From Nitrospina sp. LS_NOB (GTDB taxonomy: Bacteria > Nitrospinota > Nitrospinia > Nitrospinales > VA-1): a stretch of 64,000 bases of DNA. The stretch's first letter is position 1. Every line of letters starts with the position of its first letter. The stretch lies in contig LFLA01000012.1 in assembly GCA_001542995.1 (NCBI GenBank), positions 1-64,000 on the forward strand, read 5' to 3'. Shown here one piece after another: positions 1 through 64,000 of this stretch. The translations under genes were made by a program, and so were the position numbers. Under the pieces are notes generated by a model. That model was given only the letters and a program-made list of their open reading frames with translations. It did no database searches and was not told the origin of the DNA.

Positions 1-108
1 TATGGCTCTCATAAACAACAATACAACACCCTTAAAAAATGGTGTGATTTATAACCTAATCTACGACAGCCCCAAAATCTAAATTCCTAAAAAAATGAGG
101 TTTTAATA

Positions 109-1580
109 GTGAGGAAAAAGTGGGAATATGCGTATATGGCCCAGCAGTTGCTTCAAGGAGTCCTGCCTTATACCGAAGCCCACAGCATGAAATTCCCCGG
201 CATCTTTTTAGTGTATGCCGCAGTTCTGGCAATTTTTGGCCAGACCCCTGTCGCCATTCATTTGTCCTTGTTATTTGTAAACCTTGCCACGGCGTTTCTT
301 CTGTTTTTACTGGGGAGAAATTTATTGAGCCTGTCTGCGGGTATTGTGGCAGGGGTTAGCTTTTGTGTTTTAACTTTGACTCCATTCCTTCAAGGTTTTT
401 GGGCAAATTCGGAACACTTTGCCTGCTTTTTGCCATCGGCGGGATTTTTCTATTGCGGGTAGCTCAGGATCAACCCGCACAGTTTTTCTTAAGCGGACTT
501 CTGTTGGGGTTTGCTCTGCTGATAAAGCAGCATGCTGTCTTTTTTTGCCTTTTTGGCGCGGTTTATCTGAGTTACAGAGTTACTACCCAACCTTTTTAAA
601 AACCCCGTCTGACTCTTGGGTTGTTTGCGGCAGGCGGGTTAGCACCGGTGGCTCTTTCGGCATTACTCTACCAGGTTACCGGAAATTCTTCTGATTTCTG
701 GTTCTGCACATTTCTTTACCCTTTGGAATACGTTTCCAGGATTTCGCTAGACCAGGGTTTTGAAAATTTCAAATATGTTTTCGAACAAATTTTAGAGTCC
801 AATTTTCCGATCCTGTTGTTAGCTTTGTTGGGACTGGCATCGATAGGCTGGAGAAAGGATGTCAGGCTGGAATACAAATTCTTGATTGGATTCTTTGTGT
901 GTTCATTTCTAGCGGTGACTCCTGGGCTCTATTTCAGGCCACATTATTTTTTGTTATGGATGCCCGCCGTTTCTCTGCTTGCGGGCGCAGGCTTCGAGAG
1001 CCTGAGGTTTGCCGGGATTAAAACCGCAATCCCTGTGGGAATCCTGACTATGGTTCTGGGGTTCCCTATATTGAGTAATAAGGATTTTTTCTTCACCCTC
1101 CCGGTCACCGAAGCGACCCGATCGATATACTATCTGAATCCTTTTCCGGAATCTCTTGAGATCGCTAAATACATTCGCGACCATTCACAAAAAGATGACA
1201 GAGTCGCCATTCTTGGATCGGAACCGCAGATCTTATTTTATTCAAAAAGAAAATCTGCGACGCGGCATCTTTATATGTATCCCCTGGGGGAACAACATTC
1301 CTACGCCCACCATATGCAGACAGAGATGATTCGGGAGATACAAGTTTCCCGGCCCGAATTTTTCGTGATAGCAAATATTTACACATCCTGGTTGTTCGAT
1401 TCAAATTCACAAACCCTGTTGATGGACTGGGCTCAGGGTTATGTGAACAGCAGGTATGAGGTCGCCGGAATGGTAGATATCCTTTCCGACAAGGAGACAC
1501 TTTATAAATGGGGCGAGCAGGCGAGGGATTATCTTCCCCAGTCCGACCATTTTCTTCTTATTTATAAAAAACGATCATAA
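109..1580 (+). pseudogene. Broken GT39-type membrane glycosyltransferase
   Basis: The conceptual product is a polytopic membrane protein resembling family 39 (dolichyl-phosphate-mannose-type) glycosyltransferases, which use lipid-linked sugars at the membrane. The reading begins in frame 1 (EYAYMAQQLLQG, then MKFPG, a typical early loop) and must shift to frame 3 near 415-430, where NSEHF is followed by LCLLFAIGGIFLL. A TAA at 597-599 then interrupts frame 3, and the downstream part from about 600 to 1580 carries more hydrophobic segments and a soluble C-terminal domain. The usual N-terminal membrane helix and acidic loop motif are missing upstream of 109, so the 5' end also seems lost. I infer a non-functional remnant. 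The 597 lesion sits beside short T and A runs, so a sequencing error is possible there. Confidence 0.7.
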
Positions 1581-1621
1581 TCCGTGTTTCGGGTGAGTTT
1601 TGGGTGAAGGCGGTAAACCTT

Positions 1622-3268
1622 ATGCGAATTGGCATCAGTCTATTTCTGGCGGTGGTAACCTGCTTGTCTTACTGGCAGGTGTTGGACCACGGGTTTCTGA
1701 AATTTGACGATTACCACTATGTCATCGAGAACACACATGTCAAAAAAGGGTTGACCCGCGAAGGTGTGATCTGAGCCTTCACCACATCTTTCGCCTCGAA
1801 CTGGCATCCGATAACCTGGTTGTCGCATATGCTTGACACCGAAATCTATGGATTGGATCCTTTCGGTCATCACCTGACCAATTTACTTTTTCATATTGCC
1901 AACACCCTTTTATTATTCGGCGTTCTGCTGAAAATGACCGGAGCGATTTGGCGAAGCGGACTGGTCGCGGTTCTGTTTGCTCTTCACCCTATAAATGTCG
2001 AATCGGTGGCATAGATTGCGGAACGTAAAAACGTACTCAGCACTTTTTCTGGTTCCTGACCCTATGGGCCTATGCCGGGTATGTGGAAAAGAAAAAATTT
2101 GGGACCTATCTGCTTGTGGTGTTGTTTCTGGCTCTCGGCCTGATGGCAAAACCCATGCTGGTGACTTTGCCCTTTGCGCTGATCCTGCTGGACTTTTGGC
2201 CCTTGAAACGATGGGGTTGGAGAGACGTTGCCACAAGTACAGTACCGATAGACCATAAAAATAAAACACTAACGCAGTTAGTTCTGGAGAAAACCCCCCT
2301 TTTCATATTGGTAGCCGTGGCGAGCGTCACCACTACATTGTACAAAAAAGCGGGGATGCCATGCGATCCACCGAGTTTTGTTCCCTTTACTCCAGTATTG
2401 CCAACGCTCTGGTTTCGTATCTGGAATATCTAGAGAAAATGGTGTGGCCTCGGGAACTTTCGATCCTTTATCCTCACTTGGGAAATGCATTGCCAATCTG
2501 GAAAGCTCTGGTGTGCGGCCTGGTGCTGTTAGGGGTAACTATCTGGGTGGTGAGAAAAGTCCGAAACGCGCCTTATCTGGCGGTGGGGTGGTTCTGGTTT
2601 CTGGGAACGCTAGTGCCGGTGATCGGTATAGTACAGGTGGGTGATCAGGCCATGGCTGACCGATATATGTATATTCCCCAGATAGGTATTTTTATCGCCA
2701 TCGCCTGGGGAATTGGAGATGTGATGAAAAATGAAAAGCAAAAACTTCTGCCCATCCTGGCGGGGGTATTCATTCCCGTTCTTATGGCGTTAACCTGGGT
2801 TCAGGTGGGGCACTGGAAAAACAGCATCACGCTTTTTGAACATGCCATTGCCGTGAACGAAATTGAGAGCCCCAACTTTGTCATGATCTACCATGGTCTT
2901 GGGCAGGCACGCTGGCTCGGCAGGGACAACTCGAAGAGGCTATCGGGCAATACCGGAAAGCTTTGCAGATTGAGCCCAACTTTATCCTGGCACTTAATAA
3001 CCTAGCGGGACTGTTGAACCAGCAGGGCGATTTTTATGGGGCTGCCGACCTTTACCATCAGGCGATAAGCTTTGATCCCGATTTTGCCAAAGCCCATAAC
3101 AATCTGGGCAGCGCCTTGGCCGGACAAGGCAGGTTTGAAGAAGCCATACCGCATTTTGAAAGGGCTATAAATATTGACCCGGACTATACCGATGCGCGAA
3201 AAAACCTGGAGCTTGCCCGCTCACTAGCCGCCGGGCCTCGCCCGGGGGAAAAGGCAATATCCCATTGA
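1622..3268 (+). pseudogene. Broken TMTC-like membrane protein with C-terminal TPRs
   Basis: The order is an N-terminal polytopic membrane region (PMT/TMTC-like: KFDDYHYV, NWHPITWLSHMLD, LHPINVESVA) followed by tetratricopeptide repeats near 2925-3230 (AKAHNNLGSALAGQGRFEEA). Members of this family are O-mannosylation or glycosylation-linked membrane proteins; the exact role is unknown. Damage is extensive. TGA at 1772-1774 and TAG at 2012-2014 both sit where the family has Trp, consistent with G-to-A changes of TGG. A one-base loss occurs in a T run near 2042, there are two or three shifts between 2355 and 2410, and another near 2905-2920. With the preceding broken gene it forms a decayed envelope glycosylation pair. 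Confidence 0.78.
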
Positions 3269-3338
3269 GCTGTTAGACGTAATATCCTTCCATAAAGTTT
3301 GTGCCCCGACGGGGTACTGGCCTGCGAAGGTACTCCGC

Positions 3339-4187
3339 TCAATTTCCAAAGAGTCCTTTCATGGCATCACCGACCGGGTTTTTTCCAACTAAATCTTTGC
3401 TGTTTTCAATCATGTTCTTACCGCTTTCAATCATATCTTGGGTCGCGCCTTTTTCCAGCATGTCTTTAACCCCAGAGGTACCTTTCTCCAGCATATCCTT
3501 GGCTCCTGAAACAACGGAACCCACCACCTCTTTAACCTGATCCAGATTCAGGGGTGTGACCGCTCCATTAATATTTTTTTGCAGGGCGGCCATTACTTTG
3601 TTGACCACTTCTCCCGGTGTTGCGCCACCTTTGCTTTTGCCAATGTCTTTCAAAATAATATTGGGAATATTTACCGATATGGTTTTGCCTTGCAGAATCG
3701 CGGCGCTGACATTGGCTTTGCCGTTGAGGATGGATAGTTTTTCGATGATGAGCTTTTTGCTGCCAGATTTTTTCTCTTTGGATCCCGTTCCCAGATAAGA
3801 GCCCACATTTCTCATGATCACATCAATATTGCTGCCACCGGAACTGTGTTCGTAAGTGATCCTGGGGCCGGAAATGGTTATATCTTTGACGACTATTGTG
3901 TCTTCAGTAATCGTTTTGATGTCCAACGTCATGCTGATTTCATCAAACTCGACAGAACTTTCGGTTTTAAAGTTTGCCGGATTGGTCATTCTGAATCCGC
4001 GCAGAGCCCCCTTGCCATCGGTGGGCGAAATTTTTGTTTCTCTCAGGGTGACCCGGGTTTGGGTGATTTCCGAACCGAATTTTTCAACGGTGCTGGTGAT
4101 AATCGTATCTAGCGATGAGTATAAGAAAAATACCGCGATAGCGATTAAAGCCAGTAAACCACCGCCTATGCCAATCATGCGCTTCAT
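3339..4187 (-). CDS. Membrane-anchored AsmA-like protein of unknown function
   Basis: This 282-residue protein has one N-terminal hydrophobic segment (about residues 5-25) and no lipobox, so it is probably anchored in the inner membrane with a periplasmic body. Residues 30-130 alternate short beta-type stretches (RGFRMTNPANF, SVEFDEISMTLD, VVKDITISGP) as in the N-terminal region of AsmA-like proteins, which act in outer-membrane lipid or protein homeostasis. The C-terminal 80 residues are amphipathic and repetitive, with DMLEKG occurring twice and related DMIES/NMIEN units. The start is ATG at 4187. It is a single gene with no evident operon partner. The AsmA relation is by overall pattern only. 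Confidence 0.75.
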   Translation of the reverse strand: MKRMIGIGGGLLALIAIAVFFLYSSLDTIITSTVEKFGSEITQTRVTLRETKISPTDGKGALRGFRMTNPANFKTESSVEFDEISMTLDIKTITEDTIVVKDITISGPRITYEHSSGGSNIDVIMRNVGSYLGTGSKEKKSGSKKLIIEKLSILNGKANVSAAILQGKTISVNIPNIILKDIGKSKGGATPGEVVNKVMAALQKNINGAVTPLNLDQVKEVVGSVVSGAKDMLEKGTSGVKDMLEKGATQDMIESGKNMIENSKDLVGKNPVGDAMKGLFGN

Positions 4188-4271
4188 GGGTATAACCTCA
4201 ATTTAGAGTTAACCGGAATTTTCCATTGGGAAATTAATTTTTCCTGGGTTCAGACAATCGTTGTAATTTAG

Positions 4272-4348
<77 letters not shown>

Positions 4349-4477
4349 ACACAAAATCAAAATTTATAGCGATTTATCAAAGTAAATATTTTTAGCCCGC
4401 CCCAACCTCTTGTGATATGTTTTCGTTTGCCCTCATGCCCGGTACGGGTACTTTTCTAATAGAGGAGTTTTTTTTAA

Positions 4478-4537
4478 GCCAAGAGAACTCTTTGCTAACA
4501 TAAAAATTGTTTCTCATTGGGTCCAGCGTCACGCTGG
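4478..4537. repeat. Dispersed palindromic element, copy overlapping a gene end
   Basis: This stretch aligns with the copy at 8673-8742. Both have the core (AGCCAAGAGAACTCTTTGC here), then a TTTCTCATTG block, then the perfect palindrome CCAGCGTCACGCTGG at 4523-4537. It lies across the 3' end of the DUF190 gene, so the last residues and the stop codon (4495-4497) of that gene are read from element sequence. Confidence 0.7.
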
Positions 4538-4866
4538 AGGCCTTCGTAGAGGATGATTTTGACTTCTTCTTCGGTGATCAGTCCTTCTTCGATCACGTCG
4601 TCCAGTTTCGGTTTGACGCGTTCGATATTTTCTTTCCGGTCCACCACTTCCACCACGATCGGCAGGTCATCGGATAATCTTAGTATGGATGTCGTGTGCA
4701 GTTTGCTGGATTTCCCGAATCCGCTGATCCCTCTTAAAACAGTGGCTCCAGCCAGCCCTTCATTCTTGAAAAATTCCACCAGATATTTGGAAAGCGGTAC
4801 GCCCTCATATTTGTCGGACTCGCCGATAAAAATTCTAAGAAGAACAGTATCGGATTCTTTTTTCAT
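4495..4866 (-). CDS. DUF190 family protein, partner of fluoride channel
   Basis: The product (123 residues) belongs to the DUF190 family of small cytosolic proteins with a ferredoxin-like, PII-like fold, often encoded beside crcB. Recognisable segments are LLRIFIGESDKY, the FFKNEGLAGATVLRGISGFG core and LPIVVEVVD. It starts at ATG 4866, one base after the crcB stop codon, so the two are cotranscribed and perhaps translationally coupled. Its role in fluoride resistance is inferred from linkage only. The C-terminal tail (QRDAGPNEKQFLC) departs from the family and is encoded by a dispersed repeat that overlaps the gene end. Confidence 0.9.
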   Translation of the reverse strand: MKKESDTVLLRIFIGESDKYEGVPLSKYLVEFFKNEGLAGATVLRGISGFGKSSKLHTTSILRLSDDLPIVVEVVDRKENIERVKPKLDDVIEEGLITEEEVKIILYEGLQRDAGPNEKQFLC

Positions 4867-4867
4867 T

Positions 4868-5248
4868 TTATTTAAGTCCTATAACGGTGATCAAAACTTT
4901 TCCCATGTAAACGGCCAGCAGGCAGAGCGTGGCAGATTCCACCAGGTTGAGCCCAAACAGCATATGCTGGTCTTGTTCTAAAAGCTTCATCGACTCATAG
5001 CTGAGGGTCGACATGGTGGTGAACGAACCGAGAACACCGATGGTCAGGAACACCCGTGCTTCTTCGCCAAAAAGGCCCCGGTATTCAGAGGCGTACATGA
5101 CCAGCGCCAGCAGCAGACTGCCAATGAAGTTCACCCCGAGAGTACCAAAAGGGAAGGTGACGAATCCACTCTGAATCCACCCACTGACCCAGTAGCGTAA
5201 AATCGCCCCGATAAATCCGCCAAAACCCACTATTAACCAAAGTGACAT
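4868..5248 (-). CDS. crcB: Fluoride channel CrcB/FluC
   Basis: This 126-residue protein has four hydrophobic segments. It matches dual-topology fluoride channels, which dimerise in the inner membrane and export fluoride. Family landmarks are GGFIGAILRYWVSGW near the N-terminus, FPFGTLGVNFIGS (pore Asn) around residue 40 and GVLGSFTTMSTLSYE around residue 75, where the family has the TTFST track; the Phe is replaced by Met here. The start is ATG 5248. The DUF190 gene follows directly. I looked for a fluoride riboswitch in the 45 bases between this gene and the upstream repeat and did not recognise one, so the promoter may lie within the repeat. Confidence 0.95.
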   Translation of the reverse strand: MSLWLIVGFGGFIGAILRYWVSGWIQSGFVTFPFGTLGVNFIGSLLLALVMYASEYRGLFGEEARVFLTIGVLGSFTTMSTLSYESMKLLEQDQHMLFGLNLVESATLCLLAVYMGKVLITVIGLK

Positions 5249-5292
5249 GCTCTAAAATGTCTCCACTGTTTTCCCCGCCGAAATTGTACCAC

Positions 5293-5528
5293 CCACTAGG
5301 CGTGGGGCCAACTGGCAAAATTTTTCATTGGCTAGCAACGAGTTGTCTTGCCTGAATGAGCTATGCCATTTACCTGCGGAGGTTCTCTGTCCGGCGAGCC
5401 GCCGGGGGCAACCCACTCCCGTGGGAGGGAATATAGCAAAAACATATTGGGCCGAGATAACTCTTTGCTGGCCAGAAAAAGCTATTGCATATTGCCACCG
5501 GAGGTTCGCCGGGCCACACGTCTAGTGG
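5293..5528. repeat. Full-length palindromic element with terminal inverted repeats
   Basis: The element starts with CCACTAGGCGTGGGGCCA and ends with GGGCCACACGTCTAGTGG, an imperfect inverted copy. Inside are the core GCCGAGATAACTCTTTGC (about 5450), small hairpins of the GCGGAGG type (about 5378 and 5490) and another palindromic stretch near 5395-5430. Its length, 236 bp, almost equals the copy at 57773-58009 (237 bp), although the interiors differ. Its right end contains the TAG stop codon of the gene at 5522-8605. Confidence 0.75.
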
Positions 5529-8500
5529 CGATGAATGGTGTATTCGTGGTTGGCTAAAAACTCATGTTGTAATTTGGAAGTTTCTCCGGTGGACCAGGTT
5601 ATTTCTATTTGTTGGATAGTTTTATATTTCCCCAGACCGAAATGGGCGACGGGAGCGTCGTAGGAATGGAACCCACCGCCGGTTTTGATCTCGCGCATCT
5701 GGTGGCGTTTGCCATCCGGCCCATAGCGGATAATGAGGGTGCAACCGAGGCAGAACCGATTTCCCTGTTCATCGATTAGCTTGATCGTGACGCTGTTCCC
5801 CTGGGTATTGTTATTGGTATAGACCTTGAACGCTCCATATAAAGTGTTGGCGATAATGTCGAGATCGCCATCCCGATCGATGTCGATGTAGGTGTAAGAA
5901 GAGCTGTGATCGCGGTCGTCGAGTCCGAACTCTTCCTGGGCCTGGGTGAAAGACTGACCGTTCTGGTTGTGGAAAAAGTTATTCGAGGCAAACTCCTGCG
6001 TGATGGGCACACCGTTGACCACATAAAGGTCTTGCCATTCATCGTTATCCAGGTCGGCGAACCGGGCGTTCCAGCTCCACTCGGCGGTGGAGATTTTTGT
6101 TTGCTCAGAGACATCCTTGAAAGTGCGATCTGCTTGACCGGATAACAGCAGGTTGAACTGGGTCTGCATGGGAATTTCATCTTCTCGGGAAATTTCAACA
6201 TGCTCGGCCTGGAAAAATTTTTGGCAATAAGTTCGATTAAGAGTAAACGGATCCAAAATTTTATCGCAGAGGGAAGCGGATTTCCTGCTCGACGCCACGA
6301 GGATCATGCGTGTGACCATGCATTCTTTAATCCATTGTGGATCCTCCAGCCGGGTGCAGTGTTCGGTGATATCCTGCTTTTCCGGATTCAACACAGTGGT
6401 CAGTTGGTTGAACTGGTGGCAGGTCTCGCGGTCGAGCACGCTTTTGCCGGTATCGCAAAATTCCAGTCCTACCTCCTGCATGGTAGCGCCAAAAATATTG
6501 GAGACGACATCCAGCCCGCGTGACATCCCGATATTGGCGAGATAAATATCCGGGATCAGGTCATTGTTAAAATCGCCGGTATCGATACTCATAGTGTTCT
6601 GCGTGGTCAAGGGGACGACCTTGTCCTGTTGGCGGATTTTTTTGAACCCTGCACTAGAAGTTCCGAAATAATAAGTGTCCGCAACCCGATAGTCGTTAGC
6701 GATCATGAGATCGGCGTGGCCATCGGCGTTGATATCTGATAGCAGGACACTGTGAGTTTGTCCGGGGATTCCCTCAAGGGTCTGCAATTTGAATTCCAGA
6801 TTGTGATTGAGAACCCATTGGTTGACCGCTTGTTTAACCGGGGTACGGGTGAATATGCCTAAAAAATAATTGCCGTTGACGATATCGGGGAACCCATCGT
6901 GGTTGAGGTCGGCGAAGGCCGAGGCACTGGTCAGCAGAGCTCTTCCGTTGGGAACGGGCAGAACGGTCACCCGGCCTTCGTCGGGCAAGGGATTGAGAAT
7001 GACAAAGTTCCCTGCATTAAAAGTGGTGAGAAAAATATCGAGCCAGCCGTCATTATTCAAGTCTACCAGAGCGATGTTGATCGCCTGTTTTCCGTTTAAT
7101 GTTTCGATGCCGCTGAATATCTTTTTGAAACGGATTCCATTCATGTTCTGGTAGAGCTCGAATCCGTTATCAGTGGCCACGGCGATATCGGGCCAGCCAT
7201 CGAGATTGAAATCCCCGGAGGCAATGCCCCGGCCGAAAAACAATGGGTCGAGAAATATTTTCGGTGTCAGAGAATTGGAATAAGTGATCCCCAGCTCCGT
7301 TCCTATCCGTTGTGTGAACGGTTTGCCGGTTTGTTTGTTGCGGGGTGTGTGGGCTACGGCATGGACTTCCAGATTTTCCTGCCTGAGAATGATGGGGGCG
7401 GTATGTCGGGTCATCGGTACAGGAGAATAAATTTTCTCGGGAACGACCGGTTCTGCCTTGGGTGACTTGGTGCCGGACTCGTTTTCGGGCGCTTCAATAA
7501 TCCTGTCATACTGTACCAGCCATTCTACATGGCGGTATTCCAGCAAACTGTTCGAGGCATATCCCAGGCCGATACCGAGGGCAAAGACGATCACAAACAA
7601 TTTTACCGCCAGGAAAAAAGAGAAAGTGCGGTAGACGATCAGGGCGGAATAGATGCTGAATGTTCCGAAGGTGAACACCAGCGTGGTGACGAAGGCGGGG
7701 GAGAGTCCCGACATCATCATGGCCTGTGCCAGCATCAGGTCGAAGGCGATAGGCAGAGGCATCAGCGTTCCCATAAAGGAGAGTAAGCTGAGGTTGGCTA
7801 GATTGACCGGCATTCCGATCAACTTGTCAAAGCTCCATAGATGGCTGGCCAGCGCCCCGAACACTCCGGCCAGCAACATCAGCGGGACGGTGCGGGTAAA
7901 GATGTAGCCAAAACTTTTCCAGTAATCCCGGTTTGTCGATTTGAAAGCCATCGTCCAGGATTCTTGATCGGAGTTGAGATCGCAGGTTGTGGCAGGATCG
8001 ACTTCCAGGACCTGTTTTTCCGGCGCGGTTCGGGTCTTCTCCGAAATCAGCGGAACAATAATAAGGATCAAAATAAAAGTCGCCAGCAGTTTCATCAATG
8101 CCATGTAAAAAGGGAAAATCGAGAACAGCATGGTGAGGACAACGATGTTCAGGGTGGGGGAACTGAACATGACAGCCAGGGCCGTTTCCATTTTGCTACC
8201 ACCTTCATACATGCCTTTGGCGATTGGCGCGACGCAGTTGACACAGACCCCGAGCGGGGTGCCGACAAACATTCCCATGAAACTGTTGCGAAAGCGCCGG
8301 TCCGAAGACTGGCGCGGGGTATATTTGAGGAGGGTATAGAATCCTGCTGCGAGAACCAAGCCAAAGGCCATTCCGCGCCAGTTGGTTTCGTACCAGTTGA
8401 GAGCGGTATAGGCCACACGTGCGACAAAGTTCGCCTGCCGGGGAGCGTGAAAGTGGGCTTCGTGGGTGAGCGGGTCTTCAAAGGCCGCCATGCCAGAGAG

Positions 8501-8605
8501 GGCGGCCTTGCTGTCCAAAGCCGGATAGCGTGAAACAAGCCAGAAGCTGGACGCTACCACGATCATAAAAATCAGGAGAATTATAAATTTGCGATTACTG
8601 ACCAT
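5522..8605 (-). CDS. ArsP-type permease fused to FG-GAP/ASPIC domains
   Basis: This 1027-residue protein joins two families. Residues about 1-370 form an ArsP_1-type permease (PF03773-like): several membrane helices and the characteristic GTPLGVCVNCVAPIAKGMYE followed by SSPTLNIVVLTMLFSIFP. Such permeases export organoarsenicals or other uncharacterised substrates. A linker follows, then about residues 430-950 hold FG-GAP/VCBS-like calcium-binding beta-propeller repeats (DFNLDGWPDI, DLNNDGWLDI, DLNHDGFPDI, DINADGHADL, DIDRDGDLDI). The C-terminus (about 955-1020) is an UnbV/ASPIC domain (GGGFHSYDAP, HFGLGKY, ITWSTGE). I infer a membrane transporter carrying a large periplasmic propeller. A second cysteine-rich part of the propeller (around residues 690-790) is an insertion. 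The stop codon lies in a repeat end. Confidence 0.88.
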   Translation of the reverse strand: MVSNRKFIILLIFMIVVASSFWLVSRYPALDSKAALSGMAAFEDPLTHEAHFHAPRQANFVARVAYTALNWYETNWRGMAFGLVLAAGFYTLLKYTPRQSSDRRFRNSFMGMFVGTPLGVCVNCVAPIAKGMYEGGSKMETALAVMFSSPTLNIVVLTMLFSIFPFYMALMKLLATFILILIIVPLISEKTRTAPEKQVLEVDPATTCDLNSDQESWTMAFKSTNRDYWKSFGYIFTRTVPLMLLAGVFGALASHLWSFDKLIGMPVNLANLSLLSFMGTLMPLPIAFDLMLAQAMMMSGLSPAFVTTLVFTFGTFSIYSALIVYRTFSFFLAVKLFVIVFALGIGLGYASNSLLEYRHVEWLVQYDRIIEAPENESGTKSPKAEPVVPEKIYSPVPMTRHTAPIILRQENLEVHAVAHTPRNKQTGKPFTQRIGTELGITYSNSLTPKIFLDPLFFGRGIASGDFNLDGWPDIAVATDNGFELYQNMNGIRFKKIFSGIETLNGKQAINIALVDLNNDGWLDIFLTTFNAGNFVILNPLPDEGRVTVLPVPNGRALLTSASAFADLNHDGFPDIVNGNYFLGIFTRTPVKQAVNQWVLNHNLEFKLQTLEGIPGQTHSVLLSDINADGHADLMIANDYRVADTYYFGTSSAGFKKIRQQDKVVPLTTQNTMSIDTGDFNNDLIPDIYLANIGMSRGLDVVSNIFGATMQEVGLEFCDTGKSVLDRETCHQFNQLTTVLNPEKQDITEHCTRLEDPQWIKECMVTRMILVASSRKSASLCDKILDPFTLNRTYCQKFFQAEHVEISREDEIPMQTQFNLLLSGQADRTFKDVSEQTKISTAEWSWNARFADLDNDEWQDLYVVNGVPITQEFASNNFFHNQNGQSFTQAQEEFGLDDRDHSSSYTYIDIDRDGDLDIIANTLYGAFKVYTNNNTQGNSVTIKLIDEQGNRFCLGCTLIIRYGPDGKRHQMREIKTGGGFHSYDAPVAHFGLGKYKTIQQIEITWSTGETSKLQHEFLANHEYTIHRH

Positions 8606-8672
8606 TCAAACGTATTATCTGGCATTTAGAGAAGAACTACTTTTACCTTAAAAGGTCTTAGTGGGCAAGAAT

Positions 8673-8742
8673 TCATCAAGCCGAGATAATGCTTTGGCTC
8701 GCCAGATAAGGTTATTTCTCATTGAGTCCAGCGTCACGCTGG
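8673..8742. repeat. Dispersed palindromic element upstream of glnS
   Basis: The core AGCCGAGATAATGCTTTGG is followed by GCCAGATAAGGTTATTTC, CATTGAGTCCAGCG and the palindrome CCAGCGTCACGCTGG (8728-8742). The glnS ribosome binding site begins two bases after it. The element therefore lies in the glnS leader and could affect its expression by forming a hairpin; that is an inference. Confidence 0.65.
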
Positions 8743-8757
8743 TAAGGAGAAAAGATT

Positions 8758-10452
8758 TTGCAAACGGAAGATTCTGAATCCTCGACTCATTTTATCCAGG
8801 ATATTATCGAGGAAGATCTAAACACGCTCAAGTTTGATGGGCGGGTCCATACCCGCTTTCCCCCTGAGCCTAATGGCTATCTGCATATTGGTCATGCCAA
8901 GTCCATTTGCTTGAACTTCGGGCTGGCTGCGCAATATTCGGGAAAATGTAATCTTAGATTTGATGACACCAACCCTAGTAAGGAAGAGGAAGAATATGTC
9001 AAAGCTATTTTGGAGGACGTGCGATGGTTGGGGTTTGACTGGGGCGACCGATTGTATTATTCCTCAGAATACTTTGACCAGCTTTACCAGTATGCGGTTC
9101 GGTTGATCGAGAAAGGCAAAGCTTATGTAGATGCGTTGAGCCCCGAGCAAATTCGTGAATACCGCGGCACGCTTACCGAGCCGGGACGGAACAGTCCTCA
9201 CCGTGACAGGTCGGTGGAAGAAAACCTGGAATTGTTTGAACGCATGCAGGCCGGCAAGTTTGCGGAAGGCGAAAGGGTTTTGCGGGCCAAAATCGACATG
9301 ACATCGGGCAACCTGAATTTGCGAGACCCAGTGTTGTACCGGGTTTTAAAAGCGGTTCATCACCGTACCGGCGACAAATGGTGTATTTATCCCATGTATG
9401 ATTTCACGCACGGCCAATCGGATTCGCTGGAGCAGATCACCCACTCAATTTGTACTCTGGAATTTGAGGATCACCGCCCTCTTTATGACTGGTTCCTGAA
9501 AGAGCTGGATATTTACCGTCCCCAGCAAATAGAATTTGCCCGTCTCAACCTGAATTACACAGTATTGAGCAAGCGCAAACTTTTACAGTTGGTACAGGAA
9601 GGGCATGTGAGTGGGTGGAACGATCCACGTATGCCGACTTTATCGGGCATGCGCCGCAGAGGCTACCCGCCTGCAGCCATTCGGGATTTTTGTGAACGTA
9701 TCGGAGTGGCTAAAAGTAACAGCACGATAGACTTTGCCTTGCTGGAACATTGCGTGCGCGAAGATTTAAATAAAACGGCGCCTAGGGTGATGGCCGTGGT
9801 TCGACCCCTGAGAGTGGTGATCGAGAACTATCCGGAAGATCAGGTGGAAGAACTGATTGCCGAGAACAATCCCGAAGACCCCGGCGCCGGATCTCGCAAG
9901 ATTCCCTTTTCCCGGGTTCTTTATATTGAGCGGGATGATTTTATGGAAGACCCTCCGAAAAAGTTTTTCCGCCTCGCTCCGGGGCGGGAGGTGCGGTTGA
10001 AGCATGCCTACATCATAAAATGTGAACGGGTGATCAAGGATGAAAAAACGGGAGAGGTGGTGGAGTTACGCTGTACTTATGATCCGGAAACCAAAAGCGG
10101 CTCTTCCCTTGAAGGCCGAAAGGTGAAAGGCACCCTGCATTGGCTCTCTCAGCCCCATGCCCAGCCTGCCGAAGTGAGATTATACAATCACCTTTTTCTC
10201 AAGGAAAATCCTGCAGACGAAAAAGAATGCCCTGAGTTGAGTTCAAGTTTGAACCCCGATTCTCTTGAGGTTGTCAAAGACGGATTCATTGAACCCTTTT
10301 TAGTGGATGCGGTAGCGAGCGACCGGTTTCAGTTTTTACGGCTGGGATATTTCTGCGTGGATAAAGAGGACTCCGCTCCTGGAGCTCCAGTTTTCAACAG
10401 GACTGTAACGCTTCGCGATACCTGGGCGAAAATTTCCAAAAAGTCCACTTGA
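8758..10452 (+). CDS. glnS: Glutaminyl-tRNA synthetase
   Basis: GlnRS charges tRNA-Gln with glutamine in the cytosol, and its presence means this organism need not rely only on the GatCAB amidotransferase route. The 564-residue protein has the class I motifs [15 protein letters not shown] near residue 35 and VLSKRKL (KMSKS equivalent) near residue 265, plus the GlnRS-typical [10 protein letters not shown] context and a complete C-terminal anticodon-binding beta-barrel. The start is TTG at 8758. It is preceded eight bases upstream by AAGGAG (8744-8749), and no in-frame ATG gives a complete N-terminus. A dispersed repeat sits just upstream of the ribosome binding site. Confidence 0.97.
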
Positions 10453-10467
10453 CTGCTTTACAAAATT

Positions 10468-11499
10468 TTAAAGAGGGGCAGGCTGCCGCTTGGGAAGAGT
10501 GACGATGAATTCGGTTCCTTGTCCCAGTTGGCTTTTTACAGATATGTTGCCCCCCGTGCCGGGAAACAATCCTCTTGCAGATAGCCAAGCCGATTCCCGT
10601 TCCTTCGTAAGCCGATCTTCCGTGCAGTCTTTTAAGGGGAATAAAAATCCGTTCCGAGAACTTTTCATCCAGCCCGATCCCATTATCCTACACAGAAATA
10701 TCCCAGCTCTCGTTTTCGTTGGGTTGGCTGGTCAAGTGGACAACGGGAGGGGTGTCTGGTTTGTGGTACTTCAAGGCGTTTTCAATCAGATTTTGCAAAA
10801 GTTGCTGCATTTGAAAAGGATCGGCATCAACAGTGGGCAAATAATCGTGTGTGACTTTCCCTTGGGTGTCCAGGATCCGTGTTTCAAGATCTTCTATGAC
10901 TTCACAGGCAATTTTATTCAGATCCACTCTTTTGCTCAATCCGTCCAGAATTTCCTGAAAAGGTTTTCCCGCCACGAGATTTTCCAAAATATTATTATGA
11001 TCAAGAAGGTAGTTTTCCGCAATTTTCCGTTCTGTAATTTCAAAGCCATAGACATTGACGTAGCTGTGCTCGTCAACAGGAGAAAAGGTGATAGAAAAAA
11101 AACGCCCGGAAAACTCCAGTTCAACCGTTCTATTGGCGTGTTGATCAAACGCATCACTGGCCAGTTTTTGCCATTCAGGCGGCAAGGGTTGGGTGGGCTC
11201 GATAGTTGTAGTAACGAGAGGCTTGCCTGATTGAAGTAAAGCAGTTGCCCATCTTTGGAAATACGTAGAACGGGATGAGGGCTTTCTTTGGGCAGGCGGG
11301 AGAGCCACTCAATCTTCGTACCTTTTTCATCAATCTCTTCGGCGGACACATCCATGGTGTGTTCGAGCAAGGCAAAATCTTCATCATTTGTACGGTAGGC
11401 GCAATCTACCGCATTGAGGAAGTCTTCCCATTGAGGGGGAATATTTTTCAGTTCACCAAGATGCTTTTTGATCTGCCTCAGGAGCAATTTATGTTTCAT
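10468..11499 (-). pseudogene. Broken histidine kinase (PAS/GAF remnant plus ATPase domain)
   Basis: The remnant encodes a signalling kinase in pieces. An N-terminal part has a PAS-like region (HPVLRISKDGQLLYFNQA). After a frameshift near 11215 comes a second PAS-like stretch and the beginning of a GAF-type segment (ILENLVAGKPFQEILDGL). This jumps straight to DLNKIACEVIEDLE near 10930, so the phosphoacceptor H-box region is deleted. The ATPase domain is recognisable ([34 protein letters not shown]). It is cut by an in-frame TAG near 10685 (probably CAG originally) and by another frameshift in a G6 run near 10545. It lies 11 bases after the FIST gene, so both were one sensory operon. Confidence 0.8.
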
Positions 11500-11510
11500 T
11501 ATGATGAAAA

Positions 11511-12641
11511 TTAAGTTTCAGAAAAGGTGGTGATGGACATTGTTTGATTATGCAAGTGTGAATTTTCAGAGTCATCAATGGGAGCGATCTCACCGTAGGA
11601 ATAAAACCCGGCCAAGCTGGTTTTGGCCCCGAATATTTCTTCAACAGCCTCTATTTCTTCTTCCACCCGTTGTTTCATCAAAATTTTTCTTCCAACACAA
11701 CTCATGAGAATTGCCAGGTCAGGGAAAGAGGTTCCTGCGTTCAGGCATACTTTGGCCGCCTCTTCGGCCCCGCTGACAAGGTTGTCAATATTGGTTTTCA
11801 TGAGGCGTGCGGTACCTCCCTGTTCCAAGTCGCCCGCAAATGTTATGCTCCCGGATTTTTTGTCAAATCCCAAAATCGTGCGCACCAGACCCTTTTCCAT
11901 TTTCGAGGTTTGATAATAGAGGGGAAAATAGAAGCATTGAGTGGGGAAATCTTTATAGCGGTCCCCGAGATATTTTTCATATAATTCCAGGGCAGGTTTC
12001 CCATCCAGTTCATAAAGAATATTGTTTTCCGATCGGGTGATTTTACGCTCAGGACCGAAAGGAGTAAAACCACTGACGGAACCACAATGGACTTTCAAGC
12101 GGGTTCCGTAAAATCCTATAGCCACCACATTTTTAATTTCAGATATCTGGTTAGCACCGACCAGGGTTTCTTTGAAATCTGCCCCATCTCCCGTCAGGCC
12201 TCCGGTAACTCCTACTCCTTCTGGTAAATGTTTAACCATTCCCTTGACCAATTCCGACCCATTCACATTCAATCCATCAACAGGAACGAAGATATGACGT
12301 AGCCCTTCCTGTTCCAGTTCGGCAACCAGTTCCTCTCCAATGGGAAAACTGTCTTTCCGATCTTTAAGTGCGCAGGTTTAAGGACCGTGTTCTCAAACCA
12401 GATCGCCGTGGCTACAAGCGAATTATCATAGACGCGGGTTTTGAAAATTTCTCCTGCGGTGGAACCGCTCAGGATATAGGCGTGGGGGGTAGGCTTGTCG
12501 GATGTCATTAAAAAGGGTTTCATTTTTTAAATTGGAGGGATGGCCAAAGAGCAGTACAAGTTGGGCGTCTTTTAAATTCCCTGAGATTATATTGCCTGAC
12601 CAACCTTCGTCCCGAGACCAGCATCTTTGCTCAGCTTTCAT
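11511..12641 (-). pseudogene. Broken FIST-domain sensor protein
   Basis: FIST proteins are sensory domains thought to bind small ligands such as amino acids. The C-terminal half (11511-12272, FIST_C) is open and well preserved (VGVTGGLTGDGADF, GFYGTRLKVHCGSVSGF, GRKILMKQRVEEE, GFYSYGEIAP). The FIST_N half is split. A shift in a C-rich run near 12490 separates LVLLFGHPSNL from HAYILSGSTAGEIF, and a second near 12355 separates ATAIWFENTVLKPAHLKI from the part leading to HIFVPVDGLNVNGSELVKG. It precedes the broken histidine kinase in the same direction, a usual FIST partner. I infer loss of this signalling pair as a unit. Confidence 0.8.
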
Positions 12642-12898
12642 AAAACCCTCCGAAAAGACAAATAGCTTTTTGGATATTTTCGCAATATAGCAATTTTATG
12701 AGCATTTAAAAAGCTATATTTATATGCTATTTCTTTAATTAAAATTATTTCCAGGCTATATCACATTTTTTCAATGCCTTTTGATTCTGAGGGTGTGCGC
12801 TGATAGCACAAAAAATATTTTTAAAATACTTCAAGTTAAGAGTCTTAACAGCGATTTTCCTTGCAAGATTTATGGTTTTGTGGAATCGTAATTTCTCT

Positions 12899-12927
12899 TT
12901 GACAGGTTTTTGCAATTGTGCTAAAAA
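12899..12927 (+). promoter_or_regulatory. Candidate dnaN promoter
   Basis: TTGACA at 12899-12904 is followed after 17 bases by TAAAAA at 12922-12927. This lies 46 bases before the dnaN start, and AAAGGAG stands just before the ATG. The rest of 12642-12898 is AT-rich spacer. I found no DnaA-box cluster in it, so it does not look like an origin. Confidence 0.5.
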
Positions 12928-12973
12928 TCTTCAAGCTTGAAAACGGTCTTTTGCCTACCTTCAAAGGAGTTTT

Positions 12974-14080
12974 ATGGAAGTCAGAATAAGTCGGGACGTT
13001 CTGCTGAACGGGGTGCACAAAGTTCAGGGAATCGTGGAACCAAAAGGGGCGATGCCCATTCTTTCTCACTTACATCTTTCCGCTGATAAAGACACCATCT
13101 GCATTCGTGCCACGGATTTGGAAATCGGGACCTTGGGCCATTATCCAGCGAATGTGGCTGCGCCCGGTGCTGTGACGCTCAATGCCAGAAAACTTTTTGA
13201 CATTGTCCGGGAACTCCCGGATGAAGAAATCTATCTGAAAAAAGAAGAAAATAACTGGATTACTTTAAAGTGTGGAAAGTCCAAATTCCGTTTGCCCGGG
13301 CTTCCCCCTGAAGATTTTCCTCCTTTGCCCGAATACAGCGACAAACCGCTGTTGGAATTTGACAGCAAAATTTTGAAGGAAATGATTCGCAAAACCTTTT
13401 TCTCGGTTTCTCCGGATGAGACCCGTCAGGCGTTGAACGGTTTATTGCTGGAAGCGGAAGGCGACAGCGTAAGTCTGGTAGGCACGGATGGGCACCGGTT
13501 AGCAATGATTTCACGACCGGTCAAATCAAATGCGGCCAAAGGGGAGGTCTTGAGTTTTCTTTTGCCTAAGAAAGCGTTGTCTGAGTTGCTGAAGTTGATG
13601 GAAGACGAGGACGCAACGTTTGGATTTTCTTCCCAGGATAATCACTTGGCTTTTATTTGCGGCAAGCAAGTGATTGTGTCCCGCAAAATAGACGGAAAAT
13701 TTCCTAATTATCGGCAAGTGATTCCGTCAGACAATCATTTGAAAGCCAAAGCCGATAGGGATGGTCTGACCCATGCGTTGAAACGTGTGGCTCTGCTGGC
13801 GGATGAAAAATCTAAAATGGTTCGGTTTGAAATCAAGAATGGCAGCTTGAGCCTGATTTCAGACAATACGGATCTGGGAACCGCCCATGAGGAAATGTCC
13901 CTTGAGTATGAGGGTGAAGAGGTCTCTATCGGGCTTAACGCAAAATATGTTCTGGATATCCTCAATGTTATTGAGGGGGATACGGTGACGCTTAATCTAA
14001 AAGATCAAAATCACTCCTGCCTGTTTACGGTGACGGATGACGACCAGTATAAGAGCATCGTCATGCCCATGCGTCTCTAA
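12974..14080 (+). CDS. dnaN: DNA polymerase III beta sliding clamp
   Basis: The beta clamp encircles DNA and tethers the replicative polymerase. The protein has 368 residues, the family length, with three clamp-fold domains. Recognisable segments are NGVHKVQGIVEPKGAMPILSH minus one end residue, FRLPGLPPEDFPPLPE, LVGTDGHRLA near residue 175 and the C-terminal YKSIVMPMRL. The ATG at 12974 is supported by AAAGGAG a few bases upstream. No dnaA or recF lies in the window; the upstream neighbour is a dead signalling operon and downstream is a convergent radical SAM gene, so the usual dnaA-dnaN arrangement is absent here. Confidence 0.97.
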   Translation: MEVRISRDVLLNGVHKVQGIVEPKGAMPILSHLHLSADKDTICIRATDLEIGTLGHYPANVAAPGAVTLNARKLFDIVRELPDEEIYLKKEENNWITLKCGKSKFRLPGLPPEDFPPLPEYSDKPLLEFDSKILKEMIRKTFFSVSPDETRQALNGLLLEAEGDSVSLVGTDGHRLAMISRPVKSNAAKGEVLSFLLPKKALSELLKLMEDEDATFGFSSQDNHLAFICGKQVIVSRKIDGKFPNYRQVIPSDNHLKAKADRDGLTHALKRVALLADEKSKMVRFEIKNGSLSLISDNTDLGTAHEEMSLEYEGEEVSIGLNAKYVLDILNVIEGDTVTLNLKDQNHSCLFTVTDDDQYKSIVMPMRL

Positions 14081-14089
14081 GATTTTCGG

Positions 14090-15217
14090 TCAAAGGTCAA
14101 AAAACTGATCCAGTTTTTTATCGCTCCTTGGCGTTTTTCCCGTTACGCCTTCCCAGATTTCCCGGGTCTCCATACAAAGATAAATGTTTAATTCTTGCGA
14201 GCGGGACATAAGATATCCGCGAATGGTTTCGTAGGCTTGGTTCCTTAAGGGGCGAAGGTAGCGGAACTTGCCATCCTTGCTGGGCAGGTGTTCGCTGGTG
14301 AACAAGCGGGTTTCCGGATGGCGGTTTTTGATGATCAATTTCAGACTAGGGCGATATCGAAAGCTTCCCAGGCTCACCCACGCCACCTTATCGATGGGTA
14401 GGGTATCGCATAAAATATTGACAAGCTCTCGGTAGGCCTCCTCCCAACCTGGTATCAAAATGATTGGATCAAAATGAAATCCGATGCGGTAGCCTTTATC
14501 CAGACATGCTCGGGCAGATTCAAGCCGCTGGGCTAGCCCCGGTGTCCCCTTTTCCTCCTGATCAATGATGGTTTGTGGATTCAGTGACCAAGATACAATA
14601 ATATTTGTAGGATCGGGATGGTTCAATAGATTCGCAATCTGGTCTGACTTAGTTTTTAACTCCAGCACGGCGTTCGACTGCCGGTTGAAAAAGGGGAGTA
14701 GGGTGGCGGTGTAGGGGACAATGGTATCCAGGGCCAGGCTGTCGGTCAATTCTCCCGTCCCAACCCGAAAATTGCGATCCGGATATTGTGTGAACACTTC
14801 TTCCAACTCGCCAAGCAGGTCTTCAACATTAACATAGGCCACCTGCATGGGGTTGTTGCCTAAAAAATCCTGTAGGAAACAATAAGAACAATCGTAAATG
14901 CAGTTTTTCGATAAGTTCACAATATAATAATTGCAACACACCATACCCGGGCTGATACCCGGACACTTCTTCAGGAACGAACCCTTAAAACGGCATAACG
15001 CCAAATGCTTTTTTCCTTCCCCAAACACATCGTACTGTGAAGATTTCATCTGTTCCGTGAGAAGAGAAATATCCTGAAACGTTTGCCGGGGAACTCCGGG
15101 GAGCCGCGAGAGGATTTCTTGCACCAGAGGATACTCGCTCACCCCGTCTTCCAGGAACAGAATATCGGGCTGGTATTCTTTGGGGATGGGGGTGGAGCCT
15201 ATTGTATTTATTGGCAT
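14090..15217 (-). CDS. Spore photoproduct lyase-like radical SAM protein
   Basis: This 375-residue protein belongs to the SPL family of radical SAM enzymes. The cluster-binding CxxxCxxC lies in NCIYDCSYCFLQ near residue 125, preceded by the family motif CCNYYIVNL. Further features are FRVGTGELTDSLALD, ELKTKSD and IVSWSLNP, all typical of the SplB fold. True SplB repairs the spore photoproduct in endospores. This organism shows no sign of sporulation, so the substrate may be a UV lesion or another thymine adduct; that is open. The gene is convergent with dnaN, with a 9-base gap. Confidence 0.88.
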   Translation of the reverse strand: MPINTIGSTPIPKEYQPDILFLEDGVSEYPLVQEILSRLPGVPRQTFQDISLLTEQMKSSQYDVFGEGKKHLALCRFKGSFLKKCPGISPGMVCCNYYIVNLSKNCIYDCSYCFLQDFLGNNPMQVAYVNVEDLLGELEEVFTQYPDRNFRVGTGELTDSLALDTIVPYTATLLPFFNRQSNAVLELKTKSDQIANLLNHPDPTNIIVSWSLNPQTIIDQEEKGTPGLAQRLESARACLDKGYRIGFHFDPIILIPGWEEAYRELVNILCDTLPIDKVAWVSLGSFRYRPSLKLIIKNRHPETRLFTSEHLPSKDGKFRYLRPLRNQAYETIRGYLMSRSQELNIYLCMETREIWEGVTGKTPRSDKKLDQFFDL

Positions 15218-15325
15218 TGTTTTATATAATGAGGCAGGTTTTGAGGCCGACCCGGCTACTCGCCGTAGAGGGGGGCCACGAGATAATTTTGTGAATCACT
15301 TTATCATTTAACTGAAGGAAAGAAA

Positions 15326-16417
15326 ATGCACATTCCTGCCTCCTCGCTTTCTGACCAGCACATCCAAAGGAAAAATAAATTTCGCTTTGGATTTGTTTTT
15401 CTCTTCATTGTTTCGGTGGGACTGAATATTTTTCTCCTCTTTTTTGACCAGCAAAATAATGCTGCGGTTGCGTCTTTGCCGCAGGATACCGGGATAGTAT
15501 CGCAAATCTCTGTCAAACCGTCCGAGGTATTGGAAGTGCCTCAACCTGCTACTATCAAGCCCGTGTCATTCACGGTTCCATCCGGGAGGGCTCTTGAGAG
15601 CGAAGCTATCCACTCGCTGAATTTTAAAATCCGGAATTCCCTGAACTTTACCGTGTGCAGAATGATAACCCGGGAAAATGGCTGCGCCGCGCTTTCCGCA
15701 CACCTCGGGCGTCTCATGGTGTGGTTCATGGACATCAAAAAAAGCATGAGAAACGGCGACTCTATTGATGTGGTGTACCAGCAACTGGAAGGACCCGAGC
15801 AGTTTAAAATTCTCAAACTTTCCTATAAGAGTCAGTTATTTGGCAAAACATTTGAGGCCTATTATTTTGATGAGTTCGACCATGGCAATGGAGGCTATTT
15901 TGACAGTGAAGGAAAAGAGATTGCCCAACGTATTGTCGAAGCCCAGAGCCCCATCCGGCATTATATTGAAATCACTTCTCTGCCTGGCGATTTTCGCAAA
16001 GGGGTAGGAGGGCATTCCGGGACAGATTTTAAAGCCAAGGTGGGGACGCCCATTTATTCAGGATTTGCTGGAAAGGTCACGCGGGCCAACTGGAATGTGC
16101 GGGCCAACGGTTATTGTGTTGAAATCGATCACCCTAAATTGGGAATAAAAACTCTCTACCTCCACTTGAGCCGGGTCAAAGTGAAACGGGGCCAGACTAT
16201 CCAGGCGGGCCAGCAGATCGCTGAATCGGGAAACACCGGAAGAACCTTCGCGCCCCACCTGCATTATGAGATTCAAAACCGGAAAAATAGGAAAACCATC
16301 TATAATCCCTTCACCTTCAAGCACCATAAAAGCTATACCCGAAATATCCCTCCCCAGCATTACCAGTCCTTCCAAAAAACTGTTAAGCTCTATAGCTCTG
16401 TGATAAAGGAAAGCTAA
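15326..16417 (+). CDS. M23 family peptidase, membrane-anchored
   Basis: This 363-residue protein has a short basic N-terminus, one membrane helix (about residues 20-42) and a periplasmic body. The C-terminal LytM/M23 domain holds GHSGTDFKAKVGTP near residue 230 (first zinc ligands His and Asp) and HLHYEIQN near residue 310 (third ligand His), so the catalytic centre is intact. Such enzymes cut peptide cross-bridges of peptidoglycan. An OapA-like or opacity-type central domain (residues 130-215) precedes it. It starts at ATG 15326 after GAAGGAAAG. A transglycosylase gene follows, separated only by a dispersed repeat, which suggests a cell-wall function for both. Confidence 0.93.
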   Translation: MHIPASSLSDQHIQRKNKFRFGFVFLFIVSVGLNIFLLFFDQQNNAAVASLPQDTGIVSQISVKPSEVLEVPQPATIKPVSFTVPSGRALESEAIHSLNFKIRNSLNFTVCRMITRENGCAALSAHLGRLMVWFMDIKKSMRNGDSIDVVYQQLEGPEQFKILKLSYKSQLFGKTFEAYYFDEFDHGNGGYFDSEGKEIAQRIVEAQSPIRHYIEITSLPGDFRKGVGGHSGTDFKAKVGTPIYSGFAGKVTRANWNVRANGYCVEIDHPKLGIKTLYLHLSRVKVKRGQTIQAGQQIAESGNTGRTFAPHLHYEIQNRKNRKTIYNPFTFKHHKSYTRNIPPQHYQSFQKTVKLYSSVIKES

Positions 16418-16531
16418 CCACTAGCCAGTACCACTCCTACGGGGCATGATGGCAAGTGAAGGGGATACTACAGCCGCCAGCATTTTTGCCAGCCAATTCA
16501 AGCTATTGCGCATTGGTTCCACGCCTAGTGG
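16418..16531. repeat. Dispersed palindromic element between M23 gene and mtgA
   Basis: It begins CCACTAGCC directly after the TAA of the M23 gene and ends TTGGTTCCACGCCTAGTGG at 16513-16531. The interior has the CCTACGGGGCATGATGGCAA module and TTTTTGCCAGCCAATTC. It fills nearly the whole gap between the two genes. Confidence 0.7.
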
Positions 16532-16544
16532 GGAAGGGATACCT

Positions 16545-17254
16545 GTGAAAAAAAAAGAAAGTCAGGTAAGGGCAAAAAGCCCATCCGCATTCGTGTCTGG
16601 AAAATTGTTTTTGACCTTTTGTTGTGTTTTGTCGCTCTTACAATTGCCCCTGTCCTGCTATACAGATTTGTGAACCCGCCCACAACACCTCTGATGTTGA
16701 TTCGCTGGGTGGAAAGTGGGCAGAATCTTCCTCTATATCTGAATTCATGGAGGTCCATTGAAAAAATTTCCCCGAATATTATGAAGGCGGTCTTAGCTGC
16801 TGAGGACCAGAAATTTTTCGCCCATCATGGGTTTGACTGGCTGGCCATCGAGCATGCGATCACGACAAACCTCACGACAGACCGGAGGGTGGGAGCCAGT
16901 ACGATTTCCATGCAAACCGCTCGCAATGTATTCCTGTGGCAAACCCGAACCCGGTTTCGCAAGTTGCTGGAAAGTTATTTTACCGTACTGGTTGAATTTT
17001 TTTGGAGCAAACAGAGGATTCTGGAAGTCTATTTGAATGTGATTGAATGGGGAGAGGGTATCTTTGGTTGCGAGCAGGCGGCCCAGACCTATTTCCGGCA
17101 TTCGTCAAAACTTCTTTCACCGGTTGAGTCGGCATGGATGGCGGCTGTCTTACCCAATCCCCGGCATTGGACGCAAAGACCCACCCCAAAACATGTGCAG
17201 GCCCGACAAATCAAGATTCTCGATACTCTGCCACACATGCGAATTGCCCATTAA
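16545..17254 (+). CDS. mtgA: Monofunctional peptidoglycan transglycosylase, start out of frame
   Basis: GT51 enzymes polymerise lipid II into glycan strands at the periplasmic face of the inner membrane. The motifs are intact: AVLAAEDQKFFAHHGFDW (catalytic Glu), GASTISMQTARN and QRILEVYLNVIEWG. The frame containing these reaches upstream through a membrane helix (DLLLCFVALTIAPVLLY) and a basic tail (RKSGKGKKPIRIR) but has no ATG or GTG. The only well-placed start, GTG 16545 near GGGAAGGG, is one base out of frame and is followed by nine A residues. One extra A would join them to a 236-residue protein. Slippage, a sequencing error or a weak TTG start at 16619 are alternatives. Confidence 0.85.
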
Positions 17255-18451
17255 ATGATTAAGATCCAGATATCCAAAACACTACAAGGCAAAATCCGCA
17301 AGGGGTATCCCTGGGTTTTCAAATACCAGGTTCAAAACCGCATTCTTGAAAGTCAGCCAGAAAACCTGGGAGTGATTTACGATCACAATAACCGTTTTTT
17401 GGCTCTGGGTTTGTGGGACCCGGATGCTGATCTTTGTTTTAGAGTGTTGAACCTGGGAAAACCAAGGGAAATCAATACGGGCTTTTTTCTGGAGCGTCTG
17501 CAGTCCGCAAAAATAATCAGGGAGGAGCTGGAACATCAGGGCACAACGGGTTATCGCGTCATTAACGGTGAAAATGACGGGCTTCCCGGGCTTGTGTTGG
17601 ATCGTTATGAGGACACCCTGGTTCTGAAACTGTACACCGCAAGTTGGTTTCCGTTTCTGGATGAACTCTGTGAATTATTTCAGAAGGAATTCAAAAGTCG
17701 GCAGGTGGTTTTGCGATTAGCCCGTAACATTAGCAAATCATTTGGGGTCCACTCAGCTTACCGGGACGGACAGATCTTAGTTGGAGACGGGAACTCAAGC
17801 TGGGTGCAATTCAAGGAAAATAGGCTGAAGTTTTTGGTGGATGTTGTTGAGGGGCAGAAAACCGGCTTTTTTCTGGACCAGAGGGACAATCGGTTAAAAA
17901 TACGGGAAATGGCTAAAGACCGATCTGTATTGAATGTTTTCAGTTATTCGGGGGGATTCTCGGTATACGCTTTGGCTGGCGGGTGCAGGTCGGTGGTGGA
18001 GGTGGACAGTAATCCATTTGCATTGGAGACATCATTGCGAAACTTGAAATTGAATTTCCCTGGAAAATCATTTCCAGCTCAAAATTTTTCTCAAAAGGAG
18101 GGCGACGCCTTCCAAATACTGGCTGGGTTAAAATCCGAAAAGCAGTTTTTTGACTTGGTTATTTTGGATCCGCCTGCGTTTGCCAGAAATAAGAAACATA
18201 AAGCCCAGGCTTTAGTGGCTTATGCAAAATTGGCTAAAGCGGGTGCAGAGGTTGCATCGGGGATACTATTTGCCGCTTCTTGTTCGGCGCATGTGCCAGA
18301 AAACGACTTTTATGATGCGGTCTATCGTGGAATTGGTTCTGCAGGAATAAAATATGAAGAGATCGCTAGAACGGGGCATGCTTTGGATCATCCGGTAACG
18401 TTTGCCGAAGCTTTTTATCTAAAGTCGGCCTATCTCAAGATAGGCCCATAA
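17255..18451 (+). CDS. rlmI: 23S rRNA cytosine methyltransferase RlmI-like
   Basis: The 398-residue protein has an N-terminal PUA domain (GYPWVFKYQV, residues 17-80), a central EEHEE-like segment with GYRVINGENDGLPGLVLDRY, and a Rossmann SAM domain. Methyltransferase motifs are FLDQRDNR, NVFSYSGGFSVYALAGG near residue 235, VEVDSN, and DPPAFARNKK near residue 310, followed by the SCSAHV segment. Family members make 5-methylcytosine in 23S rRNA. ATG at 17255 follows the mtgA stop codon TAA without a gap, so the two are probably translationally coupled. The RlmI assignment rests on domain order; the exact target base is not shown. Confidence 0.9.
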   Translation: MIKIQISKTLQGKIRKGYPWVFKYQVQNRILESQPENLGVIYDHNNRFLALGLWDPDADLCFRVLNLGKPREINTGFFLERLQSAKIIREELEHQGTTGYRVINGENDGLPGLVLDRYEDTLVLKLYTASWFPFLDELCELFQKEFKSRQVVLRLARNISKSFGVHSAYRDGQILVGDGNSSWVQFKENRLKFLVDVVEGQKTGFFLDQRDNRLKIREMAKDRSVLNVFSYSGGFSVYALAGGCRSVVEVDSNPFALETSLRNLKLNFPGKSFPAQNFSQKEGDAFQILAGLKSEKQFFDLVILDPPAFARNKKHKAQALVAYAKLAKAGAEVASGILFAASCSAHVPENDFYDAVYRGIGSAGIKYEEIARTGHALDHPVTFAEAFYLKSAYLKIGP

Positions 18452-18492
18452 TGGCAGGAATAACAAATGGTTGTGTGGGCGGACGGTATTGG

Positions 18493-18799
18493 TTGGGCGC
18501 TGAAACGATATGGGTTAATACGTTAGAAATTGAATTGAAAGTGCTTCTGTTAAAACCAGCTTTAGCTGAGAAGAAAATCAAACCATCTTGATTATCTTTT
18601 TCTAGCTTTAGCTTTCTTTTTAGCTTTCTTTTTAGCTTTTTTCTTTGTTGCTTTTTTCTTAGCTACTTTTCTTTTTGGAGCTTTTTTCTTAGCTTTTTTC
18701 TTAGCTACTTTTCTTTTTGGAGCTTTTTTCTTAGCTTTTTTCTTGGTTGCCATCAAGATCTCCTTTCATACGTCAATCGGTATTCGTTTCAGCGCCCAA
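18493..18799. repeat. Inverted repeat flanking the histone-like gene
   Basis: TTGGGCGCTGAAACGA at 18493-18508 recurs as the exact reverse complement at 18784-18799. The homology continues roughly on either side, with a two-base gap (GTATT before the arm and ATA after it). The arms flank the small Lys/Ala-rich gene at 18592-18753. One arm lies downstream of the gene and the other in its leader between promoter and start codon. Confidence 0.6.
18592..18753 (-). CDS. Histone H1-like Lys/Ala-rich DNA-binding protein
   Basis: This 53-residue reading frame on the minus strand starts at ATG 18753 and ends with TAA. AAAGGAGAT stands seven bases upstream, a strong ribosome binding site. The product is almost entirely Lys, Ala, Arg, Pro and Val. 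It has two exact tandem units KKKAKKKAPKRKVA (positions 4-17 and 18-31), followed by KKKA repeats and a final ARKR. This composition matches the C-terminal tail of histone H1 and the bacterial HctB/AlgP-type nucleoid proteins, which bind DNA by charge. I infer a nucleoid-associated protein. The low-complexity sequence makes the exact repeat number prone to variation or error. Confidence 0.82.
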   Translation of the reverse strand: MATKKKAKKKAPKRKVAKKKAKKKAPKRKVAKKKATKKKAKKKAKKKAKARKR

Positions 18800-18811
18800 A
18801 TACTGTTTATC

Positions 18812-18839
18812 ATCTTATGACATAAGCGCTTGATGTCAA
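18812..18839 (-). promoter_or_regulatory. Candidate promoter of histone-like gene
   Basis: Read on the minus strand, TTGACA (18839-18834) is followed after 16 bases by TAAGAT (18817-18812), 58 bases before the start codon. One arm of the flanking inverted repeat lies between this site and the ATG. Confidence 0.45.
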
Positions 18840-19053
18840 GCGAATATTAAGAAAAATTAATGTTTTAGAGGGGGCATTCAGTTGCAGCGAAAATTATGAA
18901 TACGATATGTCAATGTTCTATTTTTATGTGACCCGATGAAACCCGCATAAACAAAGGGGGAAACACCTTGCTTGGTTTTTTTAGTTTTTTACGAGTATAC
19001 TGAATTTGTTTTCTGAGTGTTTTAAATGGGTTGGAAAAAAATAAATTTTTTTT

Positions 19054-19833
19054 ATGAGTATTTTGCTCGAAAAGTTAAAATTTGGTCAATTTGAAACATT
19101 TCCGGAATTGGTCCATGCCGTCAGTCCTCGTTGCTTCGAAAATGAACAGGGTGAAATTGAAGAATTTTCTTTCCGGAACAATAGTGAATCTGGAAAAGCA
19201 AGAGAACATGTGAAATGGTTTTTAGAATCGATAGGGATAGAAAACCGCAGCCTGTTTTTGGTCAATCAGATTCATAGTGATAATATTTTTGTTTTGGATG
19301 ATCCAGGTCTTGCGTTTAGTGAGGCCGGAAAAATTTCTGCCGACGCCTTGTTGACTCAAATTCCTGGAAGGCCTATCGGAATTTTTACAGCAGATTGTCT
19401 TCCCATTTTAGTTTATGATCCGCGATTAAAAGTGATTGGGGCCATTCATGCCGGAAGAAGAGGGTCCGAGAAAAGCCTTCTTTTTAAGGTGATTGGGGAG
19501 ATGGGTCGGGTGTATGGATGTCGTCCCGCAGAGCTGGTAGTGGGGTTTGGGCCTGCAATTGGAGGGTGTTGTTATGAGGTGGGTGAGGACTGTGTTCAAC
19601 CTTTTAAAGAATTATTTCCTGATGACAAGGGGTGGTTACGGTGCGGCCCGTCTGGTAAATACTTTCTGGACTTGATCGCGGTGAATAAAATGGAAGGTGA
19701 AAAAGCCGGCCTTCTCCCGGAAAATATTTCTTCGATGGATCATTGCACTTGTTGTTCCACCCGAAACCTGTATTCCTATCGACGCGAGGGAGAGACAGGA
19801 AGAATCCTTACAACCATCATGTTGCGTCCATGA
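19054..19833 (+). CDS. pgeF: PgeF/YfiH family multicopper-like protein
   Basis: This family (formerly polyphenol oxidase, laccase domain) includes enzymes that act on purine nucleosides or remove wrongly inserted serine from peptidoglycan precursors. The 259-residue protein keeps the metal-site residues: NQIHSDN, FTADCLPILVYDP, IHAGRRG, GPAIGGCCYEVG and HCTCCSTRNLYSYRREG. It is complete. The 18754-19053 spacer upstream is AT-rich and carries the histone-like promoter on the other strand; I saw no clear promoter motif for pgeF. The next gene begins 32 bases downstream in the same direction. Confidence 0.92.
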   Translation: MSILLEKLKFGQFETFPELVHAVSPRCFENEQGEIEEFSFRNNSESGKAREHVKWFLESIGIENRSLFLVNQIHSDNIFVLDDPGLAFSEAGKISADALLTQIPGRPIGIFTADCLPILVYDPRLKVIGAIHAGRRGSEKSLLFKVIGEMGRVYGCRPAELVVGFGPAIGGCCYEVGEDCVQPFKELFPDDKGWLRCGPSGKYFLDLIAVNKMEGEKAGLLPENISSMDHCTCCSTRNLYSYRREGETGRILTTIMLRP

Positions 19834-19864
19834 AGCGTTGTTATGTTTTTCTAATTTCACAATC

Positions 19865-21652
19865 ATGATCGATAAAATTGATAGAGAAAATTCATATATA
19901 GGGGGAGACCTGTCTTTTCCCGTGGATTGGGTGAAAACCCAGCCACGCAAGGTGGAAGATATTTTGTCCGGACTGTCGGTGGAAGAACAGGCGCGATGTA
20001 TTCTTGGACTTGACCCACATCTGCAACAGAAACTCCTCATGCTTTCCGAAAAAGCGGTCGAGGTGACTCAGTCCCTTCCTGTGGAGGAGGTCTATAATTT
20101 GATTAAGGAAGTGGGTAAAGAGGATTCCCTTCTGGTGATATCCATGTTTTCGCCGGACCAATTGCAATATGTTTTTGATGTGGAATGGTGGCAGGGAGAC
20201 AAGTTCCAACCCAAGCGGGCTTTGGAGTGGATCGTTTTGCTGGATCAATGCCATGACCCTGAAACCCTGGAATGGTTTTATGGGGAGGATTTCGACCAAA
20301 AGGTGATGCTCCTTCAAGCCTTTTTTAAAGTCTATAAGAAGGATGAAATGACGGATTCCTACGAAGGGGTGGAGGGACTTGAACATTTTACCCCCGATGG
20401 AGTTTATGATATTTTTTTCAAAGTTGAGAACAGTAAAGAAATCAGAAAACTTCTGCTTTTGCTTCATGAAAAGGATCAAAAGCTTTTTTATAACCTGCTG
20501 GAAGCGGTGATTTGGTATCCCGTTACTCTTACAGTGGAGCAGGCCTATAACTGGAGAGTGAACCGAACCGCCGAAAGAGGCATCCCTGAATTTCAGGATG
20601 CGGTGGGTATATACAGCCGTTTGGATCCGGAAACTTTAAAGTTAAAACTGCCTTCACTGGAAGAACTCCCCTCAAGCCCGTTCAAACTTTCTCCCCGATA
20701 TCCCCTGGCTCAGTTAGATGAGACTCTTTTTTTCACTCAATGCCTTGCCATTCTGGAAAACGAAAGCCGCCTTGAAACCCTGCGTTGGGAACTGGTTTGC
20801 TTAGCCAACAAAGTTATTGTTGCCGATAGGCTGGAACTGTCATCCAAGGATGTCCGCCAGCGGGCTCTTAGAAAAACACTGGGGTATATAAATATAGGTC
20901 TGGAGTTGGGGGCAGAAAACGACCTGAAAAAGGGAGCGGCCTTGCTGGATCAGGTTTGGATGCAGTCGTTTTTTCAAGTGGGCTATGAACAATTAAGACA
21001 GGTTCAGTCTCTGGCAAGTTCTTTCATTAACGAAAATGGTTCCTATATTGAACATTTTATTTCAGCGGGGGACAAGGAAAGGCTGGGTGCTTTGGTTTTT
21101 CGTTTTCCTCAGGTCGCGGAAAAAAACGAGGATTCTTTCAATTGGCGGGATCTGAAATCCATGAAAGATGTTAAGGCCGTTAATGACTTTTTAGCCCGAT
21201 GGAAATTTTACAGCCGTTTTGCCCGGCAGGGATTAGGATTGAGTGAATCAGCATTTTCGTCTTTACACGGTGATGGCCCGGAACCCCGTGAATCCTCAAA
21301 CCTGTTAACTTTGGTGACCACAGCCTTGGCGCAGTATGTTTTGTTCGGCCGGTTATCCTGTGAGCCGATTGCTGATGCGGCGGCAAAGAGTTTTCTGGAA
21401 ATGATCTTTCTACCGGGCATTTTCCAGGAAGAGGCAAAGCTGTGCAATGAAGACCTCTTCGCAGCCTTCAAACAGGAATTGCTAAAGGCTCCCATGGCTT
21501 GGACGGAATCGGATAAGAAGTGTTTGCAGGACTTGCTCCAAGAATGCGCTAAAAACCTTGAGACTCAGTTTGGCAGCCTGGATCTTACCCGCCCGATTGA
21601 CTGGAAATTTACCCAGGGTCTTTCCACTTTAGCCACAGATAAACACGGGTGA
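19865..21652 (+). CDS. Large protein resembling DUF6178 family
   Basis: The product is a soluble 595-residue protein without signal peptide or membrane helices. It resembles the DUF6178 family of uncharacterised proteins from deltaproteobacteria-like lineages, with the segment GIPEFQDAVGIYSRLDP near residue 240 and the N-terminal VEDILSGLSVEEQARCIL. It is rich in Leu, Glu and Lys and probably all-alpha. I chose ATG 19865 because the longer reading from 19697 lies inside pgeF. No catalytic motif is visible. Cotranscription with pgeF is likely from the 31-base spacing. The family name is from memory and only moderately sure. Confidence 0.8.
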   Translation: MIDKIDRENSYIGGDLSFPVDWVKTQPRKVEDILSGLSVEEQARCILGLDPHLQQKLLMLSEKAVEVTQSLPVEEVYNLIKEVGKEDSLLVISMFSPDQLQYVFDVEWWQGDKFQPKRALEWIVLLDQCHDPETLEWFYGEDFDQKVMLLQAFFKVYKKDEMTDSYEGVEGLEHFTPDGVYDIFFKVENSKEIRKLLLLLHEKDQKLFYNLLEAVIWYPVTLTVEQAYNWRVNRTAERGIPEFQDAVGIYSRLDPETLKLKLPSLEELPSSPFKLSPRYPLAQLDETLFFTQCLAILENESRLETLRWELVCLANKVIVADRLELSSKDVRQRALRKTLGYINIGLELGAENDLKKGAALLDQVWMQSFFQVGYEQLRQVQSLASSFINENGSYIEHFISAGDKERLGALVFRFPQVAEKNEDSFNWRDLKSMKDVKAVNDFLARWKFYSRFARQGLGLSESAFSSLHGDGPEPRESSNLLTLVTTALAQYVLFGRLSCEPIADAAAKSFLEMIFLPGIFQEEAKLCNEDLFAAFKQELLKAPMAWTESDKKCLQDLLQECAKNLETQFGSLDLTRPIDWKFTQGLSTLATDKHG

Positions 21653-21689
21653 GTTTGAACTCCCCTGAGAAGGGAGACTTTGCATAACC

Positions 21690-21811
21690 CGTCGTTGCGA
21701 GGAGCCAACTGCGACGAAGCAATCCATAACACCTTTGCAGAGCATGAAGGCTAATTGAGGAAGCATCACGGTACTGGATCGCCGCGCTCCTTTCAGTCGC
21801 TCGCGACGACG
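21690..21811. repeat. 122-bp palindromic repeat (family 2), first copy
   Basis: It begins CGTCGTTGCGAGGAGC and ends TCGCTCGCGACGACG, so the ends are inverted repeats with one mismatch over 12 bases. Read in reverse complement it aligns along its whole length with 39078-39198. It resembles the widespread GTCATTGCGAG-type intergenic repeats of many bacteria. The flanking GCATAACCC is shared with the second copy. Confidence 0.8.
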
Positions 21812-21885
21812 AATAGCGTGGTTTTTAATATTTAGGCGGGTGGAGCTAGTAAATGACAGGTTATGCAAGGGTCTCTATCAGGGAG

Positions 21886-22020
21886 GGAATTGGCCAATAG
21901 CTCGTTAAGCCGAGATAACGCCTGCCTGTAATTTGAAGTTATTGCCAGTTTACCCCTTCGAGGCATGAAGCTAATGTTGGGAGTATCACATCCACCGGCG
22001 GGCTCGCCGGCCCCCGGTGG
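21886..22020. repeat. Dispersed modular element (family 1)
   Basis: It contains GGCCAATAGCTCGTTAAG, the core AGCCGAGATAACGCC, GAAGTTATTGCCAGTTTACC, the CCCCTTCGAGGCATGAAGC module and a GC-rich terminal hairpin (CCACCGGCGGGCTCGCCGG then CCCCCGGTGG). It directly follows a family 2 repeat. Confidence 0.55.
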
Positions 22021-22104
22021 ATTTTTATTTAAAAATTGGGGGAAAAAGTGTAGACTTCGCACTTCATTTGTATTCCGAACCCTTTAATCATGGAGAGGTG
22101 AGTG

Positions 22105-22269
22105 ATGACCGATCCCAAGAAAACTATACCCCAACCCCAGAAAGAAGAACCCGCGCTTTGGGAGTCCTACGGCTCTTTTCCGGTCTGGATATTGAAGCTG
22201 ATCAGTGCACTGACCCCGGGTTTTCTGATATCGAAGTCTCCGGCTCCCAAAAGAAAACTTCCCCAATAA
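22105..22269 (+). CDS. Possible small protein of 54 residues
   Basis: An ATG at 22105, preceded by GGAGAGGTGAGTG, opens a frame of 54 residues (MTDPKKTIPQPQKEEPALW onward). It has a Pro/Lys-rich charged N-terminus and a short hydrophobic stretch (FPVWILKLISALTPGFLI) that could lie on a membrane. The stop lies 22 bases before purH. I do not recognise it. Ribosome binding site spacing and position support translation, but there is no homology evidence. Confidence 0.4.
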   Translation: MTDPKKTIPQPQKEEPALWESYGSFPVWILKLISALTPGFLISKSPAPKRKLPQ

Positions 22270-22291
22270 ACTTTACGTTTTTCTATATTTG

Positions 22292-23842
22292 ATGAAACCC
22301 ATTCAACGGGCATTGATAAGCGTATCGGATAAGACCGGTATTTTGGAGTTTGCTCTCGAATTGCAGAAATCCGGTGTCGAGATACTTTCCACCGGTGGCA
22401 CGGCGGACTTGTTGCGTAAGGGTGGAGTCCCTGTGATTCAGGTCTCCGACTATACCGGTTTCCCAGAAATGATGGATGGCAGGATCAAGACGCTCCATCC
22501 CAGGGTCCACGGCGGGATTCTGGCTCGCAGAGATGTGCCGGAACATGTCAAGGCAATGGAAGCTCATGGAATCCGGCCCATCGACCTGGTGGTGATCAAC
22601 CTGTATCCATTTGAGCAGACGGTAGCACGCAAAGATTGTTCTCTGGAAGATGCCATCGAGAATATTGATATTGGTGGCCCGGCTATGATTCGCTCGGCGG
22701 CGAAAAATTCCGAGGATGTGGTGGTGCTGGTGAACCCGGACGAATACGGGCCGGTTTTAGAGGAAATAAAAGCTGGAGTCGTGACTCTTGAAACACGCCG
22801 GCGACTATGCCGGGACGCGTTTGCGCACACCGCCCGTTATGATTCCTTGATATCAACTTATTTAACCGGAAAATGGCAAGTAGATGCCGACTTCCCACCT
22901 CTGCTGAACCAGCCGTTTGAAAAAGTGCAGGAACTGCGCTATGGCGAAAACCCCCACCAGTCCGCCGCATTGTATAAAGAAATGTCTCCATTGCCATCAG
23001 AGATTGTTTCTGCCAAACAGCTTCAGGGGAAAGAACTCTCTTTTAACAATTTTATAGATTTGAATGCTGCCTGGGAGTTGGTCAAGGAATTTGATAAAGG
23101 GGCGGTAGCGATTATCAAGCACACCAATCCCTGTGGTGTGGCGCAGGGTGAGGACCAGTTAAAAACGTTTATCGTCGCCCGTGAGGTGGACCCGATATCT
23201 GCGTTTGGGGGAATCCTTGGGTTCAATCGACTGGTTACTATCCAGACTGCGGAGGAGATCGTTAAAAACTTCGTCGAGGTCGTTGTGGCGCCGGGTTTTG
23301 ATCCGGAAGCTTTGAAACTATTTGCCGCGAAAAAAAATGTCCGGCTTATGCAGATGCCGGAAATGGGATCGACTGCAAATGCCGGAAAATTTGATTTGAA
23401 GCGGATTGGCGGCGGCCTGTTGGTCCAAAGCCAGGACTTGTTGACCTATGTTGAGGACCAACTCAAGGTGGCCAGCGAAAGAAAACCCGATGACCGGGAA
23501 ATGGAGGATATGAAATTTGCATGGATCGTGGCTAAGCATGTTAAATCCAATGCCATTGTTTATGCCAAAGACCGGGAAATTCTTGGTATTGGCGCGGGGC
23601 AAATGAGTCGAGTCGATTCTGCCCGCGTCGCGGTCGAGAAGGCACGCAAGCCTTTACAGGGAGCGGTCATGGCCTCGGATGCGTTTTTCCCCTTCCGGGA
23701 CTCCATTGACGAAGCTGCGAAAAATGGCATCACTTCCATTATTTCCCCGGGTGGCTCCATTCGAGATGAAGAAGTTTTACAAGCGGCTAACGAACACAAA
23801 ATAGCCATGCTGTTTACCGGTACCCGCCATTTCAAACATTAA
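22292..23842 (+). CDS. purH: Bifunctional AICAR transformylase/IMP cyclohydrolase
   Basis: PurH carries out the last two steps of de novo IMP synthesis: formylation of AICAR, then ring closure. The N-terminal IMP cyclohydrolase domain is shown by ISVSDKTGILEFA and DGRIKTLHPRVHGGIL, the C-terminal transformylase by LRYGENPHQSAALY, IIKHTNPCGVA and the final EVLQAANEHKIAMLFTGTRHF-type end. It is 516 residues, the normal length. ATG 22292 is preferred over the TTG one codon earlier. A family 1 repeat begins immediately after its stop codon. Confidence 0.96.
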   Translation: MKPIQRALISVSDKTGILEFALELQKSGVEILSTGGTADLLRKGGVPVIQVSDYTGFPEMMDGRIKTLHPRVHGGILARRDVPEHVKAMEAHGIRPIDLVVINLYPFEQTVARKDCSLEDAIENIDIGGPAMIRSAAKNSEDVVVLVNPDEYGPVLEEIKAGVVTLETRRRLCRDAFAHTARYDSLISTYLTGKWQVDADFPPLLNQPFEKVQELRYGENPHQSAALYKEMSPLPSEIVSAKQLQGKELSFNNFIDLNAAWELVKEFDKGAVAIIKHTNPCGVAQGEDQLKTFIVAREVDPISAFGGILGFNRLVTIQTAEEIVKNFVEVVVAPGFDPEALKLFAAKKNVRLMQMPEMGSTANAGKFDLKRIGGGLLVQSQDLLTYVEDQLKVASERKPDDREMEDMKFAWIVAKHVKSNAIVYAKDREILGIGAGQMSRVDSARVAVEKARKPLQGAVMASDAFFPFRDSIDEAAKNGITSIISPGGSIRDEEVLQAANEHKIAMLFTGTRHFKH

Positions 23843-23939
23843 CCACTAAGCGTGGAGCCAGCGTGCAATAGCTTTTGTTGGCTATCAACCCTTCTTCTCG
23901 GCTTAATGAGTCCTTGCCAGTTGGCCCCACGCCTAGTGG
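23843..23939. repeat. Compact full element with inverted ends
   Basis: At 97 bp this is the clearest complete copy. It begins CCACTAAGCGTGGAGCCA directly after the purH TAA, has TGCAATAGCTTTTGTTGGC, then CTCGGCTTAATGAG, and ends TTGCCAGTTGGCCCCACG with CCTAGTGG. The ends are inverted repeats of about 18 bases. A hairpin GGCGGAGGCTCTCCGCC follows just outside. Confidence 0.8.
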
Positions 23940-24007
23940 GCGGAGGCTCTCCGCCTCTGTGATAGTCTGGGGCTAAACAGTTTCCCCTTAAAACCGATAA
24001 GCTATCT

Positions 24008-24772
24008 ATGAAAACCATTATAAAGCTCATCAAGTGGATGATTTTTGGGGGACTGGTTTTTGGCGGATGGCAGGCTAATCTTCGCTGGGAGGAATTCAAG
24101 CCCGTCTTGGCTGAGTTAGAGGAAAAGCACCCTGAAAAATACGCAGAAATGGTTGGAGAGGCCAAGTCTTTTCATGTTAAGGAGGCTCAGCAGCTCTTTA
24201 AAGAAATTGAATCCATGACCCGCAGGGAGGTGATCCTCCTGCGTTATGAAAAATGGAAAGAAAAAAGAAAAAATGATAAGAAGTTTGCGGAAGAATCTTA
24301 CGATGACGAATTGCAAAATCGGATCGAGGTCAAAAAAGCCTTCCAAAAAGATTACCAGTCCCGTATGGATGAGCTCCGTGAGTTACAAGAAGTCCAACCC
24401 GTCAAAGTTCGATTTGAGCAATGGAAAAAAACTGACCCCTGGAAGCAGAGGCTCATCCTCCACGAAAAATGCGTGAAGTATATAAAAATGGAAATAAATG
24501 ACCGGGAAGTTTTCCGGCGGAATCCGGGGATTTCTAAAGTTTCAACCCTCATGGCCCGGCTTTCCAATGAACCGCTTCCTGTAGCACTGCTTTGCAACAA
24601 TCTGGTGCCGGTTGCAAAGTTGAAGATCCAGGAGGCGATCCTGCGTTTGAAAGAAACCCTGACCTTTAAATACTATATTCAGTTATTGGAGGAGGTGGGT
24701 ATTCCTAGAAGAGAAGTCTATCCCTTTAAAGACGAATTGAGCGGCAAGGTCAGGGACTACAGTGACTCTTGA
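24008..24772 (+). CDS. Charged membrane-anchored protein of unknown function
   Basis: This 254-residue protein has one N-terminal hydrophobic helix (residues 5-22, IKLIKWMIFGGLVFGG) and a very charged, Lys/Glu-rich alpha-helical body, partly coiled-coil (residues 40-150). I do not recognise a family. It probably sits in the inner membrane with a periplasmic or cytosolic helical domain. It starts at ATG 24008. It is convergent with the next gene, with a 21-base gap, and has no clear operon partner. Confidence 0.75.
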   Translation: MKTIIKLIKWMIFGGLVFGGWQANLRWEEFKPVLAELEEKHPEKYAEMVGEAKSFHVKEAQQLFKEIESMTRREVILLRYEKWKEKRKNDKKFAEESYDDELQNRIEVKKAFQKDYQSRMDELRELQEVQPVKVRFEQWKKTDPWKQRLILHEKCVKYIKMEINDREVFRRNPGISKVSTLMARLSNEPLPVALLCNNLVPVAKLKIQEAILRLKETLTFKYYIQLLEEVGIPRREVYPFKDELSGKVRDYSDS

Positions 24773-24793
24773 GCCAAAAGGCTTCTTGTTTGC

Positions 24794-25273
24794 TCAGGAA
24801 GGTAGTTGTTCTTTTTCCGAGGGGGCTGTCTGATTCAGGCTTTCTGTTAACTGTGTGATGGCAGTTGCCAGCTGTTTGATTTCGGTATTGGATTTGATTT
24901 CGGGAAGTTCGGTTTTCCCCCGCTCCTCTGCAAACCTCACCAGTTTTTTCAAGGGTTTGATAATCATGCTGATGGTGTAAAATCCGCCAATAATCGAAAC
25001 CAGACTCCCTACAATAGCCATTCCGAGCATTTCATTTTTTAATTGCCTGGCACTGCGAATGATCCGGTTCTTCAATAACTCCATTTGTTCAGGTGTTAAA
25101 TTCTGCGTGTCCATGGTTCCCACAATCCTCTCAACCTGCCCAAGTTGGATGTAGAGAAAGAACGCAGCGTATCCCAGGCAGGAGATGACAACGATGTAGC
25201 CAGTCATTAACAGATTGATGATGCTCTTCTTTTCTCCCGGAAGTTCGTCCCGAAAAATGGAATTTCGTTTCAT
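24794..25273 (-). CDS. Two-helix membrane protein with HAMP-like segment
   Basis: The 159-residue product has two membrane helices (about residues 18-40 and 82-104) enclosing a short periplasmic helical loop (VERIVGTMDTQNLTPEQMELLKN minus ends). The second helix runs into a HAMP-like segment (IIKPLKKLVRFAEE) and a short amphipathic end. It looks like the sensor half of a chemoreceptor or kinase without an output domain. Possibly it signals through a partner protein or is a truncated receptor; the sequence does not decide. Confidence 0.75.
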   Translation of the reverse strand: MKRNSIFRDELPGEKKSIINLLMTGYIVVISCLGYAAFFLYIQLGQVERIVGTMDTQNLTPEQMELLKNRIIRSARQLKNEMLGMAIVGSLVSIIGGFYTISMIIKPLKKLVRFAEERGKTELPEIKSNTEIKQLATAITQLTESLNQTAPSEKEQLPS

Positions 25274-25351
25274 GATTTGACAGACCTTTTCAATATTTTA
25301 TGGAATGCATCAAGCTTCTCCCAAACTGTGCTAAACGTCAACCCAAAACTA

Positions 25352-25490
25352 CCACTCAGCGTGGGGCCGATTACCAATAGCTTTTTACCCCTAAGGGGCA
25401 CGAATGCTTAGGAAGAATATCACGTACTGCTAGCAATCGATCTCTCGGCTTTAGGAGCTATTGCTGATTACCTGCGGAGGTTCTCCGCTG
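25352..25490. repeat. Dispersed modular element overlapping amidase gene end
   Basis: It starts CCACTCAGCGTGGGGCCG, has ACCAATAGCTTTTTACC, CCCCTAAGGGGCACGAATGC, GAAGAATATCACG, TCTCGGCTTTAGGAGC and ends with the hairpin GCGGAGGTTCTCCGC. The final codons and stop of the amidase gene (25451-25490) lie within it. Confidence 0.6.
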
Positions 25491-26374
25491 AGAGTCCTGA
25501 AGGCTTTTTTTAGCCGGGCCCAGTTGAAGGCTGATCCGGGATCGTGCTTGCACTCCAGTCCGTTTAAGCCTTTTTGCACATGAGCGTGGCCCAGGATACC
25601 GGAAAATTTAGAGTAGTTTTTTAATCTGTCGAGAGGGTGTCGGCCGGAACTTTTGTCGAAAGGCACTTGCAGTTTAATCCTGGGCAGAAGTTGGTTGATG
25701 CCGATACAGAGCTTGATCAGAGCTTGATACTGTTGTTCGGTAAAATCCCACATACGGACCACTCGGCCATTGATCTTTCTGCTGAAGTATCCCCTTGTGC
25801 CGTAAGTTCGTGATGGGTTGGTCTGGAATCCGGTTGTGCGGATTTTTCTGCGGTAGTCATTGGGCAGTTCCAGCACCCATCGCCCCCTTTTTTTTCGGTA
25901 CTTATCCTGTCTGGAAGGGAGGCATTCAGATTCTTTAGCTAAAGCTTCCCATGAAAGGTTTGCCATCTCGACATGGATTGCCCTTTCGTTGCCTTGCCGG
26001 TCATCGGCAGGTGCAGTATTGGTTTTCCAGTACAAGTCACAGGTTTGGTAAACGGTGCCATCGAGATCAAGATAGAAATGGCTGCCCTTGAAAGAACTTT
26101 CCGTCATCACTTGGTGGCAGTGGTAGGAACTGTAGCAGGCATCGTAATGCAGAACAAACTGGTGAACGCGTTGCACCAGTTCTTTGTACGCCGATTCGGG
26201 TTGCAGGATTTTATAGGCCGAATCTTTTCTGGATGGTGCGTCATTGAGGACGGGGTCGTGATGGGAACAGGCAGACCGGCCTCGCTTGTTGGGGCAAACA
26301 AAGCCTTCGTTCCATAAAACCACACGAGTTCCGATATCAATTTTATGACCGCAGGAAACAATATTTTGATTCAT
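25451..26374 (-). CDS. N-acetylmuramoyl-L-alanine amidase-like protein
   Basis: This 307-residue protein resembles the type 2 amidase/PGRP fold, which cuts the amide between muramic acid and the stem peptide. Features are VHQFVLHYDACYSS near residue 75 (first zinc His), GSHFYLDLDGTVYQTCDL, NERAIHVEMAN and GILGHAHVQKGLNGLECKHDPGS shortened at the end, where the last zinc His is expected. It has no signal peptide, which is unusual for a cell-wall enzyme; a cytosolic recycling role or unusual export is possible. Its tail (EPPQVISNSS) is read from a dispersed repeat. Confidence 0.78.
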   Translation of the reverse strand: MNQNIVSCGHKIDIGTRVVLWNEGFVCPNKRGRSACSHHDPVLNDAPSRKDSAYKILQPESAYKELVQRVHQFVLHYDACYSSYHCHQVMTESSFKGSHFYLDLDGTVYQTCDLYWKTNTAPADDRQGNERAIHVEMANLSWEALAKESECLPSRQDKYRKKRGRWVLELPNDYRRKIRTTGFQTNPSRTYGTRGYFSRKINGRVVRMWDFTEQQYQALIKLCIGINQLLPRIKLQVPFDKSSGRHPLDRLKNYSKFSGILGHAHVQKGLNGLECKHDPGSAFNWARLKKAFRTLSGEPPQVISNSS

Positions 26375-26413
26375 AAATTGAGCGACCCGGGTGTTAGCAC
26401 CGGAGGGTAGGAT

Positions 26414-27277
26414 TTAACTTTCTGTGGTGCTTCCCCAATGAAGTTTTTTCCTCAGGGTTTGATAATAGTTTTTTCCCGGAGCCTGCACCAACTTTACCGA
26501 TATCTGGGCCTTTTCCGCTGCAAGGATATCTCCGGACTTCATATCGCAACCCATTTGCCCATCAAGCGTTATTCTGACATCTTCGTCTTCATGGCGTTTG
26601 GCCAGTTCCACTTTTATTTTTGAGGTGTCGGGAACCACAATGGGTCGGTTTGTCAGGTCAAAAGGACAAATCGGGCTCAACACCAAAGCCTGCATACTGG
26701 GATGAATGATGGGTCCTCCTGCCGAGAGAGAATAAGCGGTGGAGCCTGTTGGCGTGGCAATGATCAATCCGTCGGCTCGGTAGGAGGTCATGGGTTGGTC
26801 GTTAACCCGCACGGTAAGGTTTACGATTCTGGCTAGAGCGCCTTTGTTGATGACAATATCGTTCAACACATTAAAATCTTGTATTTTTTTTCCGTCGCGC
26901 CAGAGCGAGGCATTCAGCAACATGCGGTGTTCTATTTTACATTCTCCGTTTAAGGCACTTTGAAGGGTGGGATAGAGGTTTTCGAGAGTGGTTTCGGTTA
27001 AAAAACCCAGGCTCCCGAGATTGACCCCCAGAATAGGGACGCTGTGCGAGTGGGCGATGCGGGCCACCTTTAACAAGGTTCCGTCTCCTCCAAGCACGAT
27101 GATCAGTTCAGAGAGGCTGGGAATTTCTTCATGGGAGGCTGTTTCGCCGGTCAACTCGGCGGTATTCTGATCCATATGAAGGTTGTAGTCTCGCTCCCGC
27201 AACCATTGCACCAGATTGCTGACTACTTTAGGATCTATCGAGGGTCTTGGTTTGCAAAATAACCCTATATTTTTCAC
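26414..27277 (-). CDS. nadK: NAD kinase
   Basis: NadK phosphorylates NAD to NADP using ATP or polyphosphate. The protein (287 residues from GTG 27277) has the family motif IVLGGDGTLLKVAR near residue 55, LGVNLGSLGFLTE, and the glycine-rich second motif SYRADGLIIATPTGSTAYSL minus ends near residue 165. I prefer GTG 27277 because it places KNIGLFCKP at the N-terminus as in relatives. An in-frame ATG at 27325 would add 16 residues lacking similarity. Upstream, family 1 repeat modules fill the intergenic space. Confidence 0.94.
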   Translation of the reverse strand: MKNIGLFCKPRPSIDPKVVSNLVQWLRERDYNLHMDQNTAELTGETASHEEIPSLSELIIVLGGDGTLLKVARIAHSHSVPILGVNLGSLGFLTETTLENLYPTLQSALNGECKIEHRMLLNASLWRDGKKIQDFNVLNDIVINKGALARIVNLTVRVNDQPMTSYRADGLIIATPTGSTAYSLSAGGPIIHPSMQALVLSPICPFDLTNRPIVVPDTSKIKVELAKRHEDEDVRITLDGQMGCDMKSGDILAAEKAQISVKLVQAPGKNYYQTLRKKLHWGSTTES

Positions 27278-27349
27278 CGGCGTACCGCCGGTAGTATAAT
27301 TGGCAAGAGTTGTTTTTGCATGCAATCGCTCATGACGGCTTTACGGGAT

Positions 27350-27545
27350 ATGGCTCTCTACCAAGGGGTGGCTAGCAATAAGTTTTTTCGGCTTAACCGG
27401 CGTAGCCGCCGAAGGTGTGGAGCCTGTCCCCACCGGGCGTGGCCCGGCTCCTCCCTGTGAAATTTTTCCTTAGTTTTTACCCTTTCAGGGCATGAATGCA
27501 AATGAAGAAATATTACACATGCCCCGGAGGGGTTGCTAGAGGGGC
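27350..27545. repeat. Modular intergenic repeat between nadK and nuclease gene
   Basis: It contains GGTGGCTAGCAATAAG, TTTTTTCGGCTTAACC, the hairpin CCGGGCGTGGCCCGG, a CCCTTTCAGGGCATGAATGC module, AAATGAAGAAATATTACAC and GCCCCGGAGGGG. These are the same building blocks as other family 1 copies but arranged differently. Confidence 0.5.
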
Positions 27546-27549
27546 GCTC

Positions 27550-28038
27550 TCAAAGTTTGCCAAAGTCCTCTGGTTTTATATTGTCCAGCCAGTTTTTCCA
27601 CTGCTTGTCATCATCCGTTTTAGTTTTATGCGGATCGGGGAGGTCCAGGCTTTTAGCAGCTTCAATCACTTTCTCTTCAACAAAAATGGGTGCCTTGGTC
27701 CTCAGCGCCAGCGCGATGGCATCGGAGGGGCGCGAGTCTATGGCAAGGGTAAGGTCTCCGCATACCAGGGAAATGACAGCATAAAAGGTGTTGTCTTTTA
27801 ATTCATTGACGAGGATATGGTTGACTTCCGCTTTCATATTCTGAATCAGGTTTTTGAGCAAATCATGCGTCATGGGGCGTGGCGTGGAGATTTTTTCTAT
27901 TTCCAGAGCGATTGCGTTGGCTTCAAAATAACCCACCCATATAGGAAGAGCCTTGGAACCGGTTGAATCTTTTAAAATAATGATGGGCATGTTGGTGAGT
28001 GGGTCCAACGTAAGGCCCTCAACTTTCATTTCAACCAT
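27550..28038 (-). CDS. Bifunctional nuclease (DUF151/BFN) protein
   Basis: The 162-residue protein matches the BFN domain of plant and bacterial bifunctional nucleases. Visible family features are the N-terminal VEGLTLDP, PIIILKD, LPIWVGYFEANAIALEIE around residue 35, RPMTHDLL and the most conserved block RPSDAIALALRTKAPIFVEE around residue 105. Biochemical function in bacteria is poorly defined; the domain name comes from a plant enzyme. It is cytosolic, has no signal peptide and starts at ATG 28038. Single gene; no operon partner within 160 bases. Confidence 0.92.
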   Translation of the reverse strand: MVEMKVEGLTLDPLTNMPIIILKDSTGSKALPIWVGYFEANAIALEIEKISTPRPMTHDLLKNLIQNMKAEVNHILVNELKDNTFYAVISLVCGDLTLAIDSRPSDAIALALRTKAPIFVEEKVIEAAKSLDLPDPHKTKTDDDKQWKNWLDNIKPEDFGKL

Positions 28039-28205
28039 ATCCTTGCCTCGAAAGAGGGTTATTATAATTAAATGATTTTATCAGGTTTGAGGTGAAAAAT
28101 CTCAATATGTAGCTATATAAAAAATATAAATAAACCCGCGGGATTTGTCAATGTATTGTGCCGCCGGGAAGTTCCTGTCTTTCCCCCTGCGATTGGGGAG
28201 AGGGG

Positions 28206-28454
28206 TTACTTCTTTTCTTCCTGATTTTTATGCTCTTTTAGAAAACTTTGCAGGGTACGGCGAACTTCATCGGGAATTTCAATTTGGTTCAAGGTATCCC
28301 GACAAATAGTGGTTGTCGACTTATAAGTGTTCAAAAAAGCAATGCAGGGGGGGCATTCCTCGAAATGTTCTTCAAGGGATTTGCTGGTTTCCTGTTCCAG
28401 CGACCCTTCAATATAATCGTATAAAAGATCAATGCATTCTTTACAGCAGATCAT
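28206..28454 (-). CDS. Anti-sigma factor, zinc-finger (zf-HC2) type
   Basis: This 82-residue cytosolic protein carries the ZAS pattern: CCKECIDLLYDYIEGSL, then HFEECPPC with His, Cys and Cys as zinc ligands (about residues 31-37). It lacks a membrane helix, so it is a soluble anti-sigma factor, probably binding the adjacent ECF sigma factor and releasing it on redox or metal stress. Its ATG overlaps the sigma gene's stop (ATGA at 28451-28454), giving translational coupling and balanced expression. Confidence 0.9.
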   Translation of the reverse strand: MICCKECIDLLYDYIEGSLEQETSKSLEEHFEECPPCIAFLNTYKSTTTICRDTLNQIEIPDEVRRTLQSFLKEHKNQEEKK

Positions 28455-29080
28455 GTTTCCCCCTTTTTGGAATTATATTCCTCAAAGTAGCCTGAAAGTT
28501 TTTTTCGCAAAAACAATCGGGCTCGGTGCAGTCTTGACTTTACCGCCGGAATGGTCAGGTCTAAAATCCCGCTCACTTTTTCGGTTGAGAGGCCTTCTAC
28601 GTCCCGCAATAAGAAAACCACTTTTTCCTTTTCCGGCAAAAGGCCAACCGCTTTGTTGATGACCTCGTGTGTTTCATTGGTGAACAACAAGGACTCGGTA
28701 TTTTCGGACCAGTCCTGAATTTTTTCCTGCTGGAACCCTGCCCCGTTAAATGAGGGTAGTAATTCGTCAATGGAAACGTTGGGTTCCTTTTTCTTGCTCC
28801 GCAGTTTCATATAACTGGCGTTCAAGGTAATGCGATAAACCCAGCTTGAAAACGCCGATTTGCTCTGAAACGTATTGATCTTCCTGAACAGAGTCAGGAG
28901 AACCTCTTGAGTCACATCCTGCGCATCCATTTGGTTGCGCATCAGGTTGAAACTGAGGGCATATATTTTCTTTTGATAAAGCTCAGCAATTTTGTCATAG
29001 GCATCAAGATTACCGGCTTGAAGATCCCTGACTAGAGCTTCTTCTATTTCTTTATCTTCTTTTTGCTGGGTGAAGGACAT
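28451..29080 (-). CDS. ECF-type RNA polymerase sigma factor
   Basis: The 209-residue protein has sigma region 2 (YDKIAELYQKKIYALSF, QDVTQEVLLTLFRKI, SWVYRITLNASYMKLR around residues 28-100) and region 4 (LLPEKEKVVFLLRDVEGLS, ISGILDLTIPAVKSRLHRAR around 145-200). It belongs to the RpoE/SigW-like group. Its gene overlaps that of the zinc-finger anti-sigma factor, the usual arrangement for stress-response pairs. The regulon cannot be read from this window. Start at ATG 29080; the leader lacks a clear promoter motif of its own. Confidence 0.94.
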   Translation of the reverse strand: MSFTQQKEDKEIEEALVRDLQAGNLDAYDKIAELYQKKIYALSFNLMRNQMDAQDVTQEVLLTLFRKINTFQSKSAFSSWVYRITLNASYMKLRSKKKEPNVSIDELLPSFNGAGFQQEKIQDWSENTESLLFTNETHEVINKAVGLLPEKEKVVFLLRDVEGLSTEKVSGILDLTIPAVKSRLHRARLFLRKKLSGYFEEYNSKKGET

Positions 29081-29232
29081 AAAAGAGCAAATCCAGTTTT
29101 ATTTTCTGCGTGGGAAAAGGCATGGTTTCTTTTATGGGAACCTGCCGGGATTTGCAATTTCCCCCTTTTTATTCCAGTTACTTTAGGATGCTTTTAAATA
29201 CAAAGCGATTCGTCAAATAAAGGCGAAACCGC

Positions 29233-29272
29233 GTAAAAAAGAACCCTTCCTGGGGGGAGGGAACAAGGGGGA
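29233..29272 (-). terminator. Possible tatA terminator
   Basis: On the minus strand, GTTCCCTCC and GGAAGGGTTC can pair around a short C-rich loop (one bulge), followed by a T6 run. It lies directly after the tatA stop codon. Confidence 0.45.
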
Positions 29273-29277
29273 GTGAC

Positions 29278-29595
29278 TTACTTGTCTTCCGGCTCGGAGG
29301 TAGAGGTCACAGGTTTCTCAGTGGTCTCGGGCGCATCGCTATCTCCTTCAGTCACCTCTTTTGCTGCATCAGCCGCTTCTGCTGCATCACCCGCTTCCGG
29401 TTCGGTTCCCTCTTTTGTTGCATCAGCTACTTCCGGAAGTTCTTCTGTGTCCTCTTCGGCTTCCTTCATGGATTTTTTGAAGTTCCGAATGCTGTTACCA
29501 AAAGCGCTGCCGATTTCCGGTAGCTTTCCAGCCCCGAAGATGATCATGATAATGACCAAAATGATCATTAATTCTGGAAAACCTATTCCCATCAT
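29278..29595 (-). CDS. tatA: Twin-arginine translocase subunit TatA
   Basis: The TatA pore subunit exports folded proteins. The 105-residue protein has the short N-terminal membrane helix ([20 protein letters not shown]) and the amphipathic helix starting [17 protein letters not shown], both canonical. The Glu/Ala/Thr-rich acidic tail from residue 45 to the end is longer than usual. Substrates in this window may include the molybdopterin oxidoreductase at 37.4 kb, which has an RR-type signal. No tatB or tatC gene is adjacent. Confidence 0.94.
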
Positions 29596-29755
29596 AGCGA
29601 AAATACCTTTATTTATTTGAGAAAAGGCCGATTATAACACAAACAGATATGAAGACAAATGCAAATAATTGCCTGGAATTCAGGTGCTTTTATGTTACAA
29701 TTCGTCCTTGATGGGCGTGATTGAATAGATTTTAACCTTCAGGAAACAGTAAGAT

Positions 29756-30357
29756 ATGAGGATTATTTTGCATGCGGTTCCTTGGCTTGCAGTTTTTTTG
29801 ATGTTCAATGTGGCGACTGCGGGAGCTGACAACTTTTCACAAAGATTTGAGAAAGGAAGCTCCGATTTTGGCGCCCAATTGGGCTGGGGCTGGACCATTG
29901 ACATCCCACCCGGGCCAAATCGTACAGATCTGGGGGTTTTTTATTCTTTTTTCCGAACTGGCAATATAACCTGACTGGATTGATCGGCGATTCATGGTAT
30001 CAGGAGGCGTGGTTTTATCATGTGGAAGCCGGGCTCGCCTTTTCTGATCGCGATAAATACTTGGTTGGGTTTTCGCCGCTGATGGCTCAGTATAAATTTC
30101 TCAGTCCTGAAAGAAATTGGGCTCCGAACTTCCTCATTGGTGCAGGTTTTTCCCTGACCGACCGGAAAGATGTCGCCGAGCGCGAACTGGGTACTGAGTT
30201 TCAGTTTCTGCTTCATGGCGGAGCCGGGCTGGAATTCTTTAAAGAGGAAGGCGCCTATTCGATCAACTACCGGTTCTTTCATGTTTCAAATGCCGGAATT
30301 AAGTTTCCTAATATCGGACTCAATGCCCACCTCTTCACAATGGGTATGCGTTTCTAA
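29756..30357 (+). pseudogene. pagL: PagL-like lipid A 3-O-deacylase, frameshifted
   Basis: PagL-type outer-membrane enzymes remove an acyl chain from lipid A. The first part (29756 to about 29945) has a signal peptide (LAVFLMFNVATAGA). The second part continues in another frame from about 29950, reading PNWQYNLTGLIGDSWY and HVEAGLAF, and ends at 30357 with the active-site stretch FFHVSNAGIKFPN (His and Ser) and a terminal Phe typical for beta-barrels. A single indel in the T-rich tract 29938-29952 separates them. Everything else is intact, so this could be a very recent mutation, phase variation or a sequencing error. Confidence 0.75.
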
Positions 30358-30480
30358 CTACTCGGCGTAGGGCCAGCCGGCAAAACTTTTATTGCTGGCA
30401 ACGAGTTGTCTCGGCTGAACAGGCCACGCCAACTACCAGCGTCATGCTGGATTAAATGAGCAATGGCTAATTTAGGTGAG
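30358..30480. repeat. Dispersed modular element after pagL-like gene
   Basis: It starts CTACTCGGCGTAGGGCCAGC directly after the TAA, has GGCAAAACTTTTATTGCTGGC, CGAGTTGTCTCGGCTGAAC, the alternative palindrome CCAGCGTCATGCTGG and AATGAGCAATGGC. It thus carries both head types, one at each end. Confidence 0.65.
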
Positions 30481-30536
30481 TTGGAAGTATCGATGGCCTC
30501 AAAGTGCTCTTGCTCATTTCCTGAATTGTAAATTCC

Positions 30537-33248
30537 ATGTCATCCTCATCCGCTAATGGTTTTCTCAGCCGTTGCCTTTCTACCATTGAACGATTTGCCT
30601 ATCGGCGTTCCCTGCTTGTTGTTGTCGTATCCCTGGTTTTAGCCATTCTGTCTTTGTGGGTGACCGCGCAAAAACTCACTTTTAAAACGGGACGCGGCGA
30701 TCTGGTCGCCAAAGGCCTGCCTTATGTCAAACTCTATAAAAATTATCGTGCACAGTTTGAAGACCTGAGCGGTATGGTTGTGGTGGTGGAAGGAAAAAAC
30801 TCTTCCGACATGGCCGACTTTGCCGAAGCACTGAATAAAAAACTTAAAGCCCAGCCCGATCTGTTTTCCAAGGTTGTTTATAAAATCGATATCGATTACT
30901 TCCGCTCGCGGTTCCTGCTTTATCTCGATAAGGATGAATTGGAAACTTTGAGCCGCAAGCTGGAAGACCATCAGGGTTTTCTCGAATCGGTGAATGCTTC
31001 CCCCGGACTCAATCCGCTTTTGTTCAGCATCAATACTGAAATTAGTTCGGGCATGGTCGATTCCCTGTTGACCGATTTTCTCGGTGAGGAAGACGAGGAA
31101 GACAGCAAGGATGAGGGAGACCTCAACCTGTTGATCCGGCTTCTGGAAGAAATGACCCGGTTCCTGATGGGTGAAACCGGTTATCGCTCACCTTGGCAGG
31201 CATTATTTAAAGGTGGTAGCGATTCCCTGCGCGACAAGGGGTACATGGTCTCTGAAAACGGAGACCTGCTTTTCATACTGGTGGTGCCCAATGATGACGA
31301 AACCAGCTTCACCGGTTACAAGGATGCGGTCAATCAGGCCCGTCAATTCATAGCCGAAACAAAAAAAGATTTTCCCAATGTCACGGTCGGGCTCACCGGC
31401 GAAGATGTGATATCCAGCGATGAAATGGTGACCACCCAGTCCGATGTCGAAACCGCATCTAAAATTGCTCTGACAGGGGTCGCCCTGTTGTTCATCATCG
31501 CTTATCGGGGGGTGGTCAAACCCCTTCTGGCCGTGTTCTGCCTTCTGCTCGGTTTGAGTTGGACGATGGGATTCACGACCCTGACCATCGGTCACTTGAA
31601 TATTCTTTCCATTGTGTTCACCACCATCCTGATTGGATTGGGTATAGATTTTGGAATCCATATCCTCGAACGTTTTAAGGAGGAACGCCAGCAAGGCAAC
31701 GAAATCCTGCCAGCCCTGCATAAAACTCTGCAAGGAACAGGCAAGGGAAACTTTTCCGGTGCCATCACCACCGCCATGGCATTTGGCGCCATGGTGCTGA
31801 CCGACTTCATCGGTATTGTGGAACTGGGCTGGATCGCTGGATGGGGAATTCTTTTCTGCATGGTCGCCATGCTTCTGGTGCTCCCCGCACTGGTCACGCT
31901 GGAAGAAAAATGGCGCAAGCCCAGCTACGCACAGGCAAAATCAGCCGAACAAAGGGGGAGCATCGATAAACTGTTCGATCATTATTACCTCATCATCGGA
32001 GTGTGCATCGTTCTAGTCGTCATCGCTTCTTTGTCATTGAAAGACCTGCGTTTCGACTATAACCTGCTCAACCTACAGGCCAAGGGAACCGAGGCGGTTC
32101 AATATGAAATGAAAATTCTTGAAAGTGCCGGGCGTTCCGCCTGGTCCGCCGCCATGCTGGCCGACTCTTTGGAAGAGATTCAGGAAAAGGAACGTCAACT
32201 CAAGGCCCTGCCAACTGTGGCCCGGGTTGAGAGCATCACAGCGGTGATCCCCGATAATCAGGAAGAAAACGCACGCACTATCCGCGAAAACCTCGCACCA
32301 CTTTTGCGCGATCTCGAAGTAGAACCCGAAGATGCAGACTTTTCCTTAAAAGCGTTGACCAAAACTCTCAAACGTATCCAGTTCAAACTACAGGGCAGGG
32401 AGGATGACCCGCTCGATCAGGTGCAGGTGGCGGGAGACCGTGTCAGGAATTTTATGGAACAAAGCCGGAAGGTGAAACCTGGCCTGGCGGAAAAAAGACT
32501 CGAAAATTTCTCGCAGTTGCTGTTTGCCGATTATCGTACTCTTATGGAGGAACTCCAAGCCAATGCCGAGGTGAAGTTGGTGCGGCTGGAAGAAATTCCC
32601 GAAACCCTGAGAAAGCGTTACATCTCGCAAAAAGGCAAATACGTGGCGCATATTTTTCCCAGCGTGGATGTCTGGGATCTCGATCAACGCCAGAAATATT
32701 TAAACGACCTGAGATCGATAGACCCCAATGTCACCGGCAACGCCATACATATGTTTGAGTCCACCCGGTTGATGACAGAAGGTTATGTCAAAGGCGGAAT
32801 CTACGCCATGACCGCGATCATTATTTATGTGTCTTTCCTGTTTAGGAATGTGCGAACGGTTTTTTTCGTTTTGCTTCCGGTGTTGGTAGGGTCGATCTGG
32901 ACAGTGGGCGTTATGGAACTGATAGGGCTCAGGCTGAACATGGCGAACCTCGTCATCCTGCCACTCATTCTCGGGATAGGCGTGGTCAATGGCATTCACA
33001 TCACCCACCGTTATCGGGAAGAAGAAGATAAAAATGCCAGTGTTTTGGGGAAAAGTACCGGCCAAGCTGTTCTGCTCAGTTCCCTCACTACTATGATCGG
33101 GTTCGGCAGTATGATGGTGGCCGACCATTACGGTGTTTTCAGTCTGGGGCTGGTGCTGACCCTGGGCGTGTTCTGTTGCCTCATCGCATCCGTCACCTTT
33201 TTACCGGCACTCCTGAAACTCAGTACCGCCAAAGGCTGGAAAGTCTAG
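30537..33248 (+). CDS. MMPL/RND family exporter (HpnN-like)
   Basis: This 903-residue inner-membrane protein has the RND repeat arrangement: one N-terminal helix (residues 24-44), a periplasmic loop to about 300, a bundle of helices (GVALLFIIAYRGVV, ILSIVFTTILIGLGIDFGIHILERF), a second helix at about 485, a second loop and a final bundle (NLVILPLILGIGVVNGIHITHRY). The Asp/Gly-rich helix of each half carries GLGIDFGIH and GIGVVNGIH. MMPL proteins move lipids, including hopanoids; no hopanoid genes lie nearby, so the substrate is unknown. It stands alone, followed by a repeat. Confidence 0.9.
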   Translation: MSSSSANGFLSRCLSTIERFAYRRSLLVVVVSLVLAILSLWVTAQKLTFKTGRGDLVAKGLPYVKLYKNYRAQFEDLSGMVVVVEGKNSSDMADFAEALNKKLKAQPDLFSKVVYKIDIDYFRSRFLLYLDKDELETLSRKLEDHQGFLESVNASPGLNPLLFSINTEISSGMVDSLLTDFLGEEDEEDSKDEGDLNLLIRLLEEMTRFLMGETGYRSPWQALFKGGSDSLRDKGYMVSENGDLLFILVVPNDDETSFTGYKDAVNQARQFIAETKKDFPNVTVGLTGEDVISSDEMVTTQSDVETASKIALTGVALLFIIAYRGVVKPLLAVFCLLLGLSWTMGFTTLTIGHLNILSIVFTTILIGLGIDFGIHILERFKEERQQGNEILPALHKTLQGTGKGNFSGAITTAMAFGAMVLTDFIGIVELGWIAGWGILFCMVAMLLVLPALVTLEEKWRKPSYAQAKSAEQRGSIDKLFDHYYLIIGVCIVLVVIASLSLKDLRFDYNLLNLQAKGTEAVQYEMKILESAGRSAWSAAMLADSLEEIQEKERQLKALPTVARVESITAVIPDNQEENARTIRENLAPLLRDLEVEPEDADFSLKALTKTLKRIQFKLQGREDDPLDQVQVAGDRVRNFMEQSRKVKPGLAEKRLENFSQLLFADYRTLMEELQANAEVKLVRLEEIPETLRKRYISQKGKYVAHIFPSVDVWDLDQRQKYLNDLRSIDPNVTGNAIHMFESTRLMTEGYVKGGIYAMTAIIIYVSFLFRNVRTVFFVLLPVLVGSIWTVGVMELIGLRLNMANLVILPLILGIGVVNGIHITHRYREEEDKNASVLGKSTGQAVLLSSLTTMIGFGSMMVADHYGVFSLGLVLTLGVFCCLIASVTFLPALLKLSTAKGWKV

Positions 33249-33254
33249 CGCGGC

Positions 33255-33345
33255 CACTCGGCGTGGGGCCAGCACTGCATTGCCCATAAAGCGGACCGAA
33301 CACTCAAGCGCAATACTTTAATGATCTTCCCACTGATAAGGGGGA
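33255..33345. repeat. Direct repeat partner of 44014-44104
   Basis: CCACTCGGCGTGGGGCCAGC begins a stretch of about 90 bases nearly identical to 44014-44104, including GCGGACCGAACACTCAAGCG (GCGGACGGAACACTCAAGCG there). It lies six bases after the exporter stop codon. A GGGGGATCGAGGGGG-type tract follows. Confidence 0.7.
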
Positions 33346-33447
33346 TCGAGGGGGTTGGCTTTTCTCCCTCTCTTATAAAGAGGGTCGGGGTGATTTACCA
33401 CCTGCAGGGTTCTTATATGGTCTTGCCGAACATGTGATATTTATTTC

Positions 33448-33855
33448 TCAGGCTTTTGGGGTTTTGTTGTCAGTATATTTTCCGCATAAACCATACAATA
33501 GGCCATGATTGCTATAAGGGTCAATCTCATCAAACTGATCACAAGTCATCCAGTCCTCACGTAACCCTAATAAGTAGTCTAATCTTGCCCAAAATATTTT
33601 ATAGGTGGAGGTATGTGCAGGCCCGGCCTTTGTACTGTATCCTCCCAAACTACTAGTGGTGACTTCTAATTCTATGGTCACTAACGTTTCATTGTTGCTT
33701 TCTTGGGTTTGGATTCTCCAAACATCAGTGCCAGTGGAGAATGATAAAACTAAATATAACGACCAGCTCCTTCGAGCAATTAACTCATTTGGCTTGTAGG
33801 AAAAGGAAAAATCTGATTCATCTGAAAGTGTGAAAATCTTTTCCGATGCTTCCAA
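33448..33855 (-). CDS. Hypothetical protein of unknown function
   Basis: A 135-residue reading frame starting at TTG 33855. It shows beta-rich stretches (SWSLYLVLSFSTGTDVW, NETLVTIELEVTT) and ends with a Tyr/Gly segment (HGLLYGLCGKY). The upstream frame stays open to about 33929, where an ATG is followed at once by TAA, so a longer original 5' end damaged by an indel in a run of eight A residues is possible. No family recognised. Located between a repeat and the HigBA module, a typical accessory position. Confidence 0.45.
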   Translation of the reverse strand: MEASEKIFTLSDESDFSFSYKPNELIARRSWSLYLVLSFSTGTDVWRIQTQESNNETLVTIELEVTTSSLGGYSTKAGPAHTSTYKIFWARLDYLLGLREDWMTCDQFDEIDPYSNHGLLYGLCGKYTDNKTPKA

Positions 33856-34012
33856 AATGGATTTTGAAGTAATGTTTTTGTACGTTCTTGCTTGGGCTTT
33901 AATCCATTCTTCGCGAGATTGTTTTTTTTACATGCGCACAAGAATTCATTAAAATACTAAATAGCATGCAATATAGGAATACTGTCTTTGTATTTATTGA
34001 GCCCACCATCCT

Positions 34013-34306
34013 CTACCTCGCCTGAAACCTTACAACATCAATCTTCTTTTTGGATTGCCGCATGCTTGCTGAGTCGTAGAGTGCTTGCATGCGTAGCAGG
34101 AAATCCATCTTGATATCGAATGCTTTTTCCAGTCTCAGGGCCATTTCCGGGGACAGGCTTGTTTTGCCATTGACCAGGTCGGATAGGGTCGCTCGTCTTA
34201 CTCCAAGAACTTCCGCTGCTTTGTTGATCGAGAGCTCAATGGGTTCCAAAACCTGTCTGCGGACAAATTCCCCAGGGTGGGATGGCATCATTGCTGTATT
34301 GGGCAT
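34013..34306 (-). CDS. higA: HigA-type antitoxin, XRE family
   Basis: The 97-residue protein has the HigA opening HPGEFVRRQVLEP and an XRE helix-turn-helix (LSINKAAEVLGVRRATLSDLVNG, residues 26-48, shown without its last residues). It binds the toxin and the operon promoter. Its ATG shares one base with the toxin stop codon (TGATG), showing coupling. It is the second gene, as usual for higBA systems. Confidence 0.93.
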   Translation of the reverse strand: MPNTAMMPSHPGEFVRRQVLEPIELSINKAAEVLGVRRATLSDLVNGKTSLSPEMALRLEKAFDIKMDFLLRMQALYDSASMRQSKKKIDVVRFQAR

Positions 34307-34590
34307 CAGTGATAATCCTCCATGTTCAAATCGTGTATTTCGTCATTTTGTATTTCAAATGTGATTCGCCAGTTTCCCGAAATCGAAATGCTCCAGAAAC
34401 CTTTGCGTTGGCCAGTCAGTTTGTGGAGCCGCCACCCTGGCAATACCGGTAAATCTTTCAGGTTTTCTGCAACTATCAGAGCGGTGATAATATCTCGAAT
34501 TTTTTCAATTTTATAAGAGGAGAGGCCTTTGGGATCATTTTTGTCTATAAACCGTTTTAATCCTCTGTGGCGGACCTTCTTTATTTTCAT
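34306..34590 (-). CDS. higB: HigB-type toxin, RelE superfamily
   Basis: This 94-residue protein matches HigB/plasmid-maintenance killer toxins, ribosome-dependent mRNA interferases. It has GLKRFIDKNDPKGL, LPGWRLHKLTGQRKGFWSI (characteristic G..L.G.R.G.wSI block) and SGNWRITFEIQN near the C-terminus, where catalytic residues lie. It precedes the antitoxin with a one-base overlap. The pair is complete and probably active. Confidence 0.93.
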   Translation of the reverse strand: MKIKKVRHRGLKRFIDKNDPKGLSSYKIEKIRDIITALIVAENLKDLPVLPGWRLHKLTGQRKGFWSISISGNWRITFEIQNDEIHDLNMEDYH

Positions 34591-34816
34591 GGCTTAGTTG
34601 TACGCTAAAACCGTACATATGCAAGCGGTGAATTACTTTTCCCCAGTTTCTTGTAGAGGGGATTTTTTATCTGTGTTCATCGGCGGCTAAAAAAGGTTTT
34701 TCAGCAGTTTCCAGTGGTGTGATAGAATCTCTTCACCTCAATGAGCCAATCTTGCAACCTTCAGGGGTTATCCAGCATCTTAGAAAGAACACAATATTAA
34801 ATAGATAATTTTGGAT

Positions 34817-35638
34817 ATGGCGATTCAGTTCACAAAAATGAGTGGCAGTGGCAACGATTTCATCATTATCGATAATCGGGTGCCGGTACTAGACGATGGC
34901 AAAAAGCTCGATTTTGTCCGGCGTGTGTGCGACCGCAAAATGTCTATCGGTGCGGATGGGGTGATCTTTGTCGAGAACTCGGATAAAGCCGATATCAAAT
35001 GGGATTTTTATAACGAAGACGGTTCCTCTGCCGAGATGTGCGGCAACGGAGGCCGTTGCGTGGCCCGCTATGCGGTGGAAAAGAACATCGTTCCCGCCAA
35101 AATGACTTTGGAAACTCTGGCCGGGATCATTGGTGCGGAGGTGAATGGAGCAATCGTGAAGGTCAAACTCACTGCGCCGGAAAATTTAAAGCAGGATATT
35201 GCCCTCGCCCTGAATGGAACTGAATATCAGGTGGACAGCCTCAACACGGGCGTGCCGCACGCTATTATTTATTCTGATAATGTCGAGAACGTGAATGTGA
35301 AGGAAACGGGTCACGGCATCCGTTTCCACGATGCATTCGCCCCGGCCGGAACCAATGTCGACTTTGTCGAGAAGGTTGGTGACCGGGCGCTTAAGATTCG
35401 CACCTACGAACGTGGAGTGGAAGACGAAACCCTGGCTTGTGGAACAGGGGTGGTGGCCTCGGCCTTGTTATCTTATTATAAAAATATGGTTCAGCCTCCT
35501 GTTGAAGTGGAAACCCGGGGCGGTGATATTTTGAAAGTGGATTTTGAAGCGACCAATGGTGACGCTGGCAAAAGTACGGTGGTTTATCTGGAAGGACCCA
35601 CTCGCATAGCTTTTGAAGGCACGCTTGCGGAATATTAA
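34817..35638 (+). CDS. dapF: Diaminopimelate epimerase
   Basis: DapF converts LL- to meso-diaminopimelate for peptidoglycan and lysine. Both catalytic cysteines are present: EMCGNGGRCVARYA near residue 75 and ACGTGVVASALLSYY near residue 215. The N-terminus KMSGSGNDFIIIDNR is typical. I prefer ATG 34817; a TTG two codons upstream is possible. Length 273 is normal. dapA follows after 18 bases and dapB after that, so the three form an operon, without lysA or dapL. Confidence 0.96.
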   Translation: MAIQFTKMSGSGNDFIIIDNRVPVLDDGKKLDFVRRVCDRKMSIGADGVIFVENSDKADIKWDFYNEDGSSAEMCGNGGRCVARYAVEKNIVPAKMTLETLAGIIGAEVNGAIVKVKLTAPENLKQDIALALNGTEYQVDSLNTGVPHAIIYSDNVENVNVKETGHGIRFHDAFAPAGTNVDFVEKVGDRALKIRTYERGVEDETLACGTGVVASALLSYYKNMVQPPVEVETRGGDILKVDFEATNGDAGKSTVVYLEGPTRIAFEGTLAEY

Positions 35639-35656
35639 TCAAACTATCAGGTTCTC

Positions 35657-36529
35657 ATGTTCGAAGGTTCGCTTGTTGCCATAGTGACTCCGTTTAAAAA
35701 CGGAAAAGTAGATGCCTCGGCCTTACGTGGGTTGATCGAGTTTCATATAGAAAATGGAACCAACGGAATCGTGCCCTGTGGCACCACTGGGGAGTCGGCC
35801 ACCTTAAACCATGCCGAGCATGCAGAGGTGATCCAGATTACCGTTGATACCTGTAAAGGACGGATTCCTGTTCTGGCGGGTACGGGATCCAACTCCACGC
35901 AGGAAGCGGTGGAGTTGACCCAGCGCGCCCAGAAAATTGGCGCAGATGGAGCGTTGTTGATCACACCCTATTACAACAAGCCGACCCAGGAGGGTTTGTT
36001 CCAACATTTTTCTGCTGTAGCAAAGGAGACCGATCTGCCGGTTGTTCTTTATAATGTTCCCAGCCGCACCGCCATCAATATGGTGCCCGACACTGTTGCG
36101 CGTTTGAGCGGCATCAAGAATATTATCGGCATTAAAGAGGCTTCCGGTTCTCTGGTGCAGGTCAGTGAGATTATTGATTCCTGCGGGCCGGACTTTGAAG
36201 TGATTTCGGGTGAAGATGCGCTGACGTGGCCGATCCTCGCTATTGGCGGCAAAGGGGTGATCTCGGTGACGGCTAATCTGGTTCCCGACAAGTTTGCCAA
36301 ACTGGTCCAGGCGGCCCGGTCAGGGGATGTGGAAACGGCAAAAGCTCTGCACTATGAACTGTTGAAGTTGAACGACATCATGTTCATCGAGACCAATCCC
36401 ATTCCTGTTAAAGCCGCCTTGGCACTCATGGGCCGGATCGAAAATGAATTCCGTCCGCCACTTTGTCCACCTTCAGCGGAACATCTGGCGCAATTGAAGA
36501 CAATACTTACCGCTTACGCACTGGCGTAG
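35657..36529 (+). CDS. dapA: 4-hydroxy-tetrahydrodipicolinate synthase
   Basis: DapA condenses pyruvate and aspartate semialdehyde. The TIM-barrel enzyme has 290 residues, with the motif CGTTGESATL near residue 42, VLYNVPSRTAINM (catalytic Tyr) near 133 and IIGIKEASGSL (Schiff-base Lys) near 160. All active-site residues are visible. Middle gene of the dapF-dapA-dapB operon. Confidence 0.97.
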   Translation: MFEGSLVAIVTPFKNGKVDASALRGLIEFHIENGTNGIVPCGTTGESATLNHAEHAEVIQITVDTCKGRIPVLAGTGSNSTQEAVELTQRAQKIGADGALLITPYYNKPTQEGLFQHFSAVAKETDLPVVLYNVPSRTAINMVPDTVARLSGIKNIIGIKEASGSLVQVSEIIDSCGPDFEVISGEDALTWPILAIGGKGVISVTANLVPDKFAKLVQAARSGDVETAKALHYELLKLNDIMFIETNPIPVKAALALMGRIENEFRPPLCPPSAEHLAQLKTILTAYALA

Positions 36530-36573
36530 TCTCACAATTAGTGGGACTTTAATAGGCGTTCAATAAAGAAATA

Positions 36574-37389
36574 ATGAAGGAAAAAAATTTGACGAAGATT
36601 CTTGTAATAGGCATTGCCGGGCGTATAGGGAAAACCATTGCCGGATGCATTGAAGACATTGAGGGTGTGGAGCTGGGCGGAGGAACAGAGCGTGCAGGCA
36701 GCGAGGTTATCGGTAAAGATATTGGTGAAGTGGCAGGGATCGGAAGCAAGGGCGTCGTAGTGATGGATGACCCTGCAAAGGTTTTTGAAACCTGTGATGT
36801 GGCAATTGATTTTACCACTCCGGCTTCAAGTATTTTCACCCTGAACGCTGCTGCGGATAAAGGGAGGTCTGTGGTGGTGGGCACGACCGGGTTTTCTCCG
36901 GAGCAACGCGGCGAGATTGAGCAGGTCGGCAAAAAAATTCCCTGTGTCGTGGCTCCCAATATGAGCATCGGCGTCAACGTTTTGTTCAAGCTGGTTGCAG
37001 ACGCGGCAAGGGTGTTGGGTGACGCATATGATGTGGAAATTGTTGAGGCGCATCATAAGTTTAAAAAGGATGCGCCCAGCGGCACCGCCGTGCGTATTTC
37101 AGAAATCGTTGCCGATTCGTTGGGAAGAAACCTCGAAGAGGTTGGCGTTTATGGAAGAAAAGGCATTGCCGTGCGCACCCCAAAAGAAATTGGTATTCAC
37201 TCGTTGCGAGCGGGAGACATCATCGGTGAGCATCGGGTTTTATTCGGCGGCATGGGAGAAAATTTCGAAGTGTTCCATCGTGCCCAGAGCCGGGAGACTT
37301 TTGCCCGGGGCTCCATTCGTGCGGCGCAATGGATTTTAAGCCAGCCCAACGGTGTCTACGATATGCAGGACGTTTTGGGTTTGCGTTGA
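36574..37389 (+). CDS. dapB: 4-hydroxy-tetrahydrodipicolinate reductase
   Basis: DapB reduces the DapA product with NAD(P)H. The 271-residue protein has the N-terminal nucleotide-binding loop VIGIAGRIGKTIAG and the signature EAHHKFKKDAPSGTA near residue 155, with the catalytic His pair and Lys. ATG 36574 is preceded by AATAAAGAAATA, a weak ribosome binding site. It ends the dap cluster; the next gene begins 13 bases later and may be cotranscribed. Confidence 0.97.
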   Translation: MKEKNLTKILVIGIAGRIGKTIAGCIEDIEGVELGGGTERAGSEVIGKDIGEVAGIGSKGVVVMDDPAKVFETCDVAIDFTTPASSIFTLNAAADKGRSVVVGTTGFSPEQRGEIEQVGKKIPCVVAPNMSIGVNVLFKLVADAARVLGDAYDVEIVEAHHKFKKDAPSGTAVRISEIVADSLGRNLEEVGVYGRKGIAVRTPKEIGIHSLRAGDIIGEHRVLFGGMGENFEVFHRAQSRETFARGSIRAAQWILSQPNGVYDMQDVLGLR

Positions 37390-37402
37390 TTAGAGGAAGG
37401 GT

Positions 37403-38158
37403 ATGAGCTCATCACCTTTTAAATTTGATCGCAGAAATTTCCTGAAAATATTTTCCCTGACTACTTTGTCAGCGTTGATGCCGAAAAAATCCGGGTGGGC
37501 AGACGATTTTCGTAACGACAAAAACATTCCCAAGCAATATGTCCAGAACCGGGATACTCCCGGTTTCCATATTCGCAGTGCCAATCCGTTTCTTGGTGTG
37601 GAGATGCAAAACTGGGGGCTGGCAATAGGGGGGATGGTTAAAAAACCCATCGGTCTTGCTTATGAGGATTTGTTCGGATTAAAAATGCATTCCCAGGTTT
37701 CGCGGCTCAAGTGTGTTGAATGCTGGTCCGCCAAAGCCAGGTGGGAGGGATTCCGCTTTGAAGAGCTGTTGAAACAGGTCCAGCCCGATCCATCCGCGAA
37801 GTTTGTTTATATCCAGTCCGCCGATTCCTATTACGAAAGTTTTGCGCTGGAAGAATTGCTCCGGCCCCGTGTCCTCTTTGTCCTGCGTATGGATGGCCAG
37901 CCGTTGAGCCGCGATCATGGGTTTCCCCTGAGGCTGATCATGCCCTTTAAGTATGGCTACAAAAATATCAAATACATCACCAGTATCAAGTTTCTCGATT
38001 CCCGCAAGCGCAATTACTGGTCGATGAACGGACCTTATTCTGTGGATGGAACCATCCAGCCGGGTGTCGACCACCCCCTGGACTTAGACAAGAAACCCCT
38101 GTCGATCAACGGCGGCGAAGTATTCCATTTTTTCGATGAACGTCCGGGCAACCACTAG
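37403..38158 (+). CDS. Molybdopterin-dependent oxidoreductase, sulfite oxidase fold
   Basis: This 251-residue protein has a twin-arginine-like signal (FDRRNFLKIFS) and the sulfite oxidase/MsrP molybdopterin fold. The molybdenum-coordinating Cys is in RLKCVECWSAKARWEG near residue 110, and DHGFPLRLIMPFKYGYKNIKY minus its end, near 170, is the cofactor pocket. MsrP-type enzymes repair methionine sulfoxide in the periplasm; sulfite oxidation is the alternative. No membrane haem partner (MsrQ) is adjacent. The modABC operon elsewhere in the window supplies molybdate. The stop codon TAG lies within the CCACTAGG head of a repeat, so the last His codon is element sequence. Confidence 0.9.
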   Translation: MSSSPFKFDRRNFLKIFSLTTLSALMPKKSGWADDFRNDKNIPKQYVQNRDTPGFHIRSANPFLGVEMQNWGLAIGGMVKKPIGLAYEDLFGLKMHSQVSRLKCVECWSAKARWEGFRFEELLKQVQPDPSAKFVYIQSADSYYESFALEELLRPRVLFVLRMDGQPLSRDHGFPLRLIMPFKYGYKNIKYITSIKFLDSRKRNYWSMNGPYSVDGTIQPGVDHPLDLDKKPLSINGGEVFHFFDERPGNH

Positions 38159-38250
38159 GCGTGGGGCCAGTTGGCAATGGCTCTAATTGGTTAACAACAG
38201 GTTAGTTCGGCTTAATAGACTTTTGCTCCCCCTTCTTCGAAGGGGGTTGG
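38152..38250. repeat. Dispersed modular element providing a stop codon
   Basis: CCACTAGGCGTGGGGCCAGT is followed by TTGGCAATGGCTCTAATTGG, AACAGGTTAGTTCGGCTTAA and a CCCCCTTCTTCGAAGGGGG hairpin at about 38228. The preceding gene reads into it and uses its TAG at 38156-38158. Confidence 0.7.
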
Positions 38251-38315
38251 GAGGATTTGGATTGACTTCCTCTTTTCCAAATTCTGCGTCTTTTAATTTT
38301 TCTGGAGTTAGATAT

Positions 38316-38984
38316 ATGAAGAATTATTTACTTTGTGGTCTTCTGGTCGCAGTAATAATTGCTCTCTTTCCAGTTTATGCTAAGGCAACCCTGTCAAGTG
38401 ATGCTCAGGAGTTGAAAACCCTTTATCAGGAACTTCAAGAATTCAAGGATAACCCGGAATTTCACCAGGTTGGCTTCGGAACCTGCTGTCGCTTTAACAG
38501 GTGGATGGTTAAGGTAGAAGTTCTTAGGTCGAAAAAAACAGGGATAAAGATTCTCATGGAAGTTGGATTCGTGCCTGGAGAGCTTCTACAGCTTGGAATG
38601 GAATACATGAGAAGCCGGGGCCGCCCTACTTCATATACTAAGGAGATGGAACCTGTCATTGTGTCAGGGTTCGCTCCCGAACCACAACTTAAAGAAGGTC
38701 AGGGAGTAATTGTTACAACGGATCGTGGGTGTGCAAGCATGGACAGTATAAAAAAATGGGGCGCGGCTCTGGTAGCTAAGAAGTTTAATAAAGCAGGTGT
38801 AATCATCCATGGTCCTGACTGTCCTCGCGTTTATGCGAAAACGGTGGTTACCGGACCGCTCGCTTCAGAAGACCTGTTTTTGGGGGACGGTTCAGGTTCT
38901 TCTACTACCTTCCATCAAGTGAAAATGCCAGATGGCACTAGGCTGCGGGTCATGGAGGGATTTGTCAAGTTTAAGTCTAAGTAG
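38316..38984 (+). CDS. Exported protein of unknown function
   Basis: The product has 222 residues with a signal peptide (LLCGLLVAVIIALFPVYA, residues 4-21). The mature part includes FGTCCRFNRW, with a Cys pair, GQGVIVTTDRGCAS and IIHGPDCPRVYAKT. The four cysteines might form periplasmic disulfides. ATG 38316 follows TCTGGAG. I do not recognise the family. It is a single gene between two repeats. Confidence 0.7.
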   Translation: MKNYLLCGLLVAVIIALFPVYAKATLSSDAQELKTLYQELQEFKDNPEFHQVGFGTCCRFNRWMVKVEVLRSKKTGIKILMEVGFVPGELLQLGMEYMRSRGRPTSYTKEMEPVIVSGFAPEPQLKEGQGVIVTTDRGCASMDSIKKWGAALVAKKFNKAGVIIHGPDCPRVYAKTVVTGPLASEDLFLGDGSGSSTTFHQVKMPDGTRLRVMEGFVKFKSK

Positions 38985-39077
38985 GGTGATTAATGATGAT
39001 GGGATGCGGGAATGCTTACATGGTAATCAAGATGGCGCTCTCTCTAGCCAGCAAAATTTTATTTCGGCTTGTTGAGC

Positions 39078-39198
39078 CGTCATCGCGAGCGACTAAAAGG
39101 AGCGCGGCGATCCAAGTTTGTGATGTTCCTTCATTAGCCTTCATTCTCCGTAAGTATATTCTGGATTGCTTCGTCACCGTTGGTTCCTCGCAATGACG
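39078..39198. repeat. 121-bp palindromic repeat (family 2), second copy
   Basis: Inverted relative to 21690-21811. It begins CGTCATCGCGAGCGACT and ends TTCCTCGCAATGACG; the ends are inverted copies with one mismatch over 12 bases. The interior shares AGGAGCGCGGCGATCCA and GGATTGCTTCGTC in reverse complement with the first copy. A family 1 fragment (TAGCCAGCAAAATTTTATTTC) sits directly upstream. Confidence 0.8.
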
Positions 39199-39219
39199 GG
39201 TTATGCAAAGGTCTTCCTC

Positions 39220-39915
39220 ATGATCCGCTTTTTTCTTCTTTTAATTTTCCTGCTTTCCTGCGATTCCTACAGTGTTAAGCAGATACCTGTAGAGGTTCCC
39301 GCAGGGATCGTTGTTCCTGAAGAGATGGTTTATATTCCGGCCGGAGAATTCATCATGGGGGATGCGGAGGAACCAGAAACCCGGGGAGGGGCACTGGTGC
39401 AGTCCGGTGCTTATTTTATTGACCGGTATGAGGTGAACCACGAAGGCTACAAAAAATTCTTACCGCAACATTCATTCAATCCTAAAAAGGCGCGTTGGCC
39501 GGTGGCGCTTGTGACCTATGCCGAGGCGGAGGCTTTTTGTCAGGCGGAAGGTAAGCGTTTGCCCAACGAAATTGAATGGGAAAAAGCGGCGCGGGGTACG
39601 GATGGGCGCAAGTGGCCCTGGAAAATTTTTATCGATCACCCTAACAACGGATTCTCAGGATTTATGCCGGAACCGGTGGACAAAAGGACGGATTGGATCA
39701 GTCCTTATGGCATTTATGGTATGGGTCATAATGTCTGGGAGTGGGTGACGGATGATTACATGCTTGTGGGGCAAGTGGAAAAATTCAAAGTCGTTCGTGG
39801 TGGCTTATTGCAAACCCATCTCACGATTAAGTTTTCGCCTACATGGTTTCGTAACTGGATGGGCCCTGAAGAGAAGTTGAACTTTATCGGATTCCGTTGC
39901 GTCAAAGATGTTTGA
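39220..39915 (+). CDS. FGE/SUMF1-fold lipoprotein
   Basis: The 231-residue product has a lipoprotein signal (LLLIFLLSC with Cys at about residue 13) and a formylglycine-generating-enzyme fold: VYIPAGEFIMGD, YFIDRYEVNHEGYKKF, RLPNEIEWEKAARGTDGRKW, GHNVWEWVTDD and a final FIGFRCVKD. The catalytic Cys pair of true sulfatase-activating FGE is not visible, so it is a structural or otherwise diverged member (as in PvdO- or GldK-type proteins). It probably sits in a membrane facing the periplasm. It is convergent with the FGE-CcdA fusion, a likely functional relative. Confidence 0.85.
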   Translation: MIRFFLLLIFLLSCDSYSVKQIPVEVPAGIVVPEEMVYIPAGEFIMGDAEEPETRGGALVQSGAYFIDRYEVNHEGYKKFLPQHSFNPKKARWPVALVTYAEAEAFCQAEGKRLPNEIEWEKAARGTDGRKWPWKIFIDHPNNGFSGFMPEPVDKRTDWISPYGIYGMGHNVWEWVTDDYMLVGQVEKFKVVRGGLLQTHLTIKFSPTWFRNWMGPEEKLNFIGFRCVKDV

Positions 39916-39970
39916 ATCAGTCTGTTTTTTTTAGCAAATATTGGTTCTGGTATTCAATGGCTTATCTTGG

Positions 39971-41746
39971 TTATTGGAACCAGTGTAAAACAGCCTCCTC
40001 GAACTCGCTGAACCAGAGCTGAACTTCTATGGGGATAAGGCTATTGATATAAGTCATGTAGCCCGTTGCCAGAACGATGCCCAGTGCGATCAGCAGAATG
40101 CCACTGAACAGGTTGGTGGTATGGAGAAAAAAAGTTTTTCCTCCTATCGTGAGGTCCCAGCCTTTGCCGCGAAGCAGGGTCCAGAACAAACCGTCTTTAG
40201 GCAGGTTGCCGCAAACTGTGGCAACGATGATGAGGGGAAGCCCCAGCCCCACCGCATAAAAGAAGAGCAGGATCATTCCCTGCGAAATGGTTTTTTCCGA
40301 AGCCGCGAGCATGAGAATGCTGGACAGGATGGGCCCAACACAGGGGGTCCAACCTAATGCGAAGGTTGCGCCAAACAAAAAATATCCAATAAACGTGGAA
40401 GTGGGTTTGCCTTGAAAGGTAGCTCCAGAAAAACCTTTTCCGAAAAGGGTCATGACACCGAAAATTCCCACGACGCCCCCTCCGACCTGAGTGATCTGGA
40501 ACATATAATCTCTGAGAACTTGGCCCAAAGCGCTGGCGGAAGCTCCCATCGCGACAAACAAGGATGCCAGACCAAAAAAGAAAGCCAGAGACATGAGACC
40601 CATGCGGGTCCGGTCGGATTGAGCAGTCACCGCGAAATAAGCGGGAAGAATGGGCAATGTGCAGGGGGATAAGAAACTGAACACTCCTGCAATAAATGCT
40701 AGAAAGGTCAGTGCGATGATTCCGGAATCGGGCAGATTGGGTTTGGGTTGAAAAGGATTCAGGGGCGCAGACTTTGAAACGGGAGATTTCCCAAGTGAAG
40801 GAGAAATAGAGGGCGCGGGATTTGTGAAAGACGCGCCTTTTTTGGTTTTCGCAAAAGCAGAGATTACCGCTTTCATCACAGCGGGCTGGGTCGAACGGGT
40901 ACATCGAAACCCTACATCTGGAGCGGGTTCGTCGGCGCCCGCATATTGCCGGTAACCGCTGCGGGCGAACATTTCGATGGCTTGGTTGTAGAGAGCACCG
41001 GGGAAATGCCCAATATCACTGGCGGAATGGCCGCGCAGGATTTTTAAGCCCGCCTGATAATGTTCGCTTTGATACGTGCTTCCTGTGTAAGGCTGGTAAT
41101 CGTCATCTACCCATTCCCACACATTTCCGATCAGGTCATGAACACCTTCAGGGCTGACACTTTTGGGAAAAGAACCGACGGCAACCGGTTGATTTTTACT
41201 TCCGGGCCGGTCCGAAAGGTTGGCCCATCTTGCTTGAAACATGTTGCCCCAGGGATATTCATAGCCTTCTTTACCTCTTGCGGCACGCTCCCAAAGTTTT
41301 TCGGTGGGCAATTTTTTTTTCGCCCATTGGCAGAAGTTTGCCGCGTCATACCAGGTGACATGCGTTACCGGCTCGTTATCTTTACCTTCCGGAAAATTTA
41401 CGCCTTGCCAGTTTGCAGGAGGAACGGCTCCCAGATCATCGATATATTTTTTATAGCGTCTGTAGGTGACCTCATAACGGTCAATATAGAATTCTTTGAG
41501 AAAAATTTTCTGTTGCGGAGTTTCGTCAGCATACCAGGGTTTGGGGATACCCAGAGAAAGTGCCTCAGCGGCCTCGTCTTTTTTATTGGTGCCGAATAAA
41601 AAAGGGCCGGGCGGAAGATAAACCATATCCCCTTCAAGGGAATGATCGTGCTTGGACTGGGCCCACCCTTCATGAGGGCATAATAAAAGGAGGGTGAATA
41701 GGGTAATTGCTTTTGCCAATATGGATAAGGAATCTCTCATGGACAA
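39971..41746 (-). CDS. Fusion of FGE-fold domain with CcdA-type thiol transporter
   Basis: This 591-residue protein has a signal peptide (to about residue 29), then an FGE/SUMF1 domain (VYLPPGPFLFGTNKK, FYIDRYEVTYRRYKKY, WYDAANFCQWAKKKLPTE, GNVWEWVDDDYQPY, DVGFRCTRS at about 285). A Pro/Ser-rich linker follows, then a CcdA/DsbD-beta membrane domain from about 350: GVFSFLSPCTLPILPAYF and FALGWTPCVGPILSS hold the two conserved cysteines that carry electrons across the membrane. The periplasmic FGE domain replaces the usual DsbD N-terminal domain. The TlpA-type thioredoxin upstream is a natural recipient. Role probably in cytochrome c or copper-site maturation; that is inferred. Confidence 0.9.
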   Translation of the reverse strand: MSMRDSLSILAKAITLFTLLLLCPHEGWAQSKHDHSLEGDMVYLPPGPFLFGTNKKDEAAEALSLGIPKPWYADETPQQKIFLKEFYIDRYEVTYRRYKKYIDDLGAVPPANWQGVNFPEGKDNEPVTHVTWYDAANFCQWAKKKLPTEKLWERAARGKEGYEYPWGNMFQARWANLSDRPGSKNQPVAVGSFPKSVSPEGVHDLIGNVWEWVDDDYQPYTGSTYQSEHYQAGLKILRGHSASDIGHFPGALYNQAIEMFARSGYRQYAGADEPAPDVGFRCTRSTQPAVMKAVISAFAKTKKGASFTNPAPSISPSLGKSPVSKSAPLNPFQPKPNLPDSGIIALTFLAFIAGVFSFLSPCTLPILPAYFAVTAQSDRTRMGLMSLAFFFGLASLFVAMGASASALGQVLRDYMFQITQVGGGVVGIFGVMTLFGKGFSGATFQGKPTSTFIGYFLFGATFALGWTPCVGPILSSILMLAASEKTISQGMILLFFYAVGLGLPLIIVATVCGNLPKDGLFWTLLRGKGWDLTIGGKTFFLHTTNLFSGILLIALGIVLATGYMTYINSLIPIEVQLWFSEFEEAVLHWFQ

Positions 41747-41751
41747 CGGGC

Positions 41752-42273
41752 TCAGTTTGCCAGAAGGTTTTCAAAGTACAGGATGTTGTCTGGGCTGGCC
41801 CAGTCTTCCGCCCCTCTTAGTTCACCGATGATATTGCCTTCCGGGTCAATCATAAAAGTGGTGGGCAGGCTGACCACTCCAAATTTATTGCTGGCCTGTA
41901 ATTGCTGGTCGAGCAGAATGGGGAAGGAAAGATTGTTGGCTTTGACAAAAGGTTCTACAACCTTTGCTCCGAACATGTCGTTGGAGATGGCAAGCAGGGA
42001 AAACTTTTTTGACTTGAAACGCTGGTGCAGGGTTTCCAGTGAGGGCATTTCTATTTTGCAGGGACCACACCAAGTGGCCCAGAAATTAACCAGAACGTAT
42101 TTCCCCCTTTGATCGCTGAGACTGACATCCTCTCCGCTAAGAGATTTGAGGGTGAAGTCCGGTGCCGGTATGGTTTCCCCGGATTCTGCCAGGGCAAGCG
42201 TCGAAGAAAGCAACAGCACAACACAGGCAGATATCAAACGGTAAAATACTGCGGGTTTTTTCTTGAAAGTCAT
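41752..42273 (-). CDS. TlpA/ResA-like periplasmic thioredoxin
   Basis: This 173-residue thiol-disulfide protein has a signal peptide (LISACVVLLLSSTLALA) and the redox motif NFWATWCGPCKIEMPSLE near residue 65. APDFTLKSLSGEDVSLSD and VVSLPTTFMIDPEGNI with the cis-Pro are also typical. It would reduce haem-binding or copper-binding cysteines in the periplasm, taking electrons from the CcdA domain encoded 5 bases downstream. ATG 42273 is chosen because it starts a proper signal peptide; a longer frame from 42348 adds an improbable N-terminus. Confidence 0.92.
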   Translation of the reverse strand: MTFKKKPAVFYRLISACVVLLLSSTLALAESGETIPAPDFTLKSLSGEDVSLSDQRGKYVLVNFWATWCGPCKIEMPSLETLHQRFKSKKFSLLAISNDMFGAKVVEPFVKANNLSFPILLDQQLQASNKFGVVSLPTTFMIDPEGNIIGELRGAEDWASPDNILYFENLLAN

Positions 42274-42382
42274 AAAGGTTCTGTCCTGGATGGGAAAAAA
42301 TCGGGGATTAAGGTGCCAGGAAAAAAATATGCCCCGATGTTCCGCCAAGGGGCGCTTGGGTCAAATTGGAAAAGAGGAATAG

Positions 42383-42604
42383 TTATTCTACTGATTCAAC
42401 GCAACGTACCATCGGGATAGCTTTTTTTAAGGCTTTTTCAATGCCCATCTTCAGGGTCATGATGGAGCTGGAGCAGGAAACGCAAGATCCCACGAGCCGG
42501 AGTTTTACAACTCCGTCGGTAATGTCCACCAGCTCGACGTTACCGCCATCCTTAATGAGCATAGGTCGCACACTCTCCAGCACTTCTTCGACTTCTTCTT
42601 CCAT
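42383..42604 (-). CDS. NifU-like C-terminal domain Fe-S scaffold
   Basis: The 73-residue protein is a stand-alone Nfu domain: EEEVEEVLESVRPMLIKDGG at the N-terminus and LVGSCVSCSSSIMTLK, where CxxC binds a 4Fe-4S cluster between two monomers. Such proteins deliver clusters to target enzymes. ATG 42604 has AAGGGG upstream; a longer frame to 42628 is less likely. The ferredoxins encoded nearby are possible clients. Confidence 0.92.
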   Translation of the reverse strand: MEEEVEEVLESVRPMLIKDGGNVELVDITDGVVKLRLVGSCVSCSSSIMTLKMGIEKALKKAIPMVRCVESVE

Positions 42605-42624
42605 GAGAGACCCCTTGTGGTAAA

Positions 42625-42840
42625 TCACCCTTCCCCTCTTTAAAAAAGAGGGAGCAAGATGACGGTTTGTTGAGCCGAGCTAACCTGTTTCCTGCCAAAA
42701 AAGTTATCGCTAGTTAACCTCTTCGGGGCATGAAACCTAATGAAGAATACAATGCAGTGGAGGCTGATCCTTCGACTGGCTCAGGATGACTGATCGGCGG
42801 TCGCGTAGCGTCACCGCCACACTGGCCCCACGCCGAGTGG
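42625..42840. repeat. Dispersed modular element between nfu-like and ferredoxin genes
   Basis: From left: a CCCCTCTTTAAAAAAGAGGG hairpin, the core GAGCCGAGCTAACCTG, GCTAGTTAACCTC, TTCGGGGCATGAAACC, TAATGAAGAATACAATGC, a CCTTCGACTGGCTCAGGATG segment typical of another bacterial repeat class, a GGCGGTCGCGTAGCGTCACCG hairpin, and the terminal CTGGCCCCACGCCGAGTGG at 42822-42840. It ends directly at the ferredoxin stop codon. Confidence 0.6.
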
Positions 42841-43107
<267 letters not shown>

Positions 43108-43139
43108 TTAAAAATATGTTGTGATAACGAACCCCGAAT

Positions 43140-43598
43140 TTAATCCGGCGCCCGCTCAAAATTTTTTGTTTCCGGATCCCAGCTGAACAGAGCCTGCTCC
43201 CGGATTTTTTTATCATAAACGGAAACCACCAGATAGCTGGCCTCCGGATAATTCGGCTCCCCGTCAAACAATGCCATTCTCGAATCCTCTTCCGAGAAAT
43301 AGGCATCATGCTCGGGATGAGAATGATAGAAAACCTTGATCGGAAGTTGTTTTAACTCGACTTCCTTTAAAATTTTCATCAGCTCCTTAGGATCAATATT
43401 ATATGCCGTGCGGGCATCCCGAACAAATGTTTCGGGGTCCTTTTCATGGAGCTTGTTTTGAATGTTGGTGCAACGGAAAAGGACGTCCTGGTCATTTTGA
43501 CCGATTTTTCCTATCACGATTCCGCAACATTCAAATGGATATTCCTCAACTGCGTGACGATGAATTTCGTCCAACTGTTCTTTCGCAAGTGGGGACAT
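43140..43598 (-). CDS. M67 (JAMM) family metallopeptidase
   Basis: The 152-residue protein is a stand-alone prokaryotic Mov34/MPN domain. The zinc site is complete: Glu in FECCGIVIG near residue 23 and HSHPEHDAYFSEED near residue 93 (HxH, seven residues, S, two residues, D). Prokaryotic members cut the C-terminal extension of ubiquitin-like sulfur carriers in cysteine or siderophore biosynthesis. No sulfur carrier gene is adjacent; instead ferredoxin genes flank it on both sides. A substrate in Fe-S or sulfur metabolism is an inference. Confidence 0.92.
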   Translation of the reverse strand: MSPLAKEQLDEIHRHAVEEYPFECCGIVIGKIGQNDQDVLFRCTNIQNKLHEKDPETFVRDARTAYNIDPKELMKILKEVELKQLPIKVFYHSHPEHDAYFSEEDSRMALFDGEPNYPEASYLVVSVYDKKIREQALFSWDPETKNFERAPD

Positions 43599-43648
43599 AT
43601 TGCATTTTGGGCTGTTTGGGATTTGTTGTCAAATAGTTTTGGGCTATT

Positions 43649-43939
43649 TCAGGGGTGGGTTTTGACGACAAGATCGTCATTGACGGCGATCTGGCAGGCC
43701 ATGCGGAAGTCTGCGGGCTTTTTGGCCAGTTTTTCCGTTTCGGTTTCATTGCGGGGTTCCACGTTTCCTGCAATAATCTGGACGGTACAGGTGGTACAAA
43801 GTCCCCGTCCCCGACAGTTCAGAATTTTGTAAATATGGTCATAAATACTGAATTTATTGCGGATTGCCGCTTGCCGAAGGTTTTCTCCGGACTCGACCTG
43901 AATGGTACGGTTTTCTCTCTCAAAATGAACTTTATGCAT
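43649..43939 (-). CDS. 2Fe-2S ferredoxin
   Basis: This 96-residue ferredoxin has the plant-type motif LNCRGRGLCTTCTVQI near residue 41 (C-x5-C-x2-C) and the fourth Cys in FRMACQIAV near residue 81. It opens with a beta-grasp strand pattern (HKVHFERENRTIQVESGEN). It is the first gene of a same-strand set with the M67 peptidase, the 2[4Fe-4S] ferredoxin and the Nfu protein. Confidence 0.94.
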   Translation of the reverse strand: MHKVHFERENRTIQVESGENLRQAAIRNKFSIYDHIYKILNCRGRGLCTTCTVQIIAGNVEPRNETETEKLAKKPADFRMACQIAVNDDLVVKTHP

Positions 43940-44013
43940 AACGGATTTTCTTATGAGTTCGGGTTCCGGGGATCATACCGGACTTGGCACAGCTTACGCA
44001 ATCATTTTCTCCC

Positions 44014-44104
44014 GCTCGGCGTGGGGCCAGCACTGCATTGCCCAAAAGGCGGACGGAACACTCAAGCGCAATACTTTGATAAACTTCCCCCTGATTAAGG
44101 AGAC
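44014..44104. repeat. Direct repeat partner of 33255-33345
   Basis: CTCGGCGTGGGGCCAGCACT and the following stretch to about 44104 match 33258-33345 with few differences. It carries the family 1 head at its left end. Located upstream of the ferredoxin gene, in the space between oppositely placed units. Confidence 0.7.
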
Positions 44105-44140
44105 TGCTAATAGGTGCCCCTTTGATCAGCAGTTGGCAAT

Positions 44141-44169
44141 AAAAAAACCGGAACCCGAAGACCCCGGCT
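44141..44169 (-). terminator. Rho-independent terminator of retropepsin operon
   Basis: On the minus strand CCGGGGTC, loop TTCG, GGTTCCGG forms an eight-pair stem (with G-U pairs) followed by seven T residues. It lies 32 bases after the stop of the retropepsin-like gene. Confidence 0.8.
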
Positions 44170-44201
44170 TAGTTGGTTGCCATTTGCGATATGCGAATCA
44201 A

Positions 44202-44666
44202 TCAGCCCGCGATAGTCCAAAAGCCTCCCGGCCCGTTATAAACTAATTGATAATCTTTAAGAACATCTCTACCTAAAATAGCCAAAAGCCCTTGGCCCTT
44301 TAAATTGCTCCCCAAAGCAGCACTAAATTCAATGTCCTCAATTTGGGTCCCTGGGAATGAAATTTGACAAGCATAAATCCCCTGTTTGTCCTCCCCGCCA
44401 GGATGATTCATTGTGACTTCATTGATCATGCTCAAACTCAATTGTTGAAGCGCATTGACATCCACCCCGGTGATGGAAGCCCCTGTGTCGAGCAAACCGA
44501 GTCCCGTAACAGGAGGGGGTATCGGTTTCTTTTCTTGGTAAAGTTTGTTAGCTAAAACGTCAGGGACGGAAACTTCTATTTGCAGCAAAGGTCCGCGCTG
44601 TTGCAACAGCTTCGGATCTAGGAGGCCTGTTTGTTGGTTAGTTATACCGCCATTAAAAACTGGCAT
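44202..44666 (-). CDS. Retropepsin-like aspartic protease
   Basis: The 154-residue protein has the aspartic protease motif LGLLDTGASITGVD near residue 57 and a second family signature GQGLLAILGRDVLKDYQLVYNG shortened by its ends (ILGRD near residue 132, then a hydrophobic Tyr-containing strand). Single-domain retropepsins act as dimers; bacterial examples are poorly characterised. It has no signal peptide. Its start overlaps the end of the preceding small gene by 14 bases, so the two are translated together. Confidence 0.85.
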   Translation of the reverse strand: MPVFNGGITNQQTGLLDPKLLQQRGPLLQIEVSVPDVLANKLYQEKKPIPPPVTGLGLLDTGASITGVDVNALQQLSLSMINEVTMNHPGGEDKQGIYACQISFPGTQIEDIEFSAALGSNLKGQGLLAILGRDVLKDYQLVYNGPGGFWTIAG

Positions 44667-44913
44667 TAATTAAGCAGTTGCCCAGTGCAGGAATTTGGTG
44701 TGAAGGCTGTTGCTCAACAATCTGCTTAACGAGAAAGGATTCGGTCCCAAATTTTGCGACACCCGCCTCATAAGCTTCCGAATACATTGTAAATGAACCC
44801 TCAAGGTTTCGGCCCTTAATAAGGGCGTATTGCTCATTATTTGTCTTTAGCAACTCATCCTTTATTTCGTCAAAATATTCTAATTCAGCTTTTAAAATAT
44901 CGGTTTGTTCCAT
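44653..44913 (-). CDS. Small DUF5678-like protein
   Basis: This 86-residue protein resembles the DUF5678 family: ELEYFDEIKDELLKTNNEQY, ALIKGRNLEGSF, MYSEAYEAGVAKFG. These are small alpha/beta proteins of unknown function, often encoded with retropepsin-like proteases. The reading frame ends 14 bases inside the protease gene. A GAAAGGAAG ribosome binding site precedes ATG 44913. The DUF assignment is by pattern and moderately sure. Confidence 0.8.
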   Translation of the reverse strand: MEQTDILKAELEYFDEIKDELLKTNNEQYALIKGRNLEGSFTMYSEAYEAGVAKFGTESFLVKQIVEQQPSHQIPALGNCLINASF

Positions 44914-45609
44914 GATAATACTTCCTTTCGCTAATGTTGGTGGTCACTAACGAGAAATCATCTTTTACTCTAGTTATATCGGGTTGATGAATGGAAATTT
45001 TTATCCGCTGATAATGTAGGCCGAAATGGAATATCTCGCCACAAGCGGATTGAATTTAAAGACACCTCTCCCAACGCCCGGTTATAACTGTTTGATACCA
45101 TGTGTTTTAATGATACGAATGGGGACATTATACCCCACTTGGAAGGTTTTATCAATTCATTCCCAGCAAAAACTGACAAAAATACAGAAGACCTACTCTC
45201 AAGAAAAACTTTATGATTAAAGAAACAAGATGTCAAGTATATTGTGGTATTAGAAACTCGGAGGCCCAATATATAGCGGTGTATATCCAGTCGTGTATAT
45301 TTGTCAAAGGGATAGTTCGCAATTGAGGACATGATAAATCCACGCAGAGCGATGAGCAAAAATCCTATGATTTATGGTGATGGTGAAGTGATAACCCCCT
45401 ACCTATCTACTCCCACACAAGGTACAAACTCACTAAGTTGCTGGAGCGAAAAGCATTTCTGGACAAAAAAGGGAGGCTACTTGCCGGGGTCGTAGTAAAG
45501 GGGGCAGATCTTCTCTTGACCATAAATTGGCCGAGTTTTGATAACCAGAAACCAGCCAACCCTCCCCTTACCCCTCCCTATGAAGGCAGGGGATACTATA
45601 ACCCCTCGT
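44914..45609. other. Intergenic region without recognisable gene
   Basis: This stretch is AT-rich in its left half. Reading frames exist on both strands (for example 44970-45359 minus and 45438-45659 plus) but lack a good ribosome binding site, family motifs or plausible composition. A CCCTCCCCTTACCCCTCCC tract near 45560 resembles the small GC hairpin modules found beside other repeats. It may contain remains of a lost gene. Confidence 0.5.
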
Positions 45610-45692
45610 CCCCGGAGCCTTGCCAGTTAAGCCGAGATAACTCTTTGCCAGCCAGATAAGTTATTGCAATTTGCGAGCGGAGGCACTCCGCT
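45610..45692. repeat. Dispersed modular element abutting zinc-ribbon gene
   Basis: It has GCCTTGCCAGTTAAGCCGAG, the core GCCGAGATAACTCTTTGCC, AGCCAGATAAGTTATTGC and the terminal hairpin GCGGAGGCACTCCGC (45677-45691). The final base of that hairpin is part of the stop codon of the neighbouring gene. Confidence 0.65.
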
Positions 45693-46014
45693 AGGAGCAG
45701 GCTTCGATTTGTATGAAACTGTGTAATTGGCCTTTGCCCCAATAGCCGTAAAACGCGCTTCCGACTGTGGTGCAGGAGGTGGTCATGTGGACAAACTGTT
45801 TTTGTCCGTTGTCCGCTTTTAATACTCCGATTTGGGAAAACGGAGGGATACAACCGCCGCAATTGGCGCATTGTGTGGAATAGCGTTCGCACAATTTGTG
45901 CAGGCAGGGCTGGCAAACCACAGGATCGAACAGATAAATCTCTTCCCCTTTATATTCAATCAAAGTGGGCACTTCGCTCACTGTGATTTTACATTCCTGG
46001 CAAACCGGGTTCAT
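45691..46014 (-). CDS. Cysteine-rich zinc-ribbon-like protein
   Basis: The 107-residue protein contains several Cys pairs: PVCQECKI near the N-terminus, VVCQPCLHKLCERY near 33 and TQCANCGGCIPPF near 48, then a C-terminal TTSCTTVGSAFYGYWGKG. It looks like a protein with two or three zinc ribbons, perhaps in nucleic acid or protein binding. No family name can be given. It has no signal peptide. It lies downstream of mreB on the same strand with a 43-base gap, so it could be cotranscribed. Confidence 0.75.
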   Translation of the reverse strand: MNPVCQECKITVSEVPTLIEYKGEEIYLFDPVVCQPCLHKLCERYSTQCANCGGCIPPFSQIGVLKADNGQKQFVHMTTSCTTVGSAFYGYWGKGQLHSFIQIEACS

Positions 46015-46057
46015 AATAATCCAAAAAGAGTGTTGAGTGGATTTTACCTCAACCCGA

Positions 46058-47092
46058 TTAGCTGATACAGACTTTTTTCATATTTTGGAAATCATCGAGA
46101 ACCGCTCCGGTTCCCTTGACAATACTGAGGAGGGGGTCTTCGGGAATAAAGACCTTCAACGTGGTTTTTTCTTCGATCATCTTGTCCAGCCCGCGGATGA
46201 GGGCACCGCCTCCGGTGAGGTATATGCCATTGGAGTGAATATCGGCGGAAAGTTCCGGAGGAATTTTTTCCAGGGTGCGCATGATGACCGTGACGATGGT
46301 GGTCAGTGGTTCTTTGAGCGCTTCGCGAATTTCATCATCGCCGATGGTGATGGCCATGGGAACGCCGGTTTTAACATTCAATCCTCGGACTTCGGTTGTC
46401 ATGGTTCCCGCTTGCGGAAACGCACTTCCGATTTCCTTTTTGGTGCGTTCGCCTTCGAACACGCCGATATTAAGATGGTGCTGAAGCCGCATATAGCGGA
46501 CGATAGACTCGTCGATTTCGTCTCCGGCGACGCGTACAGACTCGCCATAGGCGATGGCGGACAGGGATATGACTGCGACATCAGTGGTGCCGCCGCCAAT
46601 ATCGATAACCATGTTTCCTTCAGGCCGGTGTACGGGAATGCCAACGCCGATTGCGGCGGCCATAGGTTCTTCTACGAGATGGACTTCCCGGATTCCCGCC
46701 ATGAGGGAAGCATCAATCACCGCTTTCTTTTCCACCTGGGTGATGCAGGTCGGTACGCCGACAACCATACGGGGTTTAAAGAACCGATGTTGGCTCAGAA
46801 CTTTTTTAATAAAATACTGAATCATCCGGTTGGTCACATCAAAGTCGGCGATGACACCGTCTTTCATAGGCCGGATGGTGTTGACCCGGGAATGGGTTCT
46901 GCCATACATTTTTTTTGCTTCTATTCCAACCGCTTCCACCGAGTTGTCATCCACATTCACTGCGACTACGGAGGGTTCGTTCAGCACGATTCCTTTTTCG
47001 GTAATGTAAATCAGGGTGTTTGTCGTGCCCAGATCCATAGCCAGATCGGTGGAGAACAAGCTGAAAATGCTATTGAATAGTTTTGTTATCAT
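46058..47092 (-). CDS. mreB: Rod shape-determining protein MreB
   Basis: MreB is the bacterial actin that organises lateral cell wall synthesis. The 344-residue protein has the phosphate-binding loops DLGTTNTLIYITEKGIVLNE minus its end and VIDIGGGTTDVAVISL around residue 155, and the adenosine motif GGGALIRGLDKMI near residue 287. Its ATG overlaps the upstream gene's stop codon (ATGA, 47089-47092). mreC, mreD and pbp2 are not adjacent, an uncommon setting for mreB. Confidence 0.97.
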   Translation of the reverse strand: MITKLFNSIFSLFSTDLAMDLGTTNTLIYITEKGIVLNEPSVVAVNVDDNSVEAVGIEAKKMYGRTHSRVNTIRPMKDGVIADFDVTNRMIQYFIKKVLSQHRFFKPRMVVGVPTCITQVEKKAVIDASLMAGIREVHLVEEPMAAAIGVGIPVHRPEGNMVIDIGGGTTDVAVISLSAIAYGESVRVAGDEIDESIVRYMRLQHHLNIGVFEGERTKKEIGSAFPQAGTMTTEVRGLNVKTGVPMAITIGDDEIREALKEPLTTIVTVIMRTLEKIPPELSADIHSNGIYLTGGGALIRGLDKMIEEKTTLKVFIPEDPLLSIVKGTGAVLDDFQNMKKVCIS

Positions 47093-48507
47093 GCCATCGC
47101 TTTCGTTTTCTGGGTTAGCCGGTTACGCGAAAGGTTGATGAGGCTGAACAGTTCTTTCCCCTCTTCGGGATAGGCGGAAAGTCCCCATAGAGTCTGGGCT
47201 TTCATGGAATCTCCGTTGACATAGAGCGGATTGTATTCAAGCAGGCGTTTCAGTTTTGATTTCAAGAGCCCCACATCTTTTTGGCTGCGATCCATAAGCA
47301 AGATTAAGAAACAGGTTTCCGAAAGGCGGAAAACAAATTTTGGAGACGGAATCATCTTTGAGAATAAGGCCATCACTTGCTTCAGATAAGCGTCGCCGCG
47401 ATCTACGCCGTAGACTTCATAAAGTTCCGCCAGGTTTGTGATATGGAACGTAAGAAAAAATACCGAGCTTTTGGGCTTAAAAACTTCTTCCGATAGTGAA
47501 AGATGATATTCCGTCAAAAACCGGTGGTTGGGAACCCCGGTTACAGGGTCCAGGTTTTTATCATAGACCCAACGGTCTTTGGTGTCTGCGCAGAACAGGG
47601 CGGAAGCGGCGGCGGAAACGACCAATGCCAGTTTGTCCAGATCAGCGTGGCTCACCCCTTCGGGTTCTGCGGAACCGACCAGAAGGACTCCGTAAAGTAT
47701 ATCGTTAAGTTGAATGGGGAGGACGGCCACGCATTGCAGGTCTTCGGATTTTTCGTCCTCCGAAAATAATATCGTTTTCCGGCCTTCATGAGTCCGCAAC
47801 AGAAGGGGTGACTTGTTTTTCGCGCAGGACCCCACCAGCCCCTTGCCAAGGTGCACTTGGATTTCTGAAAGGTCATGAGCAAATCCTCTGTGACCGATGA
47901 TTCGTCCTTCCATCTGATTTTCTTCAAACCAGGTTACGGCAATAGCAGGGCAGGGAATCAGGGATATGGGAATCTGCGTCAACCGGTCCGCAACGGATGA
48001 CCGATCCGGTGACTCAGCGAGAAACCGGCAGTAGGAATTGATCTCCTGTAAAAACGGTTGGGAGGCTACCGAAGTCTCCGGGGTCTTCGGTTGCAGGTGC
48101 CAGGCAATCTGCTGGGCAAATTCAGCCAGTATTTTTTGCAGTTTGATGGGGAACTGGTATCGCTCCTTGGTGTCAATGGCCAGTACTGCTACCTGGTCCC
48201 CATAAATTACCGGAAGGGCAATGAAACTTTTAAGGTCCTCGTTTTTTTTGTAGATGCCGAGCAAGCGAGTGTTCTGGTCAAAATTTTCGATCAATTGTGG
48301 TTTGCGTGTTTGCGCAGCCAGGCCAATAGGGCCTTTGCCAACGGCGATTTTTGCCCTCTGGTCGAGATTGTAGCTGAGGGTAAAATGTTCGCGCAGGGTG
48401 AGATTTTTTTCATCCGGCTCCATGGTGAACAAGGCAGAAGTATAGGCATCGGCAACGTTTCCGACCAGTTTAATGAGATGCCCCAAAATAATGTTGGATG
48501 GAGTCAT
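47089..48507 (-). CDS. GAF domain protein with degenerate GGDEF domain
   Basis: This 472-residue cytosolic protein has a first GAF domain (residues 15-140), a second GAF-like domain (about 155-300: IRGHRGFAHDLSE-type region, GKGLVGSCAKNKSPLLL) and a GGDEF-like domain (about 310-465) that begins LDPVTGVPNHRFLTEY. The active-site loop reads FRLSETCF instead of GGDEF, and the inhibitory site is absent. I infer a non-catalytic sensor. It overlaps mreB by 4 bases and follows a PilZ gene, so a role in linking signals to cell shape is possible. Confidence 0.85.
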   Translation of the reverse strand: MTPSNIILGHLIKLVGNVADAYTSALFTMEPDEKNLTLREHFTLSYNLDQRAKIAVGKGPIGLAAQTRKPQLIENFDQNTRLLGIYKKNEDLKSFIALPVIYGDQVAVLAIDTKERYQFPIKLQKILAEFAQQIAWHLQPKTPETSVASQPFLQEINSYCRFLAESPDRSSVADRLTQIPISLIPCPAIAVTWFEENQMEGRIIGHRGFAHDLSEIQVHLGKGLVGSCAKNKSPLLLRTHEGRKTILFSEDEKSEDLQCVAVLPIQLNDILYGVLLVGSAEPEGVSHADLDKLALVVSAAASALFCADTKDRWVYDKNLDPVTGVPNHRFLTEYHLSLSEEVFKPKSSVFFLTFHITNLAELYEVYGVDRGDAYLKQVMALFSKMIPSPKFVFRLSETCFLILLMDRSQKDVGLLKSKLKRLLEYNPLYVNGDSMKAQTLWGLSAYPEEGKELFSLINLSRNRLTQKTKAMA

Positions 48508-48524
48508 AGTTTTTGCATTTAAGG

Positions 48525-48958
48525 CTATAGGCCTCTTTTTCTCAGCATGTCCTTATAATCTTTAACCGCACTTTTGGTGACTGCCATGGCGGCCACTTCA
48601 TATTCAGGAATGGTGCCGGGTTTAATCTCATTGACCCGCACGGCCTGGCAGTCGATGATTTTTTTTTCTCCGGTCGAGGGCACTCTGAAAGAGACTCGTA
48701 AAATATCTCCATCAATGACGGTTCCCTTCACAGAAAAAACCAAACCGTTGATCGACATTTCCTGAATAGTGATTTTGTGAAGCTTGTAAAAAAAAACTCT
48801 TTCTCCCACTCGATTTCCAGCTACCCGGCAATTTTGACCTTTGCTCTTTTGCCCTTTCTTTTTCCAAGATCAGCGTCATATTTTGATCGGATCAACTCAT
48901 CCAGGTTTTCTCTAATCTTAAGAAGGTCTTCAGTCGGAAGGCTCTCGAGAGAAGCCAT
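48525..48958 (-). pseudogene. PilZ-like protein with stop and frameshift
   Basis: The gene opens at ATG 48958 with a helical region (SLESLPTEDLLKIRENLDEL) followed by KRAKVKIAG. A TAG at 48821-48823 then interrupts, after which LEIEWEKEFF continues. A run of nine T residues at about 48788-48796 must gain one base to join YKLHKITIQEMSINGLVFSV and the rest, which has PilZ-like strands (DILRVSFRVP). PilZ domains bind cyclic di-GMP. An internal GTG start could still give a 94-residue fragment from 48809. Two independent lesions favour a dying gene. Confidence 0.65.
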
Positions 48959-49297
48959 GATTTTTTCTATCACGGTGCAGCAATCGGGGGTGATTCAGGT
49001 GAACTAGAAACGTTTGAGAAGAGCCCGAAAACCCAGTTTTCGGGCTTTGAAAATCATCTTATAGTGAGGGGCGATGGCTGTCAATCATTTTAAAATCAAT
49101 CTGTTCAATATTTTACGGGAGGTTTGCCGACAAATGAAATCGCTTGACAGGGATGATGCTCGTTTATATACTCCCCTCCTCTTATGAAGATAAGAAATCG
49201 TTCTGGATATTGCAGTGAGGGCAGAGAACCTCTGCTGATAATAAACCATGTTTTTTACCCCTCCGGGGCATGAAGGCAAAGGTTAAATATCACAAGT

Positions 49298-49373
49298 GGG
49301 CGGGTAGCTCAGCTGGGAGAGCACCGGCCTTACAAGCCGGGGGTCACAGGTTCGAGCCCTGTTCCGCCTACCA
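49298..49373 (+). tRNA. tRNA-Val (anticodon TAC)
   Basis: A complete cloverleaf: acceptor GGGCGGG with TCCGCCT, D-arm GCTCAGCTGGGAGAGC, anticodon stem CCGGC/GCCGG around TAC, T-arm GGTTCGAGCCC, and encoded CCA. Confidence 0.97.
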
Positions 49374-49389
49374 TTCGCAAAACGACCGC

Positions 49390-49466
<77 letters not shown>

Positions 49467-49475
49467 TTTTTCTTC

Positions 49476-49501
49476 AGGGCCAGATTCTCTGGCCCTTTTT
49501 T
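49476..49501 (+). terminator. Rho-independent terminator of tRNA operon
   Basis: AGGGCCAGA (49476-49484), loop TTC, TCTGGCCCT (49488-49496), then a T run to 49501: a perfect nine-pair stem nine bases after tRNA-Asp. Confidence 0.93.
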
Positions 49502-49504
49502 CTA

Positions 49505-49948
49505 TCAGGAAATAATGTTCAGTAGATTGCCGGTGGTGATACTGGATGGATTGAACCGGTTTGCCACCCGTCTGGCGAAAGGATTCGACTCATCCGAATC
49601 GTTGCCGCTTTCAGATTTGCTTTCGGGCTCTTGGCTTTCTTCCACGGATGAGGGAGCGTTTTCGGATTCTGTGGCCTCTTCATTTTCTTCAGCTTTTTCA
49701 GCCTTGACTTCCTGTCTTGCTTGGTTCTCCAACTGCGCCGCCTGGGCGGCTACCTGCCGGTCTTGTGCGGACGGATCACTTGGGGCCAGGGCGGCCCGTT
49801 TTATAGTCTGGGCCTTGCGAACGGTCGCTTCGGGGTCTCCGGCAACCGGCGATGCGTCGATGGAAACTTCTCCTCCCACCGCATATTGCCGTCCATCGGG
49901 TCCGGTTTGGAACTCGAACGTCGGGGCGCCATTGGCATAGAGAGCTTT
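49505..49948 (-). pseudogene. 5'-truncated putative metalloprotease-family gene
   Basis: The remaining frame reads [20 protein letters not shown] minus ends, then [20 protein letters not shown] and [26 protein letters not shown], which match the CJM1_0395/SprA-related family. The family's N-terminal half and any metal site are missing. Upstream the sequence passes into GGTTATGCAAAG, a boundary typical of family 2 repeats, so a repeat-linked deletion probably removed the 5' part. A GTG at 49879 allows a 124-residue fragment with a Glu/Ser-rich tail. Confidence 0.65.
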
Positions 49949-50095
49949 GCATAACCTCTAAATTCTTCACTTCGTTCAGAATGATATTTTAAAGTCTCTA
50001 ACTTGTCATCCTGATAATAAGCCTTTGGCGAAGAAGGGTCTCGCCTTTTTCAATGCGAATCAAATTGCGCAAAGTTCGCTTCTTCATTCAGCCCT
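49949..50095. repeat. REP-like repeat remnants (possible family 3)
   Basis: The segment contains CTTCACTTCGTTCAGAATGA, TTGTCATCCTGATAATAAGC and GGCGAAGAAGGGTCTCG. These resemble the common bacterial GTCATCCTGAGCGAAG-type palindromes, here degraded. It lies between the truncated gene and the mod promoter; no gene is seen. Confidence 0.4.
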
Positions 50096-50100
50096 GAGGG

Positions 50101-50132
50101 TTGACATACGTTATGCTTAATGGTATATAACG
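50101..50132 (+). promoter_or_regulatory. modABC promoter with ModE-like palindrome
   Basis: TTGACA at 50101-50106 and TATATA at 50124-50129 are spaced by 17 bases, a near-perfect sigma70-type promoter. The palindrome CGTTAT (50109-50114) and ATAACG (50127-50132) lies across the spacer and -10. TATATAACGAT equals the right half of the E. coli ModE site. A molybdate-bound ModE-like repressor binding here would block the promoter; no ModE gene is in the window. Confidence 0.65.
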
Positions 50133-50172
50133 ATGTATATGTTATATATCTAAGAATATAGCGAGGCGGGTG

Positions 50173-50937
50173 ATGGCAATAAGAAGAGGGTTGGGTATAT
50201 GGATGGCACTATGGTTTCTAGGCTTGCCTCAAACGGGTTGGGCGGGTGAGGTGTATGTCGCGGTCGCGTCTAATTTTTTAAATCCGCTCAAAGAAATTGC
50301 CCAACGCTTCAAGAAGGATACGGGAAACACGCTGATCCTGATTTCCGGGTCGACCGGCAAGTTGTACGCCCAGGCCCGGCATGGCGCTCCCTTTGATATT
50401 CTGCTGGCGGCAGATGAAAATAGACCGGCTCTGTTGGAGCGGGAGGGAGTGGGCGTAAAAGGTACTCGGTTCACTTATGCCGTCGGGGCCTTGGTGTTAT
50501 GGAGTTTGGATCCGGATAAAGTGCGGGGAGAGGAATCTTTAACTCAAATGGACAAGGGCAAACTGGCGATTGCCAATCCGAAAACCGCTCCCTATGGCAG
50601 GGCAGCCAAGCAGGTTCTTGAACGATTGGGCCTCTGGCAAAAACTGCGGCCGTTTTTGGTTCGGGGGGAAAATATTTCCCAGACCCTCCAGTTTGTCGCC
50701 ACCGGAAATGCGGCGCTTGGGCTTATCGCTAAATCACAGGTCGAAGATCCACGCTTCAAACTTAAGGGAAGTCGGTGGGATATACCGGCCGATCACCATG
50801 AGCCGGTTTTACAGCAGGCTATTTTGTTAAAGCCGGGGTTTTCCAATCCTTCGGCGAAACAATTTTTAAAATTTCTAAAGGGGCAAGTATCAAAGAAAAT
50901 TATTCAGTCATACGGTTATCATTTTTTAGAGGAATGA
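50173..50937 (+). CDS. modA: Molybdate-binding periplasmic protein
   Basis: ModA binds molybdate or tungstate in the periplasm. The 254-residue protein has a signal peptide (GIWMALWFLGLPQTGWAG) and the family pattern VYVAVASNFLNPLKEIAQRF, ISGSTGKLYAQARHGAPFDI, LAADENRPALLE, all lining the oxyanion pocket. ATG 50173 follows GAGGCGGG; a GTG one codon before is possible. First gene of modABC; modB follows 4 bases later. Confidence 0.95.
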   Translation: MAIRRGLGIWMALWFLGLPQTGWAGEVYVAVASNFLNPLKEIAQRFKKDTGNTLILISGSTGKLYAQARHGAPFDILLAADENRPALLEREGVGVKGTRFTYAVGALVLWSLDPDKVRGEESLTQMDKGKLAIANPKTAPYGRAAKQVLERLGLWQKLRPFLVRGENISQTLQFVATGNAALGLIAKSQVEDPRFKLKGSRWDIPADHHEPVLQQAILLKPGFSNPSAKQFLKFLKGQVSKKIIQSYGYHFLEE

Positions 50938-50941
50938 AGAA

Positions 50942-51625
50942 ATGGATTTTTCCCTGATTGATGCAGAACCCATTTTGCTCACTCTGCAATTAGCGGGAGT
51001 GACGGTGGTGATTCTTTTAGCTTTGGGCACTCCGATAGCGTGGTGGCTGGCGCAGACCCGATCCCGTTCCCGGGTGGTGGTGGAAGCAGTGGTGGCTTTG
51101 CCCCTGGTTCTGCCGCCTACGGTGTTGGGTTTTTATCTGTTGATCTTATTTGGACCGCATGGCTGGGTGGGCGGCCCGGTTCAGGCTTTAACGGGTTCGG
51201 CACTGTCTTTTTCATTTGCCGGGCTGGTTGTCGCTTCCACACTTTATTCTCTGCCGTTTGTGGTGCAACCGCTTCACAGTGCTTTCGAATCCATTGGAAA
51301 AGTTCCTATGGAAACCGCACAGTCTTTGGGCGCTTCTCGACTGGACGCTTTTTTTTCGGTCATCACTCCTCTGGCCCGGCGGGGTTACCTGACAGCCGTG
51401 GTATTGGGATTCGCCCACACCCTTGGAGAATTTGGCGTGGTGTTGATGGTGGGAGGCAATATTCCCGGCAAGACCAAAGTGATTTCCATAGAAATCTATG
51501 ACCGGGTTGAAGTTCTTGAATACGCTCAGGCGCATATCCTTTCAGCCGGACTCCTCATATTCTCGTTTCTGGTTCTGGTGATGGTTTATTCCATCAACCG
51601 GAGACTTCCGGTGCAGGTGACATGA
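50942..51625 (+). CDS. modB: Molybdate ABC transporter permease
   Basis: The 227-residue permease has five to six membrane helices and the coupling motif (METAQSLGASRLDAFFSVI) near residue 120 that docks on ModC. VVALPLVLPPTVLGFYLL is typical of ModB. It starts 4 bases after modA. Confidence 0.96.
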   Translation: MDFSLIDAEPILLTLQLAGVTVVILLALGTPIAWWLAQTRSRSRVVVEAVVALPLVLPPTVLGFYLLILFGPHGWVGGPVQALTGSALSFSFAGLVVASTLYSLPFVVQPLHSAFESIGKVPMETAQSLGASRLDAFFSVITPLARRGYLTAVVLGFAHTLGEFGVVLMVGGNIPGKTKVISIEIYDRVEVLEYAQAHILSAGLLIFSFLVLVMVYSINRRLPVQVT

Positions 51626-51652
51626 GTGAGGGTATTTCTAAAAATTGTTTTT

Positions 51653-51698
51653 GGCCATGAGTGGCCCTTGAAATAAGGGCCTGCGAGTGGCCTTAGAG
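51653..51698 (+). other. Hairpin between modB and modC
   Basis: GGCCCTT (51663-51669), loop GAAAT, AAGGGCC (51675-51681) is a perfect seven-pair stem. GAGTGGCC occurs on both sides of it, so a second pairing is possible. It lies in the 100-base gap between modB and modC and could tune modC expression or protect the transcript. It does not look like the known Moco riboswitch, and there is no T run for a terminator. Confidence 0.45.
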
Positions 51699-51725
51699 AA
51701 AATTACCGAATAAATAGAGATTCCC

Positions 51726-52823
51726 ATGAAAAATTTATTAACAGCAAAATTTAAAATAGATTATGCAGGATTTAATCTGGATGTTGATCTGAACCTCCCT
51801 GCCAAGGGTGTTACCGTGGTGTTCGGTCCTTCCGGGTCCGGCAAAACCACCTTGTTGCGTTGCCTGTCGGGACTGGAAAGGGCTCCTTCAGGATATCTGA
51901 AGTTGGTCGGACAGGTTTGGCAGGATGAAGGAATTTTCCTTCCCATCCAGGAGAGAAAGGTTGGCTTGGTGTTTCAGGAGTCGAGGTTGTTTCCCCATTT
52001 GAATATTCAGGAAAACCTGCTATATGGTTATCAACGCACCCTGCCTGCGGAGCGCAATCTCCATCTGGATGAAGTGGTGCAAGTGCTGGATCTTGATGCT
52101 TTGTTAAAACGCACTCCGGAAAAATTGTCGGGAGGCGAACGGCAAAGGGTATCGATTGGTCGCGCTCTGCTCACCAGCCCGAAACTATTGCTCATGGATG
52201 AACCTTTAGCTTCGCTGGATATGCAACTCAAAGCAGAGATCATCCCCTTTATTAAAAGAATAGAAGATGAGTTTAAGACGCCTATCATCTATGTCACACA
52301 TTCAATGAATGAGGTTCTCCAACTTGTGGACACCATGGTGATTTTAAAATCAGGAAAAGTGGTGAACTTCGGGCCGGTGGAGAAGGTTTTCTCGGATGTC
52401 CGGTTGCGGGAAGCGGTGGGGGATGAGCAGTTGGGAGCGGTGCTTGAAACATCGGTCGCGGAACACGATGAGGAATTCGGGCTCACCCGATTGGATTTTA
52501 TGGGGCAGGCTCTCAATGTTCCCAGACAAAATATTCCTGTGGGGCAAAGCTTAAGGGTGCACATCCATTCCAAAGACGTGAGCCTTTCGACCGCACCACC
52601 AGCGGGAGCCACCAGTGTGCTGAATATTTTAAAAGCCAAGGTCGAAAAAGTTGGAATTCTTGATCCCAAAGGATATTCTGTCGACATTGAGCTGGATGCG
52701 GGCCGACCGATTTTAGCGACGATCACGAGAAAATCTCTTGCCAATTTAAACCTCAAACCGGGGCAACCGGTCTTTGCCCACATCAAAGCCATCAAAATGG
52801 TTCATGAAAGCGACAATTTTTAG
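51726..52823 (+). CDS. modC: Molybdate ABC transporter ATPase
   Basis: The 365-residue ATPase has Walker A GPSGSGKTTLLRCLSG near residue 34, Q-loop LVFQESRLFPHL, signature LSGGERQRVSIGRALL, Walker B LLLMDEPLASLD and the H-loop YVTHSMNEV. The C-terminal TOBE/Mop domain (residues 290-360, NILKAKVEKVGIL) binds molybdate for self-regulation. It starts at ATG 51726, after a 100-base gap with a hairpin. It is the third gene of modABC. Confidence 0.96.
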   Translation: MKNLLTAKFKIDYAGFNLDVDLNLPAKGVTVVFGPSGSGKTTLLRCLSGLERAPSGYLKLVGQVWQDEGIFLPIQERKVGLVFQESRLFPHLNIQENLLYGYQRTLPAERNLHLDEVVQVLDLDALLKRTPEKLSGGERQRVSIGRALLTSPKLLLMDEPLASLDMQLKAEIIPFIKRIEDEFKTPIIYVTHSMNEVLQLVDTMVILKSGKVVNFGPVEKVFSDVRLREAVGDEQLGAVLETSVAEHDEEFGLTRLDFMGQALNVPRQNIPVGQSLRVHIHSKDVSLSTAPPAGATSVLNILKAKVEKVGILDPKGYSVDIELDAGRPILATITRKSLANLNLKPGQPVFAHIKAIKMVHESDNF

Positions 52824-52849
52824 AGAGCGAAATAAAACTAAAAATAAAA

Positions 52850-53995
52850 ATGTCTAAAACTATTGTCGGCCAAATTTTTATTGCTCTGTTCGTTTTTTGG
52901 ATCGCGTCCGGGTCACTTGCTTATGGCGCAGATTATGAACAAAGACTGCGGGCTCCGGAAGAGAAATATGAATCCAAGCTCGCGGTTTTGGATATTCTCA
53001 AAAGGTTTTCCTGGAAAGGCGATTTCCGTTTTCGATATCAAGTTGACAAGAGGGATCAAACTGCAGGAAAAACACTGGATCGCAGTCGTTGGCGCATTCG
53101 TTTTCGTCTGGGTTCCACAATTCACCTGTACGAGGATCTGGATATAGGATTTCGCATGGTGACTGGGGGTGTTGGTAGTCAGACTTCTGCCAACATAACA
53201 TTGGATGGGGGGTTCGGAAATAAATCTCTGAGTATTGACCGTGCTTTTTTCAAATGGAACCCAAAACCGTTTACTTTAGAGGGTGGCAAGTTCCCACCGC
53301 CTTTTATGAAATCGGAGTTGATCTGGGATAGTGATGTCAATGTAGAAGGGGTCAGCGAGCAGTTTTCCCATAAAATCGGCAGCACTCACTTGAAACTTAT
53401 AGTGGGTCAGTTCATCGTTAACGAGATCAATCCTGGTGACGATATCAAACTGTTTGCCTATCAGGGAGTTCTCCAGCAACAAACAGGTTTTGGTAAATTT
53501 GATGTTGCCCTGGCTTACTACGACTACGCAGATCATGAAGACCCAGGTTCTGCTCCAACCGGAGCGGTGTCTAACGTCACGCGTTCGGAAGTCAAGGTGG
53601 TCAATCTCATAGGCCAGTGGTCCGAGTTTGTATATGGCAAGCCGCTCAGGGTTTTTGGCGAATACGCGAAAAATACGGGGTCTCTGGCACCCGGTCAACC
53701 CGATTTAGACACAGCCTGGCAGGCTGGGTTCGCTTATGGGAAGTCAGGGAAAAAATTTGCCGATTGGGATTTGAGATTGATTTACCGTCTGGTCCAAACC
53801 GAAGCGGTGCTGGATGCTTTGGCGGATTCCGATTTTCACAGTGGATTGAACAATTCCCGCGGTTTCGAAGTGGGAGCAGGGTTGGGATTACGAAAAGGAA
53901 TCAAACTGGCTCTTACTTATTTCAATACTCAGGAAGAAAGAGGTCCCAGGGACGAAAAGGAAACCTTAGAATTGGATCTAATGTTTAAATTCTAG
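52850..53995 (+). CDS. Outer-membrane porin (putative porin family)
   Basis: This 381-residue beta-barrel protein has a signal peptide (FIALFVFWIASGSLAYGA) and ends in Phe (LELDLMFKF), as outer-membrane barrels do. Alternating strands such as WKGDFRFRYQ, RWRIRFRLG, DIGFRMVTGG and LEGGKFPPPF match a putative porin family. It follows modC by 26 bases on the same strand, so it may carry molybdate or tungstate through the outer membrane; this is an inference from position. Confidence 0.87.
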   Translation: MSKTIVGQIFIALFVFWIASGSLAYGADYEQRLRAPEEKYESKLAVLDILKRFSWKGDFRFRYQVDKRDQTAGKTLDRSRWRIRFRLGSTIHLYEDLDIGFRMVTGGVGSQTSANITLDGGFGNKSLSIDRAFFKWNPKPFTLEGGKFPPPFMKSELIWDSDVNVEGVSEQFSHKIGSTHLKLIVGQFIVNEINPGDDIKLFAYQGVLQQQTGFGKFDVALAYYDYADHEDPGSAPTGAVSNVTRSEVKVVNLIGQWSEFVYGKPLRVFGEYAKNTGSLAPGQPDLDTAWQAGFAYGKSGKKFADWDLRLIYRLVQTEAVLDALADSDFHSGLNNSRGFEVGAGLGLRKGIKLALTYFNTQEERGPRDEKETLELDLMFKF

Positions 53996-54536
53996 CAGCC
54001 CGATAGTTTAAATCCCTGATGGCGCGGACGCCGCCATTTTGGCAGGTGCTGAGGTTGCGCCAGAATGCGTTGCCCTTTACAAAATAAGCCGTGCGGGCGC
54101 AGCAATCCTCCAGATCATTTTCATTGTATTCTGCCGACCAATACCAATAGGCCGCGCCATCGGCAAATTGTTTCGACAGAGCCAAAAGCTCTTCTTGATT
54201 GTGGTTCCAAGACATATTATTTTCCTTGGTGTTATCATAAATCATTCCATATTCCCCGACTAGGGGTAACCTCCAGTCGGTGTACCCTTCGGTTGCAAGA
54301 TTTTCGACATAGACCTTCGCTTCGTGCCAGTTCAAACATTTTCCGAGATCGGCATAACTGTCTTTTCTGATCCACATCAACTGAGTCTTGGTTTCAGTCA
54401 GGGTTCCATCGTTATTGTCGATGAGATGGACCCTGGACTTTGGCGGTGGTACCTAGGCGGGAGCCTCATAAGGTTTTCGCTCTGCGTACAGCATGAGTGC
54501 GGCAGCAAGAAAAATTGCGCTGATTGGTTTCTTCAT
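53985..54536 (-). pseudogene. DUF1566-like exported protein with internal TAG
   Basis: The gene opens at ATG 54536 with a signal peptide (KKPISAIFLAAALMLYA). TAG at 54453-54455 (probably CAG originally) interrupts the frame at codon 28. It continues VPPPKSRVHLIDNNDGTLTE, then LMWIRKDSYADLGKCLNWHEA, YTDWRLPLVGEY and RAIRDL, which match the Lcl/DUF1566 domain. The last residues overlap the convergent porin gene by 11 bases. Only one lesion is seen, so the damage is recent, or the internal ATG starts make a cytosolic fragment. Confidence 0.7.
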
Positions 54537-57100
54537 TAGTTTTCACTTTCACGGAGGGTTTTTAGCGGTTTGTCGCGAATCACATCCAGACTGCTCAAAA
54601 TTCCGGTGGCCACCGTGATCAAAACCGCGAACCAAAATGCCCAGACCATCGTGACAGGCTGCACATGCCAGTCAGATTTGATCATATATTTCATCACTGC
54701 CCAGGAAAGCCCCTGCGCCAACCCGATACCGACCAGCGCTGAAATAACTCCTAGTGTGGCGTATTCGATTCCCAGAATGGAGGCGACAACCTTGCGCCGG
54801 GCTCCCAATATTTTCAGCACCGCAGATTCCCTCAGGCGTCGGTACTTGGTAGACGCGATGGAACCAGACAGGATGAAAAGTCCTGCCGCGATGGCGAACC
54901 CCGACATGAAATCGACAAGGGTGGTCAGTCTGGATACGGTAGCCTTGATGGTGCTGACAATATCGCGGGTGCTCAAGGCGGTGATGTTGGGCAAGGCTGC
55001 GACAACGGCGTGTTGCAGTTCCAGTTCTTTAGAGTCGGGCACATTCACTGTGGCCACATAGGTGAGCGGCACACCTTGCAATGCTCCAGGCGAATAGATC
55101 ATATAAAAATTCGTGCGCATATTACGCCAGTTCACCTTGCGGATGCTGGTCACCGTAGCGGTAATGGGAATGCCCTGGATATCGATGGTGAGTTGCGATC
55201 CGATTTTGGCGCCCAATCTTTTTGCCGCATCTTTTTCCATGGAGACCTCGGCGTTTTTGCCTTCGTCCCACCACTTCCCTTCGATGACTTCATTGTCCTT
55301 CGGCGGCGGCCCGGCCATATAGGTTAAAACGAACTCGCGGTTGATGAACCATTCTTCCCGCTTCTTATCTTTATATTCCCATTGCGCGATCAATTTTTCA
55401 TCGATGCTGACCAGACGCGAACGCACCAGTGGTGTGAGGGTGTGCTCTGCTTCGGGCGCAACCCGGTCAAGCACTTCGGTGAAAGTCTGTTTTTGATCGT
55501 GCTGAATATCGATGAAAAAATAATTTGGCGGGCGCACCTCGGTGTTCTTGTTCAGCATCGCCAGCATATCCATCTGCACCAGACGGACAGTGAGTATCAG
55601 CATGATGCCCATGCCGAGACAGGTGATGATGGCGGTGGCCTGGTTGTTGGGACGCCGGAGATTGGACATGCCATAACGGCGGGTCATGGAGCCGGACTGC
55701 GGCAACGCTTTTAAAAGTTTTAAAATAAAAATGGACGCCAGCGCCAGCACACCTGCTGAAATTACCAGAGCAGACAGAAAAATCAAACCGCGTTTAATGG
55801 ACCCCGCCTGCCAGCAAATCATCGCTGCAAGGCCCAGCCCCAGTGTCAAAGAGGCCAGCCAGCCTTGCCGTCCTCCTGCAGATTCTTCCTCCTCAAAATT
55901 TCTGCGGAACAGGCGCAGAGGCCGGGTTTTCACGGCGCGGATCAAAGGCCACAGGCAAAACAAAAGCGTGGTGGCGCAACCGAGAAGAAGCGATTGTAAA
56001 GCTGGAACCCAATAGAAGACCGGTTCCAGCTTGAAGTTGATCAGTCCTTCCATTTTTGACGGCAGCAAAAACGTCAGCGCAAAACCGAGACCCACACCTA
56101 ACAAACTGCCAACAAGACCCATCAGCATGGATTGAAGGAGATAAATTTTGAGCAAGGTTTTAGACGATGCTCCCAGGCAATTCAAGATCGCCAGGGTGTC
56201 GAGTTTCTGCGCCATGAAGGTGCGGACAATCATAGCGACGCCGATTCCCCCCATGAGAAGGGCGATGACCCCGAGCGCACCGAGATAGTGGCCCATGCGT
56301 TCGATGGCACCGGATAAGGAGGACTGCATATCCTTATAGGTGCGGATAGAAATTGACCTGTCTGTCAGGCCTCGCTCCAGAAGTACCTGGGCTTTTTCCG
56401 GATCAAAACTGTGGGGCAGTCGTATAAGAGTCCTGTGCTTGATCCGGCTGCCCGGCTGGACCAGTCCAGACTCATCCAGAGAAGTGCGGGAGATAAATAC
56501 CCGTGGGCCGATGCTGAAGGCTCTTGAAATGCGGTCCGGTTCCGAGAGCACCAGTCCATTGATACGCACTTCGATTTTTCCCAGAGAAAAATGCTCGCCT
56601 TGTTTTAACCCGGTCTTTAACAGGAAGGAAGGCTCCACCACTGCGCCGCCATTGGTCAATAACTCCTGCAACGGTCTTTCCGGGTTGCTTTTGAATTCTC
56701 CATAGAAGGGATATTGCGGGCCGGTGAGCGGGATGGCCTTGAGTTCGGTAATCAGGGAAGCAGATTTTTCTCCTGCCTTTGGATTTTTAAACTGCGCCAT
56801 GCCGTGCAATTCCTTGATGAAAAGGAATTCAGTTTCTGGCGGTAAAACTTTTTTCTGGTGGTCGAGGTCTTCCTGACTCTGTTCCCAACTCCCCTTGATG
56901 GCGAGGTCGGCAGATAGGAGTCCCTTGGCCTGGCCTTGAATGGTCTCGCCCACCAGGTTGGAAAAACTTTTCACCGTCATCACCGCACCGACACCGATGG
57001 CGATGCAGAGAATAAAAAAAAGCATTCTGCGCCATGCGCCGCGCGATTCGGCGAGCACCAATAGGAAAAGTTGCCGAAGGTTTAATTGCGAAGTTTTCAT
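54536..57100 (-). CDS. FtsX-type ABC permease (YbbP-like)
   Basis: This 854-residue inner-membrane protein has an N-terminal helix (MLFFILCIAIGVGAVMTV), a large periplasmic domain, and three plus one clusters of helices with two FtsX domains (about 255-390 and 720-850). The last cluster includes the typical SGSIASTKYRRLRESAVLK and ILGARRKVVASILGIEYA. It resembles E. coli YbbP, part of a MacB-like exporter or mechanotransmission system. Its start overlaps the ATPase stop (57097-57100, ATGA), so both are coupled. Confidence 0.92.
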   Translation of the reverse strand: MKTSQLNLRQLFLLVLAESRGAWRRMLFFILCIAIGVGAVMTVKSFSNLVGETIQGQAKGLLSADLAIKGSWEQSQEDLDHQKKVLPPETEFLFIKELHGMAQFKNPKAGEKSASLITELKAIPLTGPQYPFYGEFKSNPERPLQELLTNGGAVVEPSFLLKTGLKQGEHFSLGKIEVRINGLVLSEPDRISRAFSIGPRVFISRTSLDESGLVQPGSRIKHRTLIRLPHSFDPEKAQVLLERGLTDRSISIRTYKDMQSSLSGAIERMGHYLGALGVIALLMGGIGVAMIVRTFMAQKLDTLAILNCLGASSKTLLKIYLLQSMLMGLVGSLLGVGLGFALTFLLPSKMEGLINFKLEPVFYWVPALQSLLLGCATTLLFCLWPLIRAVKTRPLRLFRRNFEEEESAGGRQGWLASLTLGLGLAAMICWQAGSIKRGLIFLSALVISAGVLALASIFILKLLKALPQSGSMTRRYGMSNLRRPNNQATAIITCLGMGIMLILTVRLVQMDMLAMLNKNTEVRPPNYFFIDIQHDQKQTFTEVLDRVAPEAEHTLTPLVRSRLVSIDEKLIAQWEYKDKKREEWFINREFVLTYMAGPPPKDNEVIEGKWWDEGKNAEVSMEKDAAKRLGAKIGSQLTIDIQGIPITATVTSIRKVNWRNMRTNFYMIYSPGALQGVPLTYVATVNVPDSKELELQHAVVAALPNITALSTRDIVSTIKATVSRLTTLVDFMSGFAIAAGLFILSGSIASTKYRRLRESAVLKILGARRKVVASILGIEYATLGVISALVGIGLAQGLSWAVMKYMIKSDWHVQPVTMVWAFWFAVLITVATGILSSLDVIRDKPLKTLRESEN

Positions 57101-57771
57101 GGGTTCATTTTATCCGAGATGATCTGTCCATCCGCAAGGGTCAGGATGCGTTCAGAGCGTTCAGCGACATGGAGTTCGTGTGTCACCAGAATGATGGTGG
57201 CCTGTTTCACTCGATGTAATTCGAGAATGAGTTCGATGATATGGTCGCTGTTTTTGGAGTCGAGATTGCCTGTAGGTTCATCGGCGAGAATGATATCCGG
57301 ATCGTTGACAAAAGCGCGGGCCAAAGAAAGACGTTGCTGTTCCCCGCCGGAGAGCTGGGCGGGATAATGATGCAACCGGTCACTCAGGCCCACGGTACCC
57401 AAAAGGTCGTTGGCTTTTTTTGTCGCGCCGGGGGTGTTGTTCAGTTCGGCCGAGAGCGCAACGTTTTCCAGTGCTGTCAAAGTAGGGATGAGGTGGAAGT
57501 TCTGGAAGATGAAACCAAACCTTTTTCCGCGCAGCAGCGCGAGTTCATCCTCATCGAGTTTCGTGATATCCTGCCCGTCGATCAAAATTTGACCGTTGGT
57601 GGAGGTGTCCAGTCCGGCGATCAGGCTGAGCAGGGTGGTTTTCCCACTTCCCGACTCGCCGGTGACGGCTAAAAACTGACCAGTGGGAATGGTGAGATCG
57701 ATGGATTTCAGAATTTCGACATCATGTCCGCCGCCATGCAGGGTTTTTACCAAACCGGTTATTTCAATCAT
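57097..57771 (-). CDS. ABC transporter ATPase, YbbA/LolD type
   Basis: The 224-residue ATPase has Walker A VTGESGSGKTTLLSLIAG near residue 38, Q-loop FIFQNFHLIPTLTALENV, signature LSGGEQQRLSLARAF, Walker B IILADEPTGNLD and VTHELHVA. It energises the FtsX-type permease encoded downstream. The arrangement with a divergent tesA on the other side is the same as ybbAP/tesA of E. coli. A repeat begins two bases after (upstream of) its ATG. Confidence 0.95.
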   Translation of the reverse strand: MIEITGLVKTLHGGGHDVEILKSIDLTIPTGQFLAVTGESGSGKTTLLSLIAGLDTSTNGQILIDGQDITKLDEDELALLRGKRFGFIFQNFHLIPTLTALENVALSAELNNTPGATKKANDLLGTVGLSDRLHHYPAQLSGGEQQRLSLARAFVNDPDIILADEPTGNLDSKNSDHIIELILELHRVKQATIILVTHELHVAERSERILTLADGQIISDKMNP

Positions 57772-57772
57772 G

Positions 57773-58009
57773 CCACTAGCCGTGGGGGCAGATAGCCATG
57801 GTCCGTCAAGCCGAGAGAGCGTTTGCCCACCAGACGTGATATTCCTCCTAAGTTTTCGTGCCCCGGAGGGGTATAAAGATAGTGCTCAGCATTACGCAGA
57901 GTAAAGGTAGTTTGATGTTGCATGATCAAGAAGCTCTTTTAGGGGTAGCAAGTTATTGCTCATTTCCTCAAGGCCTAGCCTTGTTGCCAATTGGCCCCAC
58001 GCCTAGTGG
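57773..58009. repeat. Full-length palindromic element between divergent genes
   Basis: It starts CCACTAGCCGTGGGGGCA and ends GCCAATTGGCCCCACGCC with TAGTGG, inverted copies. Inside are AGCCGAGAGAGCGTTTGCCC, GATATTCCTCCTAAG, TGCCCCGGAGGGGTATAAAG, AAGTTATTGCTCATTTCC and the palindrome AAGGCCTAGCCTT. At 237 bp it matches the length of 5293-5528. It fills the space between the ABC ATPase start and tesA, so the promoters of both must be in or next to it. Confidence 0.75.
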
Positions 58010-58026
58010 TATTGTAGTATAAAAAG

Positions 58027-58686
58027 ATGCGAACAAATTGGCTAAACTTTAAACATATTTTTCGGTCATTTTTGTTGTTGGGGGCGCTTTGTGTGCTGTT
58101 CCCAGCACCGGTTTTGTCAAAGGAGAAGGCTGTGGTTTTAGCTTTTGGAGACAGTTTGACGGCAGGGCATGGCGTGAAGGAGGAAGAAAGCTATCCCTCC
58201 AGATTGCAGGCGAAGGTTGCCTCTGCCGGGTTCCCGCATAAAGTGGTCAATGCCGGGGTGAATGGAGACACGACCGCCGGTGGGGTGCGGCGCATCCGCT
58301 GGCTGATGAAGCATGAGCCGGAAATTGTGATCCTGGCGCTTGGCGCCAATGATGGTTTGCGCGGACTCTCTGTCGATGAGATGCGGCGCAACCTGGAAAC
58401 CATGATCGGAATCTGCCGGGAACATAACGCCCGGATACTACTTGCCGGGATGAAGGCCCTGCCTAACTATGGTGAAGATTATATGCGGAAATTTGAAACA
58501 GTCTTCTCCGAACTTGCTAAAAAACACGATTTGATTTTCCTGCCATTTTTACTGGAAGGGGTCGCGGGGGTGCGTGAGCACACTCAGCCTGACGGTTTGC
58601 ATCCTGTCGCCTCGGGTTACAGTATCGTCACCGATCTTGTCTGGCAAAAACTGCAACCAATGCTTACGGAGAACCTCCGCAAGTAA
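58027..58686 (+). CDS. tesA: SGNH esterase/thioesterase TesA-like
   Basis: The 219-residue periplasmic hydrolase has a signal peptide (FLLLGALCVLFPAPVLS) and the four SGNH blocks: VLAFGDSLTAGHGV (nucleophile Ser), VNAGVNGDTTAGG, ILALGANDGLRG and PDGLHPVASGY (catalytic Asp and His). TesA acts as thioesterase, protease and lysophospholipase. It is divergent to the ABC exporter genes, as in E. coli. Confidence 0.94.
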   Translation: MRTNWLNFKHIFRSFLLLGALCVLFPAPVLSKEKAVVLAFGDSLTAGHGVKEEESYPSRLQAKVASAGFPHKVVNAGVNGDTTAGGVRRIRWLMKHEPEIVILALGANDGLRGLSVDEMRRNLETMIGICREHNARILLAGMKALPNYGEDYMRKFETVFSELAKKHDLIFLPFLLEGVAGVREHTQPDGLHPVASGYSIVTDLVWQKLQPMLTENLRK

Positions 58687-58702
58687 CTTGTAATATCTTT
58701 AA

Positions 58703-58763
58703 CAAATGGGCAAACGTTCTCCCGGCTTGATGGGTTATTGCTCATTGGCACCACGCCTAGTGG
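58703..58763. repeat. Element copy encoding a gene tail
   Basis: It has CAAACGTTCTCCCGGCTTGA, GGGTTATTGCTCATTGGC and the head ACCACGCCTAGTGG. Read on the minus strand it encodes the final residues TTRRGANEQ and the stop of the TrpD2-like gene. It lies between that gene and tesA. Confidence 0.7.
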
Positions 58764-59811
58764 TCCATTGCATGAGCGTTTCATAGCAAGAGCCGGATTC
58801 CAGGACGGTCAGGGCCTGGTCAAATCCTTCTTGCGCGGTGGCAAACAATCCTGACAGATGAGTCAGTGTTCCCGCCTGACTGGCGACTTGCAGGCTTGCC
58901 GGTCCCTTTCCTGTTTTCAATGCTTCTTCTCCCATCTTCACCAGGGTTTCAAGATTGGATTCGATCGACTTTAATTCTTCATGGGCCTCGGCGATGCGCA
59001 GTGCCGTTTCTTCGGTGTACAGGGTTTTGAGGGACAGGTTGATTTGTTGCGTGGTCTTTTCCTGAATGAACATTTTTGCTTCTTTGTGAACGCCAAACAG
59101 GGTGGTGCCTTCCATTCCATTTCCGATGATCACTTTATCGAACTGGCTGAGCTTGGCGATTTCGGTGAGTGCTATTTCATAGCCTTTGTGGAAATAGGTG
59201 GTGGCGAGAATATTCTGCCGGGCCTTGACCGGCATCAGAATTTTTTCCAAAGTGGCCAGCATCGGGCGTTTGACAATTTCAGTCCGTAAAGACCTTAAAG
59301 CTTCCAATTGTGGCAGAGTGTTTGCGGTGCTGAGATAACTGAAGCGATACTTTTCCAGCAACGCCATGCGTTGCTCTCCCTCGTTCGCTCCATAATGGCT
59401 TTGCAAAATTTGCTCAAAGGTGATGCCAAATTTTGGGGGTAATGGCAACGCCGAATGACCATAGACCGGCAGGCCGAGTTGGGCAATGACCGGAATAGCG
59501 TAAAAACCGAAATAGGGCGTGCGCTGGAACCCATCAAAGGGATCGGCGATTTGCAGCAGCCGGTCAAGGTCTACCGTGACCGGAGAAACGCGGTTTTGCA
59601 TGGCTCGCCAATAGCCAATGTTTTCAGGCACGGTTTCCAGTTTCATGCGCGCGGCAATGAGAAAGACCCCGGCGCGGACTTTTGAAACTTTTTTGTCGAG
59701 AATCAGGCTCAGGGCATCTTCGGCTTCCTCTTCCGTCAGGTCTTTACTCAAACGGGGACCTGCGGCAATTTTTTTCAGGTAGTCCTTCATTCTTGTTTCG
59801 GATTCCGGCAT
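58735..59811 (-). CDS. TrpD2-like glycosyltransferase family 3 protein
   Basis: This 358-residue protein resembles anthranilate phosphoribosyltransferase. The N-terminal helical domain (SKDLTEEEAEDALSLIL, KVRAGVFLIAARMK) and the catalytic domain are present, but the PRPP motif GTGGD is missing; the equivalent region reads LPVYGHSALPLPPKFGIT. It is thus a TrpD2/YbiB-type protein, which bind nucleic acids rather than anthranilate. No other trp gene is near. Its C-terminal nine residues are repeat-derived. Confidence 0.85.
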   Translation of the reverse strand: MPESETRMKDYLKKIAAGPRLSKDLTEEEAEDALSLILDKKVSKVRAGVFLIAARMKLETVPENIGYWRAMQNRVSPVTVDLDRLLQIADPFDGFQRTPYFGFYAIPVIAQLGLPVYGHSALPLPPKFGITFEQILQSHYGANEGEQRMALLEKYRFSYLSTANTLPQLEALRSLRTEIVKRPMLATLEKILMPVKARQNILATTYFHKGYEIALTEIAKLSQFDKVIIGNGMEGTTLFGVHKEAKMFIQEKTTQQINLSLKTLYTEETALRIAEAHEELKSIESNLETLVKMGEEALKTGKGPASLQVASQAGTLTHLSGLFATAQEGFDQALTVLESGSCYETLMQWTTRRGANEQ

Positions 59812-59944
59812 TTTTTACGGTTTCCTTTCTAAGATCCGTCAATTAGGGTATATAATAACCTCTTAAGAGAACTCTAACAATCAGCATTTTTAGCCCTTGC
59901 TGGTTTACCCTGGGCGTGGCCCGGGCAATTTTTTTCTGGTGTTT

Positions 59945-61648
59945 ATGCAGGTTTCTTATTCATCTGAATCGACTCTCGACTCAACTCTTTCCCGCAACGA
60001 CTTGCGAGTGCTTTTGGTCTACCCCAACACGCGCGATGTGGCGATGGCCAATTTGGGTTTCCAGCAGGTTTATTCTCTGTTGAACCAGATCGAAGGGGTG
60101 GCGTGCGACCGTTTTGCCATGCCTGTTGGGTGGAAGCCGGAAACGCAGTCTCTGGAACGCGAGGCGTTGCGCTCGATGGATTTGAAAATGAATCCGCTTG
60201 AGTTCGATGTCATCGCTTTTTCGATTTCGTTTGAGCCCGACTACCTGAACGCGGTGTTGGCCTTGAAATACTTCGGCATTCCGCTGGACCGGGATGAGCG
60301 GGACGCATCGTTTCCGATGATCACCGCAGGGGGATCGGCGGTATTCATCAACCCTGAACCGTTGGCGGAGTGCATGGATGTCTTGTTCATCGGTGAGGGA
60401 GAGGGCATGGCCGAGCAGTTTTTCGGATTGCTCCGTGATAATGAGGATCGGGATCAGTTTTTCGAGCGCGCCGTTTCCATCCCTGGAATTTATTTGCCGC
60501 AACATTACCGCCCCAAAATGGAGGCAGGCCTGCAAGTCGGAGTTTCGGCCTTGGAGGGAGTCCCTTCCCGTATTGTTCGGCATTGGGTGGAGCAGGAAGA
60601 GTCGCTTTGTACACACTCGGTTCTGCACGATGGGGATTCCACTTTCAAAGATATGGCGTTGATGGAGGTCACAAGGGGATGCATTTGGGCCTGCCGGTTC
60701 TGTACGGCGGGTTTTATATACCGTCCTCCGCGTCTCCCAAATCTAGAGAAAACTTATAGTTCGATGGAGTCTGTGCTCAATGGACTTGGAAAATCGGCGA
60801 ATACGATCGGTCTGGTCGGTCCGTCGGTGACCGACCATCCGGACCTTCCGGCGTTAGCGCGGAAAATTACCGAACAGGGCAAGAAGCTTTCGTTCTCTTC
60901 TTTGCGGATGGAAACGCTCACCGATGAGTTGGTGGATCTCATTCTGCAAAGTGGACAGAAAACGTTGACGGTGGCGGTGGATGGTCCATCCGAAAGAATG
61001 CGCGATGTTATCAATAAAGCCGCGACCGATGATTTCATCGTCGAGAAATGCCGGTTCCTGACCCGAAAAGGTATCCTGCATTTAAAAATCTATTCCATTA
61101 TAGGGTTGCCTCATGAAACCGAGGAAGACATTGACCAATTCATTCGACTGGTCGAGCGGGTGCAGGAGGGTTATGTCGAAGAATGCCGTAAGCTTGGGCG
61201 CATTGGTCGGGTGACGATCAGCCTGAGTCCGTTAGTGCCCAAACCGGGAACGCCTTTTCAGTGGCACCCGATGGAGACTGTGAAGAGCTTGAAGAAAAAG
61301 TTTGCCCGGGTGAGAAAAGCTCTGGGTAAATTGCCGTATCTTAAAATGAGTTTTGGTTCTCCCAACGAAGCCTACCTGCAAACCTATTTGTCGCGGGGAG
61401 ATCGGAATACACAGGCTTTTTTCAAAACTTACCTGAATAACGGTCACGATGCCAAGAGCGCGTTGAAGGAGCATCCCGTCGATCAATATGTCTACCGGCA
61501 ATATAAAAAGGACGATTACCTGCCCTGGGATATTATTGATCACGGTTACCGCCAAAACTTCCTGTGGGAGGACTACCAGCGGGGATTGAACGCGGCGCAT
61601 ACTCCTGTCTGCGATACCGCGACCTGCCACATCTGCGGCCTCTGCTAG
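59945..61648 (+). CDS. B12-binding radical SAM protein, TIGR03960-like
   Basis: The 567-residue protein has an N-terminal cobalamin-binding-like domain (LRVLLVYPNTRDVAMANLGF, ITAGGSAVFINPEPLAE, VLFIGEGEG) and a radical SAM domain with CIWACRFCTAGFIYRP near residue 257 (CxxxCxxC). It matches the TIGR03960 group, often fused to or next to DUF2344; no DUF2344 is present here. The C-terminus ends CHICGLC, a possible second metal site. ATG 59945 is preferred to a longer frame from 59897. Its reaction is unknown. Confidence 0.87.
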   Translation: MQVSYSSESTLDSTLSRNDLRVLLVYPNTRDVAMANLGFQQVYSLLNQIEGVACDRFAMPVGWKPETQSLEREALRSMDLKMNPLEFDVIAFSISFEPDYLNAVLALKYFGIPLDRDERDASFPMITAGGSAVFINPEPLAECMDVLFIGEGEGMAEQFFGLLRDNEDRDQFFERAVSIPGIYLPQHYRPKMEAGLQVGVSALEGVPSRIVRHWVEQEESLCTHSVLHDGDSTFKDMALMEVTRGCIWACRFCTAGFIYRPPRLPNLEKTYSSMESVLNGLGKSANTIGLVGPSVTDHPDLPALARKITEQGKKLSFSSLRMETLTDELVDLILQSGQKTLTVAVDGPSERMRDVINKAATDDFIVEKCRFLTRKGILHLKIYSIIGLPHETEEDIDQFIRLVERVQEGYVEECRKLGRIGRVTISLSPLVPKPGTPFQWHPMETVKSLKKKFARVRKALGKLPYLKMSFGSPNEAYLQTYLSRGDRNTQAFFKTYLNNGHDAKSALKEHPVDQYVYRQYKKDDYLPWDIIDHGYRQNFLWEDYQRGLNAAHTPVCDTATCHICGLC

Positions 61649-61651
61649 CCA

Positions 61652-61764
61652 CCACTGGACGCGGGGCTGTACCCCCTTCCAAAATATTCATGCCCCGAAA
61701 AGGGGTACGACTGCAATAGCGTAAATAGGCTGGCAAAAGGTTAGTTCGGCACGATTAAGTCTTT
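61652..61764. repeat. Dispersed modular element after radical SAM gene
   Basis: It has CCACTGGACGCGGGGC three bases after the stop codon, a CATGCCCCGAAAAGGGG module, TGCAATAGCGTAAATAGGC and GGCAAAAGGTTAGTTCGGC. It is more diverged than other copies. Confidence 0.5.
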
Positions 61765-62645
61765 GCTTCGTCGCCTGTCCTGCAAAGGACTTTCCAGGTT
61801 AGCAGTCCCAATGCGTACATATTCATAAAAGAAACGAGCAGGATCAGGAATAGTTCCAGTTGATCCAGCAGGGAAAAAATCACCAACATCACGTTGTTGG
61901 TGCATAAGCATAAAGGGCTGATCCAGGTCAGAAATTTCCGGTCGGAATACCAGGCTTCATCATTATTAGAAACCCGATTATCGGGAGTCCGCGCCAAGCT
62001 TCGGAACAATGTGTCCAGCTTTTCTACCGCTTTATCCTGCCAGCCGTAAACCCGGACAAACAGAGTTTGCAGTCTAAGGTCCCAGGGGTCTGTCTGGCCT
62101 TCTTCTACCTTGTGCCTGTCTTCTTCCGTTATGGTTTCATCCACCCTGTTTTTTTCATAGGAACCCACCCGGGAAGTATAATTGACAAGATAAAAAACAA
62201 AAAAGGTACTTTGCAGAAAGCAAGCCACCAGTCCAAGCAATCCCAGAACCCAGTACTCCGGCATTGCCGTTGTCCGGACCAGATGCACGGTTATCGCAAA
62301 ATAAACCAGAACCGTGACTAGAAAATCGGTGAGTGAGTCGAGAAACCTGCCGAACCGCGATGTCGTGCCCCGCACTCGGGCAAGGTTGCCATCCAAATTA
62401 TCGAGCAGCACTTTTCCGTAGAGAAATATTGCTCCCCACATCAAAGCGTCAGGAATTCCTGAAATATAAAATCCGGCTGAGGCCAGACCGAAAGCCAGGG
62501 AGAGAAAGGTGATCTGGTTTGGCGTCACCGATGTGGGATATAGCAGGCGAATAACCCAACGGTTCATGCAATACCAGATTCCGTTCACATCAAAAAACCG
62601 CGCCTCGGCTGGAAGCTTGTTCATTTTTTCGATATCAAAAGTCAT
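61755..62645 (-). CDS. CDP-alcohol phosphatidyltransferase family protein
   Basis: The 296-residue membrane enzyme transfers a phospho-alcohol from a CDP-donor to a second alcohol in phospholipid synthesis. The active-site motif DGx2ARx8Gx3Dx3D is complete: LDNLDGNLARVRGTTSRFGR shows the first part and FLDSLTD ends it (about residues 82-106). Six or so hydrophobic helices surround it. A hydrophilic insertion (about residues 165-225) is unusual. The acceptor is unknown. Confidence 0.9.
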   Translation of the reverse strand: MTFDIEKMNKLPAEARFFDVNGIWYCMNRWVIRLLYPTSVTPNQITFLSLAFGLASAGFYISGIPDALMWGAIFLYGKVLLDNLDGNLARVRGTTSRFGRFLDSLTDFLVTVLVYFAITVHLVRTTAMPEYWVLGLLGLVACFLQSTFFVFYLVNYTSRVGSYEKNRVDETITEEDRHKVEEGQTDPWDLRLQTLFVRVYGWQDKAVEKLDTLFRSLARTPDNRVSNNDEAWYSDRKFLTWISPLCLCTNNVMLVIFSLLDQLELFLILLVSFMNMYALGLLTWKVLCRTGDEAKT

Positions 62646-62683
62646 TGAAGAAGAATATCACATACCCATGGCGGCTAGTCGGG

Positions 62684-63781
62684 CTAAGGGTCGGGTAAAT
62701 CTTGTTTAAGAGCTTTTTCGTAGCCGACCAGTTCGACATAGCCTTTTCCAGATACCGGTTTTCCTTGTAGCTTGCCTTTTATGGAGACGCTTCCCTCCCA
62801 ATAGGAACCGGAGATGGAGCGCAGGTCATAAAGTTCCTGATCTGAAAAATCGGGCGTGACGTGGAGTTCCCCTTCGGGCAGGGTGAGTGTCCAACTGCTC
62901 GGGTAGGTGGCTTGGGTGTGGGGGCTGGTCCAGAACTTTTTGGCAGTGATGGAAAACTCGTGATGGAGGATATGGCGGGACTGCCCATCGGGCGATATCA
63001 GAGTTCCGCTGGAATGGGGATCTTTGCCTCCGTTTTTGTCGCGCAACTGGTAAAGCATGAGTTCGGTCTGATTGCTGAGTTTTATGGAAAACCAGTCCCA
63101 ACCGACAAGGTTGCCGTTCAGTTGGTTGCTGGAAAATTCGTGATCCATCCAACTGGTTCCTTTTACTGGGATCGCTTCTCCATTCAGGAAAACCTGTCCG
63201 GTGGTTTTCATACGCGGGAAAGAAAAATAATGCGAGGCGTTCCCGAACCCACTGCCTTTTTTACTGATCCCATCTTTGCCGTGCAAGACCCGGTTTTTTA
63301 TCGGGGTCAGTTTCAGGTGGAGCCCTGTTCCTTTTTCGATAGCTTTAAGGTGATGGGACTCATCTTTTGCGGTCAGGCTCCAGTCTTCATTCCATACATG
63401 TAGTTGGCCGGACGCGGCACCGGCGTTATTCACTCCTTTCCGGTTGATGCGTTCGAAGAAATGAAATTTCTTATTATGAATATCGGAAACCGTCATATGC
63501 GCGAAATAGAGATGGTCGATTTTCCAGGCAGAGGGATTGTCGATAGACTTGTCGAGTCCGATGCGGAAGAAAGTAAGCTGGTAGCCAAACGGATGGCCTT
63601 TTTCATCTTTCAGGTTGCCGGTGTAGTACCACCATTCGATGCGGAACTCATCGTGCGAGAAATCATCGCGGGGGAACTGATAGGAGTATCCGGGAAGTGC
63701 CTGTTTGAATGGAGCGGGGGTTTCTGCGCCAGCCGATGGCAGGAGGAAAAATAAGGCCAGAAATATAATGATAAGATGCAT
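62684..63781 (-). CDS. CrtC/AttH-like lipocalin-fold exported protein
   Basis: This 365-residue protein has a signal peptide (IIIFLALFFLLPSAGA) and the lipocalin-like pattern of carotenoid 1,2-hydratase/AttH: FRIEWWYYTGNLKDEKGHPF, GYQLTFFRIGL, YFAHMTVSD, SWMDHEFSSNQL, GWDWFSIKLSN and a final KGYVELVGYE. CrtC-type members hydrate carotenoids; AttH-type members are exported with ABC systems. No carotenoid genes are here, so the substrate is unknown. ATG 63781 gives the signal peptide; a TTG three codons upstream is an alternative. Confidence 0.9.
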   Translation of the reverse strand: MHLIIIFLALFFLLPSAGAETPAPFKQALPGYSYQFPRDDFSHDEFRIEWWYYTGNLKDEKGHPFGYQLTFFRIGLDKSIDNPSAWKIDHLYFAHMTVSDIHNKKFHFFERINRKGVNNAGAASGQLHVWNEDWSLTAKDESHHLKAIEKGTGLHLKLTPIKNRVLHGKDGISKKGSGFGNASHYFSFPRMKTTGQVFLNGEAIPVKGTSWMDHEFSSNQLNGNLVGWDWFSIKLSNQTELMLYQLRDKNGGKDPHSSGTLISPDGQSRHILHHEFSITAKKFWTSPHTQATYPSSWTLTLPEGELHVTPDFSDQELYDLRSISGSYWEGSVSIKGKLQGKPVSGKGYVELVGYEKALKQDLPDP

Positions 63782-63891
63782 GAGTATCAAACTCCTGAAG
63801 AGGATACCGAACGAGATGCCTGAGGTTATCAGAGAGGTTGGTCGAATTCAATTGATGGATTATGGTCCTATGCTCAGTGCTTACTGGAAAA

Positions 63892-64000
63892 TTATCCGTG
63901 GTTGGATTTAGGATCCTGAGAAAATATTTTTTCGGTTTGTTTTCTCCTAAACATAAAGATTTTCTCCAGGTCTTTTTTAACATAGGCATGAGCAAGAACA
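63892..64000 (-). CDS. Possible 3' end of a gene entering from the right
   Basis: On the minus strand an open frame runs from the window edge to TAA at 63892-63894. The visible part reads VLAHAYVKKDLEKIFMFRR and then KQTEKIFSQDPKSNHG, a charged helical end. It may be the C-terminus of a gene that continues beyond 64000. Only about 35 residues are seen, so the call is tentative. A small plus-strand frame (63780-63911, 43 residues) covers the same bases. Confidence 0.3.
   Translation of the reverse strand, partial: VLAHAYVKKDLEKIFMFRRKQTEKIFSQDPKSNHG

What the first reader, a model, noticed from the sequence alone, without database searches (positions are those of the whole stretch)
4478..61764. 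Dense family of modular palindromic elements with CCACTAGGCGTGG ends
Seen directly: about 17 intergenic copies in 64 kb (near 4.5, 5.3, 8.7, 16.4, 21.9, 23.8, 25.4, 27.4, 30.4, 33.3, 38.2, 42.7, 44.0, 45.6, 57.8, 58.7 and 61.7 kb). Complete copies (5293-5528, 16418-16531, 23843-23939, 57773-58009) have inverted ends with CCACTAGGCGTGGGGCCA. Others use the alternative palindromic head CCAGCGTGACGCTGG. Shared interior blocks are AGCCGAGATAACTCTTTGC, AAGTTATTGC, CCCCTCCGGGGCATGAA and GCGGAGGTTCTCCGC. Modules recur in different orders, which is unlike a simple MITE and more like BIMEs built from exchangeable parts. Their mobility and function are inference.
Basis: partly seen in the sequence, partly recalled or inferred. 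Interest (0 to 1): 0.85.

Follow-up and report, generated by a model that had tools for sequence, protein, structure and literature searches.

The report
Modular hairpin-ended mobile repeats in Nitrospinota
A relative of marine nitrite-oxidising bacteria carries hundreds of tiny DNA repeats that sit mostly between genes, nest inside one another and swap their hairpin ends; many of the different ends follow one base-pairing rule, and no enzyme that could move them was found.

Summary
All 17 reported sites carry repeat modules, far above chance; the genome has 62 exact 18-base heads and a projected ~310 copies of the main 53-bp body. Further modules are body B, a 39-bp module C and several hairpin 'heads'. 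The core of body A was found only in this genus among 60 genomes searched. Orthologous sites are filled in some congeners and empty in others, and module C sits inside body A at five or more positions, and inside itself, with no evident target duplication, so mobility is well supported. The RAYT idea is not: four of the five copy-richest genomes lack Y1 transposase. New here: (1) many different heads look like variants of one structured end, a hairpin whose loop is complementary to the adjacent flank; (2) left and right ends use different cassettes; (3) in module C the terminal base covaries with the base just before its hairpin, like guide/cleavage-site pairing in IS200/IS605. Best reading: non-autonomous elements moved in trans, probably as single strands, by an unidentified enzyme; the single-strand step is inference.

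The parts
4471..4537 (-). body A (4471-4502, partial) and K hairpin CCAGCGTCACGCTGG (4523-4537)
5293..5528 (.). composite: H head 5293-5310, body A 5323-5364 (+), N hairpin 5391-5405, Z hairpin 5412-5429, body A 5436-5488 (-), degenerate H near 5511-5528
   Evidence: G003 lacks the left part and has a K-like right end
8665..8742 (-). body A 8665-8716 and K hairpin 8728-8742
16418..16531 (-). element directly after a stop codon: truncated head CCACTAGCCAG, body A 16474-16509 (-), H-like right end 16514-16531; site empty in 6 of 11 genomes with data
21895..21989 (-). body A 21895-21945 followed by module C 21951-21989
23843..23954 (+). 97-bp H-A-H element (23843-23939; body 23865-23917) starting right after a stop codon, with G hairpin 23940-23954
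25352..25488 (+). H variant at 25352, module C on the minus strand 25386-25424, body A 25429-25464, G hairpin 25474-25488
27277..27516 (+). N hairpin 27277-27291, body A 27369-27400, H-like 27430-27442, module C 27478-27516 (-)
30358..30450 (+). H head with compensated stem CTACTCGGCGTAG 30358-30375, body A 30387-30425, K hairpin 30436-30450
33254..33345 (+). H head 33254-33271 with body B 33272-33322
38152..38226 (+). H head 38152-38169 (its TAG is the stop codon of ORF 37403-38158) and body A 38174-38226
42664..42840 (-). body A 42664-42707, module C 42717-42749, H head 42823-42840
44012..44103 (+). H head (CCGCTCGGCGTGGGGCCA) with body B 44030-44080; 88% identical to 33254-33345
45623..45691 (-). 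body A 45623-45667 and G hairpin 45677-45691
57773..58009 (.). composite between divergent genes: H variant CCACTAGCCGTGGGGGCA, body A 57798-57834 (-), module C 57835-57873, H 57992-58009; shared in place with G003 and G013, empty in 9 congeners
58667..58763 (+). 97-bp element between convergent genes: G-type left end, body A 58692-58741, H right end 58746-58763; empty in 6 congeners, differently headed elements in G003 and G014
61652..61766 (+). degenerate H, module C 61676-61707, body A 61713-61766
3278..3316 (+). solitary module C
   Evidence: E 7.5e-7
4412..4450 (+). solitary module C (weak)
   Evidence: E 5.7e-4
49256..49293 (-). module C beside tRNA genes
39037..39078 (+). weak body A remnant
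   Evidence: E 3.7e-3

Best explanation
These are non-autonomous, modular mobile repeats. An element is a short body (A, 53 bp; B, about 51 bp; others) between two end cassettes. A cassette is a hairpin of 4-6 bp with a 3-5 nt loop, a spacer base or two, and a flank whose next bases are, in many cassettes, complementary to the loop; hairpin and flank appear to be exchanged together. A separate 39-bp module C ends in a hairpin, and its first base covaries with the base just before that hairpin. Shown by sequence comparison: dispersal, patchy occupancy of orthologous sites, nested insertion without evident target duplication, different ends at the same site, and both covariation patterns. Inferred: the pairings matter in a single-stranded DNA form, where hairpin plus guide-like pairing mark the ends for an endonuclease/transposase acting in trans, which is not identified. 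Accumulation close behind stop codons probably reflects tolerance by selection, with or without a target preference.
For: Copies: 62 exact heads in this genome, 178 in G015, 0-6 in six congeners. Orthologous sites: 57772, 9 of 15 genomes with data empty; 16418, 6 of 11 empty; 58667, 6 of 14 empty. Module C is present in the window at 57835-57873 and absent from the shared element of G003, a clean 39-bp difference; of the 4 window C modules (of 9) inside an alignment block with G003, none is present there. C lies inside H-A copies at 5 or more positions: 18 C-type inserts listed, 13 of 38-40 bp and 5 double or nested of 79-81 bp. H covariation: of 153 column pairs in 80 distinct heads the highest mutual information is loop 8-flank 16, then stem 3-11 and 2-12; 93.3% of cells paired against 34-47% when slid, covariation score 0.361 against 0.153 in shuffles, 0 of 500 (on 60 of the 80 picked by eye). 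Non-H ends: 44 of 102 distinct types obey the rule against 19.2 expected, maximum 33 in 5000 permutations. Within the 6-bp/3-nt class with loops ending in C (28 types) A-T 6, A-C 2, G-C 17, G-T 0, Fisher 1.6e-4, three A-G or A-A types left out of that test; within the 5-bp/4-nt class with loops ending in C 21 of 33, permutation p 2.5e-4. Left/right use: Q 2/32, Z 0/13, G 18/1, K 20/5, H 87/26, N 16/10. Module C: top of 741 column pairs is 1-24 (C-G 23, T-A 6, A-T 3, G-C 2 of 42; controls). A guide just 5' of the hairpin foot that pairs with the cleavage site is the described IS608/IS200 logic (passages of PMC5934647, and PMC6006769).
Against: No enzyme found: Y1 is missing from G015, G003, G012, G010, so the known single-strand transposase cannot be the universal driver. 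58 of 102 non-H end types do not meet the two-base rule at the predicted offset (some through hairpin parsing), offset 3 is raised as well (26 of 151 against 11.4), and only 9 of 18 K-type copies with loop TGA follow it; loop AAC goes with AGGAA in one type. Body A shows no conserved fold, and single elements fold unevenly as ssDNA (z from -4.3 to +1.3 in 5 folds). In module C pair 2-23 never changes on both sides, the number of pairs with changes on both sides is no higher than in shuffles (336 of 500 reach it), and unpaired column pairs such as 11-12, 11-17 and 17-24 follow closely in mutual information, so shared descent contributes. Both pairings of H formed at once would leave a one-base connecting loop, which from general knowledge is too short; they may be alternatives. 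Mispairs do not point to one strand. At three sites the native spacer is largely missing where an element is present, which is not simple insertion.
Confidence: 0.5

Rival explanations
1. REP/BIME (REPIN) elements moved by a REP-associated tyrosine transposase.
For: Extragenic, palindromic, mosaic, often close behind stop codons, with compensatory stem changes, as described for REPs (passages of PMC3733652 and PMC2817692). One intact 325-aa Y1 protein exists in this genome.
Against: That gene has no H, K or A motif within the 3.3 kb fetched. Of the five copy-richest genomes (G015, G003, G000, G012, G010) only G000 has Y1, while G005 has Y1 and one head. No GTAG/GTGG tag seen 0-2 nt before the hairpin foot; stems of 4-6 bp instead of 7-20 nt (definition in PMC6006769).
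Confidence: 0.08
2. MITEs of a cut-and-paste (DDE) insertion sequence whose terminal repeat is CCACTMGGCGTGGGGCCA; different interiors share these ends.
For: H ends bracket unrelated bodies (A, B, and elements of 173-178 bp in L038, L055, L058). H reaches further (genus g6, G042) than the core of body A.
Against: Only 9 of 158 body-A copies had H on both sides by strict pattern. No constant target duplication seen by eye in 27 H-H pairs below 600 bp. DDE_Tnp_1 absent from G000, G003, G010, G012, G015; no repeat above about 350 bp in 464 kb of G000 at megablast sensitivity. Other DDE families were not searched. A DDE end needs no loop-flank covariation.
Confidence: 0.15
3. Cis-acting RNA or DNA structures (terminator, processing or topology sites) kept by selection and spread by recombination among copies; movement is incidental.
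For: 24 of 55 distances from a body to an adjacent stop codon are 30 bp or less, against 3 of 53 to an adjacent start. 15 of 54 are between convergent genes, where 43 of 237 spacers (9.8 expected) are convergent. Compensatory stem changes. The same post-stop sites carry different elements in different congeners.
Against: 14 of 54 extragenic bodies lie between divergent genes, as expected from 61 of 237 divergent spacers. No T-run follows the end hairpins in the consensus, by eye; no terminator scan was run. The core of body A is missing from all 44 genomes outside the genus. Nested insertions of C are not explained.
Confidence: 0.17
4. Replication errors (template switching at quasi-palindromes) plus ectopic gene conversion perfect the hairpins and shuffle the ends, without a transposase.
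For: No transposase of the families tested is common to the copy-rich genomes; among heads with canonical loop and flank 225 pair perfectly and 25 have one mismatch; a tandem array of about 98-bp units exists; ends differ at orthologous sites.
Against: Does not explain new copies of the same 39-bp sequence at unrelated targets, nor why the loop should match the flank, which no stem-repair process requires.
Confidence: 0.1

Closest known systems
REP / BIME / REPIN with RAYT
   Same: Many short extragenic palindromic repeats, mosaic clusters, inverted pairs, compensatory stem changes, position behind stop codons
   Different: No Y1 in four of the five copy-richest genomes, no GTAG/GTGG tag, shorter stems, a 53-bp conserved body, several interchangeable ends with loop-flank complementarity, nested insertions
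CGTC-tagged REPs (including RPE-4/6 and dRS3), PMC3733652 (passages)
   Same: Palindromic, dispersed, described there as lacking a dedicated transposase
   Different: Heads and module C do not carry the CGTC end tag; modular body and end cassettes. A CGTC-like repeat may be separately present near 21690 (resemblance by eye)
IS200/IS605 ends (IS608)
   Same: Hairpin ends, no evident target duplication, unequal left and right ends; in module C the bases just 5' of the hairpin foot can pair with the terminal bases
   Different: No Y1 transposase in four of the five copy-richest genomes; in the end cassettes the pairing is between loop and flank; 2-4 nt pairings
MITEs
   Same: Short, non-autonomous, terminal inverted repeats in H-A-H copies
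   Different: Most copies have unlike ends; no constant target duplication seen; no partner transposase found
Deinococcus small noncoding repeats, pneumococcal BOX elements (recalled, not compared)
   Same: Modular or mosaic short repeats
   Different: Sequence not compared here

Membership tests
REP/BIME (RAYT-linked) | Many extragenic palindromic copies | tested here: met
   54 of 55 bodies extragenic by a crude gene call; 62 exact heads
REP/BIME (RAYT-linked) | GTAG or GTGG 0-2 nt before the hairpin foot, basal stem 7-20 nt | tested here: not met
   Upstream base counts of 172 heads show no such tag; on the other strand the bases before the hairpin are GGCC-like; stems mostly 4-6 bp. Definition from PMC6006769 passages
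REP/BIME (RAYT-linked) | RAYT gene flanked by the repeats | tested here: not met
   (L126, 3.3 kb) for this genome; no Y1 in G015, G003, G012, G010. Flanks of Y1 genes in other genomes not examined
CGTC REP | CGTC tetranucleotide at one end of the hairpin | tested here: not met
   Inspection by eye of the 80 distinct heads and the 42 C modules
MITE of a DDE insertion sequence | Matching terminal inverted repeats | tested here: inconclusive
   H-A-H copies exist, but only 9 of 158 by strict pattern
MITE of a DDE insertion sequence | Constant-length target duplication | tested here: not met
   None evident by eye in 27 H-H pairs; C insertions show none
MITE of a DDE insertion sequence | Autonomous partner with the same ends | tested here: inconclusive
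   33 H pairs bracket no recurrent transposase by eye; only DDE_Tnp_1 searched
IS200/IS605 derivative | Y1 (HUH) transposase available in the genome | tested here: not met
   Absent from G015, G003, G012, G010 (draft assemblies, 82-94% complete); present in G000
IS200/IS605 derivative | Guide 5' of the hairpin foot pairing with the cleavage site | tested here: inconclusive
   Module C 1-24 covaries, 2-23 compatible; that the termini are cleavage sites is inferred from insertion borders
IS200/IS605 derivative | Insertion without target duplication | tested here: met
   Module C, with one-base ambiguity at some borders
Rho-independent terminator | GC hairpin followed by a T-run, absent between divergent genes | tested here: not met
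   14 of 54 divergent; no T-run in the consensus by eye, terminator scan not run
Any Rfam RNA family | Match to a curated model | tested here: not met
   Only 3 tRNAs at gathering score; one further sub-threshold hit overlaps a tRNA

The most novel reading that the evidence does not exclude
A separate class of single-strand mobile repeat: exchangeable ends defined less by sequence than by a hairpin whose loop base-pairs with its own flank (and, in module C, by a terminal base paired beside the hairpin), recognised by an enzyme outside the Y1, DDE_Tnp_1, IS110 and reverse-transcriptase families tested. The end code would be base-pairing itself, so ends can change freely as long as loop and flank change together.
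Probability: 0.2. Interest if true: 0.85.

Novelty: new variant of a known kind. Interest (0 to 1): 0.62.

Why it matters
Palindromic repeats without a transposase are an open question (the CGTC REPs are described as such in PMC3733652). Here is a bacterial genus in which such elements turn over between relatives, nest without evident duplications and show a testable pairing pattern that links seemingly unrelated palindromes. It gives a concrete search rule (hairpin, spacer, loop complement), genomes ranked from 0 to 178 heads for a search of the driver, and defined filled/empty site pairs. If the ends are recognised by pairing, they would be another natural case of DNA-guided end recognition. 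If not, the rule still predicts which heads belong together, and the elements will confound annotation of gene ends and promoters in relatives of marine nitrite oxidisers.

Tried and rejected
RAYT: one Y1 gene, no repeats in the 3.3 kb fetched, Y1 absent from four of the five copy-richest genomes. Reverse transcriptase (PF00078): absent from G000, G003, G010, G012; present in 4 of 16, G015 among them, so rejected as universal driver only. DDE_Tnp_1: 5 of 16 genomes (G013 with 30 heads among them), none of the five copy-richest. IS110 (PF02371): 3 of 16 including G010; in G000 a partial match (positions 30-86 of 87) in a 154-aa frame, probably a remnant (not tested); absent from G003, G012, G015. 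Y2 (PF04986): 0 of 16, but the controls were silent too, so this says nothing. Other transposase families were not searched.

Stem of body A: tried as the explanation of its symmetric GCAATRGCT ends, rejected because the alignment of 137 copies gives no consensus structure. Orientation of body relative to the neighbouring gene: 18 same, 12 opposite, 25 with no stop within 120 bp, no clear bias. Strand of folding from mispairs: no answer. An autonomous element between two H ends: none seen. Rfam: none.

Literature: searches for Nitrospina + palindromic (13 papers listed, none on such repeats by title), Nitrospinae + repetitive extragenic palindromic (0 papers), Nitrospina + repeat + miniature inverted-repeat (2 listed, about other organisms by title). 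So I found nothing in print on these repeats within those searches of an open-licence library; no wider claim.

Rows dropped and limits: one search used 60 of the 80 distinct heads (20 that did not look H-like left out by eye, which favours the structure; the mutual-information test used all 80); 286 of 383 ends had a qualifying hairpin, 269 kept after normalising, 151 distinct; 158 of 233 body hits; only loops ending in C; three of 28 types left out of the Fisher table; 42 distinct full-length C copies from 105 hits; the script failed after 8 of its 12 segments; the other four were not aligned that way (58667 is covered, 61676). The loci were fetched because they hold H, and some loci in the 1.54-Mb set overlap, so totals there are inflated; densities come only from C24 plus window. 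The gene calls are my own and crude (74-76% coding).
Full report
WHAT WAS CHECKED. The window is contig C14, bases 1-64000, of a 2.65-Mb assembly in 26 contigs. The head CCACTAGGCGTGG occurs 15 times in the window with up to 2 mismatches against a shuffle mean of 0.94, and 53 times exactly in the genome against 0 for the backward control.

ANATOMY. An iterated profile search gave one 53-bp body A, consensus GCAATAGCTTTATTTGGCTAGCAAAGAGTTATCTCGGCTTAATGAGCCATTGC, with 233 hits at E 0.01 or better in a 1.25-Mb set and 55 in the 464 kb of this genome that I held; that projects to roughly 310 in 2.65 Mb. A larger, partly overlapping 1.54-Mb set gave 266 hits (54 in the 464 kb) and none in the reversed sequence. 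Body B (about 51 bp) has 30 hits there, 2 of them in this genome's sample and both in the window; module C, CGTGATATTCTTCCTTAGCTTTCGTGCCCCGAAGGGGTA, 39 bp, has 105 hits, 51 of them in the 464 kb; reversed controls 0. Bodies are flanked by hairpins of several sequences, which I call H (CCACTAGGCGTGG), K (CCAGCGTGACGCTGG), G (GCGGAGNNNCTCCGC), N (CCGGCGNNNCGCCGG), Q (CCCCTTAGCAGGGG) and Z (CCCACTCCCGTGGG); these labels are mine. A tandem array of four copies of a G-A-H unit of about 98 bp lies at G000:C24 near 165.7-166.1 kb.

DISTRIBUTION. CCACTMGGCGTGGGGCCA is found exactly in 21 of 60 genomes searched: 15 of 16 of the genus (this genome included), the five genomes of genus g6 in the sample, and G042. 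Counts in the genus run from 0 (G011) to 178 (G015). A 20-base core of body A, up to 2 mismatches, is in 14 of 16 of the genus and in 0 of 44 others; the backward control rang once, in G015. Module C, up to 3 mismatches, is in 13 of 16 of the genus and once each in G022 and G037, control 0. So the ends reach further than the body, and the family is not conserved in place across distant species.

MOBILITY. Three orthologous sites were compared. At 57772-58026, between divergent genes, 15 genomes gave data: the composite is present in G000, G003 and G013 (with additional modules in G013), G015 has a half element, G006 and G014 have other sequence, and nine have 50-55 bp between the anchors instead of 256. 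At 16418, directly behind a stop codon, 11 genomes gave data: G000, G003, G009 and G015 are filled, six are empty, and G006 has other sequence. At 58667-58763, between convergent genes, 14 genomes gave data: G000, G003 and G014 have elements with three different left hairpins, six are empty, G006 and G009 have partial or hairpin-only sequence, G005 has other sequence, and G004 and G010 have multi-kilobase inserts; G013 gave no anchor. G000 and G003 are 83-89% identical in aligned stretches, yet in the 8 of 12 segments that the comparison script finished most gene ends carry different elements, a fast turnover; some parts are shared, such as the right half of 5293-5528. At all three multi-genome sites much of the native spacer is missing where an element is present; I cannot explain that by simple insertion.

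NESTING. The search for interruptions of H-A copies lists 18 C-type inserts at five or more places, 13 of 38-40 bp and 5 double or nested of 79-81 bp; one head is split by a C that is itself split by another (L103). The shared composite of G003 lacks the C that the window has at 57835-57873; of nine window C modules, four lie inside an alignment block with G003 and none of these is present there, though only the first is a clean difference. No target duplication is seen, with one base of ambiguity at some borders. By my reading, 9 of the 18 lie at or within one base of GC^AA, which may be a target preference.

END RULE. In 246 H-like ends selected for a few fixed bases and a perfect stem, loop base 8 and flank base 16 are G-C 206 times, C-G 29 times and otherwise 11 times. 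Without selecting for pairing, on 80 distinct heads next to body A, mutual information over all 153 column pairs is highest for 8-16, then 3-11 and 2-12. The counting tool gives 93.3% paired cells against 34-47% for slid versions and a covariation score of 0.361 against 0.153 for shuffles (60 of the 80 heads, picked by eye). The same geometry fits many other heads: loop TCCC with flank AGGGA, TAC with TGGTA, AGC with TGGCA, TGA with ACTCA, TAGC with AGGCA. Over 151 distinct end types the last two loop bases match at the predicted offset in 75, against 24.7 by permutation (maximum 40 of 2000); offsets 0 and 1 show nothing, and offset 3 is raised too (26 against 11.4). Without H it is 44 of 102 against 19.2, so 58 of 102 do not match, some because of how the hairpin was parsed; K heads with loop TGA match in 9 of 18 copies. 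Within single classes, loops ending in C only, the association stays: Fisher 1.6e-4 (three of 28 types outside the table) and permutation 2.5e-4. Copies are related by descent, so these numbers are guides, not probabilities.

TWO UNLIKE ENDS. Of 165 left and 121 right ends with a hairpin: Q 2 left and 32 right, Z 0 and 13, G 18 and 1, K 20 and 5, H 87 and 26, N 16 and 10, other 22 and 34. This is expected for an element with distinct left and right ends and not for a simple inverted repeat.

MODULE C. Over 42 distinct copies and 741 column pairs the strongest association is between the first base and base 24, the base just before the terminal hairpin: C-G 23, C-A 6, T-A 6, A-T 3, G-C 2, C-C 1, T-G 1. 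Pair 30-34 in the hairpin also changes on both sides (C-G 35, G-C 6, T-A 1), and 26-38 is G-T in 42 of 42. Against this, pairs outside the fold such as 11-12, 11-17 and 17-24 come next (0.54-0.49 bits against 0.77). The covariation score is 0.184 against 0.059 in shuffles (0 of 500), but the count of pairs with changes on both sides, 2, is reached by 336 of 500 shuffles, and pair 2-23 never changes on both sides. On the three variable pairs alone the score is 0.476 against 0.140; a slide by +2 pairs 90.5% of cells but with no two-sided change. The first base and the hairpin's last base are also the borders of the inserts. In one strand this fold would bring the two termini side by side. In IS608 a guide just 5' of each hairpin foot pairs with the cleavage sites (passages). 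That likeness is the main ground for a single-strand mechanism; it is an analogy, not a membership.

POSITION. 54 of 55 bodies in this genome's sample are extragenic by a crude gene call of my own: 25 between tandem, 15 between convergent and 14 between divergent genes, against 133, 43 and 61 such spacers of 60 bp or more. Of 55 distances to an adjacent stop 24 are 30 bp or less, of 53 to an adjacent start 3 are. The divergent share equals expectation, which speaks against a terminator as the sole role; the convergent share is somewhat raised.

SEARCH FOR THE DRIVER. Y1: 21 of 60 genomes; of the genus only G000, G004, G005 and G013, not G015, G003, G012, G010. RT: 4 of 16. DDE_Tnp_1: 5 of 16, none of the five copy-richest. 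IS110: 3 of 16. Y2: uninformative. No repeat longer than about 350 bp was seen in the 464 kb of G000 at megablast sensitivity. These are draft assemblies, and genes of multi-copy elements may be missing from them.

PAPERS. PMC3733652, PMC2817692, PMC5934647 and PMC6006769: passages found by term; PMC3116915: outline and abstract; others: search listings only. BOX elements, Deinococcus repeats and the minimum loop lengths of pseudoknots are from memory.

VERDICT. A real, mobile, genus-level family of modular hairpin-ended repeats; a new variant of the REP/BIME/MITE kind, not a RAYT-linked REP. The end-pairing rule and the terminal pairing of module C are the surprising parts and can be tested directly.

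Noticed in passing
window 38152-38169: The TAG inside the H head CCACTAGG is the stop codon of ORF 37403-38158; the element seems to set the end of this ORF.
   Followed up: no
window 21678-21870: Another repeat type: GACTTTGCATAACCCGTCGTTGCGAGGAGCC...GCAATCC with an inverted partner GGTTATGCAAGGGTCTC; related CTTTGCATAACC blocks recur in L280 and in the 12-mer list. By eye it resembles CGTC-tagged repeats.
   Followed up: no
L126:892-1869: Single intact Y1 (RAYT-like, 325 aa) gene found in this genome, with none of the repeat motifs searched within the fetched 3.3 kb.
   Followed up: partly
G000:C24:165704-166144 (L135): Four tandem copies of a G-hairpin/body A/H unit of about 98 bp, just behind an ORF whose end reads like ribosomal protein L34 (by eye).
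   Followed up: partly
L038, L055, L058: H-ended elements of 173-178 bp with AT-rich interiors unlike body A; L038 and L055 look like two variants of one locus in the same bin.
   Followed up: no
L034 and L112: H heads in contigs labelled Neomarinimicrobiota and Litorilinea. L034 carries two heads and body A-like sequence, so probably a misbinned Nitrospinota contig; the single match in L112 may be chance.
   Followed up: no
window 18585-18762: Low-complexity repeat (TTTTTCTTAGCTTT units, periods 12-42 bp), perhaps a lysine/alanine-rich protein tail on the minus strand.
   Followed up: no
L245 and L249 (G010:C189, G004:C112): At the site orthologous to 58667-58763 these genomes carry 3.7-4.7 kb of other sequence; in G010 it starts with an N-like hairpin.
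   Followed up: no
three sites: Native intergenic spacer mostly lost where an element is present: replacement rather than plain insertion; unexplained.
   Followed up: partly

Follow-up and report, generated by a model that had tools for sequence, protein, structure and literature searches.

An FGE-fold domain joined to the CcdA-type electron carrier of Nitrospinales as a candidate docking module for periplasmic thiol reduction

A gene of Nitrospina sp. LS_NOB places a domain of the sulfatase-activator fold in front of a membrane carrier of reducing power, raising the question of what such a domain does there. We analyzed this gene within a window of 64,000 nucleotides (contig LFLA01000012.1, positions 1 to 64,000). 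Reading of its open reading frames showed that 39971–41746 (−) is one intact frame of 591 codons, encoding 591 aa from a TTG start or 589 aa from the ATG at 41740. From the N- to the C-terminus, the product comprises a hydrophobic segment or signal peptide (residues 3–25, 41672–41740 (−), hydropathy peak at residues 6–24), an FGE/SUMF1-fold domain (residues 39–284, 40895–41632 (−); PF03781, E = 4.7e-45, and Foldseek), a disordered Ser/Pro/Ala/Lys low-complexity linker (40763–40879 (−)), and a CcdA-type six-TM electron carrier (residues 341–591, 39974–40726 (−)). The carrier matches PF02683 (DsbD_TM) over residues 347–523 (E = 2.1e-16; 60.3 bits vs. a curated cut-off of 27.1). These were the only two Pfam domains found; DsbD-alpha and thioredoxin gamma domains are absent. 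With PF03781 followed by PF02683 in one open frame, the FGE-CcdA fusion proposed by a previous sequence-only reading of this DNA is borne out.

Hydropathy analysis resolved six membrane segments besides the signal peptide. Loops on the predicted cytoplasmic side are richer in K/R, which would put the C-terminus as well as the FGE domain on the outer side. Since the linker is long, unconserved, variable in length among relatives (~34–51 aa) and predicted to be disordered, the FGE domain is likely tethered rather than packed rigidly. The AlphaFold model of the fusion is only moderate (pLDDT 66, 33 sequences) and we therefore drew no residue-level geometry from it. A frameshift or assembly artefact was ruled out: dozens of genomes carry the frame uninterrupted at 55–91% identity, the single-contig genomes G010, G047, and G057 among them. 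It is split in one MAG only (L042, the same gene as L092), on a contig whose name gives a coverage of 0.40.

The fusion resembles known systems in part. It shares with stand-alone CcdA the six-TM DsbD_TM domain, two membrane cysteines, and a TlpA/ResA-type partner, but has an additional signal peptide, 245-residue FGE-fold domain, and linker in front. Like DsbD (alpha-beta-gamma) and ScsB, it has a periplasmic domain on the N-terminal side of the membrane electron carrier. In those proteins, however, this domain is the Ig-like DsbD-alpha with a cysteine pair, where the fusion has an FGE fold, and a C-terminal thioredoxin (gamma) domain is present, which the fusion lacks, having a separate TlpA instead. 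TsoB, the NCBIfam rhodanese/DsbD fusion-like selenoprotein, likewise has an extra N-terminal part joined to a DsbD-type membrane domain, but this part is rhodanese rather than FGE, and TsoB matches the CcdA part weakly (44 bits vs. a cut-off of 805).

To place the fusion phylogenetically, we surveyed 77 genomes of the phylum, 64 of which, including that of LS_NOB, belong to Nitrospinales (families f1–f4). DsbD_TM matches were present in 60 of these 64 genomes, and every match lay in the fusion gene, whole or fragmentary, spanning four families. There was a single match in 58 genomes; the extra matches in G041 and G014, both draft MAGs, are fragments or a second copy. The four genomes without a match (G021, G031, G042, and G044) are 57–83% complete. 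The LS_NOB genome (98.8% complete) encodes no DsbD_TM protein besides the fusion.

Outside Nitrospinales, the same class contains stand-alone CcdA proteins of ~310 aa (f7) and ~253 aa (f9). Those of f7, which lack an FGE domain, are the nearest stand-alone relatives, with 56–57% identity to the fusion over the CcdA part. Canonical DsbD proteins also occur in the class outside Nitrospinales (G002 and G070 by full reading, G001 and G003 by frame length only) and are just 24–30% identical to the fusion. Because the nearest relatives are stand-alone and the canonical DsbDs much more distant, the simplest history would be that an FGE domain joined a CcdA within the Nitrospinales lineage, with no DsbD-alpha displaced. 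This argues against the earlier suggestion that the FGE domain stands in place of DsbD-alpha.

Beyond Nitrospinota, searches covered plasmids and one sampled phylum, labelled Myxococcota by the tree tool, and the fusion may occur elsewhere. No FGE-CcdA fusion was found in 345 and 297 genomes of that phylum (overlapping samples, with the top candidates per genome alone scored), and no plasmid record had one place covering at least 80% of the fusion. Within the open-access literature, outside which most subscription papers lie, we found no earlier description of the fusion or of Nitrospina in connection with CcdA/SUMF1. In the same phylum, members of the same CcdA subfamily carry a different, helix-rich N-terminal domain of ~320–390 aa (L119:2637–4559, L120:6286–8028, and L121:5547–7289; genomes G298, G301, and G099) that is unrelated to FGE. 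This helical domain had no match in Pfam, and a PDB sequence search with one of them returned none; a model of it (pLDDT 47) was unusable. Its presence suggests that N-terminal additions to this CcdA subfamily arose more than once.

The gene neighborhood points to a probable client of the carrier. Directly upstream, in the same unit and at a spacing of 5–11 nt, lies a TlpA/ResA-like thioredoxin gene (41752–42273 (−), WCGPC), identified by Pfam and locus comparison. Of 59 locus entries that reach far enough upstream, a few genomes being counted twice from two collections, 57 have tlpA adjoining the fusion upstream on the same strand; the two remaining entries represent one split MAG gene, in which TlpA still precedes the FGE half. 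The proposed partnership with TlpA is thus supported at the level of gene linkage. A search of adjoining genes for cytochrome c or copper oxidase functions, as the sequence-only reading had proposed, returned none; a cytochrome c maturation operon with its own CcmG-like thioredoxin was instead found elsewhere in the genome. This single System I operon encodes CcmE, CcmF, CcmH, CcmA, CcmB, CcmC, and the CcmG-like protein (named from their sequences, with Pfam confirming CcmH plus a thioredoxin domain, and Cytochrom_C_asm). No ResB was found in this genome. Thirteen AhpC/TSA-type proteins above cut-off make up a pool of possible clients and non-clients.

CcdA, DsbD, and ScsB form one family that carries cytosolic reducing power to periplasmic targets (PMC3842002), and bacteria with the Ccm system need DsbD for CcmG reduction (PMC8782879). 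The sole CcdA of this genome must be presumed to feed CcmG or other periplasmic targets. We consider it reasonably probable that the fusion is a DsbD-family (CcdA) thiol reductase for TlpA/CcmG, with the FGE domain serving as a tethered module for docking or capping and taking no part in a relay. Electrons would pass from cytosolic thioredoxin to C362/C469 of CcdA, and from there to periplasmic thioredoxin-fold proteins, namely TlpA and very likely also the CcmG-like protein of the Ccm operon. The FGE domain, held outside by its signal peptide and flexible linker, would recruit TlpA/CcmG or their clients.

We then asked where the FGE domain came from. A tree built from 67 FGE domains unites the fused domains in a single clade (100/100); sister to it (98/93) is a clade of stand-alone FGE lipoproteins of Nitrospinales. 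The LS_NOB member of this sister clade (C18:11481) is the closest FGE lipoprotein paralogue in the genome (44% identical) and has no redox neighbors. The LS_NOB genome (2.65 Mb) harbors 27 FGE-fold loci in many contexts, many of them encoding secreted proteins or lipoproteins; this is a large, unexplained expansion. Tandem clusters of FGE-fold genes are also common to the Myxococcota-labelled phylum and family f9 (L043, L044, L147, and L143), and in L043 and L044 one cluster member has N-terminal CxxCH heme-binding motifs. These cytochrome c-FGE proteins were rejected as instances of the same fusion, as they are not CcdA fusions.

Foldseek matched the domain to ToxD (7spq), CalU17, and FGE. 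ToxD (toxoflavin) and CalU17 (calicheamicin) are the closest solved structures by sequence and fold, and the stretch before the core is similar in CalU17 (PWYADETP in the fusion vs. RDWFTDETP); unlike the fusion, both are soluble biosynthetic proteins without CcdA. The sulfatase activator FGE/SUMF1 shares the fold and the structural disulfide positions, whereas the fusion lacks the Cys336/Cys341 pair and is tethered to the membrane through CcdA. The loop in the Cys336/Cys341 region reads RGHSASDIGHFPG and is cysteine-free. The equivalog cut-offs of the EgtB/SenA/OvoA sulfoxide synthases, which include a DinB iron-binding half, were missed by a wide margin (80.8 vs. 360, 78.5 vs. 420, and 28.6 vs. 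400 bits), and the fusion has no second catalytic domain.

The domain is probably a non-redox docking or cap module rather than an enzyme, in keeping with the earlier view that a domain without catalytic cysteines more likely serves in binding. The case for docking builds on the lack of catalytic residues rather than on a predicted interface, and that for a non-relay role on the loss of sulfatase-activator chemistry and the absence of spare thiols. An unlikely alternative, though the one that fares best, is that the domain is a ligand or metal sensor, or an enzyme, acting through a GHF loop (residues 246–248) in place of the catalytic cysteine loop; for example, a copper or small-molecule site could gate electron flow or deliver metal together with TlpA. 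GHF is invariant in the fusions and the sister lipoproteins, lies at the position of the catalytic/copper cysteines of FGE, and belongs to a domain whose nearest solved structures are biosynthetic proteins. Yet support for a copper site is weak, given one conserved His and no Cys or Met cluster; none of the genes next to the fusion encodes a copper oxidase, and the loop is shared with lipoproteins that stand alone.

The cysteine inventory bears on whether the domain could itself carry electrons. Across 41 distinct fusions, four cysteines and no others are invariant. Two of these are the active-site cysteines of CcdA, one in each half of the membrane domain, as the sequence-only reading had recognized: Cys362 (LSPCTLP, 40661–40663 (−)) and Cys469 (GWTPC, 40340–40342 (−)). 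The other two, Cys139 (ANFCQW, 41330–41332 (−)) and Cys282 (VGFRC, 40901–40903 (−)), are the sole invariant cysteines of the FGE domain, which agrees with the claim that the catalytic pair of sulfatase activators is missing. They occupy the structural disulfide positions of the family: human SUMF2 has the same cysteines at the aligned positions, and most FGE paralogues, though found in unrelated contexts, have them too. In human FGE, Cys218–Cys365 is a structural disulfide beside the active-site pair Cys336–Cys341 (PMC4505483), to which C139–C282 appears to correspond, residue numbers being matched by motif rather than from a printed SUMF1 alignment. With the only cysteine pair being this family-wide structural one and the catalytic pair absent, the new thiol relay envisaged earlier for the FGE domain is unlikely.

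It is accordingly improbable that the FGE domain truly takes over the function of DsbD-alpha, with C139–C282 cycling between dithiol and disulfide to pass electrons from CcdA to TlpA. Strict conservation of both cysteines in the fusions, together with the Ala at the C139 position in the sister lipoproteins, gives a redox role some small probability. Nevertheless, most FGE-fold paralogues have the pair without having a CcdA, and the pair appears equivalent to a structural disulfide, its members lying 143 residues apart, unlike a CxxC-type site. Moreover, CcdA proteins reduce TlpA/ResA directly and need no alpha domain. Equally improbable is a neutral fusion in which the FGE domain works independently, e.g., by attaching to the cell wall or to some other part of the envelope, with CcdA merely its anchor: the nearest FGE relatives are lipoproteins anchored by other means and FGE-fold loci abound in the genome, but one frame with the sole CcdA is kept across four families and the FGE domain contains invariant residues specific to the fusion.

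Beyond the docking role, it is conceivable, if rather doubtful, that the DsbD family has gained in the FGE fold a new kind of periplasmic domain, one that chooses clients or responds to a ligand through the GHF loop and in this way controls all periplasmic thiol reduction. CcdA/DsbD proteins supply reductant for cytochrome c maturation, and nitrite oxidizers rely on c-type cytochromes; such control would thus affect a major nitrite-oxidizing lineage of the ocean, the Nitrospinales. Control of client choice would give a testable function to the non-catalytic FGE fold, which is abundant but mostly unexplained, and would mean that DsbD-family proteins can exchange their periplasmic domain. Together with the helical N-terminal domains of the Myxococcota-labelled phylum, it would make this CcdA subfamily a platform for swapped periplasmic domains.

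Convergent with the fusion is a second FGE-fold lipoprotein gene (39220–39915 (+), LLSC lipobox), which had been taken as a member of the same system. Like the fused domain, its product lacks the catalytic cysteine pair of sulfatase activators. Its domain falls in a separate clade (100/100 in the tree of 67 domains) and is therefore not a recent duplicate of the fused one. The lipoprotein gene follows an MsrP-like molybdopterin oxidoreductase gene (37403–38158 (+)) on the same strand in 29 of the 29 entries showing both, sometimes overlapping it. It lies anywhere from 2 nt to 5.4 kb from the fusion; in several families the gap is 3.7–5.4 kb or the gene is not seen beside the fusion (G004, G005, G009, and G047). 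The lipoprotein is part of the MsrP-like unit rather than of the CcdA unit. The MsrP-like and lipoprotein genes (37403–39915 (+)), by dapB-dapA-dapF, form a candidate enzyme-partner pair. A 265-codon frame between them (38187–38984 (+)) has no Pfam or NCBIfam match and looks like an insertion, since relatives have <200 nt between these two genes.

The wider gene order is broadly conserved: mreB, ferredoxin/NifU/JAB genes, tlpA, and FGE-ccdA, followed in convergent orientation by the FGE lipoprotein, MsrP-like gene, dapB, dapA, and dapF. Beside tlpA in the window (42383–43939 (−)) lie NifU-like, 4Fe-4S ferredoxin, JAB-domain, and 2Fe-2S ferredoxin genes, of which the 2Fe-2S and JAB genes keep their place between mreB and tlpA throughout Nitrospinales. 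Near dapF, a HigB-like toxin is paired with an HTH antitoxin (34013–34590 (−)).
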